The notes below the pieces were generated by a model, which was not told the origin of the DNA, did no database searches, and saw only the letters and a program-made list of their open reading frames with translations. The translations under genes and the position numbers were made by a program. From Symbiodinium sp. CCMP2592 (taxonomy: Eukaryota > Sar > Dinophyceae > Suessiales > Symbiodiniaceae), in assembly GCA_905221615.1 (NCBI GenBank), contig CAJNDT010006135.1, forward strand, positions 2,146,089 to 2,210,088: a DNA stretch of 64,000 bases, in the 5' to 3' direction. Within the stretch, counting starts at the first letter, position 1; every line of letters starts with the position of its first letter. Positions 1-64,000 of this stretch are shown one piece after another.

Positions 1-70
1 TTAGGGCTTTAACGTCTAGGGTTTAGGGGTTGGGGGTTCAGGGCTTTGAAAGTTTAGTGTTTAGGACTTC
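1..70 (+). repeat. Degenerate TTTAGGG-like repeats
   Basis: Diverged TTTAGGG units with insertions and substitutions. The following 71-205 shows no feature I recognise. Confidence 0.6.
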
Positions 71-205
71 AGGATTTAGGATTCTTCTTGAAAAGTCGAG
101 GGTTTCTGAGTTTCAGGCTCGTTTGGGCCCCACCCACCCCCAAGTACCCAATCATTGATCCCTTCTGAGAGGGCATCTAGTTTAGAAACTTCGGTAGCTG
201 AGGTG

Positions 206-423
206 CTACGGCTGATGATATAAATCCTGCCTTACCCAAATTTTCGAAATAACCATAATTCCTATAGTTTAGGGTCCTTAATATGGGAGTTTCCGAAAAT
301 GGGGGAACATAACATCGTACCCTAAATAGTAGGATCCTTATTATAAGGACCCCCAAATAAGGTACCCCTCGTTTTCGGAAACTCCCATACAAGGTAATGC
401 AGGATTTATATCATCAACCGTAG
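206..423. mobile_element. HP1 hairpin interrupted by HP11
   Basis: Outer arms CTACGGCTGATGATATAAAT and its inverse ending CAACCGTAG are separated by a whole HP11 copy, so HP1 is the older insertion. Confidence 0.8.
282..389. mobile_element. HP11 hairpin nested in HP1
   Basis: Arms TATGGGAGTTTCCGAAAA and TTTTCGGAAACTCCCATA are near-perfect inverse copies around an AT-rich core. Confidence 0.8.
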
Positions 424-518
424 GTTCAACTGTGGTGCTTGCAGCTCGCAGCGTCTGTGGGTTCAGGAGTTGGAGGCCTTGGGTTGAACCTCAACTCTGG
501 TAGAATCCAAGGGCAAAC

Positions 519-699
519 AAAAGGAGGGACCCTTAATAAGGACCCTTAGGTTTTTAAGGGATCAAAAAGGGTTCTATAAAGGGTTTAGGGTGTAGGATTC
601 CCTTAATAAGGACCCCTAGGTATATACCATTAATATAGCTAGTATGTACCCATTATAGAGCCCATTATAGGGTAGGGGTCCCCATTAAGGGTCCCTCCA
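519..699. mobile_element. HP10 hairpin carrying a PM insertion
   Basis: Outer arms AAAAGGAGGGACCCTTAAT and inverse GGGTCCCTCC. The left arm is split by a short PM block at 551-599. The 21 bp at 530-550 reappear at 600-620 with one mismatch. Confidence 0.75.
551..599 (+). mobile_element. PM module inserted in HP10
   Basis: Short PM ending GGGTTCTATAAAGGGTTTAGGG. It lies between the two copies of the duplicated 21-bp HP10 segment. Confidence 0.6.
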
Positions 700-890
700 T
701 TTCCCCTTTGATAGAAACCCTACCCCAATACCATAATATTAGTTTTCTTGGTGATGCATTCCCGGGAAGCTTACGTCAAGTCTAGTATAGTATACTACCC
801 CAGTTTCATGTTCGAGTTCCCACGGCCCCATAAGGAAGGGTATGCACCTACGAAGTTTCCCGGCCCCGGTGGTAGCAAGCAACATCCCTT

Positions 891-988
891 AGAAGGGGCC
901 CCCACCCTGTAATAGTGGTATAATAGGAATATACTAGGGCCCTATTATAATCCTAATATACCACTATTACAGGGTGGGGGCAGCTTCT
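891..988. mobile_element. Single-copy hairpin
   Basis: Arms of about 30 bp (CCCCCACCCTGTAATAGTGG and inverse) with few mismatches. No second copy seen in the window. Confidence 0.7.
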
Positions 989-1078
989 AAAATATCCCAG
1001 TCGCCAACGAGAAGCCCCATCACTGAGGCTTTTAGGGGAGCCGATGCCTAAAAAAATCAAAAACACCTACAACAAACC

Positions 1079-1194
1079 TACCCAGAACTTCCAAAATCCC
1101 TTAATTCGGGAAGATTACCTTAGATTAGAATAGGACACCTAATATATGATTTAAGGTACTTGCCTCAATTAAGGGATTTTGGAAGTTCTGGGTA
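1079..1194. mobile_element. HP3 hairpin
   Basis: TA-CCCAGAACTTCCAAAATC on the left, exact inverse ending GTTCTGGG-TA on the right. The outer TA may be a 2-bp target duplication. Confidence 0.8.
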
Positions 1195-1278
1195 ACCCCC
1201 AGACCACGACCTGGGAATCCAAAACCCTACGGTTCTAAGGGGTTAGACCCTGTACTTACGGGGCCACAACCTACTATG

Positions 1279-1343
1279 TAAAGGGGCTCCTTAAAGGGAT
1301 CTATAGGGTTCCTTAAAAGGATCTATAGTTTAGGGTTTAGGGG
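1279..1343 (+). mobile_element. PM module with telomeric tail
   Basis: Two CTCCTTAAAGGGATCTATA-type monomers run straight into TTTAGGGTTTAGGGG. Confidence 0.6.
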
Positions 1344-1346
1344 CTG

Positions 1347-1468
1347 CTTGGAGGGTCAGGGGACTTAGTAAGTAAGGTTATGAGTGCCCTAATTGGGGCT
1401 ATAAGTAGTTATAAGTATAGTTACCTTATTTATAACCCTAGTTACTAAGTCCCATGTTCCTTTAAGTA
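1347..1468. mobile_element. HP2c hairpin
   Basis: Arms contain GGACTTAGTAAGTAAGG and TTACTAAGTCCCATG. Outer ends are more diverged than the inner stem. Confidence 0.7.
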
Positions 1469-1540
1469 TGTCACCATGTCGTAGGGTTCAGGGCTACAGG
1501 TAGTACTATCTAATTTTGAAACCGTTGAAACCCCACTTCA

Positions 1541-1654
1541 TATCCCCAAGGGTCCAAGTACCCAATAATCATGTACTCTCCAAAATCCTAACCTACATAC
1601 CTACTATCCTAACACCGAGTACCTAATTATTGGGTCCTTTGGACCCTCAGGGTA
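1541..1654. mobile_element. HP7 hairpin
   Basis: Left CAAGGGTCCAAGTACCCAAT, right inverse TTGGGTCCTTTGGACCCTCA, with an inner CATGTACTCTCCAAAATCC. Confidence 0.75.
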
Positions 1655-1757
1655 TCAAACCCCAAAAGCCTGTCCTTTCGCACTCGGAGATCAAGCGCTG
1701 AGTGCCTCTGGGAGGAAGCTGCAAGTGGCAAGGCGTGCGGCGCCCTTCTTCCGAAAC

Positions 1758-1834
1758 GGGATCTATAGGTTCCTAGGGTTCCTTTAAAGGGTACCTTTTA
1801 AGGGTTCCTTTAAGGGATCTATAGGGTTTAGGGC
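1758..1834 (+). mobile_element. PM module with telomeric tail
   Basis: Three GGGTTCCTTTAAAGGG-type monomers end in GGGATCTATAGGGTTTAGGG. Upstream 1655-1757 is complex sequence without a recognised feature. Confidence 0.6.
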
Positions 1835-1929
1835 TCTCATACAGGATTTACATGTGGCCACAAACCCTACAGAATGGTATTTAAGCCCAGGGCTCTTCCC
1901 GAAAACGTGCTGATATAGGAAGGGGGCAA

Positions 1930-2033
1930 GACTTGATGATATAAAACCTGCATTACCTTAAGGACCCTAAACTATGGGAATTATGGTATATTCCTTATTA
2001 TGGGTAATGCAGGATTTATATCATCAACCGTAG
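1930..2033. mobile_element. HP1 hairpin
   Basis: Full-length copy with the usual core ACCCTAAACTATGGGAATTA. The left terminus has lost the CTACGG bases. Confidence 0.85.
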
Positions 2034-2240
2034 TATCCAATTAAAACTTCAAGCGTAAATCGTAAGCCCTCGCACAATAGGTTGTCAGATGATACACTGT
2101 AGCAAAATATCATCGGCGCTGATGGGTATACTAGAGACACATTGATGTTTAAGGCTAAGCGCTGTCCACGAGCTGACGGCAAAAATAAAAATTTCAGATA
2201 TATCTCTCCTGCCACTTAGGAGCTTATCCAACAAAGGCTT

Positions 2241-2353
2241 ATAGTAGAAGCCCAAAAGTTGGAAACCCCATAGCCTCAATCCTTAAGAGCGATGTATACG
2301 GAATCCCAGCAGTATGTGGCCTTAATCCGGTTTCCAACCTTATTGGGGTTTAG
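2241..2353. mobile_element. HP5 hairpin
   Basis: Starts AGTAGAAGCCCAAAAGTTGG and ends CCAACCTTATTGGGGTTTA. The core carries the family's GCCTCAATCCTTAAGAG block. Confidence 0.8.
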
Positions 2354-2538
2354 TGTCTAGTGTTGGTTAAGGAACCACAGCCGTGGCCGGCAGCTGAAGA
2401 TCTGCTTCCACGGCGAAATCTCTTCACAGAGGTCAATTGGGCAGGAAGGCTCTGGCTCCGTGCGGTTGTGAGCTACAAGGTTTGGGGCTTAGGCTTAGGA
2501 TGTAAGGGTTCAGGAATCAGGTCCATTAATGTATAGTC

Positions 2539-2765
2539 TTAATTAGCATTGATGACTTCAGATTTTGACGTTGTCGTTGCTGCTGCTGACATGGACTTGG
2601 ATTTGTATGGTACGCAACATACAGTATGGCCCATAGTCATGAGCCGTAAGAAGTGAGATTGGCGCCTCATTGCAAACCCATAGTTTGCACCCGGTTTAAG
2701 CTCACCGATTTCCCCCAAGCTAAACTCGTCCTTAAATGCCCTGTTCTTCCGCTGTAGAGATGGCT
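2539..2765 (-). CDS. Candidate terminal exon, unknown protein
   Basis: A minus-strand frame of about 75 codons ends at TAA (2539-2541). It reads like protein: RKNRAFKDEFSLGEIGEL near its start, then a Ser/Thr/Lys-rich tail. A pyrimidine-rich CATCTCTACAG at its 5' side could be a splice acceptor, and so could an AG at 2766, next to the hairpin. No family recognised. The plus strand here also has a partly open frame (about 34 codons), so strand and reality are unproven. With the block at 2909-3210 it could be one gene split by a hairpin-sized intron. Confidence 0.3.
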
Positions 2766-2767
2766 CT

Positions 2768-2885
2768 TACTTGGATGGCCAGGGGACTTATTAAGTCGGC
2801 TATAAGTAGAGTTATAATTGAGGTAACTCCGTTTAAGGTACTGATGACTATAACCTACTTATTAAGTCCCCTGGACCTCTAAGTA
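2768..2885. mobile_element. HP2b hairpin between two candidate exons
   Basis: Arms TACTTGGATGGCCAGGGGAC and inverse. It nearly fills the interval between a minus-strand GTGAGT at 2908-2903 and possible acceptor AGs at 2766 or 2752, so it could be an intron made of a transposable hairpin. Confidence 0.75.
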
Positions 2886-2908
2886 GGACTTAGGGAGCTT
2901 AAACTCAC

Positions 2909-3210
2909 TGTTCAGGGCAGCAGTCGTCCATGTGACCTCTTGGACACAAACTTGTTGCGTTCGTGGAATAGAGTCCTCTCTTCTTCTGCTCCACTTCGAT
3001 AGCAGAACCAAGCCAGGGTCAGTGTGAACTCTAAACCCCTTACACCAAACGCTAGTCACAAAACGAACAAACCACTGCTAACGAACTCCCGCACTTGGAC
3101 AACTACCGAGCTTTCGGAGAATGTCTGCAGCCTGAAACGGTCGAACTCTTGCCGACGGGACTGCGCTTTTGTTCAAATCAGGTCAAAGCTTTCTTGTCGG
3201 GCTTTGGGTT
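2909..3210 (-). CDS. Candidate exon block, frame uncertain
   Basis: A complex, non-repetitive block on the minus strand. One frame has no TAA or TAG for about 100 codons but three TGAs; it contains SRRQEFDRFRLQTFSESS and a hydrophobic stretch LEFTLTLAWFCYR. A second frame is open over 2909-3059 and, spliced from 2908 to 2766, stays in frame with the downstream candidate exon. No homologue recognised. It may be a decayed gene, several small exons, or chance. Confidence 0.25.
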
Positions 3211-3339
3211 TAGGGTTTAGGGTTCCGGGTTGAGGGTTGAGGGTCAGGACTCCTATATCACATTCAAACTGCCGTAACATGGCAGAACGGTGAGACTGCA
3301 TGCCAGTGGCAGTTCCCAAGCGACCATGTTGCAGAGCTG

Positions 3340-3472
3340 GGGTTAGGGTTTGGGGTTTAGGGTTTATGGGTTTGGGGTTTAATGGTTTAGGGGTTTAGGG
3401 TTTAGGGTTTAAGGGTTTAGGGTTTAGGGTTTATGGTTTAGGGTTTAGGGCCTTAGGGTTTAGGAGAGTTTG
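3340..3472 (+). repeat. Interstitial telomeric repeats
   Basis: Roughly 18 TTTAGGG units with single-base length variants (TTTAGGGG, TTATGGG). The left edge is unsharp. Confidence 0.8.
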
Positions 3473-3721
3473 GGGGGTTGGAGTTTACCTAGAGGGTCAT
3501 ACCCTACCCCTTTGTTAGGTTACCTGGTTTTTAGGGTTAGGATCTCCTATATAGAAAAGTAGGTAATCCCAGGGTCGCATTATTAAATGGGTCACATTTA
3601 AAGAAACTTTTTGGGGGCCTGTAGGGTCCGGAAGAGGAGTTTCCATTGCGTAGGCGTTTGTATGCTTTGCGGCCTCTAAAAAGGGTTCACATTTAAAGAA
3701 ACTTTTCTGGAAAGCCTACGT

Positions 3722-4055
3722 TTGGCAGTAATGTAGTAAAAGATTGGCCTCTACTAAGGCTGTAGCTGCAGTAGAGTAGTAAAGACCGGGCTTCTACTAA
3801 GGCTGTAGCTGCCGTACAGTAGTCAAAACTGGGCCTCTACTAAGGCTGTAGCTGCAGTAAAGCAGTAAAAGCTGCGCCTCTACTAAGGCTGTAGCTGCAG
3901 TAGAGTAGTAAAGACCGGGCCTCTACTAAGGCTGTAGCTGCAGTACAGTAGTCAAAACTGGGCCTCTACTAAGGCTGTAGCTGCAGTAAAGCAATAAAAA
4001 CTGGGCCTCTACAAGGCTGTAGCTGCAGTAAAGTAATAAAGACTGGGCTCAGAGG
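3722..4055 (+). repeat. 43-bp tandem repeat, about 7 units
   Basis: CTACTAAGGCTGTAGCTGCA recurs at 3751, 3794, 3837, 3880, 3923, 3966 and, as a CTACAAGG variant, 4009. The spacing is an exact 43 bp. Confidence 0.9.
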
Positions 4056-4745
4056 CCAGATTTATGAAAGGGTTCGCATTAATGAAAACAATTCCCGGGC
4101 CGATTCCTTGATTAGAAGCAATGCTGTCCATGAGTCCTTGCTGCTTCATGAAAAAGAGTTCCCCTTGCAGTTGGATTCCAAAGCTTTGCTTTTCCAGAAA
4201 TCTTAAGCAGGCCAAAAGAGTGGATTCCTTATTGGATTGCTTATTCAAGAAGGCATATTTTCATTCCTTCCTGAGCTACCGCTTACAATGGCCCTCCCCA
4301 GGACTCCGGGCCAGATTTATGAAAGGGTTCACATTAATGAAAAAATTCCCGGGCCGATTCCTGGATTAGAAACAATGCTGTCCATGAGTCCTTGCTGCTT
4401 CATGAAAAAGAGTTCCCCTTGCACTTGGATTCCAAAGCTTTGCTTTTCCAAAAATCTTAAGCAGGCCAAAAGAGTGGATTCCTTATTGGCTTGCCTATTC
4501 AAGAAGGCATATTTTCATTCCTTCCTGAGCTACCCCTTACAATGGCCCTCCCCAGGACTCCGGGCCAGATTTATGAAAGGGTTCACATTAATGAAAAAAA
4601 TTCCGGGGCCGATTCCTGGATTAGAAGCAATGCTGTCCATGAGTCCTTGCTGCTTCATGAAAAAGAGTTCCCCTTGCAGTTGGATTCCAAAGCTTTGCTT
4701 TTCCAGAAATCTTAAGCAGGCCAAAAGAGTGGATTCCTTATTGGC
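4056..4745 (+). repeat. 254/255-bp tandem repeat, 2.7 units
   Basis: CCAGATTTATGAAAGGGTTC starts units at 4056, 4311 and 4565. Frames open on both strands through the array are a by-product of the repeat length, not evidence of a gene. Confidence 0.9.
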
Positions 4746-5102
4746 TATGCGGCGACAGCTAACTACTTTCTGCACCAGCTGCACTGCTCTTTGCTCCATG
4801 CTGTCACTGTCTGCATGTTGTGCCCTCGCAAGAGCCAAATCACTGCATCAGCTCTTCTCTTCACAGCCCGCCCCCCAATCCCCCAATCATTCTATTAATG
4901 CGACCCCCCACTGTCCATTATTGTGACCGCCCTAATCCCTGGACCCGCTGGGGGGCGGGGGGAGCCCCCCCCCCTATTATTGCGACCCTGGGATTACCTG
5001 AAAACAGGGGTAGGGTATGAGCCTACAGGTAGGGTTTAAGGCGAGAAGAACGCGTCAAGCTCCCCCGGTTCTTCAAAGGAGGAACTCAGATCCCTCAAAA
5101 TA

Positions 5103-5116
5103 CCCCCCCCCCCCCC
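5103..5116 (+). repeat. Poly-C tract
   Basis: Fourteen consecutive C. The block 5117-5458 holds only degenerate TTTAGG-like sequence and unrecognised DNA. Confidence 0.9.
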
Positions 5117-5458
5117 GCTCAGGAGCTGAATTTCTTCCTCTGGTTTGGGCTCGGGTGCGGTGATTTGACAAGCCGCCGGGTCCACCACTGCTTAAACTGT
5201 TAATTCCTGCCTTCTTCAAGCAAAGCGGAAAATCCAACACGCTGAACGCTAAACGCCTGTATCAGAAACCCATGAGCCCTGTGTAGGGGTTCCATTGCCT
5301 TTAAATATCGCGGTTTAGGGATTGAGTTTGGGGTTAGGGCCAGGGTTTAGAGGGGTTTAGGCATTAGGATTTAGGTGCAGGTTTTGCGCAATCAGCTGCT
5401 GTAGGGAAACCATGAGAAGAACTCACAGTCTAGACTGCACAGCTGCAGCCTCCACACT

Positions 5459-5565
5459 GCTTGGAGGATCACGGCACTTAGTAATCAAGGTCTCAGTTAC
5501 CTTGAAATTGGGGTTACAAGTAACTAAGTAAAAACAACACTAGATACTAAGTCCCATCTTTCCTA
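5459..5565. mobile_element. Degenerate HP2c hairpin
   Basis: GCTTGGAGGATCACGGCACT opposite TACTAAGTCCCATC; arms are diverged. 5566-5965 contains a decayed HP7-like start and otherwise nothing recognisable. Confidence 0.5.
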
Positions 5566-5972
5566 CCCTAAAGGTCCAGAGCCCAATACATCATGTAGGG
5601 GCCTTAGCTAAATGTTAGAATAAGGTTGCATCGTATAAGTATAACCGCATGATACAGCACCCTAGTGCGTTTAGGAATGGTATTCCTCAGGCTTCTACAC
5701 AAACAGCCTGTTCTTTCAATGTCGGACACCGGAAATCAAGAAGGATGTTGAGCTTGATGAGGGTGTTTGGGGTTATTTAGGTCTCGGGCCTAGGATTGTC
5801 CCAGTGGTTGTTGGAGTTGTCACGACGAAACCTAAACTCAAACGCCAAAGTCCTACACAGTGAAACCTAAACCCCCCAAAACACAGTGAAACCTTAACCA
5901 CCAAAAGTCTAAAGCGGCAAACACCTAAACTTCCCAAACCTTGCCGTAGGACCGTAAAACCCCTATCCCTGG

Positions 5973-6197
5973 CCTGAAGAGGCAGGCTTGTGAAACATGA
6001 GCATGTACTTGGAGGATCATGGGACTTAGTAAGTAAGGCTATAAGTACCTTAATTGGGGTTATAAGTATAGTTACCCTAATTATAACCCCAGTTACTAAG
6101 TCCCATGATCCTTTAAGTAGACCCTAACCCCTAAACCCCATCCTAAACCCTAAACCCTAAACCCTGAAGAGGCAGGCTTGTGAAACATGAGCATGTA
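5973..6197. repeat. 35-bp direct repeats flanking a hairpin plus telomeric block
   Basis: The 35 bp at 5973-6007 (starting CCTGAAGAGGCAGGCTTGTG) recur identically at 6163-6197. Between them are an HP2c hairpin and CCCTAAA-type repeats, so hairpin and telomeric repeats may have arrived together. Confidence 0.85.
6006..6119. mobile_element. HP2c hairpin
   Basis: Well-preserved arms TACTTGGAGGATCATGGGAC and inverse. The right end abuts GACCCTAACCCC telomeric-type repeats. Confidence 0.85.
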
Positions 6198-6242
6198 GCC
6201 TGCTGATTGTTCAAAAAAGGGACTGGCGGTGGCTTGTCCCCA

Positions 6243-6448
6243 ACCCTAAGGGTCCAAAGGACCCAATAATTAGGCACTCGGTTTTAGGATAGTTCCTTTA
6301 AAGGGGTCTATAAGGGGCTACTATAATGGCTACTATAAGGGTTCCATAATATAATTGCCTAATAATTAGGCACTCGGTTTTAGGATAGTAGTTATGAAGG
6401 TTAGGATTTTGGAGAGTATATGAGGATTAGGTACTTGGACCCTTGGGG
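6243..6448. mobile_element. HP7 hairpin with internal PM insertion
   Basis: Outer arms AAGGGTCCAAAGGACCCAAT and GTACTTGGACCCTTGGGG. A segment of the left half occurs twice, at 6265-6293 and 6361-6389, identical over 29 bp, around a PM-like insert. Confidence 0.8.
6294..6360 (+). mobile_element. PM-like insert in HP7
   Basis: TCCTTTAAAGGGGTCTATAA followed by CTACTATAAGGGTTCC; it has no telomeric tail. Flanked by 29-bp direct repeats of HP7 sequence. Confidence 0.65.
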
Positions 6449-6923
6449 CAATGCTGGGTTCAGCTCTATCAACTTTCTGGTTTGGGGTTAGGGGTGTAGT
6501 ATTTTCGGCGTTTTGTGTCTATCAGTAAATTTGAGTCATAGACAGGCTTGGGGTCAAGGGGTGTAGTATTCGGGTTTTTCATGTTTGTCAAGATGGTTTG
6601 AATCGTAGACCAATGCTACAACTGGGTCCAGAAGGTGTCATATGTGGTGTTCTAAGCGGTTTATGGACCTTTGGGGTTTAGGGTTGCAAAGGCCTTGGTG
6701 GGCTGACGTCCTCTAGGGTTAGAGTTTAGGGATAATGCTTTTAAAGTCTTAGTGGACAGATCATCTGCCGAACAGCATCTTGATCCTGCGAACCTTGTGT
6801 CAAAACAGGACACCCAACAATCGCACCCCCCACCCCACATTCGTGAGGATAAGTCGTTTCGGTCTCAAGTTCATGCTATTTCTCTCGTTCTTGTAAGATT
6901 CTTGGATTAAGAGTATAGGGCCC
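6449..6923. other. No recognised gene
   Basis: Complex sequence with two related stretches, GGGGTGTAGTATTTTCGG (about 6487) and GGGGTGTAGTATTCGGG (about 6558). No convincing frame. Confidence 0.4.
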
Positions 6924-7130
6924 CTACAGTTTATGGTATCAACCCTGCATGGCCCATAATAAGGAATATACCATAATGCCCATAGCTTAGGGTCCTTAAG
7001 GAGATGCAAGATTTCCATCATCAACACTACACCCTAAACCCTAAAACCTTATAGATCCCTTGAATGAGCCTCTTAAAGGTACCCTTATAGATCCCTTTAG
7101 GAACCCCAGGATTTCTGTCATCAGCCGTAT
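6924..7130. mobile_element. HP1 hairpin with inverted PM in right arm
   Basis: The left arm CTACAGTTTATGGTATCAAC pairs with two right ends, one ending 7030 and one ending 7130. Between them is CCCTAAA plus inverted PM (ATAGATCCCTTTAGGAACC). The right arm is therefore duplicated around the insert. Confidence 0.7.
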
Positions 7131-7478
7131 TCAACGGTATGTCTAAGTAATTTACAGCCATTTCGTCCCACTTAGCTTCGTGACATCCTAGGCTCGAAGG
7201 CCCTTATACTTCGCATCTTTGGCTAACAGTCTAACATAGTACCCTTAGGGTCTTAGGGTATCACTAGAAATTAATCACATCCTCTAACACAGTGCCCTTG
7301 ATTAGGGTCTTAGGGGATCAGTACCTAGTAGAATTACATAAATCCATGAAAACTACAAAGCTAAAGGGGAACGAAGCATCTTTGGAAGCGTGCGGGTCCG
7401 TTGCTGCTTAGCAGCTCACTTCCGCACCTCCAGCGCATTTTTTCCTCAGACAGCTTCGCGACTCAAAGCATGCGACGC

Positions 7479-7588
7479 TAGGGTTTAGGGTTTAATTAAA
7501 ATTAAAGTTTCGGGTTTAGGGCTTAGGGTTTAAATTTAAAGTTTAGTGTTTAGGGTTTAAACTTAGAGTTTAGGGTTTAGGGTCTCTG
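7479..7588 (+). repeat. Degenerate TTTAGGG repeats
   Basis: TTTAGGG units mixed with TTTAAATTTAAAG-like AT-rich variants. 7131-7478 and 7589-7724 show no gene. Confidence 0.6.
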
Positions 7589-7724
7589 GATCAACACCGA
7601 GCTAAAGATATTGACAGGGATCCTCACACTAAGGCCCTGAGGTACAAGAGGAGCTGTTAAACTGGGGTGTACATGATATCCTAGTACCCTTACTAAAGCC
7701 TTCACAACACCCTTAAGGTAAATT

Positions 7725-8128
7725 AAACCTAAACCCTAGAGCCCTAAACCCAAAGTCCAACAAAACCCTAAACCCAAAGCCCTAAACCCTCAACCCTGAC
7801 AAATTATGTCTAAGTCCCTCCCCGTGCTTCTGCTGTGAACCCTAAGCCCTAAAGCCTCAAACCCTAACCCCCCACACTTTGAGCCCTAGACCCTAAAGCC
7901 TCAAACTCCAAACCCTCAACCCTCAACCCTGCACTTCGAGCCCTAGACCCTAAAGACTCAAACTCCAAACCCTCCACCCTAAACCCCAAACCTAAAACCC
8001 CTAAGCCCCTGAAAACCCTCAACCCCCAAAGACTCAAACTCTAAACCCTCAACCCCAAAGCGATAACCCTAAACCCCTAACCCTAAACCCTGAACCCCTA
8101 ACCCTAAACTCTAAACCCTAAACCCTTT
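7725..8128 (-). repeat. Long degenerate CCCTAAA field
   Basis: About 400 bp of diverged CCCTAAA, CCCTCAA and CCCCAAA units, the complement of TTTAGGG. Confidence 0.75.
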
Positions 8129-8185
8129 ATATAGAACCCTTATAGATCCCTTTAAGGAACCCTTATAGATCCTTTTTAAGGACGT
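8129..8185 (-). mobile_element. Inverted PM next to telomeric repeats
   Basis: CCCTTATAGATCCCTTTAAG twice, directly after CCCTAAACCC: the PM/telomere junction in reverse orientation. Confidence 0.6.
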
Positions 8186-8212
8186 GGTCTACCGAACCCC
8201 GAACCCTAAACT

Positions 8213-8351
8213 CTACTTGGAGGGTCGGGGGACTTAGTAAGTAGGTAGTAAGTAGACTTATAAGTACCCTAAAAGGGAGACCCTAATTGGGGTTATGGTA
8301 CTTATAAGTCCTTAAAATAACCAGTTACTAAGTCCCCCGACCCTCCAAGTA
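8213..8351. mobile_element. HP2a hairpin
   Basis: Arms TACTTGGAGGGTCGGGGGAC and exact inverse, with CTTATAAGTACC / GGTACTTATAAG inside. The right end runs into GACCCTAAACCC. Confidence 0.85.
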
Positions 8352-8415
8352 GACCCTAAACCCTAAACCCCATAGATCCCTTTAAGGAACCCTATAGATC
8401 CCTTTAAGGAGCCCT
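8352..8415 (-). mobile_element. Inverted PM
   Basis: CCCTAAACCCCATAGATCCC, then TTTAAGGAACCCTATAGATC; telomeric part first, as expected for the reverse orientation. Confidence 0.6.
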
Positions 8416-8485
8416 TACATTATACCCTCCAAGTAAACTCTAAACCCTGAAGCCTCGACTCCAAACTCGCAAACTTTGAACCCTA

Positions 8486-8705
8486 GAGGATCATGGGACT
8501 TAGTAAGGGTTCCTAAAGGGCGCCTTAAAGGGATCTATAGGGTTCCTTAAAGGGATCTATGGGGTTTAGGGCTTAGGGTTTAGGGTCTACTTGGAGGATC
8601 ATGGGACTTAGTAAGTAGGTTATAATTGGGGTTATAAGTCCCCTAAGTGGGGTTATCCTAACTATAACCTACTTACAACCTTAAGTCCCATGAGCCTTCA
8701 AGTAG
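8486..8705. mobile_element. HP2c hairpin with PM and tail in left arm
   Basis: GAGGATCATGGGACTTAGTA occurs at 8486 and again at 8594 (22 bp identical). Between them is PM ending in TTTAGGGTCTACTTG. The complete hairpin spans 8587-8705. Confidence 0.8.
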
Positions 8706-8732
8706 CCTAAACCCTGAACCCTAGACCTGTCA

Positions 8733-9036
8733 TACGGTTGATGATATAAATCCTGGGGATTCCTTGAAAGGGGATCTATAGGGGGTACCTTGAAAAGGCT
8801 CCTTTAAGGGATCTATAAGGGGTTTAGGGTTTAGGGTTTGGGGATATAAATCCTGGGGCTCCTTTAAAGGGATCTATAAGGGTACCTTTAAGGGGTTCCT
8901 GTAAGGGATCTATCGGGGGGTATAGGGTTTAAGGTTTAGGGATATAAACCCTGCATGACCCATTATAAGGAATGTACCCTAATCCCCATGGTTTAGGGTC
9001 CTTCAGGTAATGCAGGATTTATATCATCAACAGTAG
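8733..9036. mobile_element. HP1 hairpin with two tandem PM insertions
   Basis: GATATAAATCCTGGGG is present at 8743 and 8843, and GATATAAACCCTG at 8941. Each interval is a PM ending in TTTAGGG. Right arm intact to CATCAACAGTAG. Confidence 0.8.
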
Positions 9037-9069
9037 TACCGCCCTTGTAGCCGCCTTATAGTACGTAAG

Positions 9070-9250
9070 CCATAGGGATGCCCCATATAAACGCCCTTGT
9101 GATGAAGCTCGATAACCCAGAGGCTCCATATATAGTACCATTATGGAATGAGGCTCCCACAGCCATAATATGGATGGTTTTTTGGGGCCTATTTCCATAA
9201 TGGTGCTATAGATGGAGCCTCCGGGTAAGGTAGGGATATCCCTATAAAGT
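9070..9250. mobile_element. HP18 core split by HP14
   Basis: CATAGGGATGCCCCATATAA before and GGTAGGGATATCCCTATAAA after HP14 match the middle of HP18 elsewhere (36250-36310). Confidence 0.5.
9115..9225. mobile_element. HP14 hairpin
   Basis: ACCCAGAGGCTCCATATATA opposite GATGGAGCCTCCGGGT; inner CCATTATGGAAT / ATTTCCATAATGG. Confidence 0.8.
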
Positions 9251-9364
9251 GGTAGAAGCCCTAAACTTGGAAACCCAATAGCCTCAATCCTTAAGAGTAA
9301 TGTATAGCGAATCCCAGCACTATTTAGCTTTAATCTGGCCTCCAGCTTGATAGGGTTTACTGTA
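9249..9364. mobile_element. HP5 hairpin
   Basis: GTAGAAGCCCTAAACTTGGA to TTTACTGTA, abutting the HP18 fragment on the left and 16 bp from HP1 on the right. Confidence 0.8.
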
Positions 9365-9380
9365 TGTCTTTTTTGCGTCC

Positions 9381-9486
9381 CTACTGTTGATGATATAAAC
9401 CCTGCATGACCCATAGTGAGGAATATACCATAATTCCCATAGTTTAGGGTCCTGAAGGTAATGCAGGATGTATATCATCAACCGTA
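9381..9486. mobile_element. HP1 hairpin
   Basis: CTACTGTTGATGATATAAAC to ATATCATCAACCGTA; standard core in inverse orientation. Confidence 0.85.
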
Positions 9487-9589
9487 ACCTTGAAGCCTCA
9501 AAAGTTGAAAGCCAGGAGGCAGCAGCTCACTGCCACTGGAAGATGAAAAGAACCGCAAAGCGCAGACCTTCTCCAGGGAAGAAGAGGTT

Positions 9590-9720
9590 GGGGGTGGGGT
9601 TCCTTAAAGGACTCTTTCAATGGGTCCTTAAAGGGTTCTGTGAAGGGTTGCTTGACAGGGTTCCTTAATACTTAAAGGGTTCTAGGTCTAGGTTTTAGGG
9701 TTAAGGGTTCTACAAGTTTT
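9590..9720 (+). mobile_element. Diverged PM monomers
   Basis: Four GGGTTCCTTAAAGG-like monomers, then TTTTAGGGTTAAGGG. Confidence 0.5.
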
Positions 9721-9749
9721 CCAAAAGCATTTCGGGTTTAGGGTTTATA

Positions 9750-9855
9750 TACTGTTGATGGTATAAACCCTGCATTGCCTTAAGGACCCTAAACTATGAG
9801 AAAATATCGTACATTCCTTATTATGGGTAACGCAGGATTGATATCATCAACCGTA
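9750..9855. mobile_element. HP1 hairpin
   Basis: TACTGTTGATGGTATAAACC to TGATATCATCAACCGTA. Confidence 0.85.
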
Positions 9856-9949
9856 TGGGCGATGGTCCCTTTTTAGATCCCTAATATAATACGGCACCTA
9901 TTATTTAGGGTACCCAAACAAGGACCCTAATTATGACAACCACCCATAT
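9855..9949. mobile_element. HP15 hairpin, left end shortened
   Basis: TGGGCGATGGTCCCTTTTTA lacks the TAGTTGTCAAAA part of the arm. The right end GACAACCACCCATAT is complete. Confidence 0.65.
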
Positions 9950-10019
9950 AGGGGCGGATTAAGGGCTTGGGGCCTAGGGGCTGAGGCTTCTCAGTGTTTT
10001 GAAGCTCAAGGTTTAGGAT

Positions 10020-10140
10020 TTACCCTATAATGGGCTGTATAATGGGTATATAATGGCTATATTAAGGGTATATAATCTAGGGGTCCGTATTAAGGGTCTA
10101 GGGTTTAGGGTTTAGGGTTTAGGGTTTAGGGTTTTTTTGT
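10020..10140 (+). mobile_element. HP10 fragment plus telomeric repeats
   Basis: CCCTATAATGGGCTGTATAA to GGGTCCGTATTAAGGGTC is the HP10 interior. It passes into five TTTAGGG units. Confidence 0.6.
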
Positions 10141-10174
10141 TTAGGGCTGCTGGGCTTGAGGGTACCATGGGGAC

Positions 10175-10357
10175 CTACAGTTGATGATCTAAATCCTAGG
10201 GTTCTATAAGGGTACCTTTAAGGGCTTCCTATAAGGGATCTATGAGGGTTTAGGGTTTATGATATGACTCCTGCATTACCTTAAGGACCCTAGACTATGG
10301 GGATTATGGTATATTCCTTGTTATGGGCAATGCAGCATTTGTACCATCAACCGTAGG
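10175..10357. mobile_element. HP1 hairpin with PM insertion
   Basis: GATGATCTAAATCCT, then PM (GGGTTCTATAAGGGTACC to TATGAGGGTTTAGGG), then GATATGACTCCTGCATT. The PM sits at the same HP1 position as at 8743 and 50997. Confidence 0.75.
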
Positions 10358-10402
10358 TAGACCTTTAAGTGCCCTGAACGGGTTCCTCATTGGGGCTCTG
10401 AT

Positions 10403-10532
10403 ACTTGCAATTCTTAGTTGCTGAGTTCATAAGCCCCCAAAAAGTGTACACTGTCAGTTTTATACTAGGTAATTGTTGCCCCCCCAAAAGTGTAAAGTGT
10501 ATCCACTCAGCTACTAAGAGTAAGCCTGCAAG
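10403..10532. mobile_element. Single-copy hairpin
   Basis: CTTGCAATTCTTAGTTGCTG opposite CAGCTACTAAGAGTAAGCC; CCCCCAAAAAGTGTA occurs twice inside as a direct repeat. Confidence 0.55.
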
Positions 10533-10612
10533 ATACCAGTAAGGGTTCCGCAAAGGTACTATGGGGGTCCGAGGTCTCAAGGTCCAGGGCTTGGGGTTTA
10601 GGGGTTTAGGGG

Positions 10613-10790
10613 CTTACTTGGAGGGTCGGGCCCTAAACCCTAAACCCTAAACCCTGAACCCTAAACCCTAAACCCTGACTTAGTAACTGGTTATTTTAAG
10701 GACTTATAAGTACCATAACCCCAATAAGGGTCCCTTTCGGGTACTTATAAGTCTACTTACTACCTACTTACTAAGTCCCCTGACCCTCCA
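10613..10790. mobile_element. HP2a hairpin with telomeric block in left arm
   Basis: TACTTGGAGGGTCGGG is cut off by CCCTAAA repeats, then resumes GACTTAGTAACTGG. The right arm is uninterrupted. Confidence 0.8.
10630..10678 (-). repeat. CCCTAAA insert inside HP2a
   Basis: About seven CCCTAAA/CCCTGAA units, inserted precisely with no visible duplication of the arm. Confidence 0.8.
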
Positions 10791-10860
10791 ACCCTAAACC
10801 CTATAGTACCCTTATAGAGCCCTTTAAAGGAACCCTTCGAATCCCCTTTAAAGGAGCCCC
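10790..10860 (-). mobile_element. Inverted PM
   Basis: AACCCTAAACCCTATAGTAC, then CCCTTTAAAGGAACCC monomers. Confidence 0.55.
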
Positions 10861-10893
10861 TACTTACTAAGTAGGGTTTAGGGTTTAGGGGCT

Positions 10894-10988
10894 TGCCTTA
10901 AGCCGGAATAACCTACCTTTTTAAGGATTTATATAAGGAAGTCATAGTTCGGAACCCTAAAAAGGCAGGTTATTCCGGCTTAAGGTAG
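10894..10988. mobile_element. HP21 hairpin
   Basis: CCTTAAGCCGGAATAACCTA with a matching inverse TAGGTTATTCCGGCTTAAGG apart from one base (AAGGCAGG). Confidence 0.85.
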
Positions 10989-11007
10989 GGCTTTGGGGCT
11001 TAGACCC

Positions 11008-11070
11008 TAAACCCTGAACCCCATAGATCCCTTTTAAGGAACCCTATAGATCCCTTTAAGGAGCCCTTTA
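11008..11070 (-). mobile_element. Inverted PM
   Basis: CCCTGAACCCCATAGATCCC and a second TATAGATCCCTTTAAGGAGC. Confidence 0.55.
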
Positions 11071-11106
11071 GTGGTTGGGTTTAGGATTTAGGGGGGCTTA
11101 GGGTTC

Positions 11107-11451
11107 CGGGTTCAGTGGTCCTGAGTAGCCCCTTTGTAATAAGGGCCCCGTTGTTCCTAGGGGAAAAGGAGGGACCCTTAAAGGGATCTATAAGGGATAT
11201 CTATATAGGGTTTAGGGTTTAGGGGACTCCGATATCCCTCATTTAAGGACTGTTGTTCCTACTAACCCTAAGGCTCTAAGACTCACATTTTAAGGCTTTT
11301 GGGCCCAAAGACCATAGTATATAAGGGTTTTGGGCCATTTTGAGCCTTAGGGTAAGGGTTTAGGGTGTAGGCTTTAGGGTTTTTACTATACGGTTGTCTA
11401 ATAAAGGAACCCAGAAAGAAAAGGGCAAAAGGGTACGACGCAGGAACCTAC
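11107..11451. mobile_element. HP12 hairpin opened by several insertions
   Basis: Left GGTCCTGAGTAGCCCCTTTG, right GGGCAAAAGGGTACGACGCA ending GGAACCTA. The interval holds an HP10 start, a PM (11173-11223) and an HP22 hairpin. Confidence 0.55.
11266..11352. mobile_element. HP22 hairpin
   Basis: CCCTAAGGCTC and GAGCCTTAGGG outer ends, inner GGCTTTTGGGCCC opposite GGGTTTTGGGCC. Confidence 0.6.
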
Positions 11452-11517
11452 GTGTTGACTCCAAGGGAGGCTTACAAGTTCGGGCTGAGGGGACTGCGGG
11501 TTCAAGATAGACAGGGT

Positions 11518-11628
11518 TCCCTAAGGCTCCATGTGCCCTTATAGTAGATACTTAGGCCTTAAAGTACCTATATAGGGACTACTTTGGGGCTTAAGTATCT
11601 ACTATAAGGGTACATGGAGCCTTAGGGA
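11518..11628. mobile_element. HP6 hairpin
   Basis: CCCTAAGGCTCCATGTGCCC opposite GGGTACATGGAGCCTTAGGG; stem ATAGTAGATACTTA / TAAGTATCTACTAT. Confidence 0.85.
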
Positions 11629-11703
11629 GGGTTTGAGGGCTCCTTTTAAGGGTTCTGTCAGGAGTTTCTAGAAAGGTCTTAAGGGTTTATATGGCTTAAG
11701 CAT

Positions 11704-11811
11704 TATGGGTAGTTGTCAAGATTAGGGTCCTTTTCTGGGTGCCCTAAATATTACGTGACGTATTATGATAAGGACCCCAAAAGAGACCATAACTTTGACA
11801 ACCACCCTTAT
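11704..11811. mobile_element. HP15 hairpin
   Basis: TATGGGTAGTTGTCAAGATT opposite ACTTTGACAACCACCCTTAT. Confidence 0.8.
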
Positions 11812-11895
11812 GGGGTTGTCTATTTCTTAAAGTTGGGGTGACGTCCACAGGGTTCAGGGTTGCGGGTCTAGGGCTGAAGATCTGAAGAGCGTTGC

Positions 11896-12015
11896 TCTTG
11901 GAGGGGCAGGGGACTTAGTAAGTAGGTTATAAGTAGGTTATAGTTAGGATAACCCCACTTAGGGGACTTATAACCCCAATTATAACCTACTTACTAAGTC
12001 CCCTGCCCTTCAAGT
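11896..12015. mobile_element. HP2b hairpin
   Basis: CTTGGAGGGGCAGGGGACTT and inverse CCCCTGCCCTTCAAG. Confidence 0.85.
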
Positions 12016-12034
12016 TCTGAGCTTCAGCCAGGTT

Positions 12035-12325
12035 TCATACAGCGAAAGGTCCGTTTAAGAGTTTTGCAAACTTCTTGTAAGAAGTCTGGAACCCTTCAAC
12101 AGATTTCAGGGGCTTGTATAATGGGTTGGGAGCGATGACTTGCAACCTAGCGTTTGGAGCTCGGCCTAAAGCTAGCGCGAAATTTGGTGGATCCACCCAC
12201 CACGAAAAAGCTGGGTAGTGAGAAACGGGCCTAGTTGCTACAGGTAAGTCGAGCCCAGCCACCGACGATGCCGATCGCAACGAAAATGCCCCAGAATCCT
12301 TCCTCGCCGATGTACTCCTGCGCAA
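12035..12325 (-). CDS. Candidate exon, unknown protein
   Basis: About 96 codons are open on the minus strand with a protein-like C-terminal half (FSWWVDPPNFALALGRAPNA). The 5' side begins after CTTGCGCAG, a possible AG|G acceptor. Another minus frame at 12260-12330 reads EYIGEEGFWGIFVAIGIVGG, so a frameshift or a small intron is possible. On the plus strand ACAGGTAAGT (12238-12247) resembles a donor. No family recognised. Confidence 0.3.
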   Translation of the reverse strand: MRRSTSARKDSGAFSLRSASSVAGLDLPVATRPVSHYPAFSWWVDPPNFALALGRAPNARLQVIAPNPLYKPLKSVEGFQTSYKKFAKLLNGPFAV

Positions 12326-12426
12326 GTCATTGGGGTTTGGGGTTTAAAACACCCCTAAGCCCGTTTACGGTTGATTCAAGGCTTGCAGCTGGCGACGGCA
12401 CTATTCAAGGGTTTTGGGCTATCTTG

Positions 12427-12886
12427 AACTTCTTTTCAAGCTCCATTTTACCGCCTTTCATGGTTTCGGGCTGAGGGCTTAATTAGAAGGTTAAGAAGGG
12501 TTTCATCTTAAGGGTTTAGAACTTCTTTTCAAGCTCCATTTTACCGCCTTTCATGGTTTCGGGCTGAGGGCTTAATTAGAAGGTTAAGACGGGTTTCATC
12601 TTAAGGATTTAGAACTTCTTTTCAAGCTCCATTTTACCGCCTTGCATGGTTTCGGGCTGAGGGCTTAATTAGAAGGTTAAGACGGGTTTCATCTTAAGGG
12701 TTTAGAACTTCTTTTCAAGCTCCATTTTACCGCCTTTCATGGTTTCGGGCTGAGGGCTTAATTAGAAGGTTAAGACGGGTTTCATCTTAAGGATTTAGAA
12801 CTTCTTTTCAAGCTCCATTTTGCCGCCTTTCATGGTTTCGGGCTGAGGGCTTAGAAGGTTAAGACGGGTTTCATCTTAAGGGTTTA
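12427..12886 (+). repeat. 93-bp tandem repeat, 5 units
   Basis: AACTTCTTTTCAAGCTCCAT begins units at 12427, 12520, 12613, 12706 and 12799, exactly 93 bp apart. Units differ at few positions; the last has a small deletion. Confidence 0.95.
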
Positions 12887-12946
12887 GAGCGGTTTAGGTT
12901 TGCCGCTTGGCAGGATTTTCATCAAGGCTTTAGCAATGGTATGATA

Positions 12947-13053
12947 CATGGGTAGTTGTCAAAATTAAGATCCCGTTTTGGGTCCCAATTATAATAGTCA
13001 CTTATTATTTAGGGTACCCAAAAAGGGGCCTTAATTTTTACAACCACGCACAT
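12947..13053. mobile_element. HP15 hairpin
   Basis: CATGGGTAGTTGTCAAAATT opposite TTTTTACAACCACGCACATG. Confidence 0.75.
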
Positions 13054-13128
13054 GGCTTTCGGGCTTGCGGGCTTTAGGGTGCCGGGCTCCAGATTGGCGT
13101 GAAAAGCTGAATGCCCCAAACACTCAAG

Positions 13129-13230
13129 TCAGAGATTGGCCTTGGACAGCTTGAGCAGGAATCGGATGGCGGCAAAAATCATCATAACGACCCCGACCTT
13201 GATGCATTTAGTTCCGGCTGCTTCTTGTTC
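13129..13230 (-). CDS. Candidate exon with membrane-helix-like segment
   Basis: A minus frame begins GAACAAGAAGCA immediately after the HP2c end and stops at TGA (13129-13131). It contains KVGVVMMIFAAIRFLLKLSK. The hairpin's terminal AG directly precedes it. Short, unrecognised, and its phase with the next block is not established. Confidence 0.25.
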   Translation of the reverse strand, partial: EQEAAGTKCIKVGVVMMIFAAIRFLLKLSKANL

Positions 13231-13352
13231 CTTAGAGGATCATGGGACTTAGTAAGTAGGTTATAATTGGGGTTATAAGTCCCCTAACTGGGGTTACCCC
13301 AATTATCACCTACTTATAACCTGACTTACAAAGTCCCATGAGCCTTCAAGTA
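13231..13352. mobile_element. HP2c hairpin between two candidate exons
   Basis: CTTAGAGGATCATGGGACTT to AAGTCCCATGAGCCTTCAAGTA. On the minus strand the element reads GTACTTGAAGG to CCTCTAAG, so it begins with GT and ends with AG at its borders with the blocks on both sides. Confidence 0.85.
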
Positions 13353-13433
13353 CCCTTCGGGCACCACAAAGCCGATCATGTAGATGACTCGGAATTTCCG
13401 GCTCTTGTGTTCTAAGGCGTAATCCGGAAGCCT
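13353..13433 (-). CDS. Candidate exon, unknown
   Basis: Minus frame reads ALEHKSRKFRVIYMIGFVV, followed by PEG at the hairpin border. Its 5' side starts at AGG after an HP13 hairpin. About 27 codons only; homology is needed. Confidence 0.25.
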
Positions 13434-13443
13434 CAATACCAAT

Positions 13444-13548
13444 TACCCTAAGGCTCCGAAAGGGGTCATGGGCTTTCTGGGGGAAGGGTTTTGGGCTTTG
13501 GGGGCTAAGGTTTGGGATCTCACTTCGAGGGTCCAGGAGCATTAGGGT
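13444..13548. mobile_element. HP13 hairpin
   Basis: TACCCTAAGGCTCCGAAAG to GGTCCAGGAGCATTAGGGTA. The arms are short; the long core is GGGCTTTGGGGGCTAAGG-like. Confidence 0.75.
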
Positions 13549-13809
13549 AAACCCTAAACCCTAATCTCGTGTTGGGTTTATGATTTTGGGTTCAGGATTC
13601 ATGTCGTCAGCTCAGAAATCAAACGCTGCTTACACAGAGACTGAAAGGGCATTGTATTGGCAAGCATCCCGACCCTATACGGTGACACATCCAGTGTGAT
13701 TCAGGAATTCTACGGAACCCTGTTCTCCCTGAAACCCGAAAACCTAAGCAGTATTAAGGCTCCGTCATAATCTCCCTAGGTTCTAGAGATTAACTGAGGG
13801 CTTAGCACT

Positions 13810-13903
13810 TACCTTAACCCTGAGTAACCTACCTGTTTAGGGTTCCTTATTATGATTTCCTTATATACGTCCTTAAAAAGGTAGGTTATTCAGGGTTAAG
13901 GTA
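13810..13903. mobile_element. HP21 hairpin
   Basis: TACCTTAACCCTGAGTAACC opposite GGTTATTCAGGGTTAAGGTA. Confidence 0.8.
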
Positions 13904-13908
13904 GGGTC

Positions 13909-14031
13909 TACTTGGAAGGGCAGTGGACTTAGTACGTCGGTTATAAGTACAGCTATAAGTACCCTAAATGGAGTTACCCCAATTATAACCTTACTTATAA
14001 CCTACTTACTAAGTCCCCTGGCCTCCAAGTA
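13909..14031. mobile_element. HP2b hairpin
   Basis: TACTTGGAAGGGCAGTGGAC to GTCCCCTGGCCTCCAAGTA, 5 bp after HP21. Confidence 0.85.
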
Positions 14032-14084
14032 CAGTTTAAGTTCGGGTTGAGTGCTCCAGGGCCAAGAGCTTCAGCTAGGGTTTG

Positions 14085-14294
14085 CCCTAAGGCTCCCAAA
14101 GGGGTCCTTTAAAGGGATCTATAAGGGCTTAGGGTTTAATTAGGGCTTATATAGGGTTTAGGGTATATGTAGGCTTTAGGGCTTTAGGGACTACCCTAAG
14201 GCTCCCAAAGGGGTCATGGGCTTTCTGCGGGACGGTTTGGGCTTTGGGGGCTAAGGTTTGAGATCTCACTACGAGGGTCCAGGAGCCTTAGGGT
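14085..14294. mobile_element. HP13 hairpin with PM insertion near left end
   Basis: The 22 bp at 14085-14106 (CCCTAAGGCTCCCAAAGGGG…) are repeated identically at 14194-14215 around a PM. The rest of HP13 follows to GGAGCCTTAGGG. Confidence 0.8.
14107..14193 (+). mobile_element. PM with extended telomeric-like tail
   Basis: CTTTAAAGGGATCTATAAGG, then several TTTAGGG/TATAGGG units. Confidence 0.7.
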
Positions 14295-14340
14295 GGGTTT
14301 AAGGTTGGTATGGAGGCTCTCGGGTTCAAGGTTTAGGGTT

Positions 14341-14376
14341 TACCTGTAGCCGGAAAGACCTACTTTTTTAAGGAAC

Positions 14377-14408
<32 letters not shown>

Positions 14409-14456
14409 AACCATAATAAGGGACCCTAAAAAGGTAGGTCTTTCCGGCTACAGGTA
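14341..14456. mobile_element. HP21-type hairpin with TA/GA microsatellite loop
   Basis: TACCTGTAGCCGGAAAGACC and exact inverse. The loop carries (TA)n then (GA)n at about 14378-14408. Confidence 0.85.
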
Positions 14457-14464
14457 GGCTTTCC

Positions 14465-14542
14465 TTCACCCTGAATAACCTAAATTTTTCAGAACTTCTG
14501 TAAGGAAATCATAATAAGGAACCCTGCAAAGGAAGGTTTTCC
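14465..14542. mobile_element. Decayed HP21
   Basis: TTCACCCTGAATAACCTAAA opposite GGAAGGTTTTCCAGG; loop ATAATAAGGAACCCT is as in the family. Confidence 0.5.
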
Positions 14543-14945
14543 AGGTTTAGGGTTCGGGTTTAGGGCTCGATGCTCATCTGGGTTAGATGGTGTTTAAGGC
14601 TTTGCACCTTTCGCTCGTCTGACGACATAATCATGATCCCCAAGCCCTAAACCCTAATCCCCTGACAAGGCCCTCAGACCCGTGCTTTTTTCGCCCGAAC
14701 TCCTAATCACAGGCATTTCTTAAATGCTTGCACTCCACAAGCCCAAGACCAAGACCTGCTAGTAACATTTCAAGACAAAAACATCCCTCCCATGTTGAGG
14801 ACAGCCCAAAAACCCAGATGTCGAAACCTGATCTAAAGCCCTGTTCCTACAACCGAAAATATTCGGATCCATATGGAGGGCCTTAATCCTAATAAAGACC
14901 CCAGGTTTCTTAATCAGGCCAAGGTATGAACCACGACAGCTGCTC

Positions 14946-15042
14946 CCATATGGGTGGTTGTCAAAATTATGGTCCCTTTTTGGGCCCCTAATATAGTACG
15001 GCACCTAGGGTACCCAAAAAGGGGACCCTAACTTTGACAATA
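14946..15042. mobile_element. HP15 hairpin, right end cut
   Basis: CATATGGGTGGTTGTCAAAA. The right arm stops at CTTTGACAAT without the CCACCCATA end. Confidence 0.7.
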
Positions 15043-16197
15043 AAAGCAAAGGATGCTGACAAAGGCATCCAGCTGTCGCTCCCTTCGCCCCTGTTTTTTT
15101 AAGTAGTGCTACAAGAAGGGTTGCAGAACACGGGATGCGGGTCCGACTGGGGCTTTGGGGGCACAGTGTAGGAGAATTATATGGAGAGCAGCCGCGACAA
15201 GCAGTGCTAAGTGAAAGGGCTTTGCCACGTAAGGGGATGTGGTTCATCTTGGTTCATGTCTTGCCGAGGGTTCCCTCCATGAATCCCACTTGCACATATC
15301 ATGTTTCGATATGAGTTTCCAAAGCTTGCGACTCCTTTGTTCGGACGCCCGCTAAACCATAATCCTTACAATATGGCAGTGACTCAGGATGTTAGGTCCC
15401 CGACAAGGGGGATGGTCAGCCCGAGCATCATCAGATCCTGCGAGGACGAATGGGACTTAGCACCGTTAGGGTCAAAGGTTTGGGGATTTAGGGCTTAGGG
15501 CTTGGGGATATGATGGGCTCCGGTAGGTTGACTTCGCCAAACGTGGTAACCTGACGCTCTACAGCCTATATCAACCCCATTTCCCAAAACCTGCACCCCA
15601 GACCCTATGTGCACACTAGAAGAAGCAGAACCCTAGAACAAAAACACGCTAAAAGGCCACACCGATCAGTGTCCGACACTCGCCGTATACGGACCTATGT
15701 AGGTTGTGAGATTGTTGTGTGCCAATGCCGTATGAAACGCTATTTCAGACCTCAAAATTCCCGATACAGCCTGCCTAAGTCAAAAAACCTTAAACATAAA
15801 ACCCTAAACCTTGTAATTAGAGCCCACACCCGCATGTGAGGCCTTGCAACTCGATACCAAAGCCCTGAATATCGACGCCCAGTGCAAACCACAAATCTCC
15901 AACTCCGCTTCTTGGATGGTTTAGAATGCGAGAGGTTTAGCGTTTAGGGTAGGAGAGTTCAAATGCGAAGGGCGCCTTACTGTAACAAACATTCGCTTTA
16001 GGGTTTAGAGATCTTGGGCTCCTGTGCAAGTCATTGTTTGTCATAGGTTCTTAGAAGGGCTCTGTAAGGGTGAACAGGCCCTGTCTGTGAATGGGTTGTA
16101 TATAAGGCTGGTGCGGTTGGAGCGGCGGTAGTATGGGTGGAGGTCACGTTTGCAAATGGACGAAGGGACATAGGGGCGGAGCGCAGCAAGCACAGCC
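15043..16197. other. Complex region without recognised genes
   Basis: Little hairpin content and only scattered TTTAGGG-like words. Short open frames exist on both strands (for example minus 15005-15247, plus 15609-15839), but none has a recognisable domain. Possible small exons cannot be excluded. Confidence 0.4.
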
Positions 16198-16319
16198 ACT
16201 TGGAGGGGCAGGGGACTTAGTAAGTAGGTTAGAACTAGGGTTATAACTTGGGTAACTCCATTTAGGGTACTTCTAACTCTACTAGTAACCGACGTACTAA
16301 GTCCCCTGCCCTTCCAAGC
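16198..16319. mobile_element. HP2b hairpin with CA flanks
   Basis: CA-CTTGGAGGGGCAGGGG to CCCCTGCCCTTCCAAG-CA. The 2-bp flank is CA here instead of the usual TA. Confidence 0.85.
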
Positions 16320-17066
16320 ACTGTTTCTTGGCCCACTCAGGACTCGGAAGCCAAAATAAGTGGAGATGCCGAGCACTCAGAGTGGCGACTTCCCGGAGTA
16401 GCCTCATAACCCACATAGAGTTTGAAGCTGGCGCGCATAGCTGCTAGTTATGCTGCAACAACACTTATGCTCTCTCCCCGTAATTCTGCCTCTAGGTCTC
16501 TGTGACAGGCGTCGCTACTTCCGTAGGTATCATCTTGGCATCCTTGCATGTTCTGCAAGAGAGAGGAATCAGAATTTTTCTGAATGATGCAGACCAGTGA
16601 GCACTCGTGTATTTTCGTCGGGAGTCTGCTTCGGCGATCAGAGCATGTCGTGATCGCTCTGGGAGTGAATAACTACAGCCGCTGGGTATAACAGCCGGCC
16701 CAGACTATCCGAGTTGCGGTATATAGCTTGTAATGAGTCATGCAAGATGCTGACTATCAAAGCCCTCATCCCGAAAGCTGTAAGTCGAGAGACTTCCAAA
16801 CTCTTGCTGGAATCTGTCTATGTTTTGGCTTCAATTATGATTATGCCCTGAGTATCGGTTGACACCAGAACCGTGTATTCAAAGGGTCATAACCTACTAC
16901 TGCAAGATCCGGAGAACTACTGATAATATCCCGTGCAGTCTCCGTATACCCAAGTTCACTATATCTCCAAACCCTATCGCAACTAGGAAGCCCCTCGCGA
17001 TCTTGGCTACAGGTAAGCCCTAAAGCCGCAAACCCCGTAAACCCTAGAGCCCCAGCGCCCTAACCC
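16320..17066. other. Complex non-repetitive region
   Basis: About 700 bp free of hairpins and telomeric words up to 17010. No long frame or recognisable product; it could be regulatory or contain short exons. Confidence 0.4.
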
Positions 17067-17173
17067 CTACGGTTGATGATATAAATCCTGCATGACCCAT
17101 AGTAGGGAATATACCATAATTCCCCTCGTTTAGGGTCCTTAAGGTAATGCAGGATTTATATCATCAACCGTAG
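17067..17173. mobile_element. HP1 hairpin, complete
   Basis: CTACGGTTGATGATATAAAT to its exact inverse ending CAACCGTAG. One of the best-preserved copies. Confidence 0.9.
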
Positions 17174-17312
17174 CACTAAACCTCAAGCTGAGTGAAATCG
17201 AAACCTTAAGATCTGAACCCCCAGAACGAGTTCCCCAATGCTCCAAGAAGCTGTGCCCCTTGGGGTCCATGTACCCAAATAGTATATACGTTAGGCCCAA
17301 TACATTAATGCT

Positions 17313-17790
17313 TGATGCAGCAACTCAGGCGGCTCCGCAGTGATGCTGGCCGCGGCGTCCTCCTGAGGTGGTCGTGGCCTTGGTCTAGGTTTCGCCGATG
17401 GTTGAATCTTGCTCTCGCCCACCTGGAGATGGCACGGTTCTTCGTCTTGATCTTCTTTGTCTGGGTGCGGCACTTGTTTCGGTGAGGGGCTCACGAGCAG
17501 TGGAAGCAACAGCTGAAGCCCTGGAGCGTTTGGAATGCGGTGATGGGCACGGACCAAGGCCTCCCTGGGGACTGCGAGCTCGGAGACCAGTCTGATGAGT
17601 ACACCATGGGAAAACTCGCTCACAACGATGCTGCTGGCTTCAGTGGCGGTCGTTGTAGGAGCTGTCGATGCCGTGTCGGAGCCGGCGTCGGCGTTTCAAC
17701 TGAACGCCTCTGTCTGGGCAGCGGCGTACGAGAAGTGGTCGGTGCTCCGGCGTTGGGTACGTGGACCCTTAGAGTGCATGAACTCCCGGG
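17313..17790 (+). CDS. Candidate coding block, strand unresolved
   Basis: A complex block with several open frames. The plus strand gives HEQWKQQLKPWSVWNAVMGT and, in a shifted frame, LLASVAVVVGAVDAVSEPAS, but it needs one TGA (about 17489) and one frameshift. The minus strand has an uninterrupted frame at 17291-17623 rich in Pro/Glu/Lys. Proline-rich antisense mimics Trp/Arg-rich protein, so the plus reading may be an artefact. No family recognised. Confidence 0.3.
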
Positions 17791-17843
17791 ATTTAAAGTG
17801 CTTGCTGCCAAAACACGAAGCTCCCTCTTTGAACCGTCTCTCC

Positions 17844-17951
17844 CTAAAGGGAACTCCAGAAAGTTGGAATATGGAATAATGGCAGGATCCCCTATATTTT
17901 ACCTTGAAGGGATTAGGATAATGATATTCCAACTTTCTGGCTTTTACTTTA
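17844..17951. mobile_element. HP4 hairpin, AAAGGGAACTCC-type left end
   Basis: TAAAGGGAACTCCAGAAAGT opposite CTTTCTGGCTTTTACTTTA; the core is shared with CAGTAGAAGCC-type HP4 copies. Confidence 0.85.
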
Positions 17952-18054
17952 TCCTCAAGAGACCCTGAACCCTCAACCCTCAATCTTCATAAAAGCCCTG
18001 AGCCTGCTACGCTTGGTTTAGAGCCCCAAGAAAGCACTTAAGCCAACCTTAGGA

Positions 18055-18178
18055 TACTTGAAGGCTCATGGGACTTAGTAACTAAGGTTATAAGTAGGTT
18101 ATAATTAGGATAACCCCACTTAGGGGACTTATAACCCCAATTATAACCTACTTACTAAGTCCCATGATCCTCTAAGTA
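18055..18178. mobile_element. HP2c hairpin
   Basis: TACTTGAAGGCTCATGGGAC to ATGATCCTCTAAGTA. Confidence 0.85.
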
Positions 18179-18203
18179 GGGATATCTCATAAACAAAACA
18201 CCC

Positions 18204-18306
18204 TACCCTAAGGCTCCCAAAGGGGTCGCGGGCCGTCTGGGGAGGGTTTGGGCTCTGGGGGCTAAGGTTTGGGATCTCACTACGAGGGTCCAGGAGCCTT
18301 AGGGTA
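18204..18306. mobile_element. HP13 hairpin inside an HP18-like core
   Basis: TACCCTAAGGCTCCCAAAGG to GGAGCCTTAGGGTA. Flanks GATATCTCATAAAC and GAATGAAGCCCAAGAGGG match the HP18 middle. Confidence 0.75.
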
Positions 18307-18357
18307 AGAATGAAGCCCAAGAGGGCAGGGATATCCCTGTTCTTGGAAGGGCCCAAA

Positions 18358-18453
18358 TCTAGGTTCCTGCGTAGCCCCTTTAAAATAAGGGCACCCTTTT
18401 TCCTAATATTGGGTTGTAATAAGGGGAGGCCAAAGGTACTACTCAGGAACCTA
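18358..18453. mobile_element. HP12 hairpin
   Basis: TAGGTTCCTGCGTAGCCCC to CTACTCAGGAACCTA. Confidence 0.8.
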
Positions 18454-18556
18454 CTTGGAGGGTCGGGGGACTCAGTAAGTAGGTAGTAAGTAGACTTATA
18501 AGTACCCGAAAAAGGGACCCTAACTGGGGTTATGGTACTTATAAGTCCTGGAAACT
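18451..18556. mobile_element. HP2a hairpin, right arm mostly deleted
   Basis: Complete left arm and core. After TTATAAGTCCTGGAAACTAA the GTCCCCCGACCCTCC segment is missing. Confidence 0.75.
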
Positions 18557-18575
18557 AAGTAGACCCTGAACGAAT

Positions 18576-18689
18576 CTAGGTTTCTGAGTAACCCCTTGAT
18601 AATAAGTGTACCCTTTTTTCCTACTATTCGGTTTTAATAAGGGGACCCTAAACTAAAAAGGGCAAAAGGGCACTACTCAGGAACCTAGG
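18576..18689. mobile_element. HP12 hairpin
   Basis: CTAGGTTTCTGAGTAACCCC to CACTACTCAGGAACCTAG; second HP12 within 300 bp. Confidence 0.8.
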
Positions 18690-18764
18690 AATATAGATCC
18701 CTTTTAGAGCCAGTTAAGGATCCCTTATAGAACCCTTTAAGGAACCCTTTAAGGAACCCTTTAA
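18690..18764 (-). mobile_element. Inverted PM monomers
   Basis: ATAGATCCCTTTTAGAGCC, then repeated CCCTTTAAGGAA; no telomeric part. Confidence 0.5.
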
Positions 18765-18873
18765 CCCAGACCTTCCAAAATCCCTTGATTAAGGAATATG
18801 CCTTAAATCCAACTAAGGATCCTACTATAATTTAAGGTATATTCCGTAATTAAGGGGTTTTGGAAGGTCTGGG
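18765..18873. mobile_element. HP3 hairpin
   Basis: CCCAGACCTTCCAAAATCCC and inverse GGTTTTGGAAGGTCTGGG; core GGATCCTACTATAATTTAAG. Confidence 0.85.
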
Positions 18874-19000
18874 AAGGAACTCTCACTCAGGAACCCAGGC
18901 TTCTTGGGTCCCTAATGCTTGCATACCTATGGAGCTGTCCTGCGTAAGCGGGGCATCGATGTTCTGGTACTTCCACACCTCGACGTATGTAAGGCTAATG

Positions 19001-19117
19001 TACAGTAGAAGCCAGAAAGTTGGAACATGGGTTTAGGAGGATTAGTGCTAGGATCTCTTATACTTTACTTTAGGGCCCTGAGGACACTAATGTTCCAACT
19101 TTCTGGCTTCTACCATA
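19001..19117. mobile_element. HP4 hairpin
   Basis: TACAGTAGAAGCCAGAAAGT opposite CTTTCTGGCTTCTACCATA. TA-CAG ends resemble Tc1/mariner-type MITE termini. Confidence 0.85.
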
Positions 19118-19137
19118 GGGGCCTTCATAAGTTTTTG

Positions 19138-19205
19138 CGGATTCCCCTTGAAGGGCCCCTGGAAGGGTTCTATAAGGGCTACTTTGAGGGTTTAGGGTTT
19201 GGGGG
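19138..19205 (+). mobile_element. PM with telomeric tail
   Basis: GGGTTCTATAAGGGCTAC to GAGGGTTTAGGGTTTGGGGG. Confidence 0.5.
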
Positions 19206-19303
19206 AGGAGTTGGGGGCTTTAATAATTAGACTAGGAGTTCCTCCAAGGCTTTAATTTAAGGGGTATTCGAAGGGGTTTGTAAGGATTACTCTTAGGATT
19301 TAC

Positions 19304-19386
19304 TATAGGGGCCTGAATAATTGGAATAGGGGGTCCCTTATTGTAATTATTGTAAAATATACTCCAACCCCTGTTCTAATGGCCTC
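19304..19386. mobile_element. HP24 hairpin
   Basis: TAGGGGCCTGAATAATTGGA opposite CCCCTGTTCTAATGGCCTCTA. Confidence 0.65.
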
Positions 19387-19507
19387 TACCCAGACCCCCG
19401 AAAGGATCCAAAAAGTAGAGCCCTTAATGGGGGTTCCTATAAAGTACCCTTAGTAGTATAGGGCCCCAAATTAGGGGATCTACGTTCTAGATCCGGGGGT
19501 CTGGGTA
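19387..19507. mobile_element. HP8 hairpin
   Basis: ACCCAGACCCCCGAAAGGAT opposite ATCCGGGGGTCTGGGTA; adjoins HP24 directly. Confidence 0.8.
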
Positions 19508-19524
19508 TAGTAGCTGGTGCCAGT

Positions 19525-19655
19525 TCCTGCAAGGATGCCTCTAAGGGTTCCCTTCCCTTGAAGATGCCTTTAAGGCTTCCTTTGGGGGTACCTTTTTGGG
19601 TTGCCTGAAAGGTGCCTTTAAGGGCGCCTCTGAAGGTTCCTTTAAGGGTGCCTGT
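19525..19655 (+). repeat. Diverged PM-like monomer run
   Basis: Six to seven GGTGCCTTTAAGGGTTCC-type words in tandem, without a telomeric tail. Confidence 0.5.
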
Positions 19656-19659
19656 AAGG

Positions 19660-19951
19660 GCCAGGAATGACAAAAAAGGTAGCTTGAACAGTAGCATTTA
19701 CAGGTCCTTAGTTCGGAGTAGTGGCTATACTCGAGGCAGAACATCCGTTGGACAGGATCAGCGGACCTAGCAATCAGGGAAGCTATAGGGCATAACGCTT
19801 CCATGATACAGCGTCTACTATGAAGGATCCAGGGACCCAACGGGTGAGCAGGCTTCTGTGCAGACGGGGTCACATGTGCACAAGCGGGGACTGTACTGCA
19901 CCGTGATGAACTCACTTGGGGCCCGTCTTGCAGAGTTCTCAAATTCGTCAC
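19660..19951 (-). CDS. Weak candidate exon
   Basis: Open minus frame in a hairpin-free block, with MTNLRTLQDGPQVSSSRC near its 5' end. Cys/Ser-rich, no recognised domain; it may be chance. Confidence 0.15.
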
Positions 19952-19997
19952 ACCCTTAGCCCAAATCCGTATTCCTTAAGCTTCTAGGAACTTCTCG

Positions 19998-20110
19998 GGG
20001 GTTCCTTTAAGGGCTCTTTAAGGGTTCCTTAAAGGCATCTTTAAGGGTTCCTCGAAGGTTTCCTTCAAGGGCTCTTAAAGGGTTCCGCTGAACGCATCCT
20101 TGGGCCGCCG
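19998..20110 (+). repeat. PM-like monomer run
   Basis: GGGTTCCTTTAAGGGCTC and relatives five times in about 110 bp. Confidence 0.5.
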
Positions 20111-20243
20111 GGCAGAGAGGCCGATGTAGGAGAGCCACAGCACGACGAGCCTCGAGTTTGAAATATTGAGATTTTGCGGTGGTTTTAGGGTGTAGGGCCT
20201 TGTAGGGTTTGGGGTTTAAGGCTTAGGGTTTGTAGGGTTTGGG

Positions 20244-20333
20244 GACCCGAGACTAAGGAACCTATCTTTTCAGGGTTGCTTATGATGATTTCCTTATACA
20301 AGGCCTTAAATGGGAGGTTCCTTAGGGTCCAGG
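20244..20333. mobile_element. HP21-like hairpin
   Basis: ACCCGAGACTAAGGAACCTA opposite GAGGTTCCTTAGGGTCCAGGT; loop with the family's GGGTTGCTTATGATGATTTCC. Confidence 0.6.
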
Positions 20334-20344
20334 TAGGGCTTAGG

Positions 20345-20575
20345 GGTGCCTTTAAGGGTTCCTTTAAGGGATCTATAGGGTTTGGGGTTGGCGGGTTTAG
20401 GGTTTAAGGATTTAGGGGTTTACAGTATATAGGGGTTTAAGGTGTGGGGGGAGCCTTAAAAAGAAGGGATCCTTTAAAGGGGCTCTTTGAGACTTTATGG
20501 TTTACTCATTATGTCATAATTCCCGTAGTCTAGGACCATTAAGGTAATGTGGGGGATTTACATTCCCTGTAGTAG
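20345..20575 (+). mobile_element. PM, TTTAGGG-like words and an HP1 remnant
   Basis: PM at 20345-20385 leads into TTTAGGG-like sequence. 20505-20575 is a decayed HP1 right half (CATAATTCCCGTAGTCTAGG). Confidence 0.45.
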
Positions 20576-20699
20576 GAGCAGTCAGATCGACATCACAAGG
20601 ACTCCAAGGACCCCTCAATACTGCGTGCCCCTCGCTCTCTTTTAAAAACCTCAATATTCTTGGCTCGAGGAACGTAATGCAGGGTAGCCTTACTGGATA

Positions 20700-21036
20700 A
20701 ATAAGGAACCCCTTAAAGGTATCCCTATAGATCCCTTTTAAAGGAACCCCAGGATATGTTTATAGATATGGGTAGTTGTCAAAACTATGGTCCCTTTTTG
20801 GGTACCCTGAATATTAGGTGCCGTATTATCATAACGACCCAAGAAGGGACTCCAATTTTGACAACCACCCATATGTACGTATGTATATATATATATATAT
20901 ATATATATCACCCATAGATCCCTTTAAAGGAACGCCTTAAAGGAACCCCTATAGATCCCTTTATATAAAGGAACCCCTTAGAGGTACCCCTATAGATCCT
21001 TTTAAAGGAACCCCAGGATTTAGATCATCAACCCGT
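20700..21036. mobile_element. Composite: inverted PM, HP15, TA tract, inverted PM, HP1 end
   Basis: Inverted PMs at 20700-20753 and 20914-21014 bracket HP15 and a (TA)n tract (20886-20908). The second ends with the HP1 right terminus GATCATCAACCCGT. Confidence 0.6.
20766..20873. mobile_element. HP15 hairpin, complete
   Basis: ATATGGGTAGTTGTCAAAAC opposite TTTTGACAACCACCCATAT. Confidence 0.85.
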
Positions 21037-21130
21037 CGAACGCTCGCGCGCCAGGTGGCAGGAAGGACGAGTACGCCTTGGTGTCCTCAGATCGGGAGCA
21101 TGGCTCATACCCAGAGGCTCCAGGTACCCG

Positions 21131-21320
21131 GTTTAGGGTTTAGGGGTTTAGGGTTTAGGGGTTTAGGGTTTAGGGGTTTAGGGTTTAGGGGTTTAGGGTT
21201 TAGGGTTTAGGGTTTAGGGTTTAGGGGTTAGGGTTTAGGGTTTAGGGTTTAGGGGTTTAGGGTTTAGGGTTTAGGGGTTTAGGGTTTAGGGTTTAGGGTT
21301 TAGGGGTTTAGGGTTTAGGG
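21131..21320 (+). repeat. Interstitial telomeric array
   Basis: About 26 units of TTTAGGG and TTTAGGGG in one orientation. It abuts a truncated HP4/HP5 start (GTAGAAGCCAGCAAGTTG) at 21323. Confidence 0.95.
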
Positions 21321-21356
21321 TGTAGAAGCCAGCAAGTTGAAACATCATTCTCCTCT

Positions 21357-21468
21357 CAAAGGGGAAAGGAGGGACCCTTAATGGTGACCCCTACCCTATA
21401 ATGGGCTATATAATAGGTACATCATAGCTAGATTAAGGGTATGTACCTAGGGGTCCTTATTAAGGGTG
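21357..21468. mobile_element. HP10 hairpin, right end cut
   Basis: GGGGAAAGGAGGGACCCTTA; the right arm ends CCTTATTAAGGGT before the GTCCCTCC segment. Confidence 0.7.
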
Positions 21469-21809
21469 CACAATATGGGTAGTTCTCTAAATTAAGGTCC
21501 CTGTCTAAATGGGGGACCTAAGTGCCCTGAGATTGGACATGGCTTCCAGAAATCACAACACGCCTTTATTTGGGTCGGTACCTTTAAGAGTTCAGTTGCG
21601 GGGTCTGTAGAGTGTAGGGCTTGACGGTTTAGGGGGTATGGGGGTTAGGGTTTATTGCAATGTGGACCCACCCTATAATTTAGGGCTGGAGTCTCTGGGT
21701 TCGGTAGACCTTTCAGGGGGTACGGAGTGTTTGCAAAGTGTAATCAGGTTGTTTGCGGGCTTTGGAAGCAGTTTAGAAGCAAACCCCTTCAAAATGAGGC
21801 TTGAAAACC
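21469..21809. other. No recognised gene
   Basis: Starts with a fragment of HP25/HP15 (ATATGGGTAGTTCTCTAAAT), then TTTAGGG-like and unrecognised sequence. Confidence 0.4.
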
Positions 21810-21893
21810 TAAACCCTAAACCCTAAAGGATCCCTTTAAAGGAACCCCTATGGATCCCGTTCAAGCAACCTCCATAAACCCCTTTAAGGAACT
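21810..21893 (-). mobile_element. CCCTAAA plus inverted PM
   Basis: AACCCTAAACCCTAAAGGAT followed by CCCTTTAAAGGAACCCC. Confidence 0.55.
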
Positions 21894-22124
21894 GCCTGGA
21901 ACCCTAGGCTACCTTTGTTTCCTAGTGTTCCGAGGCAGAAAGGTCCGAGGCCATCCATAATTTATGCCCTCTCGGAGCCGCGAAACATGTACACAAAGAA
22001 TTATGGTTTAGGGTTTAGGGTCCACTACCCATGCTGTATGCAGTATATACCGTGGTGTATACGGGAGTTCCATTGTACTTCAAACTCACAGTTCCTACTA
22101 TGCCCTTGCTTGGGTCTTCAGTCG

Positions 22125-22200
22125 TTACCCTAAACCCCAAGCCCTAAAACCCAAAACCCTAAACCCTGAGCCCTAGATCCTAAACCCTAAACCCTGCTAA
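22125..22200 (-). repeat. Degenerate CCCTAAA repeats
   Basis: About ten CCCTAAA-like units. Confidence 0.7.
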
Positions 22201-22241
22201 GGCCCTCCACTCAAACCCCATCCTGTGCTAGCACCTACCCT

Positions 22242-22500
22242 TCACTGGTCGCCATGAGTAGGATGAGGTCCACGCCCATGGCATCTCCGGACTGTGTGCC
22301 TCTTCCGAGGTCCCGCCGCCAGTCCTGTACAATGGCGGCCGAAGAAGGCACGAATTCGGCGCCGTTTGACCCGAATTACATGCAAAAGGACGACCACGAA
22401 GCCAATGGCGACTGTTGCGAAGTGCCCATGCGGCCCCTGCACCTTCGCTTCGTTTGGCCCTGCAACCTCGGCCACTGGGTCCACAGTGGTGGTAGCACCA
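22242..22500 (-). CDS. Candidate exon with one predicted membrane helix
   Basis: One minus frame reads HFATVAIGFVVVLLHVI, then turns Arg-rich. A second minus frame from about 22385 reads FGSNGAEFVPSSAAIVQDW to a TAG near 22238. The two halves look like one protein broken by a frameshift or unusual splice. GC-rich and free of repeats, unlike the flanks. Family unknown; possibly a pseudogene. Confidence 0.3.
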
Positions 22501-22657
22501 ACTCAACTAAACCCCAAACCCTATACCCTAAACTCAAACCAGGAGCTCCTTATAGCAAAAACCCATCAGATGCTTGACCCCTGAACCCTGAACTCTACCC
22601 GCGGGGGTCTAAGGACTGAAAAATATTAGGGCTTTTGGCCCAAAAACCACACTACAT

Positions 22658-22681
22658 AAGACCTACCGTCCTGAGAAACTC

Positions 22682-22765
<84 letters not shown>

Positions 22766-22814
22766 AGCCAAAATGAAGAATCCTAAAAAAGTAGGTCTCG
22801 TCGGCTACAGGTAG
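22658..22814. mobile_element. HP21-type hairpin with large CT/TA loop
   Basis: AAGACCTACCGTCC opposite GTAGGTCTCGTCGGCTACAG. The loop is about 70 bp of CT repeats (22678-22748) plus (TA)n. Confidence 0.65.
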
Positions 22815-23124
22815 CCCTTACTCCAGTATCTTAAGGGAGCTAAAGGATAACCCTCGGAACTGCATCGGCAACATTATGCACCCAAAAGAAGTAAAGGTTG
22901 CCTACCCTAGTACGAAGCAAACCAAAGCCCTCGAGCCCTGAACCCCTACACCCTAACCCCTAAACCCTACACCCTAGACCCGAAACCCTATTTAAACCCA
23001 GCTACACCGTAAACCCGACACCCTAGACCCGAATTGAATCCTGATATCCCCAAACCGAGGAGCCGAAAATCGGGATTGACTCTTGAACCCTAAACCCTTC
23101 GTAACCACCACTTAGTAGGCAGGG
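22815..23124 (-). other. CCCTAAA-rich, no gene seen
   Basis: Scattered CCCTAAACCC and CCCGAAACCC words within otherwise unrecognised sequence. Confidence 0.45.
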
Positions 23125-23286
23125 ACCCTGAAAGGGCTCCTAAAAGGGATCCTTAAATGGATCTATACGGGTTCTATAATGGAGGGTCGGCGGACATCGT
23201 AAGTAGATATTTTACAAAGTTATAAGATCCTACTTAAGGCAACTCTACTTATTACTTACTTACTACGTCGTCCGACCCTTCAAGTA
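23125..23286. mobile_element. PM followed by degenerate HP2a
   Basis: AAAGGGATCCTTAAATGG at the left. From 23180 the arms are TGGAGGGTCGGCGGACATCG and CGTCCGACCCTTCAAGTA. Confidence 0.6.
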
Positions 23287-23419
23287 CTCACCTTTGCTCT
23301 CCTTCAGCTGCGACCCCCCCAAAATAGTACAGGTAAATATTCAGGCCCCTGCATTCCCTTGCATACCTTAGGAGTTCAAGCTGAGGGCTCAGGGTTTAGA
23401 ATCAAGGGCTGAGGGTTGA

Positions 23420-23538
23420 TTGTAAACCCCCAAAAAGTTGGAAACCTAATGTTGGACAAATCGTGCTGGGATTCCCTATACTTTGCTCTTTTAAGGATTG
23501 AGGCTATCGGGTTTCCAACTTTCAGGCTTCTGCTGTAG
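23420..23538. mobile_element. HP5 hairpin
   Basis: TGTAAACCCCCAAAAAGTTG to TTCAGGCTTCTGCTGTAG. Confidence 0.8.
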
Positions 23539-23651
23539 GCTATAAAGGATCCCTGTAAGGAATCAATATTTTGAACCCGTCGTAAGCCCCACGCACATAT
23601 TTGCTTTCCTTCAGTTCCGACCCACCACCCTCAACCCTAGATGCTTATAGC

Positions 23652-23762
23652 CATCTAGGGGCCTTAATCACTAGAACAGGGTGATCGAGTATTCTACTCT
23701 AATCGTAACAAGGAGCCCCCCAAAATGTATGTGATTAATTACCCAGGCTCTTGTAGTACACA
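23652..23762. mobile_element. HP24 hairpin, diverged
   Basis: TAGGGGCCTTAATCACTAGA opposite GTGATTAATTACCCAGGCTC. Confidence 0.55.
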
Positions 23763-24299
23763 CCACAAAAGCTCAGGGCTTAGGGTTCCGGGTCAAGACT
23801 TAAGTGTCTAGGTTATACAGGAACCTTTTACGCAAACCATATTCAATCACTTAGGCCTCCGTGAATGCAAACCCTGATAGTAATCCCAAACGACACCTGT
23901 AAACCCCATAAAACCCTTAGCATAACCCTGATCAAAACCCTTTTTAGAACCGCTACACCGTAAATCATGGTGCACTCCCACTCCAGAAACTCCAAAAGCC
24001 CTCAATCAAGGAATGTACCATAAACCTTATCATGCTTCCGACAATAAGTTAAGGGTTACTCCCCTAAACCCTAAATCCCAAAATCCTAAAACCTAACCCC
24101 CTAACCCTAAACACCCTGAACCTAAAGAACCTCGTGGTGGTACTCCGTAAAGAAGCCCTCAGTTCCGGAAAGGAACCCTGATAGGAACCTCTGGTACTCC
24201 CCTGAGTATATGTGATGTAGCACAGAACCCTCACATCGTAATCCCTATACACCCTAACCTTAAACACTCCCTTATGGTGGCACTCCGCGGATAGAACCA
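23763..24299. other. Complex region, no gene recognised
   Basis: A few CCCTAAA words (24062-24120) and unassigned sequence. Confidence 0.4.
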
Positions 24300-24425
24300 T
24301 TACTTAAAGGATCATGGGACTTAGTAACTAGGGATATAAGTGAAGTAACTATACTTTTAAGTACTTATAACACCAATTAGGGTACTTACAACCTTATGTA
24401 CTAAGTCCCCTGATCCTCCAAGTAC
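24300..24425. mobile_element. HP2c hairpin
   Basis: TTACTTAAAGGATCATGGGA to CCCCTGATCCTCCAAGTA; the arms carry different subfamily ends. Confidence 0.8.
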
Positions 24426-24443
24426 GGGAACCTCTAAGGATCT

Positions 24444-24546
24444 TAAAGCAGAAGCCAGAAAGTCGGAACATCATGACCCTCGTGCCCTTAAGGTAAAGCA
24501 GAGGGGATTCTAGCACAAATCATCCTAAACCCGACTTTCTGGAAAC
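24444..24546. mobile_element. HP4 hairpin
   Basis: AAAGCAGAAGCCAGAAAGTC opposite GACTTTCTGGAAACCCTG; the right terminus differs. Confidence 0.75.
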
Positions 24547-24614
24547 CCTGATTCCTGCACCCCAAAACCCTATAAACCCCTAAACCCAGAACACCCGATC
24601 CCTAAACCCTCTTA

Positions 24615-24729
24615 TCTGGGATGCCCAGTAGCCTGGGAATAAAAACGGCCCCCTTTTTGGTATTGGGTAACTTTGTAAGGAACCTAGGACTACAAAAAAG
24701 GGGATACGGGTAGTACTGGGCATCCTAGG
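24615..24729. mobile_element. HP9 hairpin
   Basis: TCTGGGATGCCCAGTAGCCT to GTACTGGGCATCCTAGG; inner CCTTTTTGG / CTACAAAAAAGG. Confidence 0.85.
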
Positions 24730-24734
24730 CCCTA

Positions 24735-24792
24735 ATTTTCGGAAACCCTAAACCCTTTTATAGAACCCTTATAGATCCCTTTAAGATACCCA
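24735..24792 (-). mobile_element. Inverted PM attached to HP9
   Basis: TTTTCGGAAACCCTAAACCC, then ATAGAACCCTTATAGATCCC. The same HP9-to-PM junction exists at 46847-46930. Confidence 0.65.
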
Positions 24793-24858
24793 GCAGAGTG
24801 TCCACAGGACCACCAAGCTCTCCTCCGACCTTCCAACGTCGGATCCTCGGAGCATTGC

Positions 24859-25125
24859 TTAAAGGGATCTATAGGGTTTAGGGTTTAGGGTTTAGGGTTT
24901 AGGGTTTAGGGGTTTAGGGTTTAGGGTTTAGGGTTTAGGGTTTAGGGTTTAGGGTTTACTTGGAAGGGCAGGGGACTTAGTAAGTAGGTTATAAGTAGGG
25001 TTATAATTGGGGTAACTCCATTTAGGGTACTTATAACTCTACTTATAACCTACTTACTAAGTCCCCTGCCCTTCCAAGTAAGGTTCAGGGGTTTGGGTTT
25101 AGGGTTTAGGGTTTAGGGGTTTACG
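24859..25125 (+). repeat. PM end and telomeric array split by HP2b
   Basis: TTAAAGGGATCTATAGGG runs into about 12 TTTAGGG units. The array is interrupted by a complete HP2b and continues to 25125. Confidence 0.85.
24957..25080. mobile_element. HP2b hairpin with 42-bp perfect arms
   Basis: The first 42 bp are the exact inverse of the last 42 bp. This is the best-preserved HP2 copy, so probably recent, and it was inserted into telomeric repeats. Confidence 0.95.
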
Positions 25126-25284
25126 ATTAGCTGGGCTAAGAAATCACTAGGCCAGCAGTGTAGTAGTAAAACACCCACCCGCCCAAAGAATCCCAAAACA
25201 TTAGGAAATATACAATTTCTTCCTAAAGCCTAAACGCCAACCAAATATGCCCTAAACCCTAGAAGCCACTACTATACTCTAAAA

Positions 25285-26078
25285 CTCGTTGCGCACGCCA
25301 CATCCCAACAAAAATCGTTACTGGCCGGAAATCACTGCCAAATTAGCGATTTTTGTTGCGAGGGGCCCGCGCGACCGCCCTGCGCAACAAAACTCGCTAA
25401 TTTGGCAGGGTTCAGGCCGGAAAGCACTGCCAAATTAGTGGTTTTTGTTGCGCAGGGCGGTCGCGCAGGCCCCTCGCAACAAAAGTCGCTAATTTGGCAG
25501 GGTTCAAGCCGGAAAGCACTGCCAAATTAGTGGTTTTTGTTGCGCAGGGCGGTCGCACAGGCCCCTCGCAACAAAAGTCGCTAATTTGGCAAGGTTCAGG
25601 TCGGAAAGCACTGCCACATTAGTGGTTTTTGTTGCGCAGGGCGGTCGCGCAGGCCCCTCGCAACAAAAGTCGCTAATTTGGCAGGGTTCAGGCCGGAAAA
25701 CACTGCCAAATTAGTAGTTTTTGTTGCGCAGGGCGGTCGCGCAGCGGTTTTTGTTGCGCCGGGCGGTCGCACCCGCCCCTCGCAACAAAAGTCGCTAATT
25801 TGGCAGGGTTCAGGCCGGAAAGCACTGCCAAATTAGTGGTTTTTGTTGCGCAGGGCGGCCGCGCAGGCCCCTCGCAACAAAAGTCGCTAATTTGGCAGGG
25901 TTCAGGCCGAAAGCACTGCCAAATTAGTGGTTTTTGTTGCGCAGGGAAGTCGTGCAGGCCCCTCGCAACAAAAGTCGCTAATTTGGCAGGGTTCAGGCCG
26001 GAAAGCACTGCCAAATTAGTGGTTTTTGTTGCGATTTTGCTTGCCCAGGGACGTTCTCGCAACAAAAACCACTAAGGC
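25285..26078. repeat. Array of palindromic 92-bp units
   Basis: GGCCGGAAAGCACTGCCAAA starts units at 25415, 25507, 25599, 25691, 25813, 25905 and 25996 (92 bp; one 122-bp unit has an internal 30-bp duplication). Each unit is an inverted repeat: GCCAAATTAGTGGTTTTTGT against CAACAAAAGTCGCTAATTTG. The unit at 25324-25414 carries the GC-rich loop in opposite orientation. Frames on both strands are shadows of the repeat. Confidence 0.95.
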
Positions 26079-26203
26079 CATTAACCTTTAAATATACATT
26101 TGAAAGAGAGGTTTAGGGTTTAGGGTTCAGGGGTTAGGGTTTAGGGTTTAGGGGTTTAGGGTCTATACGGGGTTTGGCATACTTAGTTGCTTGAAGGGAT
26201 CTA

Positions 26204-26430
26204 TACTTGGAGGGTCGGGGGACTTAGTAAGGGCTCCTTAAAGGGACTAATAGGGTTCCTTAAAAGGGATCTATGGGGTTCAGGGTTTAGGGTCTACTTG
26301 GAGGGTCCGGGGACTTAGTAAGTAGGTAGGAAGTAGACTTATAAGTACCCTAAACGGAACCCTAATTGGGGTTATGGTACTTATAAGTCCTTAAAATAGC
26401 CAGTTACTAAGTCCCCCGACCCTCCAAGTA
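26204..26430. mobile_element. HP2a hairpin with PM in left arm
   Basis: The left-arm segment at 26204-26231 recurs at 26295-26322 with one mismatch, around PM with CAGGGTTTAGGGT tail. The complete hairpin lies at 26295-26430. Confidence 0.8.
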
Positions 26431-26434
26431 GGGG

Positions 26435-26542
26435 CCCAGACCTTCCAAATCCCTTAATTAACGAAAATACCTTAAATTGGAATAGGATCCCTAATACTAT
26501 TTAAGCTATATACCTGCATTAAGGGATTTTTGAAGTTCTGGG
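26435..26542. mobile_element. HP3 hairpin
   Basis: CCCAGACCTTCCAAATCCCT to GGGATTTTTGAAGTTCTGGG. Confidence 0.8.
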
Positions 26543-26740
26543 TATAGGGGGTTTGGGTATACTTTTTACATGCTTAAAAGCCCAAGGGACTAAATTACTC
26601 AAAGGATTCCTCCGAGGAATCTAGAAGCTCCAGCACGTTTAGGGTTTAGGGCATACTTCTTGGGCTTCGTGGGACTTAGTACGAGACTTAGTATGTAAGG
26701 CTATAAGTGAAGATAGGGTTTGGATTCCCCACTTAGGGCA

Positions 26741-26886
26741 CTTCCGTAAGGACCACATGACCTGAAAGGTAGAGACACCATACCCGTATACTATGATTAC
26801 TATGATTTCTTTCCCATATGGTAGATGAAACTTAAACCCTGTTAGGGTAGATGAAACTTGAAACTTAAACCCTTTTAGGGTACATC
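26741..26886. mobile_element. HP23 element
   Basis: TTCCGTAAGGACCACATGAC, core ACTATGATTACTATGATTTC, then GGTAGATGAAACTT twice. Weakly palindromic but repeated at 28156, 31103 and 39520. Confidence 0.55.
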
Positions 26887-26893
26887 TGGTCTT

Positions 26894-26992
26894 TACCCTG
26901 AGGCTCCTGGACCCTCGAAGTGAGATCCCAGACCCTAGCCCCCAGAGCCCAAACCCTTACCCCAGAACTCTCATGACCCCTTTCGGAGCCTA
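26894..26992. mobile_element. HP13 hairpin
   Basis: TACCCTGAGGCTCCTGGACC to CCCTTTCGGAGCCTAAA (inverse orientation). Confidence 0.7.
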
Positions 26993-27120
26993 AACTACGA
27001 CCCTGCTTAGTATTGGGTTTAGGGTATGGGATATAGGGCTTATAAGGGTCCCTTAAGGGATCCAGGACCCCCCAAAAGGAGGCCTGACGGTCCTTCATAG
27101 TGGGTATTTGGGGTATGGTT

Positions 27121-27230
27121 TAGGTACGGCCCCCCCATACAGTAAGAGTCTATAATAGTGCTACTACTAAGGTCCTACTATATCTATATTATGAATATTA
27201 TTCAACTATTACTGAGTGGGGGCCGTACCC
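27121..27230. mobile_element. Single-copy hairpin
   Basis: GGTACGGCCCCCCCATACAG opposite GAGTGGGGGCCGTACCC, AT-rich loop. Confidence 0.65.
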
Positions 27231-27317
27231 AAGGTATGGTATACTAGAGGGCAGTTGGGGGGTCTAGGTAGGGTTTGCAGGGTTTAAGGGTTGAGGGTTT
27301 AGGGTCTTGGGGTTTAA

Positions 27318-27422
27318 TACGGTTGATGATATAAATCCTGCATTACCTTAAGGACCCTAAACTATGGGAATTATGGTATATTCCTTATTATGGGTCATGC
27401 AGGATTTATATCATCAACCGTA
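27318..27422. mobile_element. HP1 hairpin, complete
   Basis: TACGGTTGATGATATAAATC with an exact inverse at the right end. Confidence 0.9.
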
Positions 27423-27516
27423 TGGATAGGGTTCAGGGATGCCTTGCAAGGTTCCTTTCAAGCACCAAGAACAGCAAGTCACTGCATCGTCCGACCCGAA
27501 GTAAACAGTGAATCCC

Positions 27517-27636
27517 TGCTTGGGACCTAGTAAGTAGGTTATAAGTAGGGTTATAATTGGGGTAACTCCATTTAGGGTACTCAAAACTCTACTTATAACC
27601 TACTTACTACAGTACGTCACCTGCCCCTCCAAGTAG
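27517..27636. mobile_element. HP2b hairpin, left arm with deletion
   Basis: GCTTGGGACCTAGTAAGTAG lacks AGGGGCAGG; the right arm is complete to CCCCTCCAAGTA. Confidence 0.75.
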
Positions 27637-28155
27637 GCCTTAGTTCTCTAACGCGACCTCTTGGGGATTAGGGTGTTTAGGGCTTAGGGTCTTAGGGCTC
27701 ATTTTTTTGTAAGAGCTAAGGGTACTAACACCAAGCCATACTACAGATCTCCCAAATCTCCACATGCGCTGAACTGGAGCCCCTAAACCCCAAACCTCAC
27801 ATTCTGTGTGCAAAAATCGGGGCCCCACAGTGCACCTTTCTGAGACTTTACACCCTAAACCATATAACCGTTGAGCCCTAACTCCTAAACCCAACCTGAC
27901 CCTTGAAGTCCTACCTTTTGGGTTCGTTGCTATGATATTCTTATACGAACCCTTTTAAGGCAGGTTATTTGGTGTGAAGGTAGACCGTAAACGCTAAAGC
28001 GCTAACTTCAACCGCGCTGCTGGATCACGCTCAGCGTGACGCACGCGCCGCAGGTGAACACCTCTGGGCTTGTTACCCCCCAGGCTAAAACAGGACCGTA
28101 TAAGTTCAGATTGTAAGAAGGTACTTGGGTTTAGCACGATAGTTCTGTAGGTTCG
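27637..28155. other. No gene recognised; HP21 fragment inside
   Basis: 27901-27983 is an HP21 right part (TTTTAAGGCAGGTTATTTGG). 27984-28155 is GC-rich at first, unassigned. Confidence 0.4.
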
Positions 28156-28270
28156 TTTCCGTAAGGACTAAATGACCCGAAAACAGCAGGGGCCCCAAGA
28201 AATACCCTTATCATATGGATCCCTATCTGGTATATGAACCTTAAGCCCTTTTAGGGCTCATTCCGTCAGT
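28156..28270. mobile_element. HP23 element
   Basis: TTTCCGTAAGGACTAAATGA to TTTTAGGGCTCATTCCGTCA. Confidence 0.5.
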
Positions 28271-28515
28271 TCGTTTGCGTGCATGATGACTAAGTGCTTG
28301 CCATACAGATACAGTCATGTTGTCCCAAGTCTTAATATCTAAGAATTCAAGGTGTTGATAACACAGTTTAACTGTTTAATGCTTTGGGAACAGGGTGTAG
28401 GGTGTTGACAAAACGTTGCTTCAGGGGCGAGGGATCGGAATTCTGAAGTGTCTGGCGATAAAGGGCACCAGGGGCACGCAATGTCCTACAAATAAAGAGA
28501 AACATGAATGTACTT

Positions 28516-28627
28516 CTAGGATGCCCAGCAACCAAGAAATAAAACGGGCTCCCTTGTTGGTATTGGGTACCTTTATAAGGAACCTAGGACTACAAAAAGG
28601 GAATAAGGGTACTAGTGGGCCTCCTAG
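28516..28627. mobile_element. HP9 hairpin
   Basis: CTAGGATGCCCAGCAACCAA to GTACTAGTGGGCCTCCTAG. Confidence 0.8.
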
Positions 28628-28814
28628 ACTTGCTATGACAAGTTAGAAGCATCAGCTGACATGGTTTAACCCTAGACAAAGCAACTCATCTAAACCCTAC
28701 ACTCCTGAATCCGAAACTCCAAAGCCCCAAGCGAATGTTTTTGAAGATCATAACCATCATAACCACTTATCGACACTCTGCAAGAGAAGCCTGAAGCCAA
28801 GCAACTAGTAAGCA

Positions 28815-28907
28815 TATCCCTAGTGATCTACGGACTCATATACTAAGGCTTTTGGGCGAAAAGTGCATACTATATCAAGCTTTTGGGGTATGTTGATCCC
28901 TAGGGTA
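28815..28907. mobile_element. HP22-type hairpin
   Basis: TATCCCTAGTGATC opposite GTTGATCCCTAGGGTA, inner AAGGCTTTTGGGC / CAAGCTTTTGGGG. Confidence 0.55.
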
Positions 28908-29137
28908 TTGTCCTCCACATACAAACCGAGGCCCAATAAGACCATCCTCCTAACTCTCCAACTACAACAACAGGCTTAAAATCCTGAACCCCCCAAAAAA
29001 ACAAAATCATCGTGGTTTGCCAAACACGCCGAAACCGTAGCACCTAATCCCGAACCCCCCCCCCCCGCCCTGCACCTTGAATCGCCCCAGCCCCCTAAAC
29101 CCTAAGACCCTAAACCCTGAACTCCTGCAGTACACAA

Positions 29138-29185
29138 ACCCGGAGGCTCCATATATAGTACCATTATGGAACTAGGCCCCAAAAT
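29138..29185 (+). mobile_element. HP14 left half
   Basis: ACCCGGAGGCTCCATATATA to AACTAGGCCCCAAAA; the right half is absent. A poly-C run is at about 29057-29065. Confidence 0.6.
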
Positions 29186-29283
29186 ATCCTTTCAAGACAC
29201 ACCGTTTCGAAGGCTTAGCCCCCGACCAGCACCGAGAAGCTCAGCCCCTGCGACTTCACCGCAAAGGTGGTGCCCTGCGTCTT

Positions 29284-29388
29284 AGATTAGGGTTTAGGGT
29301 TTATAGGGTGTAGGGTTTATACTGATTAGGGACTATAGGGATTAGAGCTTATAGGGTTTAGGGATTATAGGGCTTAGGGTTTAGGGTC
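29284..29388 (+). repeat. Degenerate TTTAGGG / TTATAGGG repeats
   Basis: Units alternate between GGGTTTAGGG and GGGATTATAGGG. Confidence 0.65.
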
Positions 29389-30064
29389 TCTTTTTGCCTT
29401 TTTCTATAGGTTAGTGAGGGTGTAGGTCCAGTCTTAAGGGTTTATAGGGTTTAGGGATCAAGGTGGAGGGCCTAGATTGTTTTTCAAGGGAAATCAGAAG
29501 GAGCCCTCATCAGGATTCTTGAAGGCTTTCTATAAGGGCACCGTATGGGCTCGTAGAAGGACATCATGAGGGGCTCTTCAAGGGTGCCTTTATTATTATT
29601 TATGGGAATTAAGCGGAACATGTAAATTTTAGGTTTCCTTGATGTGCTCTATACCAAGAGGGTCGATATACACTACTACTACAGAATTAGACTCCTTGAT
29701 AGAATTTCCTGCTTAATTAAGTAATTAAGGTTGTAAGTGCACTCTTTGGGGTTCTAAGCAAATAGAAATTTAAGTACAAGTGTCTGTAACAAGCCTTTTC
29801 AGCAAGTCCGTCGCCCGTTTGAGACAAGGAGCTGCGACGAAAACCACGGTTTGTGGGTTAGTGAGATGCACCTGGACCCTGAAGAACCACTTTTTCAGGG
29901 TTCCTTGATTCATCCCGACGAGGAATTTAGGGTTCAGGATAACCCTAAACCACCAAGAACTAAACGAACAACAAAGACAGTCCTAAACCCCACTGCCAAG
30001 ACCCTAACCCCTACCCTGGCCGCTGAAACCCTCCAGCCCTCAAGCGCTAGTTAACCCCTTTCAG
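29389..30064. other. No gene recognised
   Basis: PM-like words around 29510-29590, then unassigned AT-rich sequence. A plus frame at 29851-30054 is largely telomeric-derived. Confidence 0.4.
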
Positions 30065-30186
30065 AGGGGAAAAGGAGGGACCCTTGATGGGGACCCCTAC
30101 CCTGTAATTGGCTATATAATGGGTATATAATAGCTAAATTAAGGGCATAAACCTAGGGGTCCTTATTAAGGGTCCCTCCTTTTAAT
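30065..30186. mobile_element. HP10 hairpin, complete
   Basis: AGGGGAAAAGGAGGGACCCT opposite AGGGTCCCTCCTTTTAATCC. Confidence 0.85.
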
Positions 30187-30234
30187 CCTTGGAGACTCGG
30201 AGCCCTATCTAAGGTCATCCCCCGGCATGCAAAA

Positions 30235-30343
30235 CCCTAAGGCTCCATGTACCCTTATAGTAGATACTTAAGCCCCAAAGTAGTCCCTATATAGGTACTT
30301 TAAGGCCTAAGTATCTACTATAAGGGCACATGGAGCCTTAGGG
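30235..30343. mobile_element. HP6 hairpin
   Basis: CCCTAAGGCTCCATGTACCC to GGCACATGGAGCCTTAGGG; long stem around TATAGTAGATACTTA. Confidence 0.9.
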
Positions 30344-30404
30344 AAACCTAAACCAGCTCGAGTTGTAGGCTCCTAGGCCTGGTAAGCCAGTCCGTCACCC
30401 ACAC

Positions 30405-30640
30405 ACTAAGGGTCCATTTAGCCAATACTCTCTAGGATACCCAGTAACCTAAGAATTAAAAAGCCTCTCTTTTTGGTATTGGGTAACTTTATAAGGAACC
30501 TAGGACTGCAAAAAGGGAATAAGGGCACTACTTGGCATCCTAGCTCTTATGCTCTCCCAAACTCCCAAATAAAAAAACCTGCACAACTACCATCCGAAAC
30601 CCAAGTACCTAATTTTTGGCTCCTGTGGGGCCCTCAGGGA
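30405..30640. mobile_element. HP7 hairpin interrupted by HP9
   Basis: CTAAGGGTCCATTTAGCCAA at the left and ACCCAAGTACCTAATTTTTG to GGGGCCCTCAGGG at the right. CTCT flanks HP9 on both sides, a possible 4-bp target duplication. Confidence 0.65.
30432..30543. mobile_element. HP9 hairpin nested in HP7
   Basis: CTAGGATACCCAGTAACCTA to CTACTTGGCATCCTAG. Confidence 0.85.
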
Positions 30641-30648
30641 TAACATCG

Positions 30649-30841
30649 GCCTGCATGTACCAATAGAAGGATAAACTTCTAAACCCCAAAACCCAAAACC
30701 CTAAAGTCCCTCAAACCCTAAACCCTAAAACTCTAAACCCCTTTAGGAAACCCGGAACCCGAAACACTAATCCCTAAACCCTAGGCCCTAGAACCCTAAA
30801 CCCTTTCAAGGGATCGGCGCCTGCATGTACCAATAGAAGGA
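30649..30841 (-). repeat. CCCTAAA block flanked by 23-bp direct repeats
   Basis: GCCTGCATGTACCAATAGAA plus 3 bp occurs identically at 30649-30671 and 30819-30841. Between are diverged CCCTAAA repeats and an inverted PM-like end. Confidence 0.8.
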
Positions 30842-31102
30842 GGCCAATAGCCAGGGCAAGCCAATGCCCAAGAAGACATTCACCGAATTACTGCCCGTGA
30901 CCTGGGCCATCTAGCCTTAAACTGGGGGTAGGCTGTGAGGCTTTGGGTTTACGGGTTGGGGGGTAGAGATTTTTGGGGTTCAGGGTGCAGGGCGAAGAGT
31001 GAAGGGTCTAGGATTTAAACTCGGAGTTTGCCAAAACGACATGAATTGAGGAGCACGCCTCAAACTCCACAATGGACGGTTCTATGGTGATAGTAGACCC
31101 CT

Positions 31103-31229
31103 GAGGACCACATGACCCTGGAAAGTAAGGGTGTGTAGGGGTCTTGCCCCGCTGTACTATGAACCTGTGTATGTTTCACAATAATTATATGAACCTTAAA
31201 CCTTTTTGCGGTTTACTTCGTCCTTACGG
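31103..31229. mobile_element. HP23 element
   Basis: GAGGACCACATGACCCTGGA to TTTACTTCGTCCTTACGG. The upstream part (31018-31102) is related to 33312-33375. Confidence 0.5.
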
Positions 31230-31317
31230 TGTTGGTTAACAAGATTAACGCCCAAACCCCCACACCTGGGTTAAGGGCTTATAGGGTTGATATGGTTTGT
31301 ACGGTTGGTGTTGCTTG

Positions 31318-31425
31318 TACCCTACGGCTCCTGGACCCTTGGAGTGAGGTCCCAAACCCTAGCCCCCAAAGCCGAAACCCTCCTCCAGAAGGCCCAAGAC
31401 CCTGTTTGGAGACTTAGGGTAGTCC
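31318..31425. mobile_element. HP13 in left palindrome arm
   Basis: TACCCTACGGCTCCTGGACC to TTTGGAGACTTAGGGTA. Confidence 0.75.
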
Positions 31426-31581
31426 CTAAATCCGTAAACCTTATATATACCCTAAACCCTATATAAACCCTAATTTTACCCTAAACCCTTATAGATCCCT
31501 TTAAACCCTTTGGGGGGTTTAAGGTTTAGGGTCCAGAGTGGAATCCTGGAGCCCGAAAGCTTAAACTGAAACATCTTGGAC

Positions 31582-31752
31582 AACCCTAAACCCTAAACCC
31601 TAAACCCTAAACCCTAAACCCTAAATCCTAAACCCTAAACCCTAAACCCTAAACCCTAAACCCTAAACCCTAAACCCTAAACCCTAAATCCTAAACCCTA
31701 AACCCTAAACCCTAAACCCTAAACCCTAAATCCTAAACCCTAAACCCTAAAG
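31582..31752 (-). repeat. CCCTAAA telomeric array
   Basis: About 24 CCCTAAA units, mostly perfect, with three CCTAAAT variants. Located inside the palindrome spacer. Confidence 0.95.
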
Positions 31753-32017
31753 GGGATCGGGGTTTAGGGCTTGTTTAGGCCAAACCGCAAGCTTCAGACC
31801 TCGGAACCCACATAAAGCTGCAGCTGTAGAGCGTTGACGATGGAGGCATCTGCATGCGGGTCCTGGCCGCCAAGAAGCAACAGAAAGCTGCCTACATCCT
31901 GAGCTCTGGACCCTAAACCTTAAACCCCCCAAAGGGTTTAAAGGGATCTATAAGGGTTTAGGGTAAAATTAGGGTTTATATAGGGTTTAGGGTATATATA
32001 AGGTTTACGGATTTAGG

Positions 32018-32123
32018 GATTACCCTAAGGCTCCAAACAGGGTCTTGGGCCTTCTGGAGGAGGGTTTCGGCTTTGGGGGCTGGGGTTTGGGACCTCGCCC
32101 CAGGGTCCAGGAGCCTTAGGGTA
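32018..32123. mobile_element. HP13 in right palindrome arm
   Basis: TTACCCTAAGGCTCCAAACA to GGTCCAGGAGCCTTAGGGTA. Confidence 0.75.
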
Positions 32124-32144
32124 GGGATTGAGGATGAGAAATAA

Positions 32145-32234
32145 GCCCAGAGGGTCCATATACTTTACTGTTGTGGAATTAGGCCCTGAAAGACGACCTA
32201 ATTCCATAATGGTAGTGTGTATGGACCCTCTAGG
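32145..32234. mobile_element. HP14 variant hairpin
   Basis: CCCAGAGGGTCCATATACTT opposite GTGTGTATGGACCCTCTAGG; inner GTGGAATTAGGCCC / CCTAATTCCATAA. Confidence 0.75.
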
Positions 32235-32705
32235 AAGGTTTAAGGTAAATCCGAACGTAGAGTTTAGATTTTTGGGATAGCAAGGTCCGAAGCAAACAAA
32301 AGATCTTATCTGCGCAGGCTTCGGGATTCAGGGTTTACCTGGCAATCACACATAAACGGCCTATGCCCGCTGCTGTCCCGGACGCATAACTTTTGGAATT
32401 AAGCCGCCAGAGAGATTCAAATCGGATGCTAAACCCTACACCCCCAAACCCTAAACCGCCTGCTTTGCCGCCGTCATTGACGCAAACAGGTCCTGCGGCC
32501 AGCTTGTCAAGTTCGAACTTACCTTAGGCCTTCGGCCTTCAGGACTACATCAACCCTAATAGGGCTCCTTCAAAGGATTTGGGGTTCCTTTCTGGGTTTG
32601 ACTGTTGGATTGAACGTTCATGCGGTGTTTAACTTGAGGACTACATGAACCCTAAGATTCATCGCACAAGGGTATAGGGCCCTTACTTTCGAGGGTAAAT
32701 TTGGT
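32235..32705. other. Complex region, no gene established
   Basis: A short plus frame at about 32460-32525 reads AAVIDANRSCGQLVKFEL and could be a micro-exon, but nothing supports it independently. Confidence 0.3.
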
Positions 32706-32815
32706 CCTTAAGGAGGGTCCAACTTCCTGATAATCATGTACCCTCCCGAATACTAGTCTGCAAAATCCCGGGCTCAAGTACCCCACTGTTTGATCATTTG
32801 GACACTTGTATTGGA
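32706..32815. mobile_element. Diverged HP7 hairpin
   Basis: GGAGGGTCCAACTTCCTGAT to CTGTTTGATCATTTGGACAC; inner CATGTACCCTCCCGAATACT. Confidence 0.5.
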
Positions 32816-32937
32816 ACTCCTCCTTAGTGGAACCCGTATACGAACCCGAACACCCTAAACCCTAATTGTCCTGTCCTGAGGACCCGTAAGAACCCGGTAA
32901 AACCTTTCGCAGCACACATATAGAACTTTACCGTAAT

Positions 32938-33010
32938 GGTCCAGGTACTCCGTAATGTATGTTTTTTTGTCACCCAAGAACGCCCTAAAAGGAGTACCTG
33001 GACCCTTAGG
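32938..33010. mobile_element. Single-copy hairpin
   Basis: GGTCCAGGTACTCC opposite GGAGTACCTGGACC around a T-rich loop. Confidence 0.6.
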
Positions 33011-33109
33011 ATTATCCTTTAATTAGAGCCCCTAATTATTGGGTCCCTTGGATCTTGGAGTAATTTCCGGATGGCGGTTCTCCACCTCAGGACGTCTTGA
33101 CGTGTGATC

Positions 33110-33256
33110 CGAGGTTCCTACTATTGGGTTTTGAAAAAGGAACCCATAAAGAACAAGTGCAACAGGGTACTACTCAGGAACCTATATCTTGGCTCCACAA
33201 CCCAGGTGGATTTGGGCACCTAAAATCCTACTATTTGGGTACTTGGACCCTCTGGG
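33110..33256. mobile_element. HP12 and HP17 right halves
   Basis: 33110-33184 ends TACTACTCAGGAACCTA (HP12). 33206-33256 is CCTACTATTTGGGTACTTGG to GACCCTCTGGG (HP17). Confidence 0.6.
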
Positions 33257-33419
33257 AAACCCTAAACCCCTAAACCCCTGAACCCTAAACCGTTTAGGGT
33301 CCAGGTTTTAAGGTCGGAGTTTGTCAGAACCCCATGCAACGGATGGTTCTACGGTGATAGTAGACCATTCAAGACCAAATGGCCCTTGAAAACACTCAAC
33401 ATCTCCCAAATGCCTTGCC

Positions 33420-33518
33420 CAGAGGGTCCAAGTACCCAAATAGTAGGGTTTTAGGAACCAAAATCCATACTCTGAATGGTTTTGGGACCTTGAAACCCTA
33501 CTATTTGGGTCCAAGGGT
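33420..33518. mobile_element. HP17 hairpin
   Basis: CAGAGGGTCCAAGTACCCAA opposite ACTATTTGGGTCCAAGGG; inner AACCAAAATCC / TTTTGGGACC. Confidence 0.8.
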
Positions 33519-33615
33519 TGTAAGGTATGGTGTCTCGGCCCTAGCCCCTTAACTTATGGTCCCTTAGCGCGAGGGCTTGCAGTCATTCCAGGCTTCATAT
33601 TGGAGCCCTACAAAA

Positions 33616-33702
33616 ATCCCTAGGGATCAAAATAGCCCAAAAGCCTGATATAGTATGGTCTTTGGGCCCCTAGAGCCTTAACATATGAGTCCTTAGATCC
33701 CT
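33616..33702. mobile_element. HP22-type hairpin
   Basis: ATCCCTAGGGATCAAAATAG with GCCCAAAAGCC / GTCTTTGGGCCC inside, ending TCCTTAGATCCC. Confidence 0.5.
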
Positions 33703-33723
33703 ACAAACTGTCAAAACCATATT

Positions 33724-33738
33724 GGGGGGGGGGGGGGG
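33724..33738 (+). repeat. Poly-G tract
   Basis: About fifteen consecutive G, 22 bp before an HP2c hairpin. Confidence 0.9.
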
Positions 33739-33759
33739 TTCCTTAGCGTCGTTATAGAA

Positions 33760-33883
33760 TACTTGAAGGCTCATGGGACTTAGTAAGTAAGGCTATAAGT
33801 AGGTTATAATTAGTGTAACCCCACTTAGGGGGCTTATAACCCCAATTATAACCTACTTACTAAGTCCCATGATCCTTCAAGTA
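33760..33883. mobile_element. HP2c hairpin
   Basis: TACTTGAAGGCTCATGGGAC to TCCCATGATCCTTCAAGTA. Confidence 0.9.
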
Positions 33884-34127
33884 GTCAACCCCGCAACCCT
33901 ATTCCAACTACTCAGGTCTCTATACCCAAAACCCAACACCCTAAACTTGAAACCCCTAAACTCTAAACCCCTAAACCCTAAACACCTACTAGAAAAAAGC
34001 TAAACCCTATGGGACCCTTAACGGATCTTCAATAAGCTAAAGCTTCGCTGAAATCCTGAAGATCCAACAGCAGTGCACCGATGACACTGAGTTTCAGGCA
34101 GACAAAGAGAGAAAGGGCGCTTGCTGA

Positions 34128-34232
34128 TGTATGGGGGCCTAATAAATAGAATAGGGTTTTGGGTGTCCCCTTAAAGATTCCTTTCAAGGGATACTCTAAG
34201 GGTTCCATAATATTATTTAGGCCCCTATACTA
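34128..34232. mobile_element. HP24 hairpin
   Basis: GTATGGGGGCCTAATAAATA opposite TATTATTTAGGCCCCTATAC. Confidence 0.7.
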
Positions 34233-34321
34233 AGTCTACTGTAGTGTTTAGATTTAGTGGGATTTAGTGTTTCGGTTCAATTAGGGTTTAGGGGCTTAGG
34301 GTTTAGGTTTGGTTGGGGTTT

Positions 34322-34452
34322 GTACTTGGATTGGAGGGGCAAGGGACATAGTAAGTAGGTTATAATTGGGGATATCATTGGGGTAACTCCATTTAGCGCA
34401 CTTATAACTCTACTTATAACCTGCTTGCTAAGTCCCCTGCCCCTCCAAGTAG
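34322..34452. mobile_element. HP2b hairpin
   Basis: TACTTGGATTGGAGGGGCAA: TTGGA is duplicated at the left end. Right end CCCCTGCCCCTCCAAGTA. Confidence 0.85.
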
Positions 34453-34624
34453 GGTCTAGGAATTTAGACTTGCAGTAGCCTGTGGAGTCTCTGGGTTTAA
34501 GGCCGTTTAAGGTCTCGGTGCGCATTGTTCTGGTCGGAACCTTTCTACCGAGAGTTTAAGCGATATCCGACGACGCAACCCAAACTCCCAAACCATTCTC
34601 TGGCATAAACTCTAGACCCCCAAA

Positions 34625-34716
34625 CTACTATTTGCTTAAGAACCCCCAAAAAATAAAAAGTATCCCTATAAGGAATATATTTTTTACTTTTTGGGTGCTC
34701 TTAAACAAATAATAGC
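34625..34716. mobile_element. HP20 hairpin
   Basis: ACTACTATTTGCTTAAGAAC opposite GCTCTTAAACAAATAATAG; A/T-rich loop. Confidence 0.75.
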
Positions 34717-34789
34717 AAAACCCCAAGCCCCAAGCATAACCCGAGTAAAGACACGCCAACGTTCCAAGACTGCCCGAAAGCACCCCTGA

Positions 34790-34925
34790 ACCCTAAACCC
34801 GAAAGGAAGCCTTAAAGGAACCCCTAACCCCTGAAACCCTAAACCCTAAACCCCTAAACCCTAAACCCTAAACCCTAGACCTTAAACCCTAAACCCTAAA
34901 CCCTAACCCCTGAAACCCCAAACCC
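34790..34925 (-). repeat. CCCTAAA repeats with PM-like words
   Basis: Mostly CCCTAAA units; CCTTAAAGGAACCCC occurs at both ends. Confidence 0.7.
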
Positions 34926-35087
34926 TTAAAGGAACCCTGAACACCACAAGGGTGGTGGGTGTCCGGGACAGAAGTTCCAAGCGCCACGAAGGAGATGGCA
35001 GTGATGTTGTCATCCACGTTCGCTACCTTCGAGCTTTAGGCTTTCAGGTTTAGGGGTTTTAGGGTTTTAGGGTTTAGGGTTTAGGAG

Positions 35088-35191
35088 CTTACTTACCCAA
35101 TAAGCCAGGTAATTCAAAGGTCAAACTTTCAGGTTACTACTAAAATATGTAAACCCAATAAGTTTAAAAGTTGGGTATTGGAGAACTAAGT
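35088..35191. mobile_element. HP19 element
   Basis: CTTACTTACCCAATAAGCCA to GGGTATTGGAGAACTAAG; core AAAACTTT/AAAGTTT-like. Confidence 0.7.
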
Positions 35192-35246
35192 TAGGGGTTT
35201 AGACTCTGAATCCCCACCCCCGGGTCTTCGTCAGTTTGTGCCTTTT

Positions 35247-35355
35247 CCCTAAGGGTCCAAAGCACCCAATAATCAGGTACTCGGGTTTGGGATAAGAGTT
35301 ATGTAGGTTACCATTTTGGAGGGTATATGATAATTAGGTACTTGGACCCTTTGGG
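35247..35355. mobile_element. HP7 hairpin
   Basis: CCCTAAGGGTCCAAAGCACC to GGTACTTGGACCCTTTGGG. Confidence 0.85.
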
Positions 35356-35725
35356 TTTCTGTTTAGAGGGCTAGCGAATTGAGGTGGTATAGGAATTATC
35401 ATCCCCGAAGGTCCAAGTGCCCTATGCAGTTTTAGCACCTGGAGATATAGGGTTGAGGGTTTGGGCTTCGTAGGTTTGTTCCAGCACCCAACGGCTGTGG
35501 GTTTAAGGTTTAGGCTCTGTAGGTATTCTGTTGCAGCACCCAGGGGTTTAGGGCTTACGTGGTATACGGTTATTTGGTTTTTGAACCTTTAGGGTGAGCT
35601 TCTACGGGGATTTTAGGTTGTATACTTCCGGTGGACGAACGACATATTGCATTACCCATCTTCTCGTGTCACGACTCCGATCGTTTGGGGCCTTGATGAA
35701 AGAAACCAAGAGGATCCGTGTTTAT
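35356..35725. other. No gene recognised
   Basis: Contains an HP7 start fragment at 35402-35425 and TTTAGGG-like words. Confidence 0.4.
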
Positions 35726-35969
35726 TACTGGAGGGTCGGGGGACTTGCTAAGTAGCTATTTTATCCAGTTATAGGTACCATAACCCCAATTAGGATCCCA
35801 CTGAGGGCACTCTAAGTCTACTTATTACCTACTTGCTACAGTAAACCCCATAAAGTTGGAAACTGGATTAGGGCCAAATAGTGCTGGGATTCCCTATACA
35901 GTACTCTTAAGGATGGAGGCTCTGAAGGTTTCCAGCTTTTGGGCTTCTACTTACTAAGTCTTCCGAAAG
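35726..35969. mobile_element. HP2a hairpin interrupted by HP5
   Basis: TACTGGAGGGTCGGGGGACT at the left. The right arm is split by HP5 and resumes CTTACTAAGTCTTCCG. ACTTGCTA before and ACTTACTA after HP5 may be a target duplication. Confidence 0.75.
35838..35949. mobile_element. HP5 hairpin nested in HP2a
   Basis: CAGTAAACCCCATAAAGTTG to AGCTTTTGGGCTTCT. Confidence 0.8.
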
Positions 35970-36052
35970 AGGGACCTACGCTTGGAGTTTGGGCTTCGGA
36001 TCTTCTGAGCATCTGAAAAATGACTTGGCGCAACTCGCCGGCCCTCTTTTCT

Positions 36053-36173
36053 ACCCCTAAGGGTCCAAGTACCCAAATAGGAGGATTTCAAGGTCCAAAA
36101 ACCATTCGGAGTATGGATTTTGGGACCTAAAACCCTACTTTTTGGATACTTGGACCCTCTGGGTACAGGTTCT
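36053..36173. mobile_element. HP17 hairpin
   Basis: CCCCTAAGGGTCCAAGTACC opposite GATACTTGGACCCTCTGGGT. Confidence 0.8.
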
Positions 36174-36214
36174 AAACTCCCAATGGAGCGCAGAAACTCA
36201 AATGCCAATTCTAG

Positions 36215-36338
36215 GGCCCCAAAAAACACATAAGCAAAAACTAGGATAGGGATATCCCATATAAACCCCCGTATAATGAAGCCCAATAAGGTAGGGATAT
36301 CCCGGTAAAATGCTTATGCTTATGTGCTTTTGGGGTCC
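36215..36338. mobile_element. HP18 hairpin
   Basis: GGCCCCAAAAAACACATAAG to CTTATGTGCTTTTGGGGTCC; the intact HP18 core ATAGGGATATCCCATATAAA. Confidence 0.75.
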
Positions 36339-36460
36339 CCAAAATTCTCTTCTCCCCTAAACCCAGGACCTTAAGCACCGGGCCCTAAACCCTAAGACCC
36401 AAGCTTTTCGTTGGACCTTGAGGTCTAATGGGCAGATCAGAGATCGGGCATGCCGATTTT

Positions 36461-36561
36461 ATAGGTAGTTCTCTAAATTTTGATCCCGTGTATAAGGGTG
36501 CTATACTATCTTGCTTATCTTCGTGACCTACCAACGGGCCCGCAATTAGAGAACTACCCAA
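36461..36561. mobile_element. HP25 hairpin
   Basis: ATAGGTAGTTCTCTAAATTT opposite CAATTAGAGAACTACCCA. Confidence 0.75.
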
Positions 36562-36737
36562 ATGCTGTTTCATAAGCTTTCCAAGGGCTTAGGGCTGAAG
36601 GTCTGTGGAAGCTTAGCAGGACCTACGCTACACGGTTTGGGGTTCAGGGTTTAGGGCTGACTTCGGGGTTTGAGAGTCTACGTTTACAGGAGCACTTGGG
36701 GATGTGATGGTTGAGGGCCCGAGACCGTTTATAGGAC

Positions 36738-37371
36738 CTTAAACTCTAAACCCCGACACCCTAAACTCTAAACCCCTAAACCCTAAACCCCTAAAGCCTA
36801 AACTCTAAACCCCTAAACCCTAAACCCCGACACCCCTAAACCCTGAACTCTAAGCCCCTAAACCCCGAAATCCTAAACTCTAAACCCCTAAACCCTAAAC
36901 CCCGAAACCCTAAACTCTAAACCCCTAAACCCTAAACCCCGAAACCCTAAACTCTAAACCCCTAAACCCTAAACTCTAAACCCCTAAACCCCGAAACCCT
37001 AAACTCTAAACCCCTAAACCCCTAAACCCTAAACTCTAAACCCCTAAACCCCGAAACCCTAAACTCTAAACCCCTAAACCCTAAACCCCGAAACCCTAAA
37101 CTCTAAACCCCTAAACCCTAAACCCCGACACCCTAAACTCTAAACCCCTAAACCCTAAACCCCTAAACCCTAAACTCTAAACCCCTAAACCCCTAAACCC
37201 TGAACTCTAAGCCCCTAAACCCCGAAATCCTAAACTCTAAACCCCTAATCCCTAAACCCCGAAACCCTAAACTCCAAACCCCTAAACCCTAAACCCCTAA
37301 ACTCTAAACCCCTAAACCCTAAACCCCTAAACCCTAAACTCTAAACCCTAAACTCTAAACCCCTACACCTT
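36738..37371 (-). repeat. CCCTAAA-derived satellite with higher-order unit
   Basis: CCCTAAACTCTAAACCCCTA followed by AACCCTAAACCCCGAAA recurs with a period near 37 bp. It derives from telomeric words but has fixed TCTAAACC and CCCCGAAA variants. Confidence 0.85.
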
Positions 37372-37448
37372 TTAGACTTTCGTTGCTTTGAAGGTTCGGG
37401 TTGAAGGAACCTTCGGGATGAAATGACCCCTAAAGGGTCAGAAACCCT

Positions 37449-37537
37449 ATTGAGTGGTTGTCAAAACTATCGTCGCCTTTTGGGTACCCTAAATACTAGG
37501 TCATTAGGTGCCGTATCATATCAGGGACCCAAAAACT
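37449..37537. mobile_element. HP15 hairpin, right end missing
   Basis: TATTGAGTGGTTGTCAAAAC to CAGGGACCCAAAAAC. A decayed relative follows the second satellite block at 38240-38285. Confidence 0.6.
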
Positions 37538-37800
37538 CACGGTTTAGGGCCGTTTAGGTTTGCACGGATCAATTGCACACAAAGGCCTTCTTGCTCTCGT
37601 GTGATAAAAGCAAGGCAGGCCTCATCGATCGTTTGCATCTCCACAGCCACATTCGCAGCTTTCGAAACTTCTGTTGCACTATAATCGGCTTCTGACCTGC
37701 ACGGCGTAAAGAACACGTCAGGCACACACTGACCGCCACCGAGAATGCCCCGGGACACAATCGCTCGCCGCGCCTCCAGAATTTTGTCCACCGCAGCGGC
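37537..37800 (-). CDS. Candidate exon, unknown protein
   Basis: About 84 codons open on the minus strand, with VDKILEARRAIVSRGILGGG near the start and SKAANVAVEMQTIDEACLAF later. Balanced protein-like composition. No ATG in the expected place, so it would be internal; TAG lies just upstream in frame. Upstream minus sequence at 37862-37915 (FQSNLNGRGAEAACEV) could be a preceding exon ending GAG|GTTTAG. A segment of about 45 bp is duplicated (about 37658-37711 and 37802-37851). Family unknown. Confidence 0.4.
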   Translation of the reverse strand, partial: AAAVDKILEARRAIVSRGILGGGQCVPDVFFTPCRSEADYSATEVSKAANVAVEMQTIDEACLAFITREQEGLCVQLIRANLNGPKP

Positions 37801-37916
37801 GCCGCTTTCGGAATCTATGTTGCACTATAATCGGCTTCTGACCTGCACGGCGTCCGCCTAAACCTCACATGCCGCTTCAGCTCCTCGCCCGTTCAGGTTG
37901 GACTGAAACGTGGCCG

Positions 37917-38021
37917 CACGATTGATGATATAAATCCTGCATCACCTTAAGGACCCTAAACTATGGGAATTATGGTATATTCCTTATTATGGGTAATGCA
38001 GGATTTATATCATCAACCGCA
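37917..38021. mobile_element. HP1 hairpin beside the candidate exon
   Basis: ACGATTGATGATATAAATCC to GATTTATATCATCAACCGC; it directly abuts the candidate coding stretch ending at 37915. Confidence 0.9.
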
Positions 38022-38084
38022 GTACAGAAGCATGAGAGAAATTGGAATACTGATTCTTCGTAGTAGGACCCATGAGGCCCTAAA

Positions 38085-38205
38085 CCCCAAAACCCCTAGA
38101 CTCTAAACCCCTAAACCCTAAACCCCTAAACCCTAAACTCTAAACCCCTAAACCCTAAACCCCTAAACCCTAAACTCTAAACCCCTAAACCCTAAACCCC
38201 TACGA
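38085..38205 (-). repeat. Second CCCTAAA-derived satellite block
   Basis: Same CTCTAAACCCCTAAACCC units as 36738-37371. Both blocks are followed by AACCTTCGGGATGAAATGA, so a local segmental duplication is likely. Confidence 0.8.
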
Positions 38206-38354
38206 ACCTTCGGGATGAAATGAACCCATAAAAGGTCAGAAACCCTATTGGGTGAATTATCGTCCCTTTTTGGGCACCCTATAACCCTCTCAAAGCCAGC
38301 CAAGTCTCACAGCCGAACAGTTCGGCAAGGTCACCGATAATAATCTGAGCAGCT

Positions 38355-38467
38355 TTCCCAAAGGCTCCAAGTACCCATTATAGTAGGTACTTAGGCCTTG
38401 AAGGGGTCCCTATATGGGTACTTTAAGGCCTAGGTACCTACTATATAGGTACACGGAGCCTTTGGGA
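38355..38467. mobile_element. HP6 hairpin
   Basis: TCCCAAAGGCTCCAAGTACC opposite ACACGGAGCCTTTGGGA. Confidence 0.85.
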
Positions 38468-38720
38468 ATTGTAGGCTTTCGGATTTGTCAGGGCTACGTA
38501 ACCCTAAGTGGTGCTAGGTGTCAAAAAAATCAGATTCATGGAATTCGGGACCTACGACTCAGGCGCTTGAACCCTCTGGGTAACGGTTTGGGATACAGGT
38601 TGAGGATTGTCTCTAAACCCTAAGTACTTCACCCCAAGCCCTTACTACCCAAACCCTAAACCCTAAACCATTCACCGTTCCAAAAGCCTTGACCCAAGCC
38701 GCTAGTTGTTTCTTGTTTCG

Positions 38721-38809
38721 TACTGCATTACCTGAATGACCTGAGACGGTGGGAATGATAGTATAATCCTCATTATGGTCAATGCAGGCTATACATCATC
38801 AACCGTAGT
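38721..38809. mobile_element. HP1 hairpin, left terminus missing
   Basis: CTGCATTACCTGAATGACCT to TACATCATCAACCGTAG. Confidence 0.7.
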
Positions 38810-38838
38810 ATGTACTTGCATAGCCTTCAACGGGGCTC

Positions 38839-38954
38839 CTACCTGGAGGTTCATGGGTAGTTATAAGTAGGGTTATAAGTCTCCTAATATGGGTTTTAAG
38901 TGTAGTTACCCTACTTATACCCCTACTTATAACTACCCATGGACCTCCAAGTAC
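38839..38954. mobile_element. HP2 variant hairpin
   Basis: TACCTGGAGGTTCATGGGTA opposite TACCCATGGACCTCCAAGTA; the ACTTAGTAAG segment is replaced by GTAGTTATAAG. Confidence 0.8.
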
Positions 38955-39087
38955 AAAGGTAGTTTGAGGCCAAGATGTGTATGATATAGGCACACGGAGA
39001 ATGAGAGTTTGGCAATGACCCGGCTAGAGGATCAAACAAGTAGATCCCGTGAAGGGGGTTTCCACAAATAAGTAGCCTTGAAAAGTA

Positions 39088-39202
39088 TAGCCCAAAGGGT
39101 CCTAGGTACTGCTATGGGGGATACTTCCCCAAATCATAATAGTGATTCCTAGCATAGAAAGCCTACATTCTACCATATTGGTACTTCGGACCCTTTGGGT
39201 AG
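39088..39202. mobile_element. HP16 hairpin
   Basis: TAGCCCAAAGGGTCCTAGGT to CTTCGGACCCTTTGGGTA. Confidence 0.85.
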
Positions 39203-39519
39203 GGCTTCAACTTAGGGGTTCTACTTTCAATCGGCACACTTCACACCCCAAGCCCCAAAGCCTGAACTCAAAAGACAAGCAGAAAGATTGCACGTTGGAT
39301 ACTTCCCCCCCAACTCAGCAGCAACTTAATTTAAGTTACCATAATAGGGTTTAGGGTTTAGGGTTTAGGAACTTAATGGAATGACAACTAGAACAACATA
39401 GAAATAGAAGGCCCTTCATAGTAGTCCCAATATGGGGGGCAGCACCCAACCCAGAGAGTCCAGAGGCACCTCCTAAACCTTTAAAGGAACCCTTATCCTC
39501 GTCTCTAAGGTGCTGTACC

Positions 39520-39622
39520 TTACAGACCACATGACCCTTGCAAGTAGGGGCCCTATGCCCTTACACTTTGAATCCCTATATGGTACATGAACCCATAAAC
39601 CCTGTCAGGGCTCATTCCGTCT
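39520..39622. mobile_element. HP23 element
   Basis: TTACAGACCACATGACCCTT to GTCAGGGCTCATTCCGTCTT. Three TTTAGGG units precede it at 39353-39372. Confidence 0.5.
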
Positions 39623-39686
39623 TGAAGATCCCCCAAGCCCCGAAACCCTCAAACCCATGTTACCCCCGTCGAACCTTTAATCATTA

Positions 39687-39789
39687 GTACCCTCAGGGGG
39701 GTAGGGGGTAGGGGGCCTTAATGCCTCTAATAAGGCTTAATAAGGCCTATTCAAGGAAGTGTAGTCCCCTACCCCCCCTCCCCAGTACC
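39687..39789. mobile_element. Single-copy hairpin
   Basis: AGTACCCTCAGGGGGGTAGG opposite CCTACCCCCCCTCCCCAGTA. Confidence 0.7.
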
Positions 39790-39934
39790 CCGTCTAAGGG
39801 TCCCTATGACTTACCTACTTGTCGGGTATCATGGGGAACTAAAGGTTAACCTTTTTAGTTATATCTCCTACTTCAACCACGTGGCCGTCAGCCAAGCAAT
39901 GTGGCCTAAAGAGACGGCGAAGCAGACCTGGTTT

Positions 39935-40162
39935 CCCAGACCCCCGGGAGCTTACTTCGCCAATAAGCTAGGGAAATAAAAGGTTAAACTTTCAGATTAC
40001 TACTAAGATATATAAAGCCAAAAAGTTTAAAGGTTGGGTACTGGAAAACTAAGGGAGGGTCTAGAAAGTAGATCCCCCAATTTGGGGCCCTATACTACTA
40101 AGGGTACTTTATAGGAACCACCATTAAGGGATCTATTTTTTGGATCCTCCCGGGGGTCTGGG
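39935..40162. mobile_element. HP8 hairpin interrupted by HP19
   Basis: CCCAGACCCCCGGGAG, then HP19, then GGAGGGTCTAGAAAGTAGAT to CTCCCGGGGGTCTGGG. GGGAGC/GGGAGG at the borders may be a 6-bp target duplication. Confidence 0.85.
39951..40054. mobile_element. HP19 nested in HP8
   Basis: CTTACTTCGCCAATAAGCTA to GGGTACTGGAAAACTAAG. Confidence 0.8.
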
Positions 40163-40246
40163 TTTAGGGCTTAGTATCCCTTCGGCGCGCTCCTATACAG
40201 TTAAGTATATACTCTTGCAGTATGGGATGCCAGATTTGGGGGGAGG

Positions 40247-40428
40247 GCCCGACCTTCAAAAATCCATTTTAGTATGGGCATATAATAGCTATACTAAGGG
40301 TATATACCTAGGGGTCCCCATTAAGGGTCCCTCCTTGTACCCTTGGACCTTTTATAAAGGAAGAGGGATCCGACTATATAATTTAAGACTAATTTTCCTT
40401 CATTAAGGGATTTTGGAAGGTTTGGGGG
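40247..40428. mobile_element. HP3 hairpin with HP10 half inside
   Basis: GCCCGACCTTCAAAAATCC at the left and AAGGGATTTTGGAAGGTTTG at the right. 40271-40334 is the HP10 right half ending GGGTCCCTCC. Confidence 0.6.
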
Positions 40429-40757
40429 GGGTCTACTTTCAAGATACCTCTGGGCTGTGTCTGGTTCTTAGTAGGGAGGGAATGGATCCCTATGATGGTC
40501 CCCTATAAAAGCCCCCATTCAGGAAGAACCCTAATCCAAAATCCCGAAACCCCTCAAACCTAAACCCCTATATAAACCCAGAAACCCCAAACCCTGATCC
40601 GAAATCCGGAAAGCTCTCAACACTAGGCCCCGGACGCCCCTCAGGGTGTTGTGGATTTTCGGCGTTTAGGGTTCAGGGCTCAGGGTTTAGGTTTTCGGAT
40701 GTAGGGTTTAGGGTTCAGGGTTTAGGGTTTTAGGGCTTCGGCTTTGGGGCTTATAAG

Positions 40758-40869
40758 CTAGGATACCCAGTAACCTAAGAATAAACAGGCCTCTCTTTTT
40801 GGTATTGGGTAACTTTATAAGGGACCTAGGACTACAAAAAGGGAATAAGGGTACTACTGGGCATCCTAG
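40758..40869. mobile_element. HP9 hairpin
   Basis: CTAGGATACCCAGTAACCTA to GTACTACTGGGCATCCTAG. Confidence 0.9.
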
Positions 40870-40958
40870 TAGGCTTTACTGTTTAGGAACTCGAGAATCG
40901 GTTCATTGAAGTGTCTCGTGTTAAGGATACCGGCTACAAACTTAAACTAACAGTATAC

Positions 40959-41054
40959 TCTAAGGGTCCATATACCCAAATAGTATATACCTTGGTCCCA
41001 AAGTACCTAAATAGACAGTTCTTGCATATGCTATTTGGGCACATGGGCCCTACG
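40959..41054. mobile_element. HP17-like hairpin
   Basis: CTCTAAGGGTCCATATACCC opposite TTTGGGCACATGGGCCC. Confidence 0.65.
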
Positions 41055-41197
41055 CTAAACCCGGAACCCTAAACCCTAAACCACAAAAATCTCTGTGGGA
41101 TGAGTGTCTTTGGCTCTAAGACCTTCTGTAGCCTGATAAACTCCTACGTCCAAGAAGTCCTAACCCCTGAAGTTCATGAGCTAAACCCGAAGTAGCG

Positions 41198-41276
41198 CCT
41201 TTATATAAGTGTACCCTTTTCCTACTATGCGGTCTTAATAAGGGGGCCCCTAAAATCCTAAGGGCAAAAGGGCTAG
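41198..41276. mobile_element. HP12 fragment
   Basis: GCGCCTTTATATAAGTGTAC to CTAAGGGCAAAAGGGCTAGG; both ends lost. Confidence 0.5.
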
Positions 41277-41372
41277 GCTAACCTGTCAGGATATAGTTCG
41301 ACGCTGGGCTTGGCTTTCAACGGAACGAACCGATCTTCCTTCCGTGGATGGACAATCCTGCATTACCGTAAG

Positions 41373-41486
41373 TATCCCAAAGGCTCCAGCTATATAACCG
41401 TGATAGGATTAAGTCCCAAAGGACCAGCCTGACTATGGGTAAGGGACCTAGTTCCACAATGGTAGTGTAGATGTAGCCTCTTGGTA
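41373..41486. mobile_element. HP14 hairpin
   Basis: ATCCCAAAGGCTCCAGCTAT to TAGATGTAGCCTCTTGG. Confidence 0.75.
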
Positions 41487-41529
41487 TAATAGGCTTTGGG
41501 AGCTGTGGTATAAACCTGCTCTGGCTCCT

Positions 41530-41680
41530 GCCACGTTTTTGTTGCTTTCCGGCACTGGGGCAAAGTGGATTGGGGCTTGGGTTCAGCTTTTTGATGCTGG
41601 CAGTCCTTGCGGAAAAGCTTGTTTGGCTAAACGATCACGATGGCTCCAGAAATTGTGCAGCGGTTTAGGCGTGGGACAAC
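41530..41680 (+). CDS. Weak candidate exon
   Basis: A hairpin-free block with a plus frame including GTGAKWIGAWVQLFDAG and CLAKRSRWLQKLCSGLG. Further downstream the frame runs into telomeric-type sequence. No domain recognised. Confidence 0.2.
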
Positions 41681-42191
41681 AGGGGTTTAAGAGGTTGGCA
41701 TTACGGTCTACATACGGTCTAGGATTCAGGCTGTGTCCAGTCTATGGTTGGAACATCTTAACGCACAGCCGTTTTATAGAACCCCAAACCCTCAACCCAA
41801 GGCCTAAGCCCCAAGCCCCAAACCCTCATAGGACCGCTTGGTTTCCCGGTGAAAGTCGAAACCTCCTTCCCAATCTGATAGAACCCGAATAAGTCCTTGT
41901 TGACTTAAAACAAAGCCTGCAAAAGCTCACGAAGTACTGGGTTTAGGATTTGAGCCTAAACTCTAAGCCCTAAACGTTTCGCGTCAAGTGGCCCATCCGC
42001 CGAGGTAGGCGGGGGGTGGTGTGAACAAAGAGAAGGTGAGAGTCCAGGGCAGCCAGAGGAAGTGGCTAAGCCTTCAGCGGCAAAGGTTTAGGTTCAGGGG
42101 AGGAATTGGCTAAGCCTTCAGCTTCAAAACTACTCTAAAGGGCTCCTCAAAAGGCTCCTTCAAGGGATCCTTGCAGGGATCTATAATAAGA
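41681..42191. other. No gene recognised
   Basis: CCCTAAA-like words around 41780-41830; AGTGGCTAAGCCTTCAGC-like text occurs twice (about 42060 and 42106). PM-like words at 42120-42190. Confidence 0.4.
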
Positions 42192-42240
42192 GTTCTATGA
42201 CCTGATTCCATAATAGTAGAATACATGGACCCCCTGGGTC
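42192..42240 (+). mobile_element. HP14 right half
   Basis: CTGATTCCATAATAGTAGAA to CATGGACCCCCTGGGT. Confidence 0.6.
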
Positions 42241-42491
42241 ACAACAGAAGCCGCCGAACCAAAGCAACAAGAATACGAAGAAAGAGTGTCGGGTTCAGGG
42301 CTGAAGGGTGACGCGTTTAGGGGTTTAGGGTGTAGGGGTTTAGGATGGTTTAATAGGGTTTGAGGGCTTACGGGTTTAGGCGTAGGGCAAGCCCTAAACG
42401 CCAAATCTCCCAGAACTGGACCAGGGCCCAACGAGATGTAATACGGATAAACACACCTACAGCAAAAGAAAGGTTCATTTTAGAGCTTAGC

Positions 42492-42560
42492 TTAAGGGGC
42501 CATGTACCCAAATACCATATACTTAAGCTCCAAAGTGCCTATATAGCGACTACGCTATAA
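42492..42560. mobile_element. HP6 left half
   Basis: TTAAGGGGCCATGTACCCAA to CTATATAGCGACTACGC. Confidence 0.5.
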
Positions 42561-42600
42561 AGCCAAAGTTTACATTTTAGGGAAGGGTCCATTTTATGGC

Positions 42601-42672
42601 TTACCCTAAGGCTCCGACAAGGGTCATGGGATCTCTGGGTCTCGCTACGAGGGTCCAGGAGCATTAGGGTAG
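42601..42672. mobile_element. HP13 hairpin with internal deletion
   Basis: TTACCCTAAGGCTCCGACAA to GTCCAGGAGCATTAGGGTA; the GGGCTTTGGGGGCTAAGG core is missing. Confidence 0.7.
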
Positions 42673-43201
42673 GATTTAGGGTTAAGGGTTCAACAACCAG
42701 TATACAAACACACAAGAACACAACAAGTATAGATGCCCCAACTGGAAAGGCATCAACGAAGTTATCCGAAACGAAGACAAGTGAATCTGGCGCACACAAT
42801 CTAGCCTTGAAACCTTTGACCCCACTGCCCTGAACACAAATCCCCAAACCCCAACCATAATCCGTAAGCCCTCAAGCCCCAAATTTGCCAAACCCCCAAA
42901 CAGCGAACCCTAAAACCCCAGACCCTAAACACTAAACCCCTGAACCCTTTGACGCTAAACTTTTAAAACTCTTTATAGATACCTTCTAGATCCCTGTAAA
43001 GGAACTCTTATGGATCCCTTGAAAGGAACCCCTAAATTCCTAAACCCTAAACCTCCCTAACAGATAGCAGCCCAGGGGCCAGTCTAGTGCCCCTGCCTGC
43101 TCCTGCCAAGTTTAGGCCACGGTTTGTGAATCCCTTCACAGCATAGAGTTTAGGGTGAAGGGTTTAGAGTGTAGGGTTTAGGATTCCTTTGAGGGTTCCT
43201 A
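42673..43201. other. No gene recognised
   Basis: CCCTAAA-like words (42905-43060) and inverted PM-like GGATCCCTTGAAAGGAACCC; otherwise unassigned. Confidence 0.4.
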
Positions 43202-43300
43202 TACAGTAGAAGCCAGAAAGTTGGAATATCCCCCTTTAAGGTAATTATAGGGGATCCTACCATTAATCCATATTCCAACTTTCTGGAGTTCCCTTTAAGA
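43202..43300. mobile_element. HP4 hairpin with mixed ends
   Basis: The left end is TACAGTAGAAGCCAGAAAGT, but the right end is CTTTCTGGAGTTCCCTTTAA: one of each HP4 terminus type. Confidence 0.85.
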
Positions 43301-43996
43301 GTTCCTGCATGGGTGTATACAGTCTTTTTGTCCAGGCTAGTCGGTTCTTTTCAGAGCTTCGGGCTCCGTCAAGGGTTCCATAAGACTTCCGGTTAAGGGT
43401 TTAGGGTTTAGGGTTTAGGTAGGGGTGTCCACAAGGGTCGTTTATAGGGCTTTAGTTCTTTTCGACTTTTTGGGTCTAGGGTTCGGGTTTTCCACGTGCG
43501 GTAAAGGCTTCCAAAGAGGCTGGTTAGCCTCGGCAAGAGTTCTGCAAGCACGGTTTGCAGTCATTCTGGATGGGTGAATATGGTGGCCTTAACATCTTGT
43601 AACTAGGATAGGTATCAGAAGGACTTGAGAAGGGGGTTTGAAAGGTTAAATGAAGCAGTCATATAGGACCTTTTCAAGTGCTCGGACGAGTTTCGACAAC
43701 GGCATGCTGCTGATTTCTATCGGTTGCAAGATACCGGGATCTGGATCTTTTGGAATACGATCCTCTTATAGTACGCTGTCTCATAGTAGTATGGTGTAGT
43801 GAAGTATAGCTTGCCATGGTTCTCTAGTTTTCGGGTTTGTCTATCTGAGCCTTTTGCTTTTTGACTTGCTAAACCTTCGGGCCACGTAACCCGATTTATA
43901 TGTCTCTCTATAGCTGAATGTATGACCCCCCAAGCCCTAAACCTGAAACCTTCTAAACTCTCACCCAAAAGGCCTATAAGTATAAACTCTAAACTC
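43301..43996. other. No gene recognised
   Basis: Four TTTAGGG units at about 43400-43418. The rest is unassigned with only short frames. Confidence 0.4.
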
Positions 43997-44110
43997 TACT
44001 TGAAGGCTCATGGGACTTTGTAAGTAAGGTTATAAGTAGGTGTATCCCGACTTAGGGGACTTATAACCCCAATTATAACCTACTTACTAAGTCCCATGAT
44101 CCTTCAAGTA
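43997..44110. mobile_element. HP2c hairpin
   Basis: TACTTGAAGGCTCATGGGAC to CCCATGATCCTTCAAGTA; the core is slightly shortened. Confidence 0.9.
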
Positions 44111-44203
44111 GGCCCTAAACGCTCACTCCAGAGCCCTAAAGCTGAAACCTAAACCCCAAAGCCATAATCCCCAAACGCTAACACCGAAAGCTCCTATTAA
44201 CCC

Positions 44204-44327
44204 TACTTGGAAGGGCAGGGGACTTAGTAAGTAGGTCATAAGTAGAGTTATAAGTACCCTAAATGGAGTTACACCAATTATAACTCCACTTATAGCCTAC
44301 TTACTAAGTCCCTTGCCTCTCCAAGTA
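44204..44327. mobile_element. HP2b hairpin
   Basis: TACTTGGAAGGGCAGGGGAC to GTCCCTTGCCTCTCCAAGTA. Confidence 0.9.
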
Positions 44328-44592
44328 ATCACCTCCACAACCTCCGTACCTCAACCCCCCTAAACCCTAACCACCAAAGCCGAAACCTAAGCCCCGCAGA
44401 GACCCTCAACCCACACCCCAAAAAGCCCGAAACCCTAGCCCAAGCAGTGGGCAGTTCAGCTACAATCGAGTGTAGTTGGAAATCCTAGGAAAGCCCTGAG
44501 TAGCACCACTTAGCCACCAAAGACTGTCTGGTTCTTAGTAGGGAATTTGGGAGTGGATTATGGAGACTATTATTGGGAATATATAGGGACTA

Positions 44593-44712
44593 CTATAGCC
44601 CAAAGGGTCCAAAGTACCTGTATAGTAGAATGTGGGGTTTCCATATGAGGAGTTACTATTATGATCTGGGGGGAAGTATCCCCCATAACAGTACCTAGGA
44701 CCCTTTGGGTAG
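44593..44712. mobile_element. HP16 nested in HP26
   Basis: TAGCCCAAAGGGTCCAAAGT to AGGACCCTTTGGGTA. Confidence 0.85.
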
Positions 44713-44737
44713 GGATCCATTCCCCCATTCCCTCCTA

Positions 44738-44838
44738 AAGGGAACCCCAGAAAGTTGGAATATGGTTTCAGGGTAGGATACCCTATGATTTACCATAAAG
44801 GGCTTAGGATAATCATATTCCAACTTTCTGGCTTTTAC
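44738..44838. mobile_element. HP4 nested in HP26 right arm
   Basis: TAAAGGGAACCCCAGAAAGT to CTTTCTGGCTTTTACTTTA; TA at both ends. Confidence 0.85.
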
Positions 44839-44904
44839 TTTAAGCACCAGACAGAAGACCTCATCCTAAATGAACCCGGGAGCCGAAGCCCCAAACCCTG
44901 AACC

Positions 44905-44990
44905 CTTAAAGGGCTCCTTAAAGGGCTCTATAAGGGATCTACAGGGGCTTAGGGTTTTAGGGTTCCCTTAAGGGCTTTAGGTTTTTTGGG
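44905..44990 (+). mobile_element. PM with telomeric-like tail
   Basis: AAAGGGCTCTATAAGGGATC, then GGGGCTTAGGGTTTTAGGG. Confidence 0.55.
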
Positions 44991-44994
44991 TTTA

Positions 44995-45095
44995 GAGTAG
45001 AAGCCAGAAAGTTGGAATATCATTATCGTATCCCCTTTAAGGTAAATTATAGGGGATCCTACCATTAATCCTTATTCCAACTTTCTGGAGTTCCC
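44995..45095. mobile_element. HP4 hairpin with mixed ends
   Basis: AGAGTAGAAGCCAGAAAGTT at the left, CTTTCTGGAGTTCCCTT at the right; very similar to 43202-43300. Confidence 0.85.
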
Positions 45096-45200
45096 TTGGG
45101 TCCAAAGCACCCAATAATCAGGTACTCGGGTTTGGGATATGAGTTATGTAGGTTACTATTTTGGAGAGTATATGATAATTAGGTACTTGGACCCTTTGGG
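45096..45200. mobile_element. HP7 hairpin
   Basis: TTGGGTCCAAAGCACCCAAT to GGTACTTGGACCCTTTGG; sits between HP4 and HP5 without spacer. Confidence 0.85.
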
Positions 45201-45201
45201 T

Positions 45202-45317
45202 TACAGTAGAAGCCAGAAAGTTGCAAACCCAATAGCCTCAATCCTTAAGACTAATGTATAGGGAATCCCAGCACTATTTGGCCTTAACCCGGTTTCCAAC
45301 TTTATGGGGTTTACTGT
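45202..45317. mobile_element. HP5 hairpin
   Basis: TACAGTAGAAGCCAGAAAGT (HP4-like outer end) to GGGGTTTACTGTA; TA flanks on both sides. Confidence 0.85.
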
Positions 45318-45345
45318 AAACCCCTGAGGCCCCAAACCACAAGGT

Positions 45346-45460
45346 AACCAGAGACTCCAAAATCCCTAAATGAAGGAATATTCCTTAACGGCTGTTCGGG
45401 GTCCTGGTAAAATTTCAGGTAAATATATTCCTTAATTGAAGGGTTTTAGAGTCTCTGGGT
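45346..45460. mobile_element. HP3-like hairpin
   Basis: ACCAGAGACTCCAAAATCCC opposite GGGTTTTAGAGTCTCTGGGT; the outer 20 bp have diverged together on both arms. Confidence 0.7.
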
Positions 45461-45969
45461 GCTGGGAGTCCACAAGAGACGAGGCAGTCGCTCCTGCTCC
45501 TCGCGTGAGCCACCGACAAACAGTGCCTTCCCAGCGCTTTCATGCCGTTATGTGTTCCTTGGAGGATTCCTTTAGGCGTTCTACAGGGTTTACGGGATTC
45601 TAGGTGTCAGTTTCAACAGTCACAATCTTTTTGAACATTCGGTCTCCGAAAACAAACAATAAGGGAAAATTACAATGATCCCACATCGGGACCTAATTAC
45701 GGTTTTCATAAGGAACCACAAGATACAACAAGATACAGGGCTTCGGGCGTTAGGGTTTGGGGGTTTAGGGCTTATAGGGTTTGGACCGTTAGGGTTCAGG
45801 GTTTAGGGCTTGGGGCTTGGAGATTTAGGGTTGAGGGCTTAAGTGTCCTATGGTTTAGGGCTTGGGTTTAGGCTTTAAGGAACAGGGTTAGGGGTGTAAG
45901 ATTGAGGGCTTCAGGGCTGGCTAGGGGCTCGAAGGAATTAATAGTTAGGTACTTGGGTGTGGATACTTA
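45461..45969. other. No gene; degenerate TTTAGGG from 45740
   Basis: GGGTTTGGGGGTTTAGGGCT and similar words occur to about 45915. Confidence 0.45.
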
Positions 45970-46120
45970 CTGGCTCAGTCCACATATATACTAACATGAT
46001 GGAATTAGGTCCCGAAAGACCAGTCCTGTTTTGGTGCCGGGGGCCTACTTCCATAGTAAGTAGTGTGTGTATATATATATATGCATATATATATATAAGT
46101 TTTTATTGGAGCCTCTGGGT
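45970..46120. mobile_element. HP14 hairpin with TA expansion
   Basis: CTGGCTCAGTCCACATATAT to TTGGAGCCTCTGGGTA; the right arm contains a TA/TG tract at 46067-46097. Confidence 0.7.
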
Positions 46121-46517
46121 ATAGCTTCATCAAGGATTTATACCGTTCTATAGTGGCAGGGTCTTAATTAAGGATCGCCAGAAACGCCGGAGGCTCTCAA
46201 TCAAGGCATCTACCTGAAAATACGGAGGTGCACTTCACATAAACGAGTGTGTAACTTGCGCACACTGGGAATTGGAATAACAATGCATATTTGAATAACG
46301 GCTTGGAGTCTTATGATAGCCTGAAAACACGCAATGATTCCTAAGAACACCAACGCGAGGATTTTCCAGTAGAATGTAGATGATCCTATCAGGCAAGTAG
46401 GTTTCCCAAAACAAACATTGCGATATGGTCTTTCGGGGCCCAAGTCCATAAAGGTTCTGCACCTGGACCCATAGGGTACGATATCCCTATTTGCTGAATC
46501 CGAATAGGAAGATAATC
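46121..46517. other. No gene recognised
   Basis: Complex sequence with only short overlapping minus frames (46210-46462). Confidence 0.35.
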
Positions 46518-46612
46518 CCCCAAAGGGTCCTAAGTCAATCTATGGAGGGTGCTTACCCAAACCATAGAAGGAATTCCTACGATAGCATCCAAACTTTCTA
46601 CTACTCGGGTAA
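46518..46612. mobile_element. HP16 hairpin, right end lost
   Basis: CCCCAAAGGGTCCTAAGTCA; core TATGGAGGGTGCTTACCCAA; no GGACCCTTTGGG at the right. Confidence 0.6.
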
Positions 46613-46733
46613 CCCTAAACTCCGAACCCGTATGGGCAGCTGTTAAGCCTAAGTGGAACACATTTTATAAGGATACCTCTTTGGGTCCGTAAAGACCTAA
46701 ACTTGAAACCCGAAGCCCCTAAACCCAAAACCC

Positions 46734-46847
46734 GTAGGATACCCAGTAACCTAAGAATAAAAAGGCCTCTCTTTTTGGTATTGGGTAACTTAATAAGGAA
46801 CCTAGGACTACAAAAAGGGAATAAGGGTACTACTGGGCATCCTAGGC
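46734..46847. mobile_element. HP9 hairpin
   Basis: GTAGGATACCCAGTAACCTA to TACTGGGCATCCTAGG. Confidence 0.9.
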
Positions 46848-46861
46848 CCTAATTTTCGGAA

Positions 46862-46930
46862 ACCCTAAACCCTTTATAGAACCCTTATAGATCCCTTTAA
46901 GGAACCCTTATAGATCCCTTTAAAAAGGGA
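46862..46930 (-). mobile_element. CCCTAAA plus inverted PM after HP9
   Basis: ACCCTAAACCCTTTATAGAA and two ATAGATCCCTTTAA words; parallels 24735-24792. Confidence 0.65.
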
Positions 46931-47034
46931 ATAAGGGATGCCCAAGACCCCTGAACCCCGAAAAGGCCTCTTTGACTTGGTCTACCCAGAGCGCTGTGCC
47001 CTGAGAAGGGTTGGGCGCTTTGGAGTTTAAGGTT

Positions 47035-47143
47035 CCCAGACCTTCCAAAAACCCTTAATCAAGGAATATACCTTAAATCTTATTAGGGATCCTATTATAA
47101 TTTAAGGTATATTCCTCACTTAAGGGATTTTGGAAGGTCTGGG
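47035..47143. mobile_element. HP3 hairpin
   Basis: CCCAGACCTTCCAAAAACCC and inverse GGGATTTTGGAAGGTCTGGG. Confidence 0.9.
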
Positions 47144-47524
47144 TTTAGAGGGGAAAGAGGGTTTGGAAGGTTTAGGGTTTGGGGATCGAGGGCTCAAGGC
47201 CTTAAGGTTTAGGGTTTTTTTGCTGGGCTTCGGGTTTAAGGTTCAGGGGTTGTAAGGGTTTCGGGTTCATGGCTTACGGGGTTTTGGGCTTCGGGCTTTA
47301 GTGGAGCTTGCGGGCTCTCGCAAGGTATATATAAGCATTCTAGAGGGCTTCTAAAAGGCTTTCCATAGGGGTTTAGGCCTTAACGGGGCTGTAGATTGTC
47401 CACAAGGTTGGGGTCTTTTAGGGTTTGTCTGAACCTCAAAAACCTGTATGTTGAGGGTTGCTGCTTATGCTTCCCCTTATGTATTTGGCTCAAAAGCTAC
47501 CGTTTTGGGAATTGAGGTCGACTG
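47144..47524. other. Degenerate TTTAGGG, no gene
   Basis: GGTTTAGGGTTTGGGG-like words to about 47290, then unassigned. Confidence 0.45.
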
Positions 47525-47648
47525 TACTTAGAGGATCATGGGACTTAGTAAGTAGGTTATAACTGGGGTTATAAGTCCCCTAAGTGGGGTTATCCTAATT
47601 ATAACCTACTTATAACCTTACTTACTAAGTCCCATGAGCCTTCAAGTA
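47525..47648. mobile_element. HP2c hairpin
   Basis: TACTTAGAGGATCATGGGAC to TCCCATGAGCCTTCAAGTA. Confidence 0.9.
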
Positions 47649-47671
47649 CCTCCCGACCCTAAAACCCTAAA

Positions 47672-47763
47672 CCGTATTTGGAGGCCCAGGGGACTTAGTA
47701 AGGGTTCTTAAAGGGCTCCTTAAAGGGATCTATAGGGTTCCTTAAAGGGATCTATGCGGTTTT
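47672..47763 (+). mobile_element. HP2 left arm fused to PM
   Basis: GTATTTGGAGGCCCAGGGGA, then CTTAGTAA, then PM. Same junction as at 8507, 26231 and 55267, but without a following full hairpin. Confidence 0.65.
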
Positions 47764-47784
47764 CCGGATGTGGGGCCCCTTGGG

Positions 47785-47905
47785 TACTGTCTGGGTTTAG
47801 GGTTTAGGGTTCAGGATTTAGGGTTTAGGGTTCAGGATTTAGGGTTTAGGGTTCAGGATTTAGGGTTTAGGACTTAGGGTTTAGGATTTAGGGTTTACTG
47901 TCTGG
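47785..47905 (+). repeat. TTTAGGG block flanked by 10-bp direct repeats
   Basis: TACTGTCTGG at 47785-47794 and 47896-47905 brackets 101 bp of TTTAGGG/TTCAGGA repeats. Confidence 0.8.
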
Positions 47906-48334
47906 CAATCGAAGTCTCAGGGCCAAAGGTACTCGACTACGAAGGCGTTGCAGGCGCCTAGGGCTTACAGGGCTTCGGGGGTGACTCAATGTGATGTAAC
48001 ACATCCTGATAGCTCATAGGTTGCAATAAGGAAAAGAGCTGAGCCTCAACAGAACTCTCTGAAGTCGAACTTGCGACTTTGGCAGTAATGCAAGGGGGTA
48101 ATGATCAGAACACGTGCTTGCGTGGAGGGATCTTGTAGAATTAAGGAACCCTGAAGGATAGCTTCATAATAAGAATAATCAGAATACTTTTTGTTTGCAT
48201 GGGCGAGGTATTCTGTAGCATTAGTATTGATTATAAGGAACTCTGAGGGATAACTTCAGGAGTTACGAGGCCTGTCGAATTTCGTCCAAGTTGATGAAAC
48301 TGTCGATCGCTGCCGTGAAACAGGAGCCTGGTCG

Positions 48335-48470
48335 GATTTTAGGGTTAGGGTTTAGGGTTAGGGTTTGGGGTTAGGGTTCGGGTTTAGGGTTTAAGGTTAG
48401 GGTTTGGGGTTAGGGGTTCTCGGTTTGGGCTTTAGGGTTTAGGGTTCGGGGTTTTGGGTTAGGGCTTCAA
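48335..48470 (+). repeat. Mixed TTAGGG / TTTAGGG / TTTGGGG repeats
   Basis: Unlike other arrays, TTAGGG hexamers alternate with TTTAGGG and TTTGGGG. 47906-48334 and 48471-48690 show no recognised gene. Confidence 0.75.
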
Positions 48471-48724
48471 CATCCTTTGTCGGCCTTTTTGTAGGTTGTT
48501 TCACCCTTAATGTGAACTCCTACGTTACCAAAGGAGGTTGTGGCAGGTTATGGTAGGCTTCAGCGTATGAATAATTCGGAATGCTTACTGTATGCCCGTA
48601 TAGTCCCCATTAAAAACCAAACATATCCGAAACGTAACCCAAAACACTAGTCTAAGTGCCAAGGCCACTATAAGCGGATTAGAGCTCCTCTTGGATGCGA
48701 AGCACTCCGACGGTATGCATGCAT

Positions 48725-48729
48725 GTACA

Positions 48730-48763
<34 letters not shown>

Positions 48764-48768
48764 ATACA
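48725..48768 (+). repeat. TA/CATATA microsatellite
   Basis: Two (TA)n runs separated by CATATA. Confidence 0.9.
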
Positions 48769-48941
48769 TATGTCTATGTATTTTATTCGTTTACTTGTTT
48801 GTTGAGAAACGTAGATTTTCGACGACTGGCGCCCTTAATTTCGAAAACCTTCACGCGGGGTTTGGGAATCGCGGATTGGGCTTTTGAGTTGAGGATTTGG
48901 GAGTTTCCGAAAATCGGGGACCCTAATATAGTACCCTAACT

Positions 48942-50726
48942 TTTTGCTGCACGTTGCGTCTGAGGCCGCGACCTGTCGACTGAAGGCAAAAGAAACCGTT
49001 TTAGGTTAGATTAATTGATGCAACAAAGAAAACTAATATGGCGGAATACTATTAAAGTCGTGGAACTGAGGTATCCATGTAGTGCCGTTGCTGCTATTGT
49101 CTAACGCCCTTTGAAGGAAAATGTAAAGCTGGTGGTGGACATGATGGCACTTCATGGACCCGAAGAAACCACTCAAAGTTGTCATACCGAATGCCGCTGC
49201 ATTTCTGACATGAGTCACAGGAAGCACCTTAACGCGACCCTTACAAATTCTCAAGAAGTAAGACCGAAACCGGGAAACTAAGATACGAGCAGTCATGCCC
49301 GGAGACAAGAACCCTGGAAAGAAACCGTAGATGGCAAGAAACTCGATGAGAACTTGAAGCCACGATGTGCGTGGTCCTTGGGACCTGTTGCTAAAGGACC
49401 AAATGGGCTCACCTATGAAGCTGGCAAGAGCTTGGGCAGCCGCCAAGGGAATGGGTCTTTTACAAGTGCGAACAGGGACAACACTAAGCCCTTGCCAACC
49501 GGAGAAAAGGATACCTTCAGGCTGAAGGCTCGTGAGGAAACTCAAATATCTTCGACGCAGGAGCTCGAAAAGAGCTTCTGGTGGCAACACATGAGACTTA
49601 TAGGATTGAAGTATTCTACTTTCAACATCACCAACAATGACCGTATGCCCAAGTAAGTGACATGATTTGTAGCAAATCCTGGGGCTCTTGGTGACTAAGC
49701 GACGTCGGGGTTTGCAGGTACAAACAAAGGTTTGGATCAAGCCAGCTGGTGGTTTGTCGTCTTCATCAAAAGGTGCCAGCTGGCAAGCATTGGTACGATT
49801 GACGAGACACGCAATAAGATGCGCCTGGACGGCAACCGCCCTCTCGAGATAAGGCTGAAATTTGACTACGAGTTTGGAGGATAAAGCTTTGGCCGTTGCC
49901 TTGGCCAGAGCATCAACCTCTTCATTCCCGGCTGTGAGCACTGGGCACTGACCAGTGTGTCCGTTGGTATGAGCTTTGACTTTGACAAACTGAATCTTCC
50001 CGTCGTGTTTCCTAGCTACATCTAAAAACATCTCCCACAGGTCAGGGTTTTCGAACTGAAAAGTACAGTCCCACAAGAAGTTATGACTTTGTAGAAACTT
50101 TGCACGACGGAGAACACTAGCGCAGTCAGTTGCAATAACAACATCACCCGCTGTCAAGTGTATTGCCAAGATCAAAGCGAAAAGCTCACAGCGAAAGGAA
50201 TTCACAGACGCTCCCTGCACAGCTACCGAGTGTTTGAAGAGTCCTGGAACGGTAACGGCGGAAGCACCTGCACGTATAGGAACCCACCGCTGATTGAAGA
50301 CGCTACCGTCCACAAACACCTCAGAATGTGGGCGCCAGCGCTCTTCAACCGGAGGTAGCTTCCAGGTTTCGCGCGTCGACCAAAGATGTTGACGGAACTC
50401 CGGAGGCTCGAAGAAAATCCCCGTGACCCAAGATAATAGCGGTTCATCACCTTGGGGAGGGCGATGCTCTTGCACTGCTTCGCAATCGCAAAACATATGG
50501 CGGTGTGACTCCTCCTGACCACAATGTGGGCATGAGTTGTTGTGCTTTAAACCTGCAGCAGCAAAGCGGAATCCATTGTAAATAGATCCGGACAAGAGTG
50601 CTGACAGGATTCCACGTGTGTACTGGATGTTGCGAGGAAGTGCTTCGATATGCCCACGAAGGAAACGGAAATCGTCGTTTGCGGCGAACGTTGTATCGAG
50701 TAAAAAGCGTGTCAAGAAAACATCTT
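48942..50726 (-). mobile_element. 5'-truncated non-LTR-type retroelement
   Basis: Flanked by GTACCCTAACT at 48931-48941 and 50727-50737, an 11-bp target duplication. On the minus strand it ends in a short A run (plus-strand T at 48941-48945). The reverse transcriptase part is absent; only the zinc-motif, RNase H and C-terminal coding part remains. Confidence 0.75.
49033..50726 (-). CDS. Retroelement ORF fragment: zinc motif plus RNase H
   Basis: The only long frame in the window, about 560 codons, ending TAG. No start codon at its 5' edge; the frame runs in from the truncated end. Numbered from 50715, residues 62-76 form a CPHC…H…C zinc-type motif, as commonly found after the reverse transcriptase of non-LTR elements. 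Residues about 132-275 form an RNase H fold with FVDGS (D136), RCELFALILA (E177), IATDCAS (D197), VKAHT (H249) and EEVDALAKA (D268), so the DEDD set plus His is intact. RNase H would remove the RNA strand during reverse transcription. The last ~285 residues, with a second Cys cluster (FVCTCKPRRR…CYKSC), match nothing I know. All eleven Trp codons are TGG. Confidence 0.85.
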
Positions 50727-50735
50727 GTACCCTAA

Positions 50736-50847
50736 CTAGACCTAAGAGTAACCTCTGAATAGAAAGGGTGCCCTTTTTGGTTTAAAAGGGTGTTATAAGG
50801 GAACCTAAACCCTAAAAAAGGGAATAAGGGCCTACTCCAGGTCCTAG
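50736..50847. mobile_element. HP9/HP12-like hairpin next to retroelement
   Basis: CTAGACCTAAGAGTAACCTC opposite CCTACTCCAGGTCCTAG. It is bordered by TATAGTACCCTAA copies, one now split off by the retroelement, implying insertion into HP11 before the retroelement arrived. Confidence 0.7.
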
Positions 50848-50987
50848 TATAGTACCCTAAATAGTAGGATCCTCATTTTAAGGACCCCCGAATAAGGTAC
50901 CCCTAGTTTTTGGAAACTCCCGTTTGGTGTTTAGGATTTGCAGGGTGTCAGAAACCAAAGGCGACCCCTGAGGTGCTGGTGGGTTCT

Positions 50988-51181
50988 TCGGTTGATGATG
51001 TATATCCTAGGGTTCCTTTAAAGGGATCTATAAGGGTACCCTTTAAGGGGGCTCCTTTAAGGGATCTATGAGGGATTTAGGGTTTAGGGATATATATCCT
51101 GCATGAAACATAATAAGGAATAAACCATAACTCCCATATATTCCTTATGATGGGTAATGCAGGATTTATATCATCAACCGT
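50988..51181. mobile_element. HP1 hairpin with PM insertion
   Basis: GATGTATATCCT (50997) and GATATATATCCT (51089) flank an 80-bp PM ending AGGGATTTAGGGTTTAGG. The right arm is intact. Confidence 0.8.
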
Positions 51182-51558
51182 CACGATCCCGAAAATCCAA
51201 GAAGGGATGGATTCAAGGTGCAAGGTTTGTTTGTGCCTTAATGCCGGAGCTGACGAGTTTCGTGGGCTGCGGGCATGAGAAACTCACGAAAGATCGCACT
51301 GCATGTGCCAAGCCGTCGGATGTAAAGTAAGGTTGTAGGTACCGGGGTTGAACGAAGGCTCCGTGTTTCAGGTTTGCCGGTGAAGCCGCTACGACTCACG
51401 GTTTAGAAGCTGCAGTAAGGCTGAGAGTCTAGGGTCTTGGGAGGATTCTGTTGTGCTTGCTCTTATTGCTGCTATGCATAGCCTCTAGCACAAAGACAGC
51501 CCGCAGGTGCTCCAGCAGAAATGAACAGCACTTGTCATGCACGCAGGACAAGTCAGCC
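51182..51558. other. No gene recognised
   Basis: Complex, moderately GC-rich sequence without hairpins; only short frames. Confidence 0.35.
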
Positions 51559-51645
51559 TAAACCCTAAACCCTATAACCCTATAAACCCTAAACCGTAAA
51601 CCCTAAACCCTATAACCCTATAACCCTGTAAACCCTAAACCGTCA
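51559..51645 (-). repeat. CCCTAAA/CCCTATAA repeats
   Basis: CCCTAAACCC alternates with CCCTATAACCC. Confidence 0.8.
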
Positions 51646-51735
51646 AGTAGCAAATGATTTACATGACCCAAACCCACGGAAACTGATGAGAAGCTCGCAT
51701 ATGCTACGAAACCTTCTCCTGTATCCCGGCCACGT

Positions 51736-51838
51736 CTTACTTCCCCAATACGCCATAGAAATAAAAGGTTAAACTTTCAGGTTACGACAAAAAAAGATAT
51801 TTAAAAAAAAATAAAGGTTGGGTATTGGAGATCTAAGA
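51736..51838. mobile_element. HP19 element
   Basis: CTTACTTCCCCAATACGCCA to GGTATTGGAGATCTAAG. Confidence 0.75.
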
Positions 51839-52048
51839 AATACAAAGCTGAACCTGAGCTCGACCCTGAGAGCTGCAGTAAGATGTGCGAGGTACACCCC
51901 GACCTCCAGCAATTTCATTCTCGACAATGATGGTGAGACGCTGACACCTCAGCGGCTCCCGAAGACTCCATCACTGATGGGAGGCCAAAAGGGGGGGTTT
52001 AAGATTCTTGGGGTAGGGGTTCCTTAATATGACCACTATATTATGGGA

Positions 52049-52145
52049 ACCCTACTTGGAAGGGCACGGGACTTAGTAAGTAGGTTATAAGTAGAGGGGC
52101 TAAGGTTTGGGATTTCACTACGAGGGTCCGGGAGCCTTAGGGTAG
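52049..52145. mobile_element. HP2b-HP13 chimera
   Basis: The HP2b left arm (TACTTGGAAGGGCACGGGAC to TTATAAGTAGAG) joins directly to the HP13 right part (GGGGCTAAGGTTTGGGATTT to GGAGCCTTAGGGTA). Confidence 0.75.
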
Positions 52146-52190
52146 AGCTTAAGGAGTTCGGGGCTTAGGGCTTTGGGTTTCGAGTTTCGG

Positions 52191-52296
52191 GACTACTATT
52201 TGCTTAAGAAGCCCCCAAAAAATAAAAATAATAATCCCTATATTACCACCATAAGGAATACATTTTTGATTTTTTTGGGGTTCTTAAGCAAATAAA
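52191..52296. mobile_element. HP20 hairpin
   Basis: GACTACTATTTGCTTAAGAA opposite GGTTCTTAAGCAAATAAA. Confidence 0.8.
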
Positions 52297-52821
52297 AGGG
52301 GAGCTTTGGGGTGTTAAGGTTCTTGCGGAGTTTAGGGTTTGGCCTTGGCCTTGGCGTTTCGTTGGATACTTGTAGCTCGTTTCTTGATGAGGCTGAGCTT
52401 TTTTTGAAAATGATGTTCCATGAACTGGGCTGTGGGCCGCCCTTCATGGTAGGCAAGCGGGAGTCAGCTTGGATCCAGAGCCCAATACCCCATGAACGAG
52501 GCAATCTACCGTAATATACGGGCCGGACTCAGCCGCACTCGCTAAATACTGGCGGTTCTTCCGACCCGGATGTTGCTCCAACCCTAAATTTCCTAGTCCT
52601 AAGCTGATTGGGAAACCCTATGCCCCGAAGGATCCGCTAGACGAGAGCGATGCAAGACCTAAGGAAAAGCCCGACAGAACTCTTATAGGAAACCCAAAAG
52701 GCTATAGACATGCTATAGGGGCCTCATAGACATGCTATAGAAACCCTCTGGGCATGCTACGGCAACCTGCAGGAAGCCATATTATATAGAAGCCGGCAGA
52801 AACCCTGTAGACCCTAAACCT
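52297..52821. other. Complex region, weak coding hint
   Basis: A plus frame at 52330-52514 contains SSFLDEAELFLKMMFHELGC, but unsupported. ATAGACATGCTATAG-like words repeat at 52693-52760. Confidence 0.3.
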
Positions 52822-52932
52822 TACGTGGAGGGTCGGGTGACTTAGACTTTTTTATAGGATATTTTAAAGTACCCTACTGTAAACGGAGTCCTAATTGCAA
52901 ATGAGGCTTCAAAGTCACTACAAACTAAGTAC
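52822..52932. mobile_element. Degenerate HP2a
   Basis: TACGTGGAGGGTCGGGTGAC at the left; the right arm is reduced to CACTACAAACTAAGTA. Confidence 0.55.
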
Positions 52933-53053
52933 TTGGAGAGGCAGGGGACTTAGTAAGTAGGTTATAAGTCGAGTTATAAGTACCCTAAATGGAGTTACCC
53001 TAATTATAACCCTACTTATAACCTACTTACTAAGTCCCCTGCCCATCCAAGTA
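52930..53053. mobile_element. HP2b hairpin
   Basis: TACTTGGAGAGGCAGGGGAC to GTCCCCTGCCCATCCAAGTA. Confidence 0.9.
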
Positions 53054-53123
53054 ATCCCTACTAAACCCCCATAGGCAAAAACCCTTCTGGCCTCCTATGA
53101 GTAACCCCAGAAGGGCCTGAACA

Positions 53124-53327
53124 ACTACGGCTGATGACATTAATTCTGTATTGCCTTAATATGGGAAGTACCCTAAGGCTCCTGGACCCTCGTAGTGAGA
53201 TCCCAAACCTTAGCCTTAGCCCCGAAAGCCCGAACCCTCCCCCAGCGAGCCCATGACCCTTTTGGGAGCCTAAGGGTATGGTATACTCCTTATTATGGGA
53301 CATGCGGGATTCATATCATCAACCGTG
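53124..53327. mobile_element. HP1 hairpin interrupted by HP13
   Basis: CAACTACGGCTGATGACATT at the left, TTCATATCATCAACCGT at the right. HP13 sits in the middle, flanked by TA. Confidence 0.8.
53169..53279. mobile_element. HP13 nested in HP1
   Basis: TACCCTAAGGCTCCTGGACC to TTGGGAGCCTAAGGGTA. Confidence 0.8.
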
Positions 53328-53481
53328 GAACGAATGTTTGGGCAGTTGCAGGATAATTAGAATAGGGAGTCCTCATGCTACGTACGGGTAATTACGTCAT
53401 AGGGTTTAGGAAACAAGATCAAACCCTAAAAAGTAAGGTAACACCGCCAAGGAACCGCCGGCGAAGGGGTATTAAAGCCTC

Positions 53482-53594
53482 TACTTGGAGGGGCAGGGGA
53501 CTTAGTAGGTAGGTTGTAAGTAGGGTTATAATTGGATTAACTCCATTTAGGGCATTTTTAATTCTACTTACTAAGCCCCCTGCCCCTCCAAGTA
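53482..53594. mobile_element. HP2b hairpin
   Basis: TACTTGGAGGGGCAGGGGAC to CCCCCTGCCCCTCCAAGTA; the right half is short of one ATAACCTACTT segment. Confidence 0.85.
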
Positions 53595-53644
53595 AAGATA
53601 CGCAGGGCTTACGCTCTTCTCATTGGCCCTTGGGCCCAGCAAGC

Positions 53645-53745
53645 CTCGGTTTAGGGTTGAGGGTTTAGGGTTAGCTAGGGTTTAGGGTTTAGGGTTTATA
53701 GGGTTTAGGGTTTATAGGGTTTAGGGTTTAGGGTTAAGGCTAGCT
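53645..53745 (+). repeat. TTTAGGG / TTTATAGGG repeats
   Basis: About a dozen units with GGGTTTATAGGG variants. The following 53746-53996 is unassigned. Confidence 0.75.
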
Positions 53746-53996
53746 CCTATAGTAAAGTTAAAGGCACCTCATAAGAATCCTAAGTATGAACTCATATAAA
53801 AACCTAGCTTTTAACTGTTGAGTCGAAGGGACCCTTTAATGGTACCTCACATAAACTCTGGATGCGAACCCTTAGTCGAGCCTGACAGTAACCCTCAAGG
53901 AAACCCTTAACGTGCGTAAGCCTTGGACCCCTTAACGGAACCCCATACAAACCCTGAACGGGAAGACCTGTATCCTACATCCCTGAATCCCTGCGC

Positions 53997-54114
53997 CCAG
54001 ACCCCCGGGAGGATCTAGAAAGTAGATCCCCTAATTTGGGGCCCTATACTACTAAGGTACTTTATAGGAACCCCCATTAAGAATCTACTTTTTGGATCCT
54101 CCCGGGGGTCTGGG
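53997..54114. mobile_element. HP8 hairpin, well preserved
   Basis: CCCAGACCCCCGGGAGGATC and exact inverse GATCCTCCCGGGGGTCTGGG. Confidence 0.9.
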
Positions 54115-54230
54115 GGTATAAGCAGAGGGACTCTTCCCCGCCGTCGAAGTCGGGATTGAACTCGGCACCGCCCGTGGGCTCCTCCATTTTGACTCCAGAT
54201 TCATAATAAGGGTAAAACTAGGGGTACTCT

Positions 54231-54292
54231 AGGGCTCCTTGAAAGGATCCATAAGGGTACTATAAGGGTTCTATAAAGGGTTTAGGGTTTAG
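54231..54292 (+). mobile_element. PM with telomeric tail
   Basis: GGGCTCCTTGAAAGGATCCA to AAAGGGTTTAGGGTTTAGG, running directly into HP11. Confidence 0.6.
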
Positions 54293-54394
54293 GTTTCCGA
54301 AAATTAAGGGTACCTTATTTTGGGGTCCTTATAATCAGGATCCTGCTATTTATAAGGATACTATATTAGGGTCCCCTATTTTCGGAAACTCCCA
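54292..54394. mobile_element. HP11 hairpin, left terminus replaced
   Basis: The left arm begins at TTTCCGAAAATTAAGGG right after telomeric sequence. The right arm is complete to TTCGGAAACTCCCATAA. Confidence 0.75.
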
Positions 54395-54437
54395 TAAAAG
54401 TCGTCTAACCCCGTCGTCGCCTAGTCGCAGCGACTCA

Positions 54438-54535
54438 CATTCCACTACCACTATGGAATTAGGTCCCAGAACATCATGATTAGGATGGTCCTTTGGGGCC
54501 TGCTTCCAGAATGGTTGCATATACGAACCCTCTGC
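54438..54535. mobile_element. HP14 hairpin, ends eroded
   Basis: CACATTCCACTACCACTATG; inner GGAATTAGGTCCCAGAACAT opposite CTTTGGGGCCTGCTTCC. Confidence 0.6.
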
Positions 54536-54742
54536 AAAATCATACCGAAGCCCGTGGATCCTGACGAACTCATGCGAAGCCTCTCACACGAAACGCTAAA
54601 CTGAAAACGCCCAGCCCTGAACCTCAACAGCCCTGAAACGTCTGGTCATGCTGAAAACACTCTATAAAACCCCTAAACCACCAAATATTATACAACCCTT
54701 AGAATCATCATAGCAATACTATTTTTAGTATTCTCTATAGAA

Positions 54743-54856
54743 TACCCAAAGGGTCCAAGTACCTAATTATCATATACTCTCCAAAATGGTAACCTACATA
54801 ACTCTTATCCCAAACCCGAGTACCTGATTATTGGGTGCTTTGGACCCTTAGGGATA
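54743..54856. mobile_element. HP7 hairpin
   Basis: TACCCAAAGGGTCCAAGTAC to TTTGGACCCTTAGGGATA. Confidence 0.85.
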
Positions 54857-54861
54857 TTAGT

Positions 54862-54970
54862 AGGCTCTCTTCTTCAACAGCCGGGCCGCAAAAAGTTCAA
54901 ACTTTCAAAAATAGAGCTAATATAAAAGGCCAAAAAGTCTAAAGTTCCCCTGTTCAATATCTAAGTAGGA
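54862..54970. mobile_element. HP27 element
   Basis: TCTCTTCTTCAACAGCCGGG to TTCAATATCTAAGTAGGA. HP7 plus HP27 recurs at 59000-59225 with the same spacing. Confidence 0.7.
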
Positions 54971-55044
54971 ATCCTCCAGGACCTAAACCCTAAATCCTAA
55001 ACCCCTAAACTCTAAACCCTAAACCCCGAAGAATCCTCCAGGAC
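54969..55044 (-). repeat. CCCTAAA block flanked by 14-bp direct repeats
   Basis: GAATCCTCCAGGAC at 54969-54982 and 55031-55044 brackets 48 bp of CCCTAAA-like repeats. Confidence 0.85.
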
Positions 55045-55105
55045 GACTTGGAAGCGATCGCTCCGCTCGCCTCTCTTCTTCGGCAGGATGGTCAGCCTCA
55101 CTCGA

Positions 55106-55225
55106 ATCAAAGGGGAAAAGGAGGGACCCTTAATGGGGACCTATAATGGGCTATATAATGGGTATATACTGGCCATATTATGGGGTATATACCTAGGGGT
55201 CCTTATTAAGGGTCCCTCCTTTTAC
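55106..55225. mobile_element. HP10 hairpin with clear target duplication
   Basis: CCTCACTCGA occurs at 55096-55105 and 55226-55235, immediately outside AAAGGGGAAAAGGAGGGACC and its inverse. Confidence 0.9.
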
Positions 55226-55238
55226 CCTCACTCGAGCC

Positions 55239-55465
55239 CTACTTAAAGGATCATGGGACTTAGTAACAGGGGTTCCTTAAAGGGCTCTTTAAAGGGATCT
55301 ATAGGGTTCCTTAAAGGGATCTATGGGGTTTAGGGTTTAGGGTTTAGGGTCTACTTAAAGGATCATGGGACTTAGTAACTGGGGTTATAATTAGGGTAGC
55401 TATACTTATAACCTCACTTGGGGTACTTATAACCTTACTTACTATGTCCAATGACCCTCCAAGTA
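55239..55465. mobile_element. HP2c hairpin with PM and tail in left arm
   Basis: The 29 bp at 55239-55267 recur identically at 55351-55379 around an 83-bp PM whose tail is three TTTAGGG units. Confidence 0.85.
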
Positions 55466-55609
55466 AGGGTCCCAGGTATCTCCTTAGGAGGGTCCGGAAA
55501 GTCCTAGGGAGAGTCCTTGGGTCTCTTTGGGGTCTCAGAAATCTTCAACTTTGAGGTTTCCCAATTTGTTAGGAACCTTAAGGAGGGCACTTTTGGGGCG
55601 AAGAGATTG

Positions 55610-55760
55610 GGGTTTCTATAAGGGTACCTTTAAGGGGCTCCTCTAGGGGCTCTATGGAGAGGGGGGGGGTTTAGGGTTAAGGGGTTTAGGGCTTTAGGGT
55701 TTGGGGGTTTAGGGTTTCAGGTTCAGGGGTTTAGGGTTTGGGGGTTTAAGGTTCAGGGTC
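55610..55760 (+). mobile_element. PM with long degenerate tail
   Basis: TATAAGGGTACCTTTAAGGG, a G run, then about ten TTTAGGG-like units. Confidence 0.6.
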
Positions 55761-55827
55761 GACATGACTAGCACGGGGATGCCCAATAATGGCAAGTTTC
55801 ACAGGCCTGGTTGAATTGCGAGAAAAA

Positions 55828-55935
55828 TGTAGGAGCCTTAATTATTAGAACAAGATTTTCGGGCCCATCTTTCTATAATCATAAAAAGGAACCCCCCAAA
55901 ACAGTACCGGCAATTATTTCGGCCCCAATAGTCCA
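55828..55935. mobile_element. HP24 hairpin
   Basis: GTAGGAGCCTTAATTATTAG opposite GCAATTATTTCGGCCCC. Confidence 0.6.
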
Positions 55936-56115
55936 AAAGTATGTCACATTAAAGCAGCTTGGGGCAGAGGCTTTGGGGAAAGCCTGATGGGGATACCTTT
56001 TTATGCGACCTTACAATATGGATCCTACTATGGGTCTATGCCCCTATAAGGGTGCATGTGCCCAAGTAGTATTTACTTTGGTCTTAAAGTAGTCCCTATA
56101 CAGATGGAGGGATGG
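55936..56115. other. Fragments only
   Basis: An HP6/HP17-like half (TGCCCAAGTAGTATTTACTT) at 56065-56105; otherwise unassigned. Confidence 0.4.
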
Positions 56116-56214
56116 AACGGTGGATGATATTGCATTACCCTAAGGACCCTAAACTATGGGAATTATGGTATATTCCTTATTATGGGTCATGCAGGATCTA
56201 TATCATCAACCGAA
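56116..56214. mobile_element. HP1 hairpin with small left-arm deletion
   Basis: ACGGTGGATGATATTGCATT lacks AAATCC; the right arm is complete. Confidence 0.85.
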
Positions 56215-56541
56215 GCATGCCTATTCATTGTTCCCCAGGCAGTAGGTAACTGTAAGGGTTCTTCAAGCTGGCCCGGCCAATCTCCTCTGCAGCCTTTACC
56301 AAGACTATACTGAACTTAGAACCCTAGCAAACATTTACAATTTTTTAGCTGTTTCTTAGGGATTATAATAACCGAAAATTAAAAACTATTTCTAAATACC
56401 CCTAAGAAGAGGGCATGGGGTTTATGGTTGATGAATGTGTGTAGATACTGTCGGTCGACATCGTCCTGCATGACCTCAAGTAGTCTGCCCCATGTCAAAC
56501 AAGGACACCTCGGGTTCTGGAGACTACACGCAACTTAGTAA
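56215..56541. other. No gene recognised
   Basis: A weak AT-rich inverted repeat is at about 56352-56405. Confidence 0.35.
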
Positions 56542-56591
56542 GTAACCTAGGACTACAAAAAGGGAATAAGGGTACTACTGGGCATGCTAGT
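56542..56591 (+). mobile_element. HP9 right half
   Basis: AACCTAGGACTACAAAAAGG to CTACTGGGCATGCTAG; the left half is absent. Confidence 0.7.
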
Positions 56592-57070
56592 ACAAGGCTT
56601 TTCCTCAAGGCTAAGCAAAAGCCACCGGACCCTAGGTTATGGCGAAGTGTAGAAGAGTTCCTATGCTGCTCTCACACTGAGGGCACGCAAGCTTTGAGGG
56701 AGATCGGGTGGTGGATAAGGCTGCAGCATGATTTCTGCCACCTGCACGCCGTCGCGGAATTGCACCTGCTCTCAAACCAAGAGGGCCCACATATGCCACT
56801 ATTTGGGACTTAGGTCCGCCAAACCCGTGATAAGGATGAGGCCTTGTTCCAGAATACTAGTAGTAGACGTCGTCGTCGTCGTCGTAGTAGTAGTAGTCTA
56901 GAATTTTGGTGCTTCTCTGATTCTGTGAAAATTCAGCAATTACCTGCAAGTGGCTGCTGGGTCTTGTGACAGCTTCCTTTGAGGGATCATTTTTGGGTTC
57001 CCTGTAAGCGGTCCTTGGAAGTTTCCGAATGGGTTCCTTTCAGGATTCGAAAAGGATCCTACTGTGGGTT
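56592..57070. other. Complex region with HP14 fragment and microsatellite
   Basis: 56785-56860 resembles HP14. (TAG)n(CGT)n(AGT)n at 56858-56898 is itself symmetrical. No gene recognised. Confidence 0.4.
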
Positions 57071-57173
57071 TACGGTTGATGATAGAAATGCTGCATTACG
57101 AAAGGACTCTAAACTATGGGAATTGTGGCATATACCTTATTATGGCAATCCAGGATTTATATCAGCAGCCGTA
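57071..57173. mobile_element. HP1 hairpin, diverged
   Basis: TACGGTTGATGATAGAAATG to TATATCAGCAGCCGTAG. Confidence 0.8.
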
Positions 57174-57289
57174 GGGTTCAGGGTTCCTCGCGAGGTCCTC
57201 TTCTCTGGTGGGTCCTTGCATTCGGCTGCATTGCTGGGAAGGCATTCCATTGAGGGCGCTCGGCAGCAATGTCTGTGAAGGAATAGGAC

Positions 57290-57507
57290 CCCCAAGCCCT
57301 AAACCCCTAAACCCCCAAACCCTGAACCCTAAACCCTAAACACCTAAACCCCCAAACCCTAAACCCTAAACCCCTAAACCCCTAAACCCTAAACCCCTAA
57401 CCCCTAAACCCTAAACCTTAAACCCTAAACCCGAAACCCCAAACCCCAAACCCTAAACCCTAAACCCCTAGACCCCAAACCCTAAACCCCTAAACCCCAA
57501 ACCGTTC
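57290..57507 (-). repeat. CCCTAAA / CCCCTAAA array
   Basis: Nearly 30 units alternating CCCTAAA, CCCCTAAA and CCCCAAA. Confidence 0.9.
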
Positions 57508-57780
57508 CTCCAAGATCTGCAATGAGCGCGACTGGTCAATGCTGAAGCGGTGCAAGGAACGCAGGTGGGCCTGGCCTGCGTTCGGCTGGCGGGACCACTT
57601 CAACGGGAATGCGTGGTCCGGCGTGCCTGTAATTTGGTGCAACGCCGTGTCAAGAAGTGCGCCAGCCTGGCGATCAGTCTCACGAGACTGAACAGCAGCT
57701 ATGGAAAGCAGAGGGTCAGTGTCATGCGTTGAGAGCAGGCCAAACCAGCGGTACGGGAAGGCAGCTCGAGGCAGGTGCAG
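57505..57780 (-). CDS. Candidate exon, unknown protein
   Basis: Open minus frame in a GC-rich, repeat-free block, containing FGLLSTHDTDPLLSIAAVQS, HQITGTPDHAFPLKWSR and SIDQSRSLQILEE. Natural composition; it ends by running into the telomeric array. The plus strand is also largely open but Trp-rich (probably antisense). No family recognised. Confidence 0.4.
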
Positions 57781-57790
57781 AGCTTCTGGC

Positions 57791-57902
57791 CCTGACCCCC
57801 CGGGAGGATCCAACCAGTAGATGGGTTCCTATAAAGTACCCTTGGTAGTATAAGGCCCCAAATTAGGGGGGATCTACTTTCTAGATGCTCCGGGGGTCTG
57901 GG
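57791..57902. mobile_element. HP8 hairpin
   Basis: CCTGACCCCCCGGGAGGATC to GATGCTCCGGGGGTCTGGGT. Confidence 0.85.
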
Positions 57903-57977
57903 TAATTGGTGGCTTCGGGCAGTGGTAGGGTTTGGGTTTTTTGGGCTAGGGCTAGAGGGCTTCAGAGAGCTTACGCA

Positions 57978-58116
57978 TGCCCAGACCCCCCTGGGGAGGA
58001 TCCGATCTGAAAAAGGCAAACCCCGTGATTTAGGACCCCAACTACGAAAGTCTACTTGATAGGAAACCCACTGAAGAGATCTAATTACTTTCTAGATCCT
58101 CCCGGATGTTTGGGGA
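57978..58116. mobile_element. HP8 hairpin, diverged
   Basis: GCCCAGACCCCCCTGGGGAG opposite TAGATCCTCCCGGATGTTTG. Confidence 0.7.
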
Positions 58117-58369
58117 GTATTCAAGCCCTTATAAGCTAAGACCGAAGGGTTTGCTGTGTAGGAACTGGGCATCTGCATAATGAAAACACGCTTCTCCTTA
58201 CGCTACAAGGACATGACAGCAACAACTGCAGCGCAATACTAAATCAAGACAACTTCAGGAAACTTTGAAGCTAGTGTAGAGCAGAAGACCCTGCGAGACT
58301 GTCTCAGACCGCGAAGACACCTTATGAAATCCAAGGAAAGTCTTAGCCTGAATGCTCCATAAACCCAAG
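58117..58369. other. No gene recognised
   Basis: Complex sequence, repeat-free, short frames only. Confidence 0.35.
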
Positions 58370-58467
58370 TAGGCCCTTAACCCTAAATCCTAAACCCTAA
58401 AGTCCTAAACTCTAAACTCTAAACTCTAACTCCTAAACCCAAACTAAACCCTAACTAGGCCCGTAAC
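58370..58467 (-). repeat. CCCTAAA block flanked by 12-bp direct repeats
   Basis: TAGGCCCTTAAC (58370) and TAGGCCCGTAAC (58456) differ by one base and bracket diverged CCCTAAA/TCTAAAC repeats. Confidence 0.7.
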
Positions 58468-58573
58468 GGTGAGCAAGTCCTCAGCCCTTCTGAATCCGCG
58501 TTGTGACGAGGCCTCACCCTCATCCTCTTCGTAGTCGAAGCCTTCCCCAGAGGCTCCCCATATATACTTCCTT

Positions 58574-58686
58574 TACCCAAAGGCTCCATGTACCTTTATA
58601 GTAGATACTTAAGCCTCAAAGGGGTTCCTATGTAGGTACTTTAAGGCCCAAGTATATACTACATGGGTACATGGAGCCTTAGGGTT
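58574..58686. mobile_element. HP6 hairpin
   Basis: TACCCAAAGGCTCCATGTAC to GTACATGGAGCCTTAGGGTTA. Preceded by an HP14 left fragment at 58548-58573, into which it may have inserted. Confidence 0.85.
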
Positions 58687-58742
58687 AAGAATGCCCTCAA
58701 GGGTGCCTTAGGACATTGTTTATCGGTTTAGGGTTAGAGGGG

Positions 58743-58853
58743 TATCCCAGAGGCCCCACGTACACTACCGATTATGGAGCCAGGTCCCTAAAACCGTGAT
58801 AAGAATGGTGTTTTGGGACCTAAGTCCATAATGGTAGTATATGCGGAGCCTTA
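58743..58853. mobile_element. HP14 hairpin
   Basis: TATCCCAGAGGCCCCACGTA to GTAGTATATGCGGAGCCTTA. Confidence 0.75.
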
Positions 58854-58930
58854 TACCCTAAACCCCATAAAACCTAAACCCTAAACCCTTAAGCCCCTAA
58901 ACCCTTAAGGGAACCTTATATGTGGAGCCT
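58838..58930 (-). repeat. CCCTAAA block flanked by 14-bp direct repeats
   Basis: TATATGCGGAGCCT at the HP14 end and TATATGTGGAGCCT at 58917 bracket CCCTAAA repeats plus CCCTTAAGGGAACC. Confidence 0.75.
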
Positions 58931-58999
58931 CTAGGAAACAGCACAGGGTTTAGGTGCTTCTGGGGACTCAGGGCTCCTTGGAGGACCAGATGAACCCGA

Positions 59000-59110
59000 A
59001 CCAAAGGGTCCAAGTACCTAATTATCATATACTCTCCAAAATAATAGCCTACATAACTCTTATCGCAAACCCGAGTACCTGATATATTGCGTGCTTTGGA
59101 CTCTTAGGGA
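59000..59110. mobile_element. HP7 hairpin
   Basis: ACCAAAGGGTCCAAGTACCT to GTGCTTTGGACTCTTAGGG. Confidence 0.8.
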
Positions 59111-59114
59111 TATT

Positions 59115-59225
59115 AGGAGGCTCTCTTCTTCAACAGCCGGGCCGCAAAAAGTTCAGACTTTCGAAAATAGAGCTGATATAAAAGGCCCAAACAGTTTAAA
59201 GTTCCCCTGTCTACTATCTAAGTTA
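59115..59225. mobile_element. HP27 element
   Basis: GGAGGCTCTCTTCTTCAACA to CTGTCTACTATCTAAGTTAA. Confidence 0.7.
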
Positions 59226-59341
59226 AGGTTCATAATATACCATTCAGGGATCCACAGTATGAGGGTGAAGGGCCTCTGCTGTTGACGGTCACTTGGTCCT
59301 TAAGGTTTAGGGTATGTTAAGTACTTTGGACTTTAGGAATA

Positions 59342-59449
59342 TACCCTAACCTACCAAAAGCTACTTTTTGGTAGTGTCCCGAGAAATTCCATAAGAGGGT
59401 TGATGATAAGAACCTACCAAAAAAGTAGGGTTGGTAGGTTAAGGTAGGG
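59342..59449. mobile_element. HP21-like hairpin
   Basis: TACCCTAACCTACCAAAAGC opposite GGGTTGGTAGGTTAAGGTAG; inner CTACTTTTTGG / CCAAAAAAGTAG. Confidence 0.65.
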
Positions 59450-59733
59450 TGTAGAGGCCTGTTGGATGTTTATAGGGCGGTTGGAGAGGAGGTTCAGCCG
59501 TGTTCGATCCTTGTAGGGCGTTTGAGGACTCCAAACAGATGCGATAAAGAGCTCTATGAGGATGTAGGGTTGGGGGTGATGAGTCGGAGCTGAAGGATAA
59601 ATGACTTGGGTTTAGTGTTTAAGGTTGAGAAGAGGGTTGACAAAGCGTGTCTGATTTAAACTTAAACTTAGGCGTGCGACCGGAAAGAATGCCACACGTC
59701 ATACGACTCCTGGCCTTATTTGGCACAACACTC
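59450..59733. other. No gene recognised
   Basis: Complex sequence, hairpin-free. Confidence 0.35.
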
Positions 59734-59840
59734 CTACGGTTGATGATATAAACCCTGCATTACCCATAATAAGGAATACACCATAATTCCCATAGTTTAG
59801 GGTCCCGAAGGTAATGCAGGATTTATATCATCAACCGTAG
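59734..59840. mobile_element. HP1 hairpin, complete
   Basis: CTACGGTTGATGATATAAAC to TATATCATCAACCGTAG. Confidence 0.9.
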
Positions 59841-60071
59841 CATTAATACTTGCAGCATACAGCTCTTATCATTCCCAGCCTCCTGCCCTCAAATCCCACA
59901 TGCCTGAACGATGTAACCACGAAGCCCTGAAGCCACAACCCCCAAATCCTAAACCCTAAACCCTAAACACCCCCCAAATCCTTATCAGAAACACACAAAC
60001 CGAAATCCCGAGCCTAAGCCCGAAAACCTAAGCCCTAAACCCTACGAGCCCTGAACAACAACACGGAAGTG

Positions 60072-60183
60072 TCCCAAAGGGTCCAAAGTAGCTACATAGT
60101 AGAAGTGGGTTTTCTATATTAGGAATCCTTATTATGGTTTGGGAACGTATCCCCCGTAACAGTACCTAGGACCCGTTGGGTGT
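60072..60183. mobile_element. HP16 hairpin
   Basis: TCCCAAAGGGTCCAAAGTAG to CCTAGGACCCGTTGGGTGTA. Confidence 0.8.
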
Positions 60184-60193
60184 ACCTTAATAG

Positions 60194-60430
60194 GGACCCC
60201 CAAAAGCACATAAGCATAAGCCTTTTGTCGGGACATCCCTGCCTTAATTCGGCTTTATTATAAAGGGGTCTATATGGGATATTCCTGTCCTGATTTTTGC
60301 TTATGTGTTTTTCTTACTTCGCCAATAAGCCAGGGAAATAAAAGGTTAAACTTTCAGATTACTACTAAGATATATAAAGCCAAAAAGTTTAAAGGTTGGG
60401 TATTGGAGAACTAAGTTTTTCGGGCCCTAC
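60194..60430. mobile_element. HP18 hairpin interrupted by HP19
   Basis: GGGACCCCCAAAAGCACATA at the left. The right arm GCTTATGTGTTTTTC is cut by HP19 and continues TTTTTCGGGCCC. Confidence 0.75.
60314..60415. mobile_element. HP19 with 6-bp target duplication
   Basis: TTACTTCGCCAATAAGCCAG to GTATTGGAGAACTAAG, bracketed by TTTTTC at 60308-60313 and 60416-60421. Confidence 0.85.
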
Positions 60431-60527
60431 TTAAAGGGCCCGGAAAGATCGAGCCTGGAATGGCTGAGAGTTGCTCAAGTCGGTAGGTACAGGTGACCTT
60501 ACCTGAGCGCAGAGTCTCCCAGGGTCC

Positions 60528-60710
60528 CCAAAGCTTCCAAAATTCCCTCAGCTAAGGAATAGAACTTAGTAAATTATAGTAGGATTCCTAATACGATTTA
60601 AGGTATATTCCTTGATGAAGGAATATACCTTAAATTATAGTAGGATCCCGAATAAGATTTAAGGTATAGTATATTCCTTAATTTTAAGGGATTTTGGAAG
60701 GCCTGGGTCC
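60528..60710. mobile_element. HP3 hairpin with duplicated core
   Basis: CCCCAAAGCTTCCAAAATTC opposite GATTTTGGAAGGCCTGGG. AAATTATAGTAGGAT and GATTTAAGGTAT each occur twice. Confidence 0.75.
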
Positions 60711-60721
60711 CCAGTACCCAA

Positions 60722-60955
60722 TACTTGAAGGGTCGGGGAGAAATCTAGTAAGTAGGCAATAACCCCAAGGGTCCAAAGGACCCAAGAATTAGGTACTCGG
60801 TTTTAGGATAGTAGCTATGTAGGCTAAGATTTTGGAGAGTTAATATGATTATTAGGTACTTAGACCCTTGGGGTAAGTACCCCTAGTGAGATCCTAATTG
60901 CGGTTATGGTACCTGCAACTCTATACAACGACTACTTGCTAAGTCCCCCGACCAA
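60722..60955. mobile_element. HP2a hairpin interrupted by HP7
   Basis: TACTTGAAGGGTCGGGGAGA to TTGCTAAGTCCCCCGACC; TAA occurs on both sides of HP7. Confidence 0.75.
60761..60876. mobile_element. HP7 nested in HP2a
   Basis: CCCCAAGGGTCCAAAGGACC to GTACTTAGACCCTTGGGG. Confidence 0.85.
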
Positions 60956-61068
60956 TCCCAGAGGCTCCATATATACTGCCATGATTGGATTAGGTCCCAA
61001 AAACCATCATAAGAATGGCCTTCTATGGGACTTATGCCAATAATGGTAGTATATGTGGAGCCTCAGGA
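60956..61068. mobile_element. HP14 hairpin
   Basis: ATCCCAGAGGCTCCATATAT to GTATATGTGGAGCCTCAGGA. Confidence 0.85.
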
Positions 61069-61102
61069 ATACTGCACACAAAAGCACTGTATGAAGCTAG
61101 AG

Positions 61103-61106
<4 letters not shown>

Positions 61107-61138
<32 letters not shown>
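61107..61138 (+). repeat. (GA)n microsatellite
   Basis: About sixteen GA units. Confidence 0.95.
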
Positions 61139-61139
<1 letters not shown>

Positions 61140-61140
61140 A

Positions 61141-61395
61141 CTACGGCAGGTTCAGGTATGACTCGCCTGTAGAATCAGGTAACCCATCTGCACAAGTAAC
61201 GCCCACCGAATAGTGGCTGTTCCAATCGTGGTGATTGACAGCTGCATTTCGAGGTTTGCCCTGCCATACAGACACACAGTGCAAACAAGCAGCTGCGGCT
61301 GAATTAAAGGAAGGTCGTGCCACGGCTTTGCTTAACACCGTCATCTTGAAACATTGGAAAAGGCTCAACCCTTGACAAAATTCCGAAAACCACAA
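61141..61395 (-). CDS. Candidate exon, unknown protein
   Basis: Open minus frame from an ATG at about 61393, through MTVLSKAVARPSFNSAAAAC and NHHDWNSHYSVGVTCADG, into the GA repeat. No recognised domain; repeat-free block. Confidence 0.25.
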   Translation of the reverse strand: MWFSEFCQGLSLFQCFKMTVLSKAVARPSFNSAAAACLHCVSVWQGKPRNAAVNHHDWNSHYSVGVTCADGLPDSTGESYLNLP

Positions 61396-61646
61396 AACCC
61401 GTCAGCACCTGCACACCTTATGAACGCCAGAAGACCAAGAAAGCCTCGTAAAAAAAGAGCCAACCAAGAGAAATCAAACTATAAACGATACGGTTGGGTT
61501 AGCCTATCAAACTTTCTTAAAGTAGGTTGAGGGAAGAGGTATGTACTAAGTACCCCAAAGCTTGTATCTGGGTGGGTTTGGGGGTTCCTAACCCTAACCC
61601 CAAACCCTGAGATAAAACCCCAAATCCGAATAACTTATAGTTAACT
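61396..61646. other. No gene recognised
   Basis: Unassigned, with a few CCCTAA-like words at about 61590-61615. Confidence 0.35.
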
Positions 61647-61748
61647 CCCGAAGGCTCCATGTGCCCTTATAGTAGATACTTAAGTACCTATATAGGGACT
61701 ACTTTGGGGCTTAAGTATCTACTATAAGGGTACATGGAGCCTTAGGGA
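61647..61748. mobile_element. HP6 hairpin
   Basis: TCCCGAAGGCTCCATGTGCC to GGTACATGGAGCCTTAGGGA. Confidence 0.9.
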
Positions 61749-61842
61749 CTGCAAAACCGGCCTTCGTTGCCGTTTTTGCGCACGACCTGCAGGGCGCACA
61801 TAATGAGGAAGAAGGGCGCTCTCCTATACTACGGTTTAGGCT

Positions 61843-61959
61843 TTACAGTGGATCCCAGAAAGTTGGAACATGGGTTTAGGAGGATTAGTGCTAGGTTCCC
61901 TGTACTTTACCTTAAGGGTATGAGGATAACGATGTTCCAACTTTCTGGCTTCTACTGTA
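61843..61959. mobile_element. HP4 hairpin
   Basis: TACAGTGGATCCCAGAAAGT to CTTTCTGGCTTCTACTGTA; closely related to 19001-19117. Confidence 0.9.
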
Positions 61960-62359
61960 GGGTTTAGGGACCCCAAAGCATCAGTCAGAGATTCAAAGAA
62001 CAATTTTCGGGAATCTAAATCACATGGCACAAGGATCCTGGGTATGTTTTCAGCGATATTCCCACCCTCTTGAAACCCTAAACAAGTCTTATGAATCCCA
62101 GCAAAGCATATTCGCGCCCTCACAAGGCCCTAAACAGTACAATCTTATGAAACTCAACCCCCTCACCCGTAAACCCTTGAACCCTAAACCACACCTTATA
62201 GAACCCTAGCCTTAAAGGAACCCACTAAAGGCTCCGTATAGACTGCCATTATGGAATGAACAATTCTTAAACCCTAAACCCCTAACCCCTAAACCCAGAC
62301 CCAACACCCAAAACCCTCAACCCTATACTAAACTACCGTTACTGGAATTAGAGGTCCTT
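61960..62359. other. No gene; fragments
   Basis: CCCTAAA-like words, and HP14 pieces at 62225-62262 (AAGGCTCCGTATAGACTGCC) and 62331-62358. Confidence 0.4.
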
Positions 62360-62482
62360 ACCCCGACCCCCGGGAGGATCTAGAAAGTAGATCCCCCAAT
62401 TTGGGGCCCTATACTACTGAGGGTACTGTTTAGGAACCCCCATTAAGGGCTCTACTTTTTGGATCCTCCCGGGGGTCTGGGT
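62360..62482. mobile_element. HP8 hairpin
   Basis: ACCCCGACCCCCGGGAGGAT to ATCCTCCCGGGGGTCTGGGT. Confidence 0.9.
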
Positions 62483-62569
62483 AAGACCAACAAGGCGCCA
62501 GAAGAGTACGCTGCCTGCACGGGGATCTCCTGAAGCTCCGTCGTCGCCCGGATGACCAAGGAGTGTCGG

Positions 62570-62838
62570 CTAAAGGTGATGATCCCATACCTCGGGGAAG
62601 GTTTAGGGTTCAGGGGTTGTTAGGGTTTAGGGTTTAGGGTTATTAGGGTTTAGGGGGTTTAGGGGTTTAGGGGTTTAGGGCTTAGGGGTTTAGGGTTTTA
62701 GGGTTTTGGGTATAGGGTTTTGGCATCCAAAAAGTAGATCCCTTAGGGGGTTCCTGTAAAGTAATTACCCTTAGTAGTTTAGGGCCCCAGATTAGGAGAT
62801 CTACTTTCTAGCTAAAGGTGATGATACCACACCTTGGG
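62570..62838 (+). repeat. Telomeric block and HP8 core between 28-bp direct repeats
   Basis: CTAAAGGTGATGATCCCATA at 62570 recurs near 62812 with a few mismatches. Between are TTTAGGG repeats (62600-62720) and an end-less HP8. Confidence 0.65.
62722..62811. mobile_element. HP8 core without outer arms
   Basis: ATCCAAAAAGTAGATCCCTT to GAGATCTACTTTCTAG; the CCCAGACCCCCGGGAGG ends are missing on both sides. Confidence 0.7.
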
Positions 62839-63103
62839 ATTTAGGTTTGATACCATACCTCGGGGTTTTAGCTTAGGGTTTTAGGGTTTTTGGGATTTGG
62901 GATTTAGGGTTTAGGGTGTCTGTTTTAGGGCTTAGGGCTTCAGGGTTTTGGCTTTTGGGGTTTAGGGTTTCGATGAGGGTTCCTTCAAGGGTTTCTCTAA
63001 GGGGTACTTTCAGGTTTCCGGATGCCATACCTAGGAGTCTAGACTTTCCATACGGGTTCCGCTGACGGCCTCCGGCAAGCATTCTACTCTGACCCTAGGC
63101 ATC
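62839..63103 (+). repeat. Degenerate TTTAGGG with PM-like words
   Basis: GATACCATACCTCGGGG recurs at 62851. TTTAGGG-like text to 62970, then GGGTTCCTTCAAGGGTTTC. Confidence 0.5.
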
Positions 63104-63178
63104 AAAGGACTCATGCATTAAGGCTTTTGGGCCCGAAGACAACGCTATATAAGGCTTTCGGGCTACTTTAATGCCCAG
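63104..63178. mobile_element. HP22-type hairpin
   Basis: GCATTAAGGCTTTTGGGCCC opposite GGCTTTCGGGCTACTTTAATGC. Confidence 0.65.
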
Positions 63179-63211
63179 GGTGAGGTGTTGTGTTGGGTTT
63201 CAGAGTTAGGA

Positions 63212-63321
63212 ATTTGGGAGTTTCCGAAAATGGGGGACCCGAACATAGTACCCTAAATAGTAGGATTCTTAGAAATAAGAACCCCCAAACTACGGCACCC
63301 TAACTTTCGAAACTCCCATTT
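63212..63321. mobile_element. HP11 hairpin
   Basis: ATTTGGGAGTTTCCGAAAAT opposite ACTTTCGAAACTCCCATTT; shows the uninterrupted form of the target at 48.9-50.9 kb. Confidence 0.85.
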
Positions 63322-63469
63322 AAGCAAAAGCTGGACCAACGGGCACATGTAATATAAGGGCCGAAATAATCACCAGAAGGGGGCGCCACTAAGCATGCAC
63401 TATACCCGGACCCCTAGGTTATCCCGAAAAAAGGGGCTCGCACCAAGTTCCTGGAAGTGCTTCATACTT

Positions 63470-63715
63470 TGCACTGGGTCTACTCAATAGTAGTCATGTA
63501 CTCTCCCAAATACTAACCTGCATAACTCCTATCCTGAACCCGCTTGGAGGGTCGGGGGACTTAGTAACTGGTTATTTTAAGAACTTACAAGTACCATAAC
63601 CCCAATTAAGGTCCCTTTTAGGATACTTATAAGACTACTTACTACCTACTTACTAAGTCCGCCGACCCTCCAAGCGAGTACCTAAGTACAATGGGCCCTT
63701 TGGACTCCTTAGGAT
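63470..63715. mobile_element. HP7 hairpin interrupted by HP2a
   Basis: CATGTACTCTCCCAAATACT to TATCCTGAACCCG before, CGAGTACCTAAGTACAATGG to CCTTTGGACTCC after the insert. Confidence 0.7.
63543..63675. mobile_element. HP2a hairpin with CG flanks
   Basis: CTTGGAGGGTCGGGGGACTT to CCGACCCTCCAAG; the bordering dinucleotide is CG on both sides. Confidence 0.9.
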
Positions 63716-63759
63716 AAGGGGGTGGGACTTGAGCTTCAGCGGCGTGGTCCCCGGATACG

Positions 63760-63791
63760 GGCTTTAGGGTTTAGGGGTTAGGGTTTAGGGT
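63760..63791 (+). repeat. Short TTTAGGG run
   Basis: Four TTTAGGG-like units. Confidence 0.7.
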
Positions 63792-63824
63792 TCCCTTTGC
63801 CTAGACACCCCATCTGCTCTCTGT

Positions 63825-63937
63825 TCCCAATGTCTCCATGTAACCATATAGTAGGTACTTAGGCCTTGAAGTACCCATATATAGGGACCCCTTTAAGGCC
63901 TAAGTACCTACTGTATGGGTACATGGAGCCTTCGGGG
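63825..63937. mobile_element. HP6 hairpin
   Basis: CCCAATGTCTCCATGTAACC to GGGTACATGGAGCCTTCGGGG; stem TAGTAGGTACTTAGGCC / GGCCTAAGTACCTACT. Confidence 0.9.
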
Positions 63938-63948
63938 TTATACCCCAC

Positions 63949-64000
63949 CTTGGAGGGGCAGGAGACTTAGTAAGTAGGTTCTAAGTAGAGTTATAAGTAC
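63949..64000. mobile_element. HP2b left half cut by window end
   Basis: CTTGGAGGGGCAGGAGACTT to AGTTATAAGTAC; the right arm lies beyond the window. Confidence 0.8.

Follow-up and report, generated by a model that had tools for sequence, protein, structure and literature searches.

The window analysed here, a 64,000-nucleotide stretch of the Symbiodinium sp. CCMP2592 genome, carries short palindromic hairpin transposons, mostly with 2-bp flanking duplications that are often TA, and a module that interrupts them. Terminal inverted repeats with a 2-bp, mostly TA, duplication are clear in the HP1 and HP14 families and weak elsewhere. Identical flanking pairs were found for 23/30 HP1 copies (TA/TA in 20), 13/14 copies of an HP1 variant, 10/12 of HP14, 9/15 of HP13 (TA/TA in 6), 7/13 of HP4 (none TA), 35/71 of HP2 (TA/TA in 29) and 24/109 of the HP2 CTTGAAGG variant (TA/TA in 15).

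On the plus strand, an HP10 hairpin reaching to about 710 is interrupted at 530-620 (left copy 530-550, insert 551-599, right copy 600-620), and an HP7 hairpin at 6265-6389 carries a tailless insert (6294-6360) within a perfect 29-bp duplication. The same strand holds an HP2c hairpin at 8486-8704 (copies 8486-8507 and 8594-8615, insert 8508-8593), HP13 at 14085-14294 (copies 14085-14106 and 14194-14215, insert 14107-14193), HP2a at 26204-26430 (copies 26204-26231 and 26295-26322, insert 26232-26294), HP1 at 50991-51181 (copies 50997-51008 and 51089-51100, insert 51009-51088) and HP2 at 55239-55465 (copies 55239-55267 and 55351-55379, insert 55268-55350), the last with an empty relative at 6022-6120. 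At 8486 the copy lacking the hairpin's end is, as a correction, the left and not the right one.

Further plus-strand sites comprise a module at about 1282-1343 directly ahead of an HP2-type hairpin (1346-1468) whose left arm is a remnant, an HP1 hairpin at 8734-9031 with two serial modules and an arm segment repeated between them, and an HP1 hairpin with module at 10177-10354. An HP13 hairpin at 31937-32123 (module about 31937-32018) is an inverted copy of the minus-strand site at 31318-31510 (HP13, module about 31431-31505); at 47675-47756 an HP2 left arm is followed by the module with the right hairpin missing, and an HP15 hairpin with module lies at 54214-54394 (54214-54227 and 54300-54313 duplicated at 12/14). 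Read on the minus strand are modules in HP1 at 6926-7134 (about 7033-7113), in HP2a at 8214-8440 (about 8352-8415, the other arm being the one used at 26204) and in HP2a at 10677-10872 (about 10795-10862). Also on this strand are HP14 at 24616-24790, where by eye the insert ends with an HP15 arm piece, TTTCCGAAAATTAGGG, that recurs at L077; HP14 at 46735-46945, with a 16-bp duplication (46812-46827 and 46922-46937) and an HP15 arm piece in the insert; and HP16 at 58742-58935, with a degenerate module/telomeric insert (58838-58851 and 58917-58930 duplicated at 13/14).

A sequence-only reading of this DNA had proposed a short retroposon-like element with a telomeric 3' tail, inserted repeatedly between direct repeats. 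The seven repeats it cited are all present where it placed them, with identities of 20/21 (530/600), 29/29 (6265/6361), 22/22 (8486/8594), 22/22 (14085/14194), 27/28 (26204/26295), 11/12 (50997/51089) and 29/29 (55239/55351). When the insert and one repeat copy were deleted in silico and the joined hairpin was compared with the rest of the window, 7/7 sites had empty paralogous hairpins matching across the junction at 89-98% (best among the matches listed). The junction-spanning matches number 11, 7, 34, 5, 49, 64 and 34 for the sites at 530, 6265, 8486, 14085, 26204, 50997 and 55239. One listed match per site, in the same order, has 89.2, 91.8, 97.8, 91.8, 94.2, 90.2 and 92.9% identity with 0-2 gap letters, the remaining ones of the five listed per site being poorer; at 50997, four of the five have 3-9 gap letters and lie at 78.8-82.1%. 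Local duplication is observed directly, as are the empty paralogs, the duplications being about 10-30 bp long and the patch between the copies 45-117 bp in the cases measured.

Beyond the window, a 20-bp module core with at most 2 mismatches has 27,646 matches in the genome of 1.1 Gb, and its reversed control has 0. The genome sample consisted of 83 exact-core anchors in 80 stretches. Masked direct repeats spanning the module were in excess at score >=10 (26/83 anchors against 169/1500 random places), stood at 5/83 against 43/1500 at score >=18, and at 0/83 against 18/1500 at score >=25. By eye, four further anchors gave a duplication in 3/4, an inward hairpin in 2/4 and a TTTAGGG tail in 1/4. 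That random places also yield direct repeats scoring >=10 would suit chance or an assembly artefact in a repeat-rich genome; set against the empty sites, the reversed-pattern control and the finding of a module between 10/16 close HP1 arm pairs as opposed to 2/114 single arms, we consider this explanation highly improbable. Scans with the exact core and hairpin arms gave no match in viral and genome contig collections (from which records of this genome may have been excluded). A tRNA scan of the window returned nothing, as did an Rfam scan at the gathering threshold, which says little on an undescribed RNA. A dinoflagellate spliced-leader motif was likewise absent from the 336 kb of sequence in which it was sought.

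The modules occur in either hairpin arm and are nearly always oriented inward. Counted per hit, the arm lies upstream of the module in inward versus outward orientation in 38 versus 4 cases for HP1 and 21 versus 1 for HP2, and the partner arm lies downstream of 36/49 assessable duplicated inserts and upstream of 4/50. The tail had been placed on one side only, and the bias is clear but not absolute, as the counts of TTTAGGG around window clusters and anchors show. It follows on the same strand within 70 bp downstream in 24/32 window core clusters and upstream in 2, the 32 including probable non-modules such as 40126, 56194 and 60266. Among the 83 anchors it lies within 120 bp downstream in 57 and upstream in 23, with the opposite-strand repeat upstream in 15 and downstream in 7. 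The insert at 6294-6360 has, as a correction, no telomeric tail, and some other copies likewise lack TTTAGGG. Against the suggestion that the module explains much of the window's TTTAGGG, 76/468 TTTAGGG/CCCTAAA heptamers fall in module tails, in zones covering 7% of the window.

The window is rich in telomeric repeats, and one telomeric tract without a module has a 14-bp duplication on its flanks (54969-54982/55031-55044). Tandem arrays confound direct-repeat tests of the 92 telomeric tracts examined. The abundance of the repeats and the duplication at that tract would fit a break-repair origin, in which telomerase, or the capture of telomeric fragments, placed interstitial telomeric sequence at double-strand breaks and the module served as filler; such insertion is known from mammals, where target duplications and telomerase-RNA pieces occur with it (PMC2246262). 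What comes first in the insert, however, is the non-telomeric module, with TTTAGGG downstream of it in 57/83 anchors and absent from some copies, and the target and polarity bias is strong. We regard this account as quite improbable.

HP1, the best-sampled host family, has a left (module-side) junction that is nearly fixed (21/25 rows at arm position 20 or 21) and a right (telomere-side) junction that scatters (11 of the 25 at position 2, 7 at position 9 and 7 elsewhere). The minus-strand window row at 52943 is doubtful, and L030+, L030- and L031 carry identical inserts. In no fewer than 5 of these 11 "position 2" rows the GGG of the tail was assigned to the arm, so that their actual restart is deeper inside than position 2; the junction microhomology test is inflated by the same assignment. 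Of 20 HP1 modules, 8 lie in arm A, 11 in arm B and 1 is unassigned. In a comparison of 16 of the 20 hosts, with opposite arms turned and L030+ and three hosts lacking R1 or R2 dropped, 16/16 had an empty copy as their closest neighbour (mean 0.959 versus 0.892 to another host), a result not far from chance as 60/75 possible neighbours are empty (estimate about 0.03). Insert similarity does not follow host similarity (rho 0.064; 1734/5000 permutations as high), and inserts are equally alike within the same arm (0.761) and across different arms (0.757). Since HP1 hosts are nearest to empties and their inserts resemble one another independently of the hosts, insertion recurs. Private variants common to left and right copies were not supported in HP1 (1.06 own versus 1.21 other mismatches, n=18; 1017/10000 shuffles as low).

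Independence from host lineage holds within HP1; between families, as in a set of four HP2 hosts, the module sub-type goes with the host. Similarity is 0.707 within and 0.578 between host families (0/5000 shuffles; 24 inserts with hand-set ends), the module start varies among families, and HP2 left junctions fall into several classes, with a conserved GGGTTTAGGGTC ahead of TACTTGG. Host assignment outside HP1 and HP2 (151 rows) is noisy, and we do not use its totals. It was this sub-type pattern that first suggested a composite transposon, in which a single entry of the module into each hairpin family was followed by joint multiplication of hairpin and module through a TA-specific transposase. 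The conserved junctions within families, the identical inserts of L030+, L030- and L031, and the finding that among four HP2 hosts the closest inserts sit in the closest hosts all agree with it. The HP1 host comparison set this idea back, as in that family module-bearing copies do not descend together, insert and host similarity are uncorrelated and inserts are equally alike in opposite arms. In HP2, the hosts at 26204 and 8371 are 0.957 alike once one is turned, which places their modules (inserts 0.909 alike) in opposite arms of the same host sub-type. The left and right copies at 55239 have sub-type variants in common, which also speaks against the composite, and we judge it improbable.

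Other HP2 comparisons concern single pairs and copies. The inserts at 8486 and 55239 are 0.916 alike and their hosts 0.728, or 0.719 with one turned, while an empty copy resembles each host more closely (0.919 for 8486, 0.913 for 55239). Left and right HP2 copies share private variants (6.2 own versus 8.0 other mismatches, n=13, 25/10000 shuffles), to which arm and sub-type differences contribute. An earlier host comparison did not turn opposite arms, and its 9/120 extreme pairs are not used as evidence.

Arm pieces of hairpin families that were not recognised at the host site occur at one end of the insert in 4/50 cases (L024, L041, L058- and L077; 0.3/50 when shuffled), the list of pieces having been drawn up after some of those inserts had been read. 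By eye, such pieces are also present at 24770 and 46886 in the window. In all of these the insert matches sequence past any element boundary. Repeated insertion at one spot is seen at 8734-9031 in the window and at L058 and L068.

The retroposon reading as first stated is thus partly supported. Polar repeated insertion, target duplication of variable length and empty paralogous sites stand, but defined ends and a constant 3' telomeric tail do not, as the telomere-side junction scatters, foreign arm pieces lie at the ends and the tail is missing at 6265 and elsewhere. The narrow choice of targets, seen in the partner arms downstream of the inserts and in the tie of sub-type to host family, counts against it. 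A modified version would have a non-autonomous module plus telomere-like RNA reverse-transcribed at a nick in a hairpin arm by LINE or Penelope-like enzymes; because the HP1 module-side junction is nearly fixed, priming would start at the module end, opposite to the orientation first proposed, and the telomeric repeats would be the variable 5' end. Such target-primed reverse transcription would also be compatible with the one-fixed-junction duplications of HP1. The duplications with their empty paralogs, a LINE-type RNase H ORF at 49033-50715 and the 27,646 core matches would also suit it, as would insertion without a detected hairpin, with duplications of 24/24 (L041) and 29/30 (L058-), although the detection test used there also misses the HP7 hairpin at 6265. 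The variable ends with arm pieces of other hairpin families, the tie of sub-type to host and the differing module starts weigh against this version, which we think rather unlikely.

We propose instead, giving it an even chance, that existing modules are the source of a patch copied into hairpin arms that have broken or stalled, with duplication of roughly 10-30 bp. In its favour we count the empty sites, the inward polarity in either arm, the HP1 junctions and host comparison, the HP2 pairs at 8486/55239 and 26204/8371, the tie of sub-type to host family, the foreign arm pieces and the serial insertions; the duplications lacking a detected hairpin, the several classes of HP2 left junction and the HP1 copies without common private variants count against it. 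In this model, the module would be a copied DNA patch, and not an element with its own ends, made while palindromic transposons are repaired or replicated. A fresh DNA 3' end would form or stall some 20-30 nt within the hairpin's 5' arm, anneal to the matching arm-module junction of a module-bearing hairpin and copy the module with its telomere-like tail. Synthesis would then rejoin the original arm close to its base, where a few matching bases may help, so that the arm segment would end up written twice with the patch between. The break or stall in the arm, the direction of synthesis, the use of DNA and not RNA as template and the source of the founding module are what we infer here.

The insertions look less like the work of an ordinary jumping gene than like a repair scar that spreads itself. 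A stronger possibility, which we hold only tentatively, is a patch with no enzyme, RNA stage or ends of its own, where module-bearing hairpins would serve to mend others that break or stall at a fixed point, and where homology-guided repair alone would have yielded tens of thousands of copies, each new one a donor for its hairpin family. If true, a repeat would have reached such numbers via palindrome break repair without transposase or reverse transcriptase, and interstitial telomere-like repeats would have a source besides chromosome fusion and telomerase healing. The sites would moreover form a natural, countable record of palindrome breakage in which polarity, break point and restart point are known for each.

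SINE-like retroposons are short, non-coding and of high copy number, with a tail at one end and target duplications of tens of bp. The module shares these traits but differs in lacking fixed ends, carrying foreign flanks and having sub-types specific to the target family. Tc1/mariner-type MITEs are small palindromic elements whose short flanking duplications are often TA. The Amoebophrya introner hairpins (PMC7789003) are likewise palindromic and short, with brief flanking duplications. It is the host hairpins, often flanked by TA, that resemble both of these, and not the module, whose targets they are.

Among repair products, interstitial telomeric sequences arise when telomeric repeats are inserted at breaks, in some cases together with another templated piece and in some with target duplication (PMC2246262); here, a non-telomeric module precedes an optional tail and most targets are hairpin arms. 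The small tandem duplications that form at staggered breaks write a short stretch at the break twice (PMC8355091), whereas here the copies are separated by a specific patch of 45-117 bp in the cases measured. In templated sequence insertions and insertion polymorphisms (TSI, TSIP; PMC5110952), a break receives sequence copied from a remote site, with target duplication in class 1 and junction microhomology in class 2. The module would resemble these as distant sequence copied in with a target duplication; unlike the scattered single events from many sources described there, one module recurs at one spot, with fixed polarity, in particular hairpin families.

All seven direct repeats that the sequence-only reading had cited around the module, a short repeat unit with a 20-bp core that often ends in a TTTAGGG tail, are present in the window, and its claim that the module interrupts hairpins was borne out because the collapsed sites recur uninterrupted elsewhere in the window. 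Taking one shown match per site, these uninterrupted hairpins are 89-98% identical to the collapsed sites with 0-2 gap letters; the remaining shown matches are poorer, and for the site at 50997 they lie mostly at 79-82% with gaps. This comparison is the strongest single test, and we conclude that existing hairpins are really interrupted by the module. Across the whole assembly (1,098,105,373 bp in 5383 contigs, the window lying at 2146089-2210088 of its contig) the module core, with up to two mismatches, has 13,817 forward and 13,829 reverse matches, and the control, the core pattern read backwards, has none. When the window was combined with twenty 10-kb stretches (264 kb), the module lay between the arms of 10 of 16 close direct pairs from the hairpin family HP1 and within 80 bp of 2 of 114 single HP1 arms. 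For the family HP2 the equivalent counts were 5/40 and 3/123, the 35 direct pairs lacking a module probably being tandem hairpins. The phenomenon is real, and more regular than was first seen.

The window has a G+C content of 46.6% over 64,000 bp and is eukaryotic in character, with abundant palindromic elements of about 100 bp and TTTAGGG arrays in both orientations; the telomere repeat and hairpins would, as a guess, be compatible with a dinoflagellate (PMC7789003). A 560-aa ORF on the minus strand (49033-50715) is probably the end of a LINE: it contains an RNase H domain (Pfam E 8.4e-13), and a match to zf-RVT falls short of the cut-off for that family. Scans of the window for tRNAs and, at the gathering threshold, for Rfam families returned no match, nor did a search for a dinoflagellate spliced-leader motif in the 336 kb examined. 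Tandem satellites occupy 4054-4746 (period 254), 12426-12888 (period 93), 25323-26033 (period 92) and 3725-4048 (period 43).

The hosts are short palindromes between identical dinucleotides. The HP1 flanks are identical in 23 of 30 copies, 20 of them TA/TA, with 13/14 identical in an HP1 variant and 10/12 in HP14, and in HP1 and HP14 the dinucleotide is mostly TA. Because of these flanks, several host families resemble TA-inserting MITEs. Identical flanks are less clean in HP13 (9/15), HP2 (35/71) and the CTTGAAGG variant of HP2 (24/109), and in HP4 they occur in 7/13 with a dinucleotide other than TA. Read by eye, an HP7 hairpin at 63494-63720 contains a nested HP2 hairpin, the flanking dinucleotide being CG, not TA; the hairpin scan gave hits to both families at this place.

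The proposal that the tail lies on one side only held as a prevailing downstream bias, but some copies have TTTAGGG on the head side. Within the window, 24 of 32 module-core clusters have TTTAGGG within 70 bp on the tail side and 2 of 32 on the head side; outside it, 83 anchors gave 57 and 23 respectively within 120 bp, counts that may be partly due to tandem module arrays. In four sampled stretches elsewhere in the genome (L036, L038, L042 and L055) the module is also arranged as a tandem satellite, its repeat unit being about 24 bp long. The tail can be missing, as in the insert at 6294-6360, in HP19-like hosts and at 3 of 4 further anchors; HP19 is our name for a further hairpin-like family (GGGGCCTTAATAATTAGAATAGGG; L011, L020, L026 and L077) that apparently carries modules lacking a TTTAGGG tail. 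Both genomic orientations of the module were found as described, but along the module strand the upstream arm points inward 38 times and outward 4 in HP1, and 21 times and once in HP2 (per module hit), and of 50 duplicated inserts found by a single procedure, 36 of the 49 that could be assessed have the partner arm downstream and 4 of 50 have it upstream. The two genomic orientations are thus largely one relative to the hairpin. At 10631-10676, read by eye, an HP2a arm is broken by CCCTAAA repeats without a module, whose polarity is the reverse of that of module tails, and at 54969-55044 a telomere-like insert without a module lies between perfect 14-bp duplications, with no hairpin noticed there.

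The two junctions of HP1 inserts differ. On the module side, 21 of 25 rows have the left arm interrupted after position 20 or 21, whereas restarts of the right copy are spread over position 2 (11 rows), position 9 (7 rows) and other positions (7 rows); in at least five 'position 2' rows the true restart is further in, since the aligner assigned tail bases to the arm. One row is doubtful and three have identical inserts, yet the difference holds: the left junction is nearly fixed and the right one scatters. At some restart points the arm can carry on the telomeric phase (GGTT, G), an effect that our formal test overstates. Of 20 HP1 cases, 8 have the module in arm A and 11 in arm B.

Within the window, module sub-type and host family go together (mean identity 0.707 within and 0.578 between families, 0/5000 shuffles as high; 24 inserts with ends set by hand), which taken alone would suggest that hairpin and module were copied together as a unit, and among four HP2 hosts (8486, 55239, 26204 and 8371) the closest inserts do sit in the closest hosts. 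Several results argue against such composites. Insert and host similarity are uncorrelated across 16 HP1 hosts (rho 0.064; 1734/5000 permutations as high), these being 16 of 20 after four were dropped for missing parts or length. For all 16, one of 60 empty copies is a closer match than any other host, although we estimate that, with empty copies so numerous, chance would produce this about 3 times in 100. Inserts are equally alike in opposite arms (0.757) and the same arm (0.761). Inserts 8486 and 55239 are 0.916 alike, but their hosts reach only 0.73, or 0.72 when compared in the other orientation, host 8486 being closer to the empty copy at 18055-18178 (0.919) and host 55239 to a copy ending at 6120 (0.913). 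Hosts 26204 and 8371 are 0.957 alike with one turned (0.757 unturned), and their inserts 0.909; judged by sequence, they are the same hairpin sub-type with the module in opposite arms. At 55239 variants of the hairpin sub-type are common to both copies of the duplicated segment, and across 13 HP2 cases the left copy matches its own right copy better than others (25/10000 shuffles); no such preference appeared in 18 HP1 cases (1017/10000). Two module-bearing HP13 hairpins (31310-31540 and 31905-32130), their inserts 0.99 alike, are inverted relative to each other and flank a CCCTAAA array at 31582-31751.

The inserts are without fixed ends. Inserts from the sampled stretches L024, L041, L058- and L077 have at one end a piece of arm from a hairpin family other than any recognised where they are inserted; the screen flagged 6 of 50 inserts, of which L052 and window 11179 proved to carry their own host's arm, against 0.3 of 50 for shuffled inserts, with an arm-piece list compiled after some of these inserts had been read. 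By eye, the two HP14 inserts of the window share an HP15 arm piece with L077. Serial modules occur at the same spot in window 8734-9031, L058 and L068, and long duplications (24/24 in L041, 29/30 in L058-) surround inserts where no hairpin was detected, by a test that overlooks the HP7 hairpin at 6265 as well.

Of the earlier view of a retroposon with a telomeric 3' tail, the insertion into hairpins is real, but several testable features differ, as the ends are not fixed and the tail may be absent. We propose from the sequence that a copied patch accounts for these features better than an element does. In this model, a 3' end within the 5' arm of a hairpin would copy an existing arm-module junction, continue through module and tail, and then re-anneal near the base of its own arm. 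In each family the module may first have been captured through microhomology, as the HP14 junction CCCTTTTT/AAAGGG suggests. The main rival is target-primed reverse transcription starting at the module end. It accounts for the duplications and the fixed junction as well as patch copying does, but does not easily explain the foreign arm pieces or the family-tied sub-types. Among the titles and abstract openings listed, which cover few subscription journals, we found no published description of a polar, telomere-tailed module that inserts recurrently into hairpins. The module inserts have part of their anatomy in common with templated sequence insertions (PMC5110952), with tandem duplications at staggered breaks (PMC8355091) and with interstitial telomeric insertions (PMC2246262).
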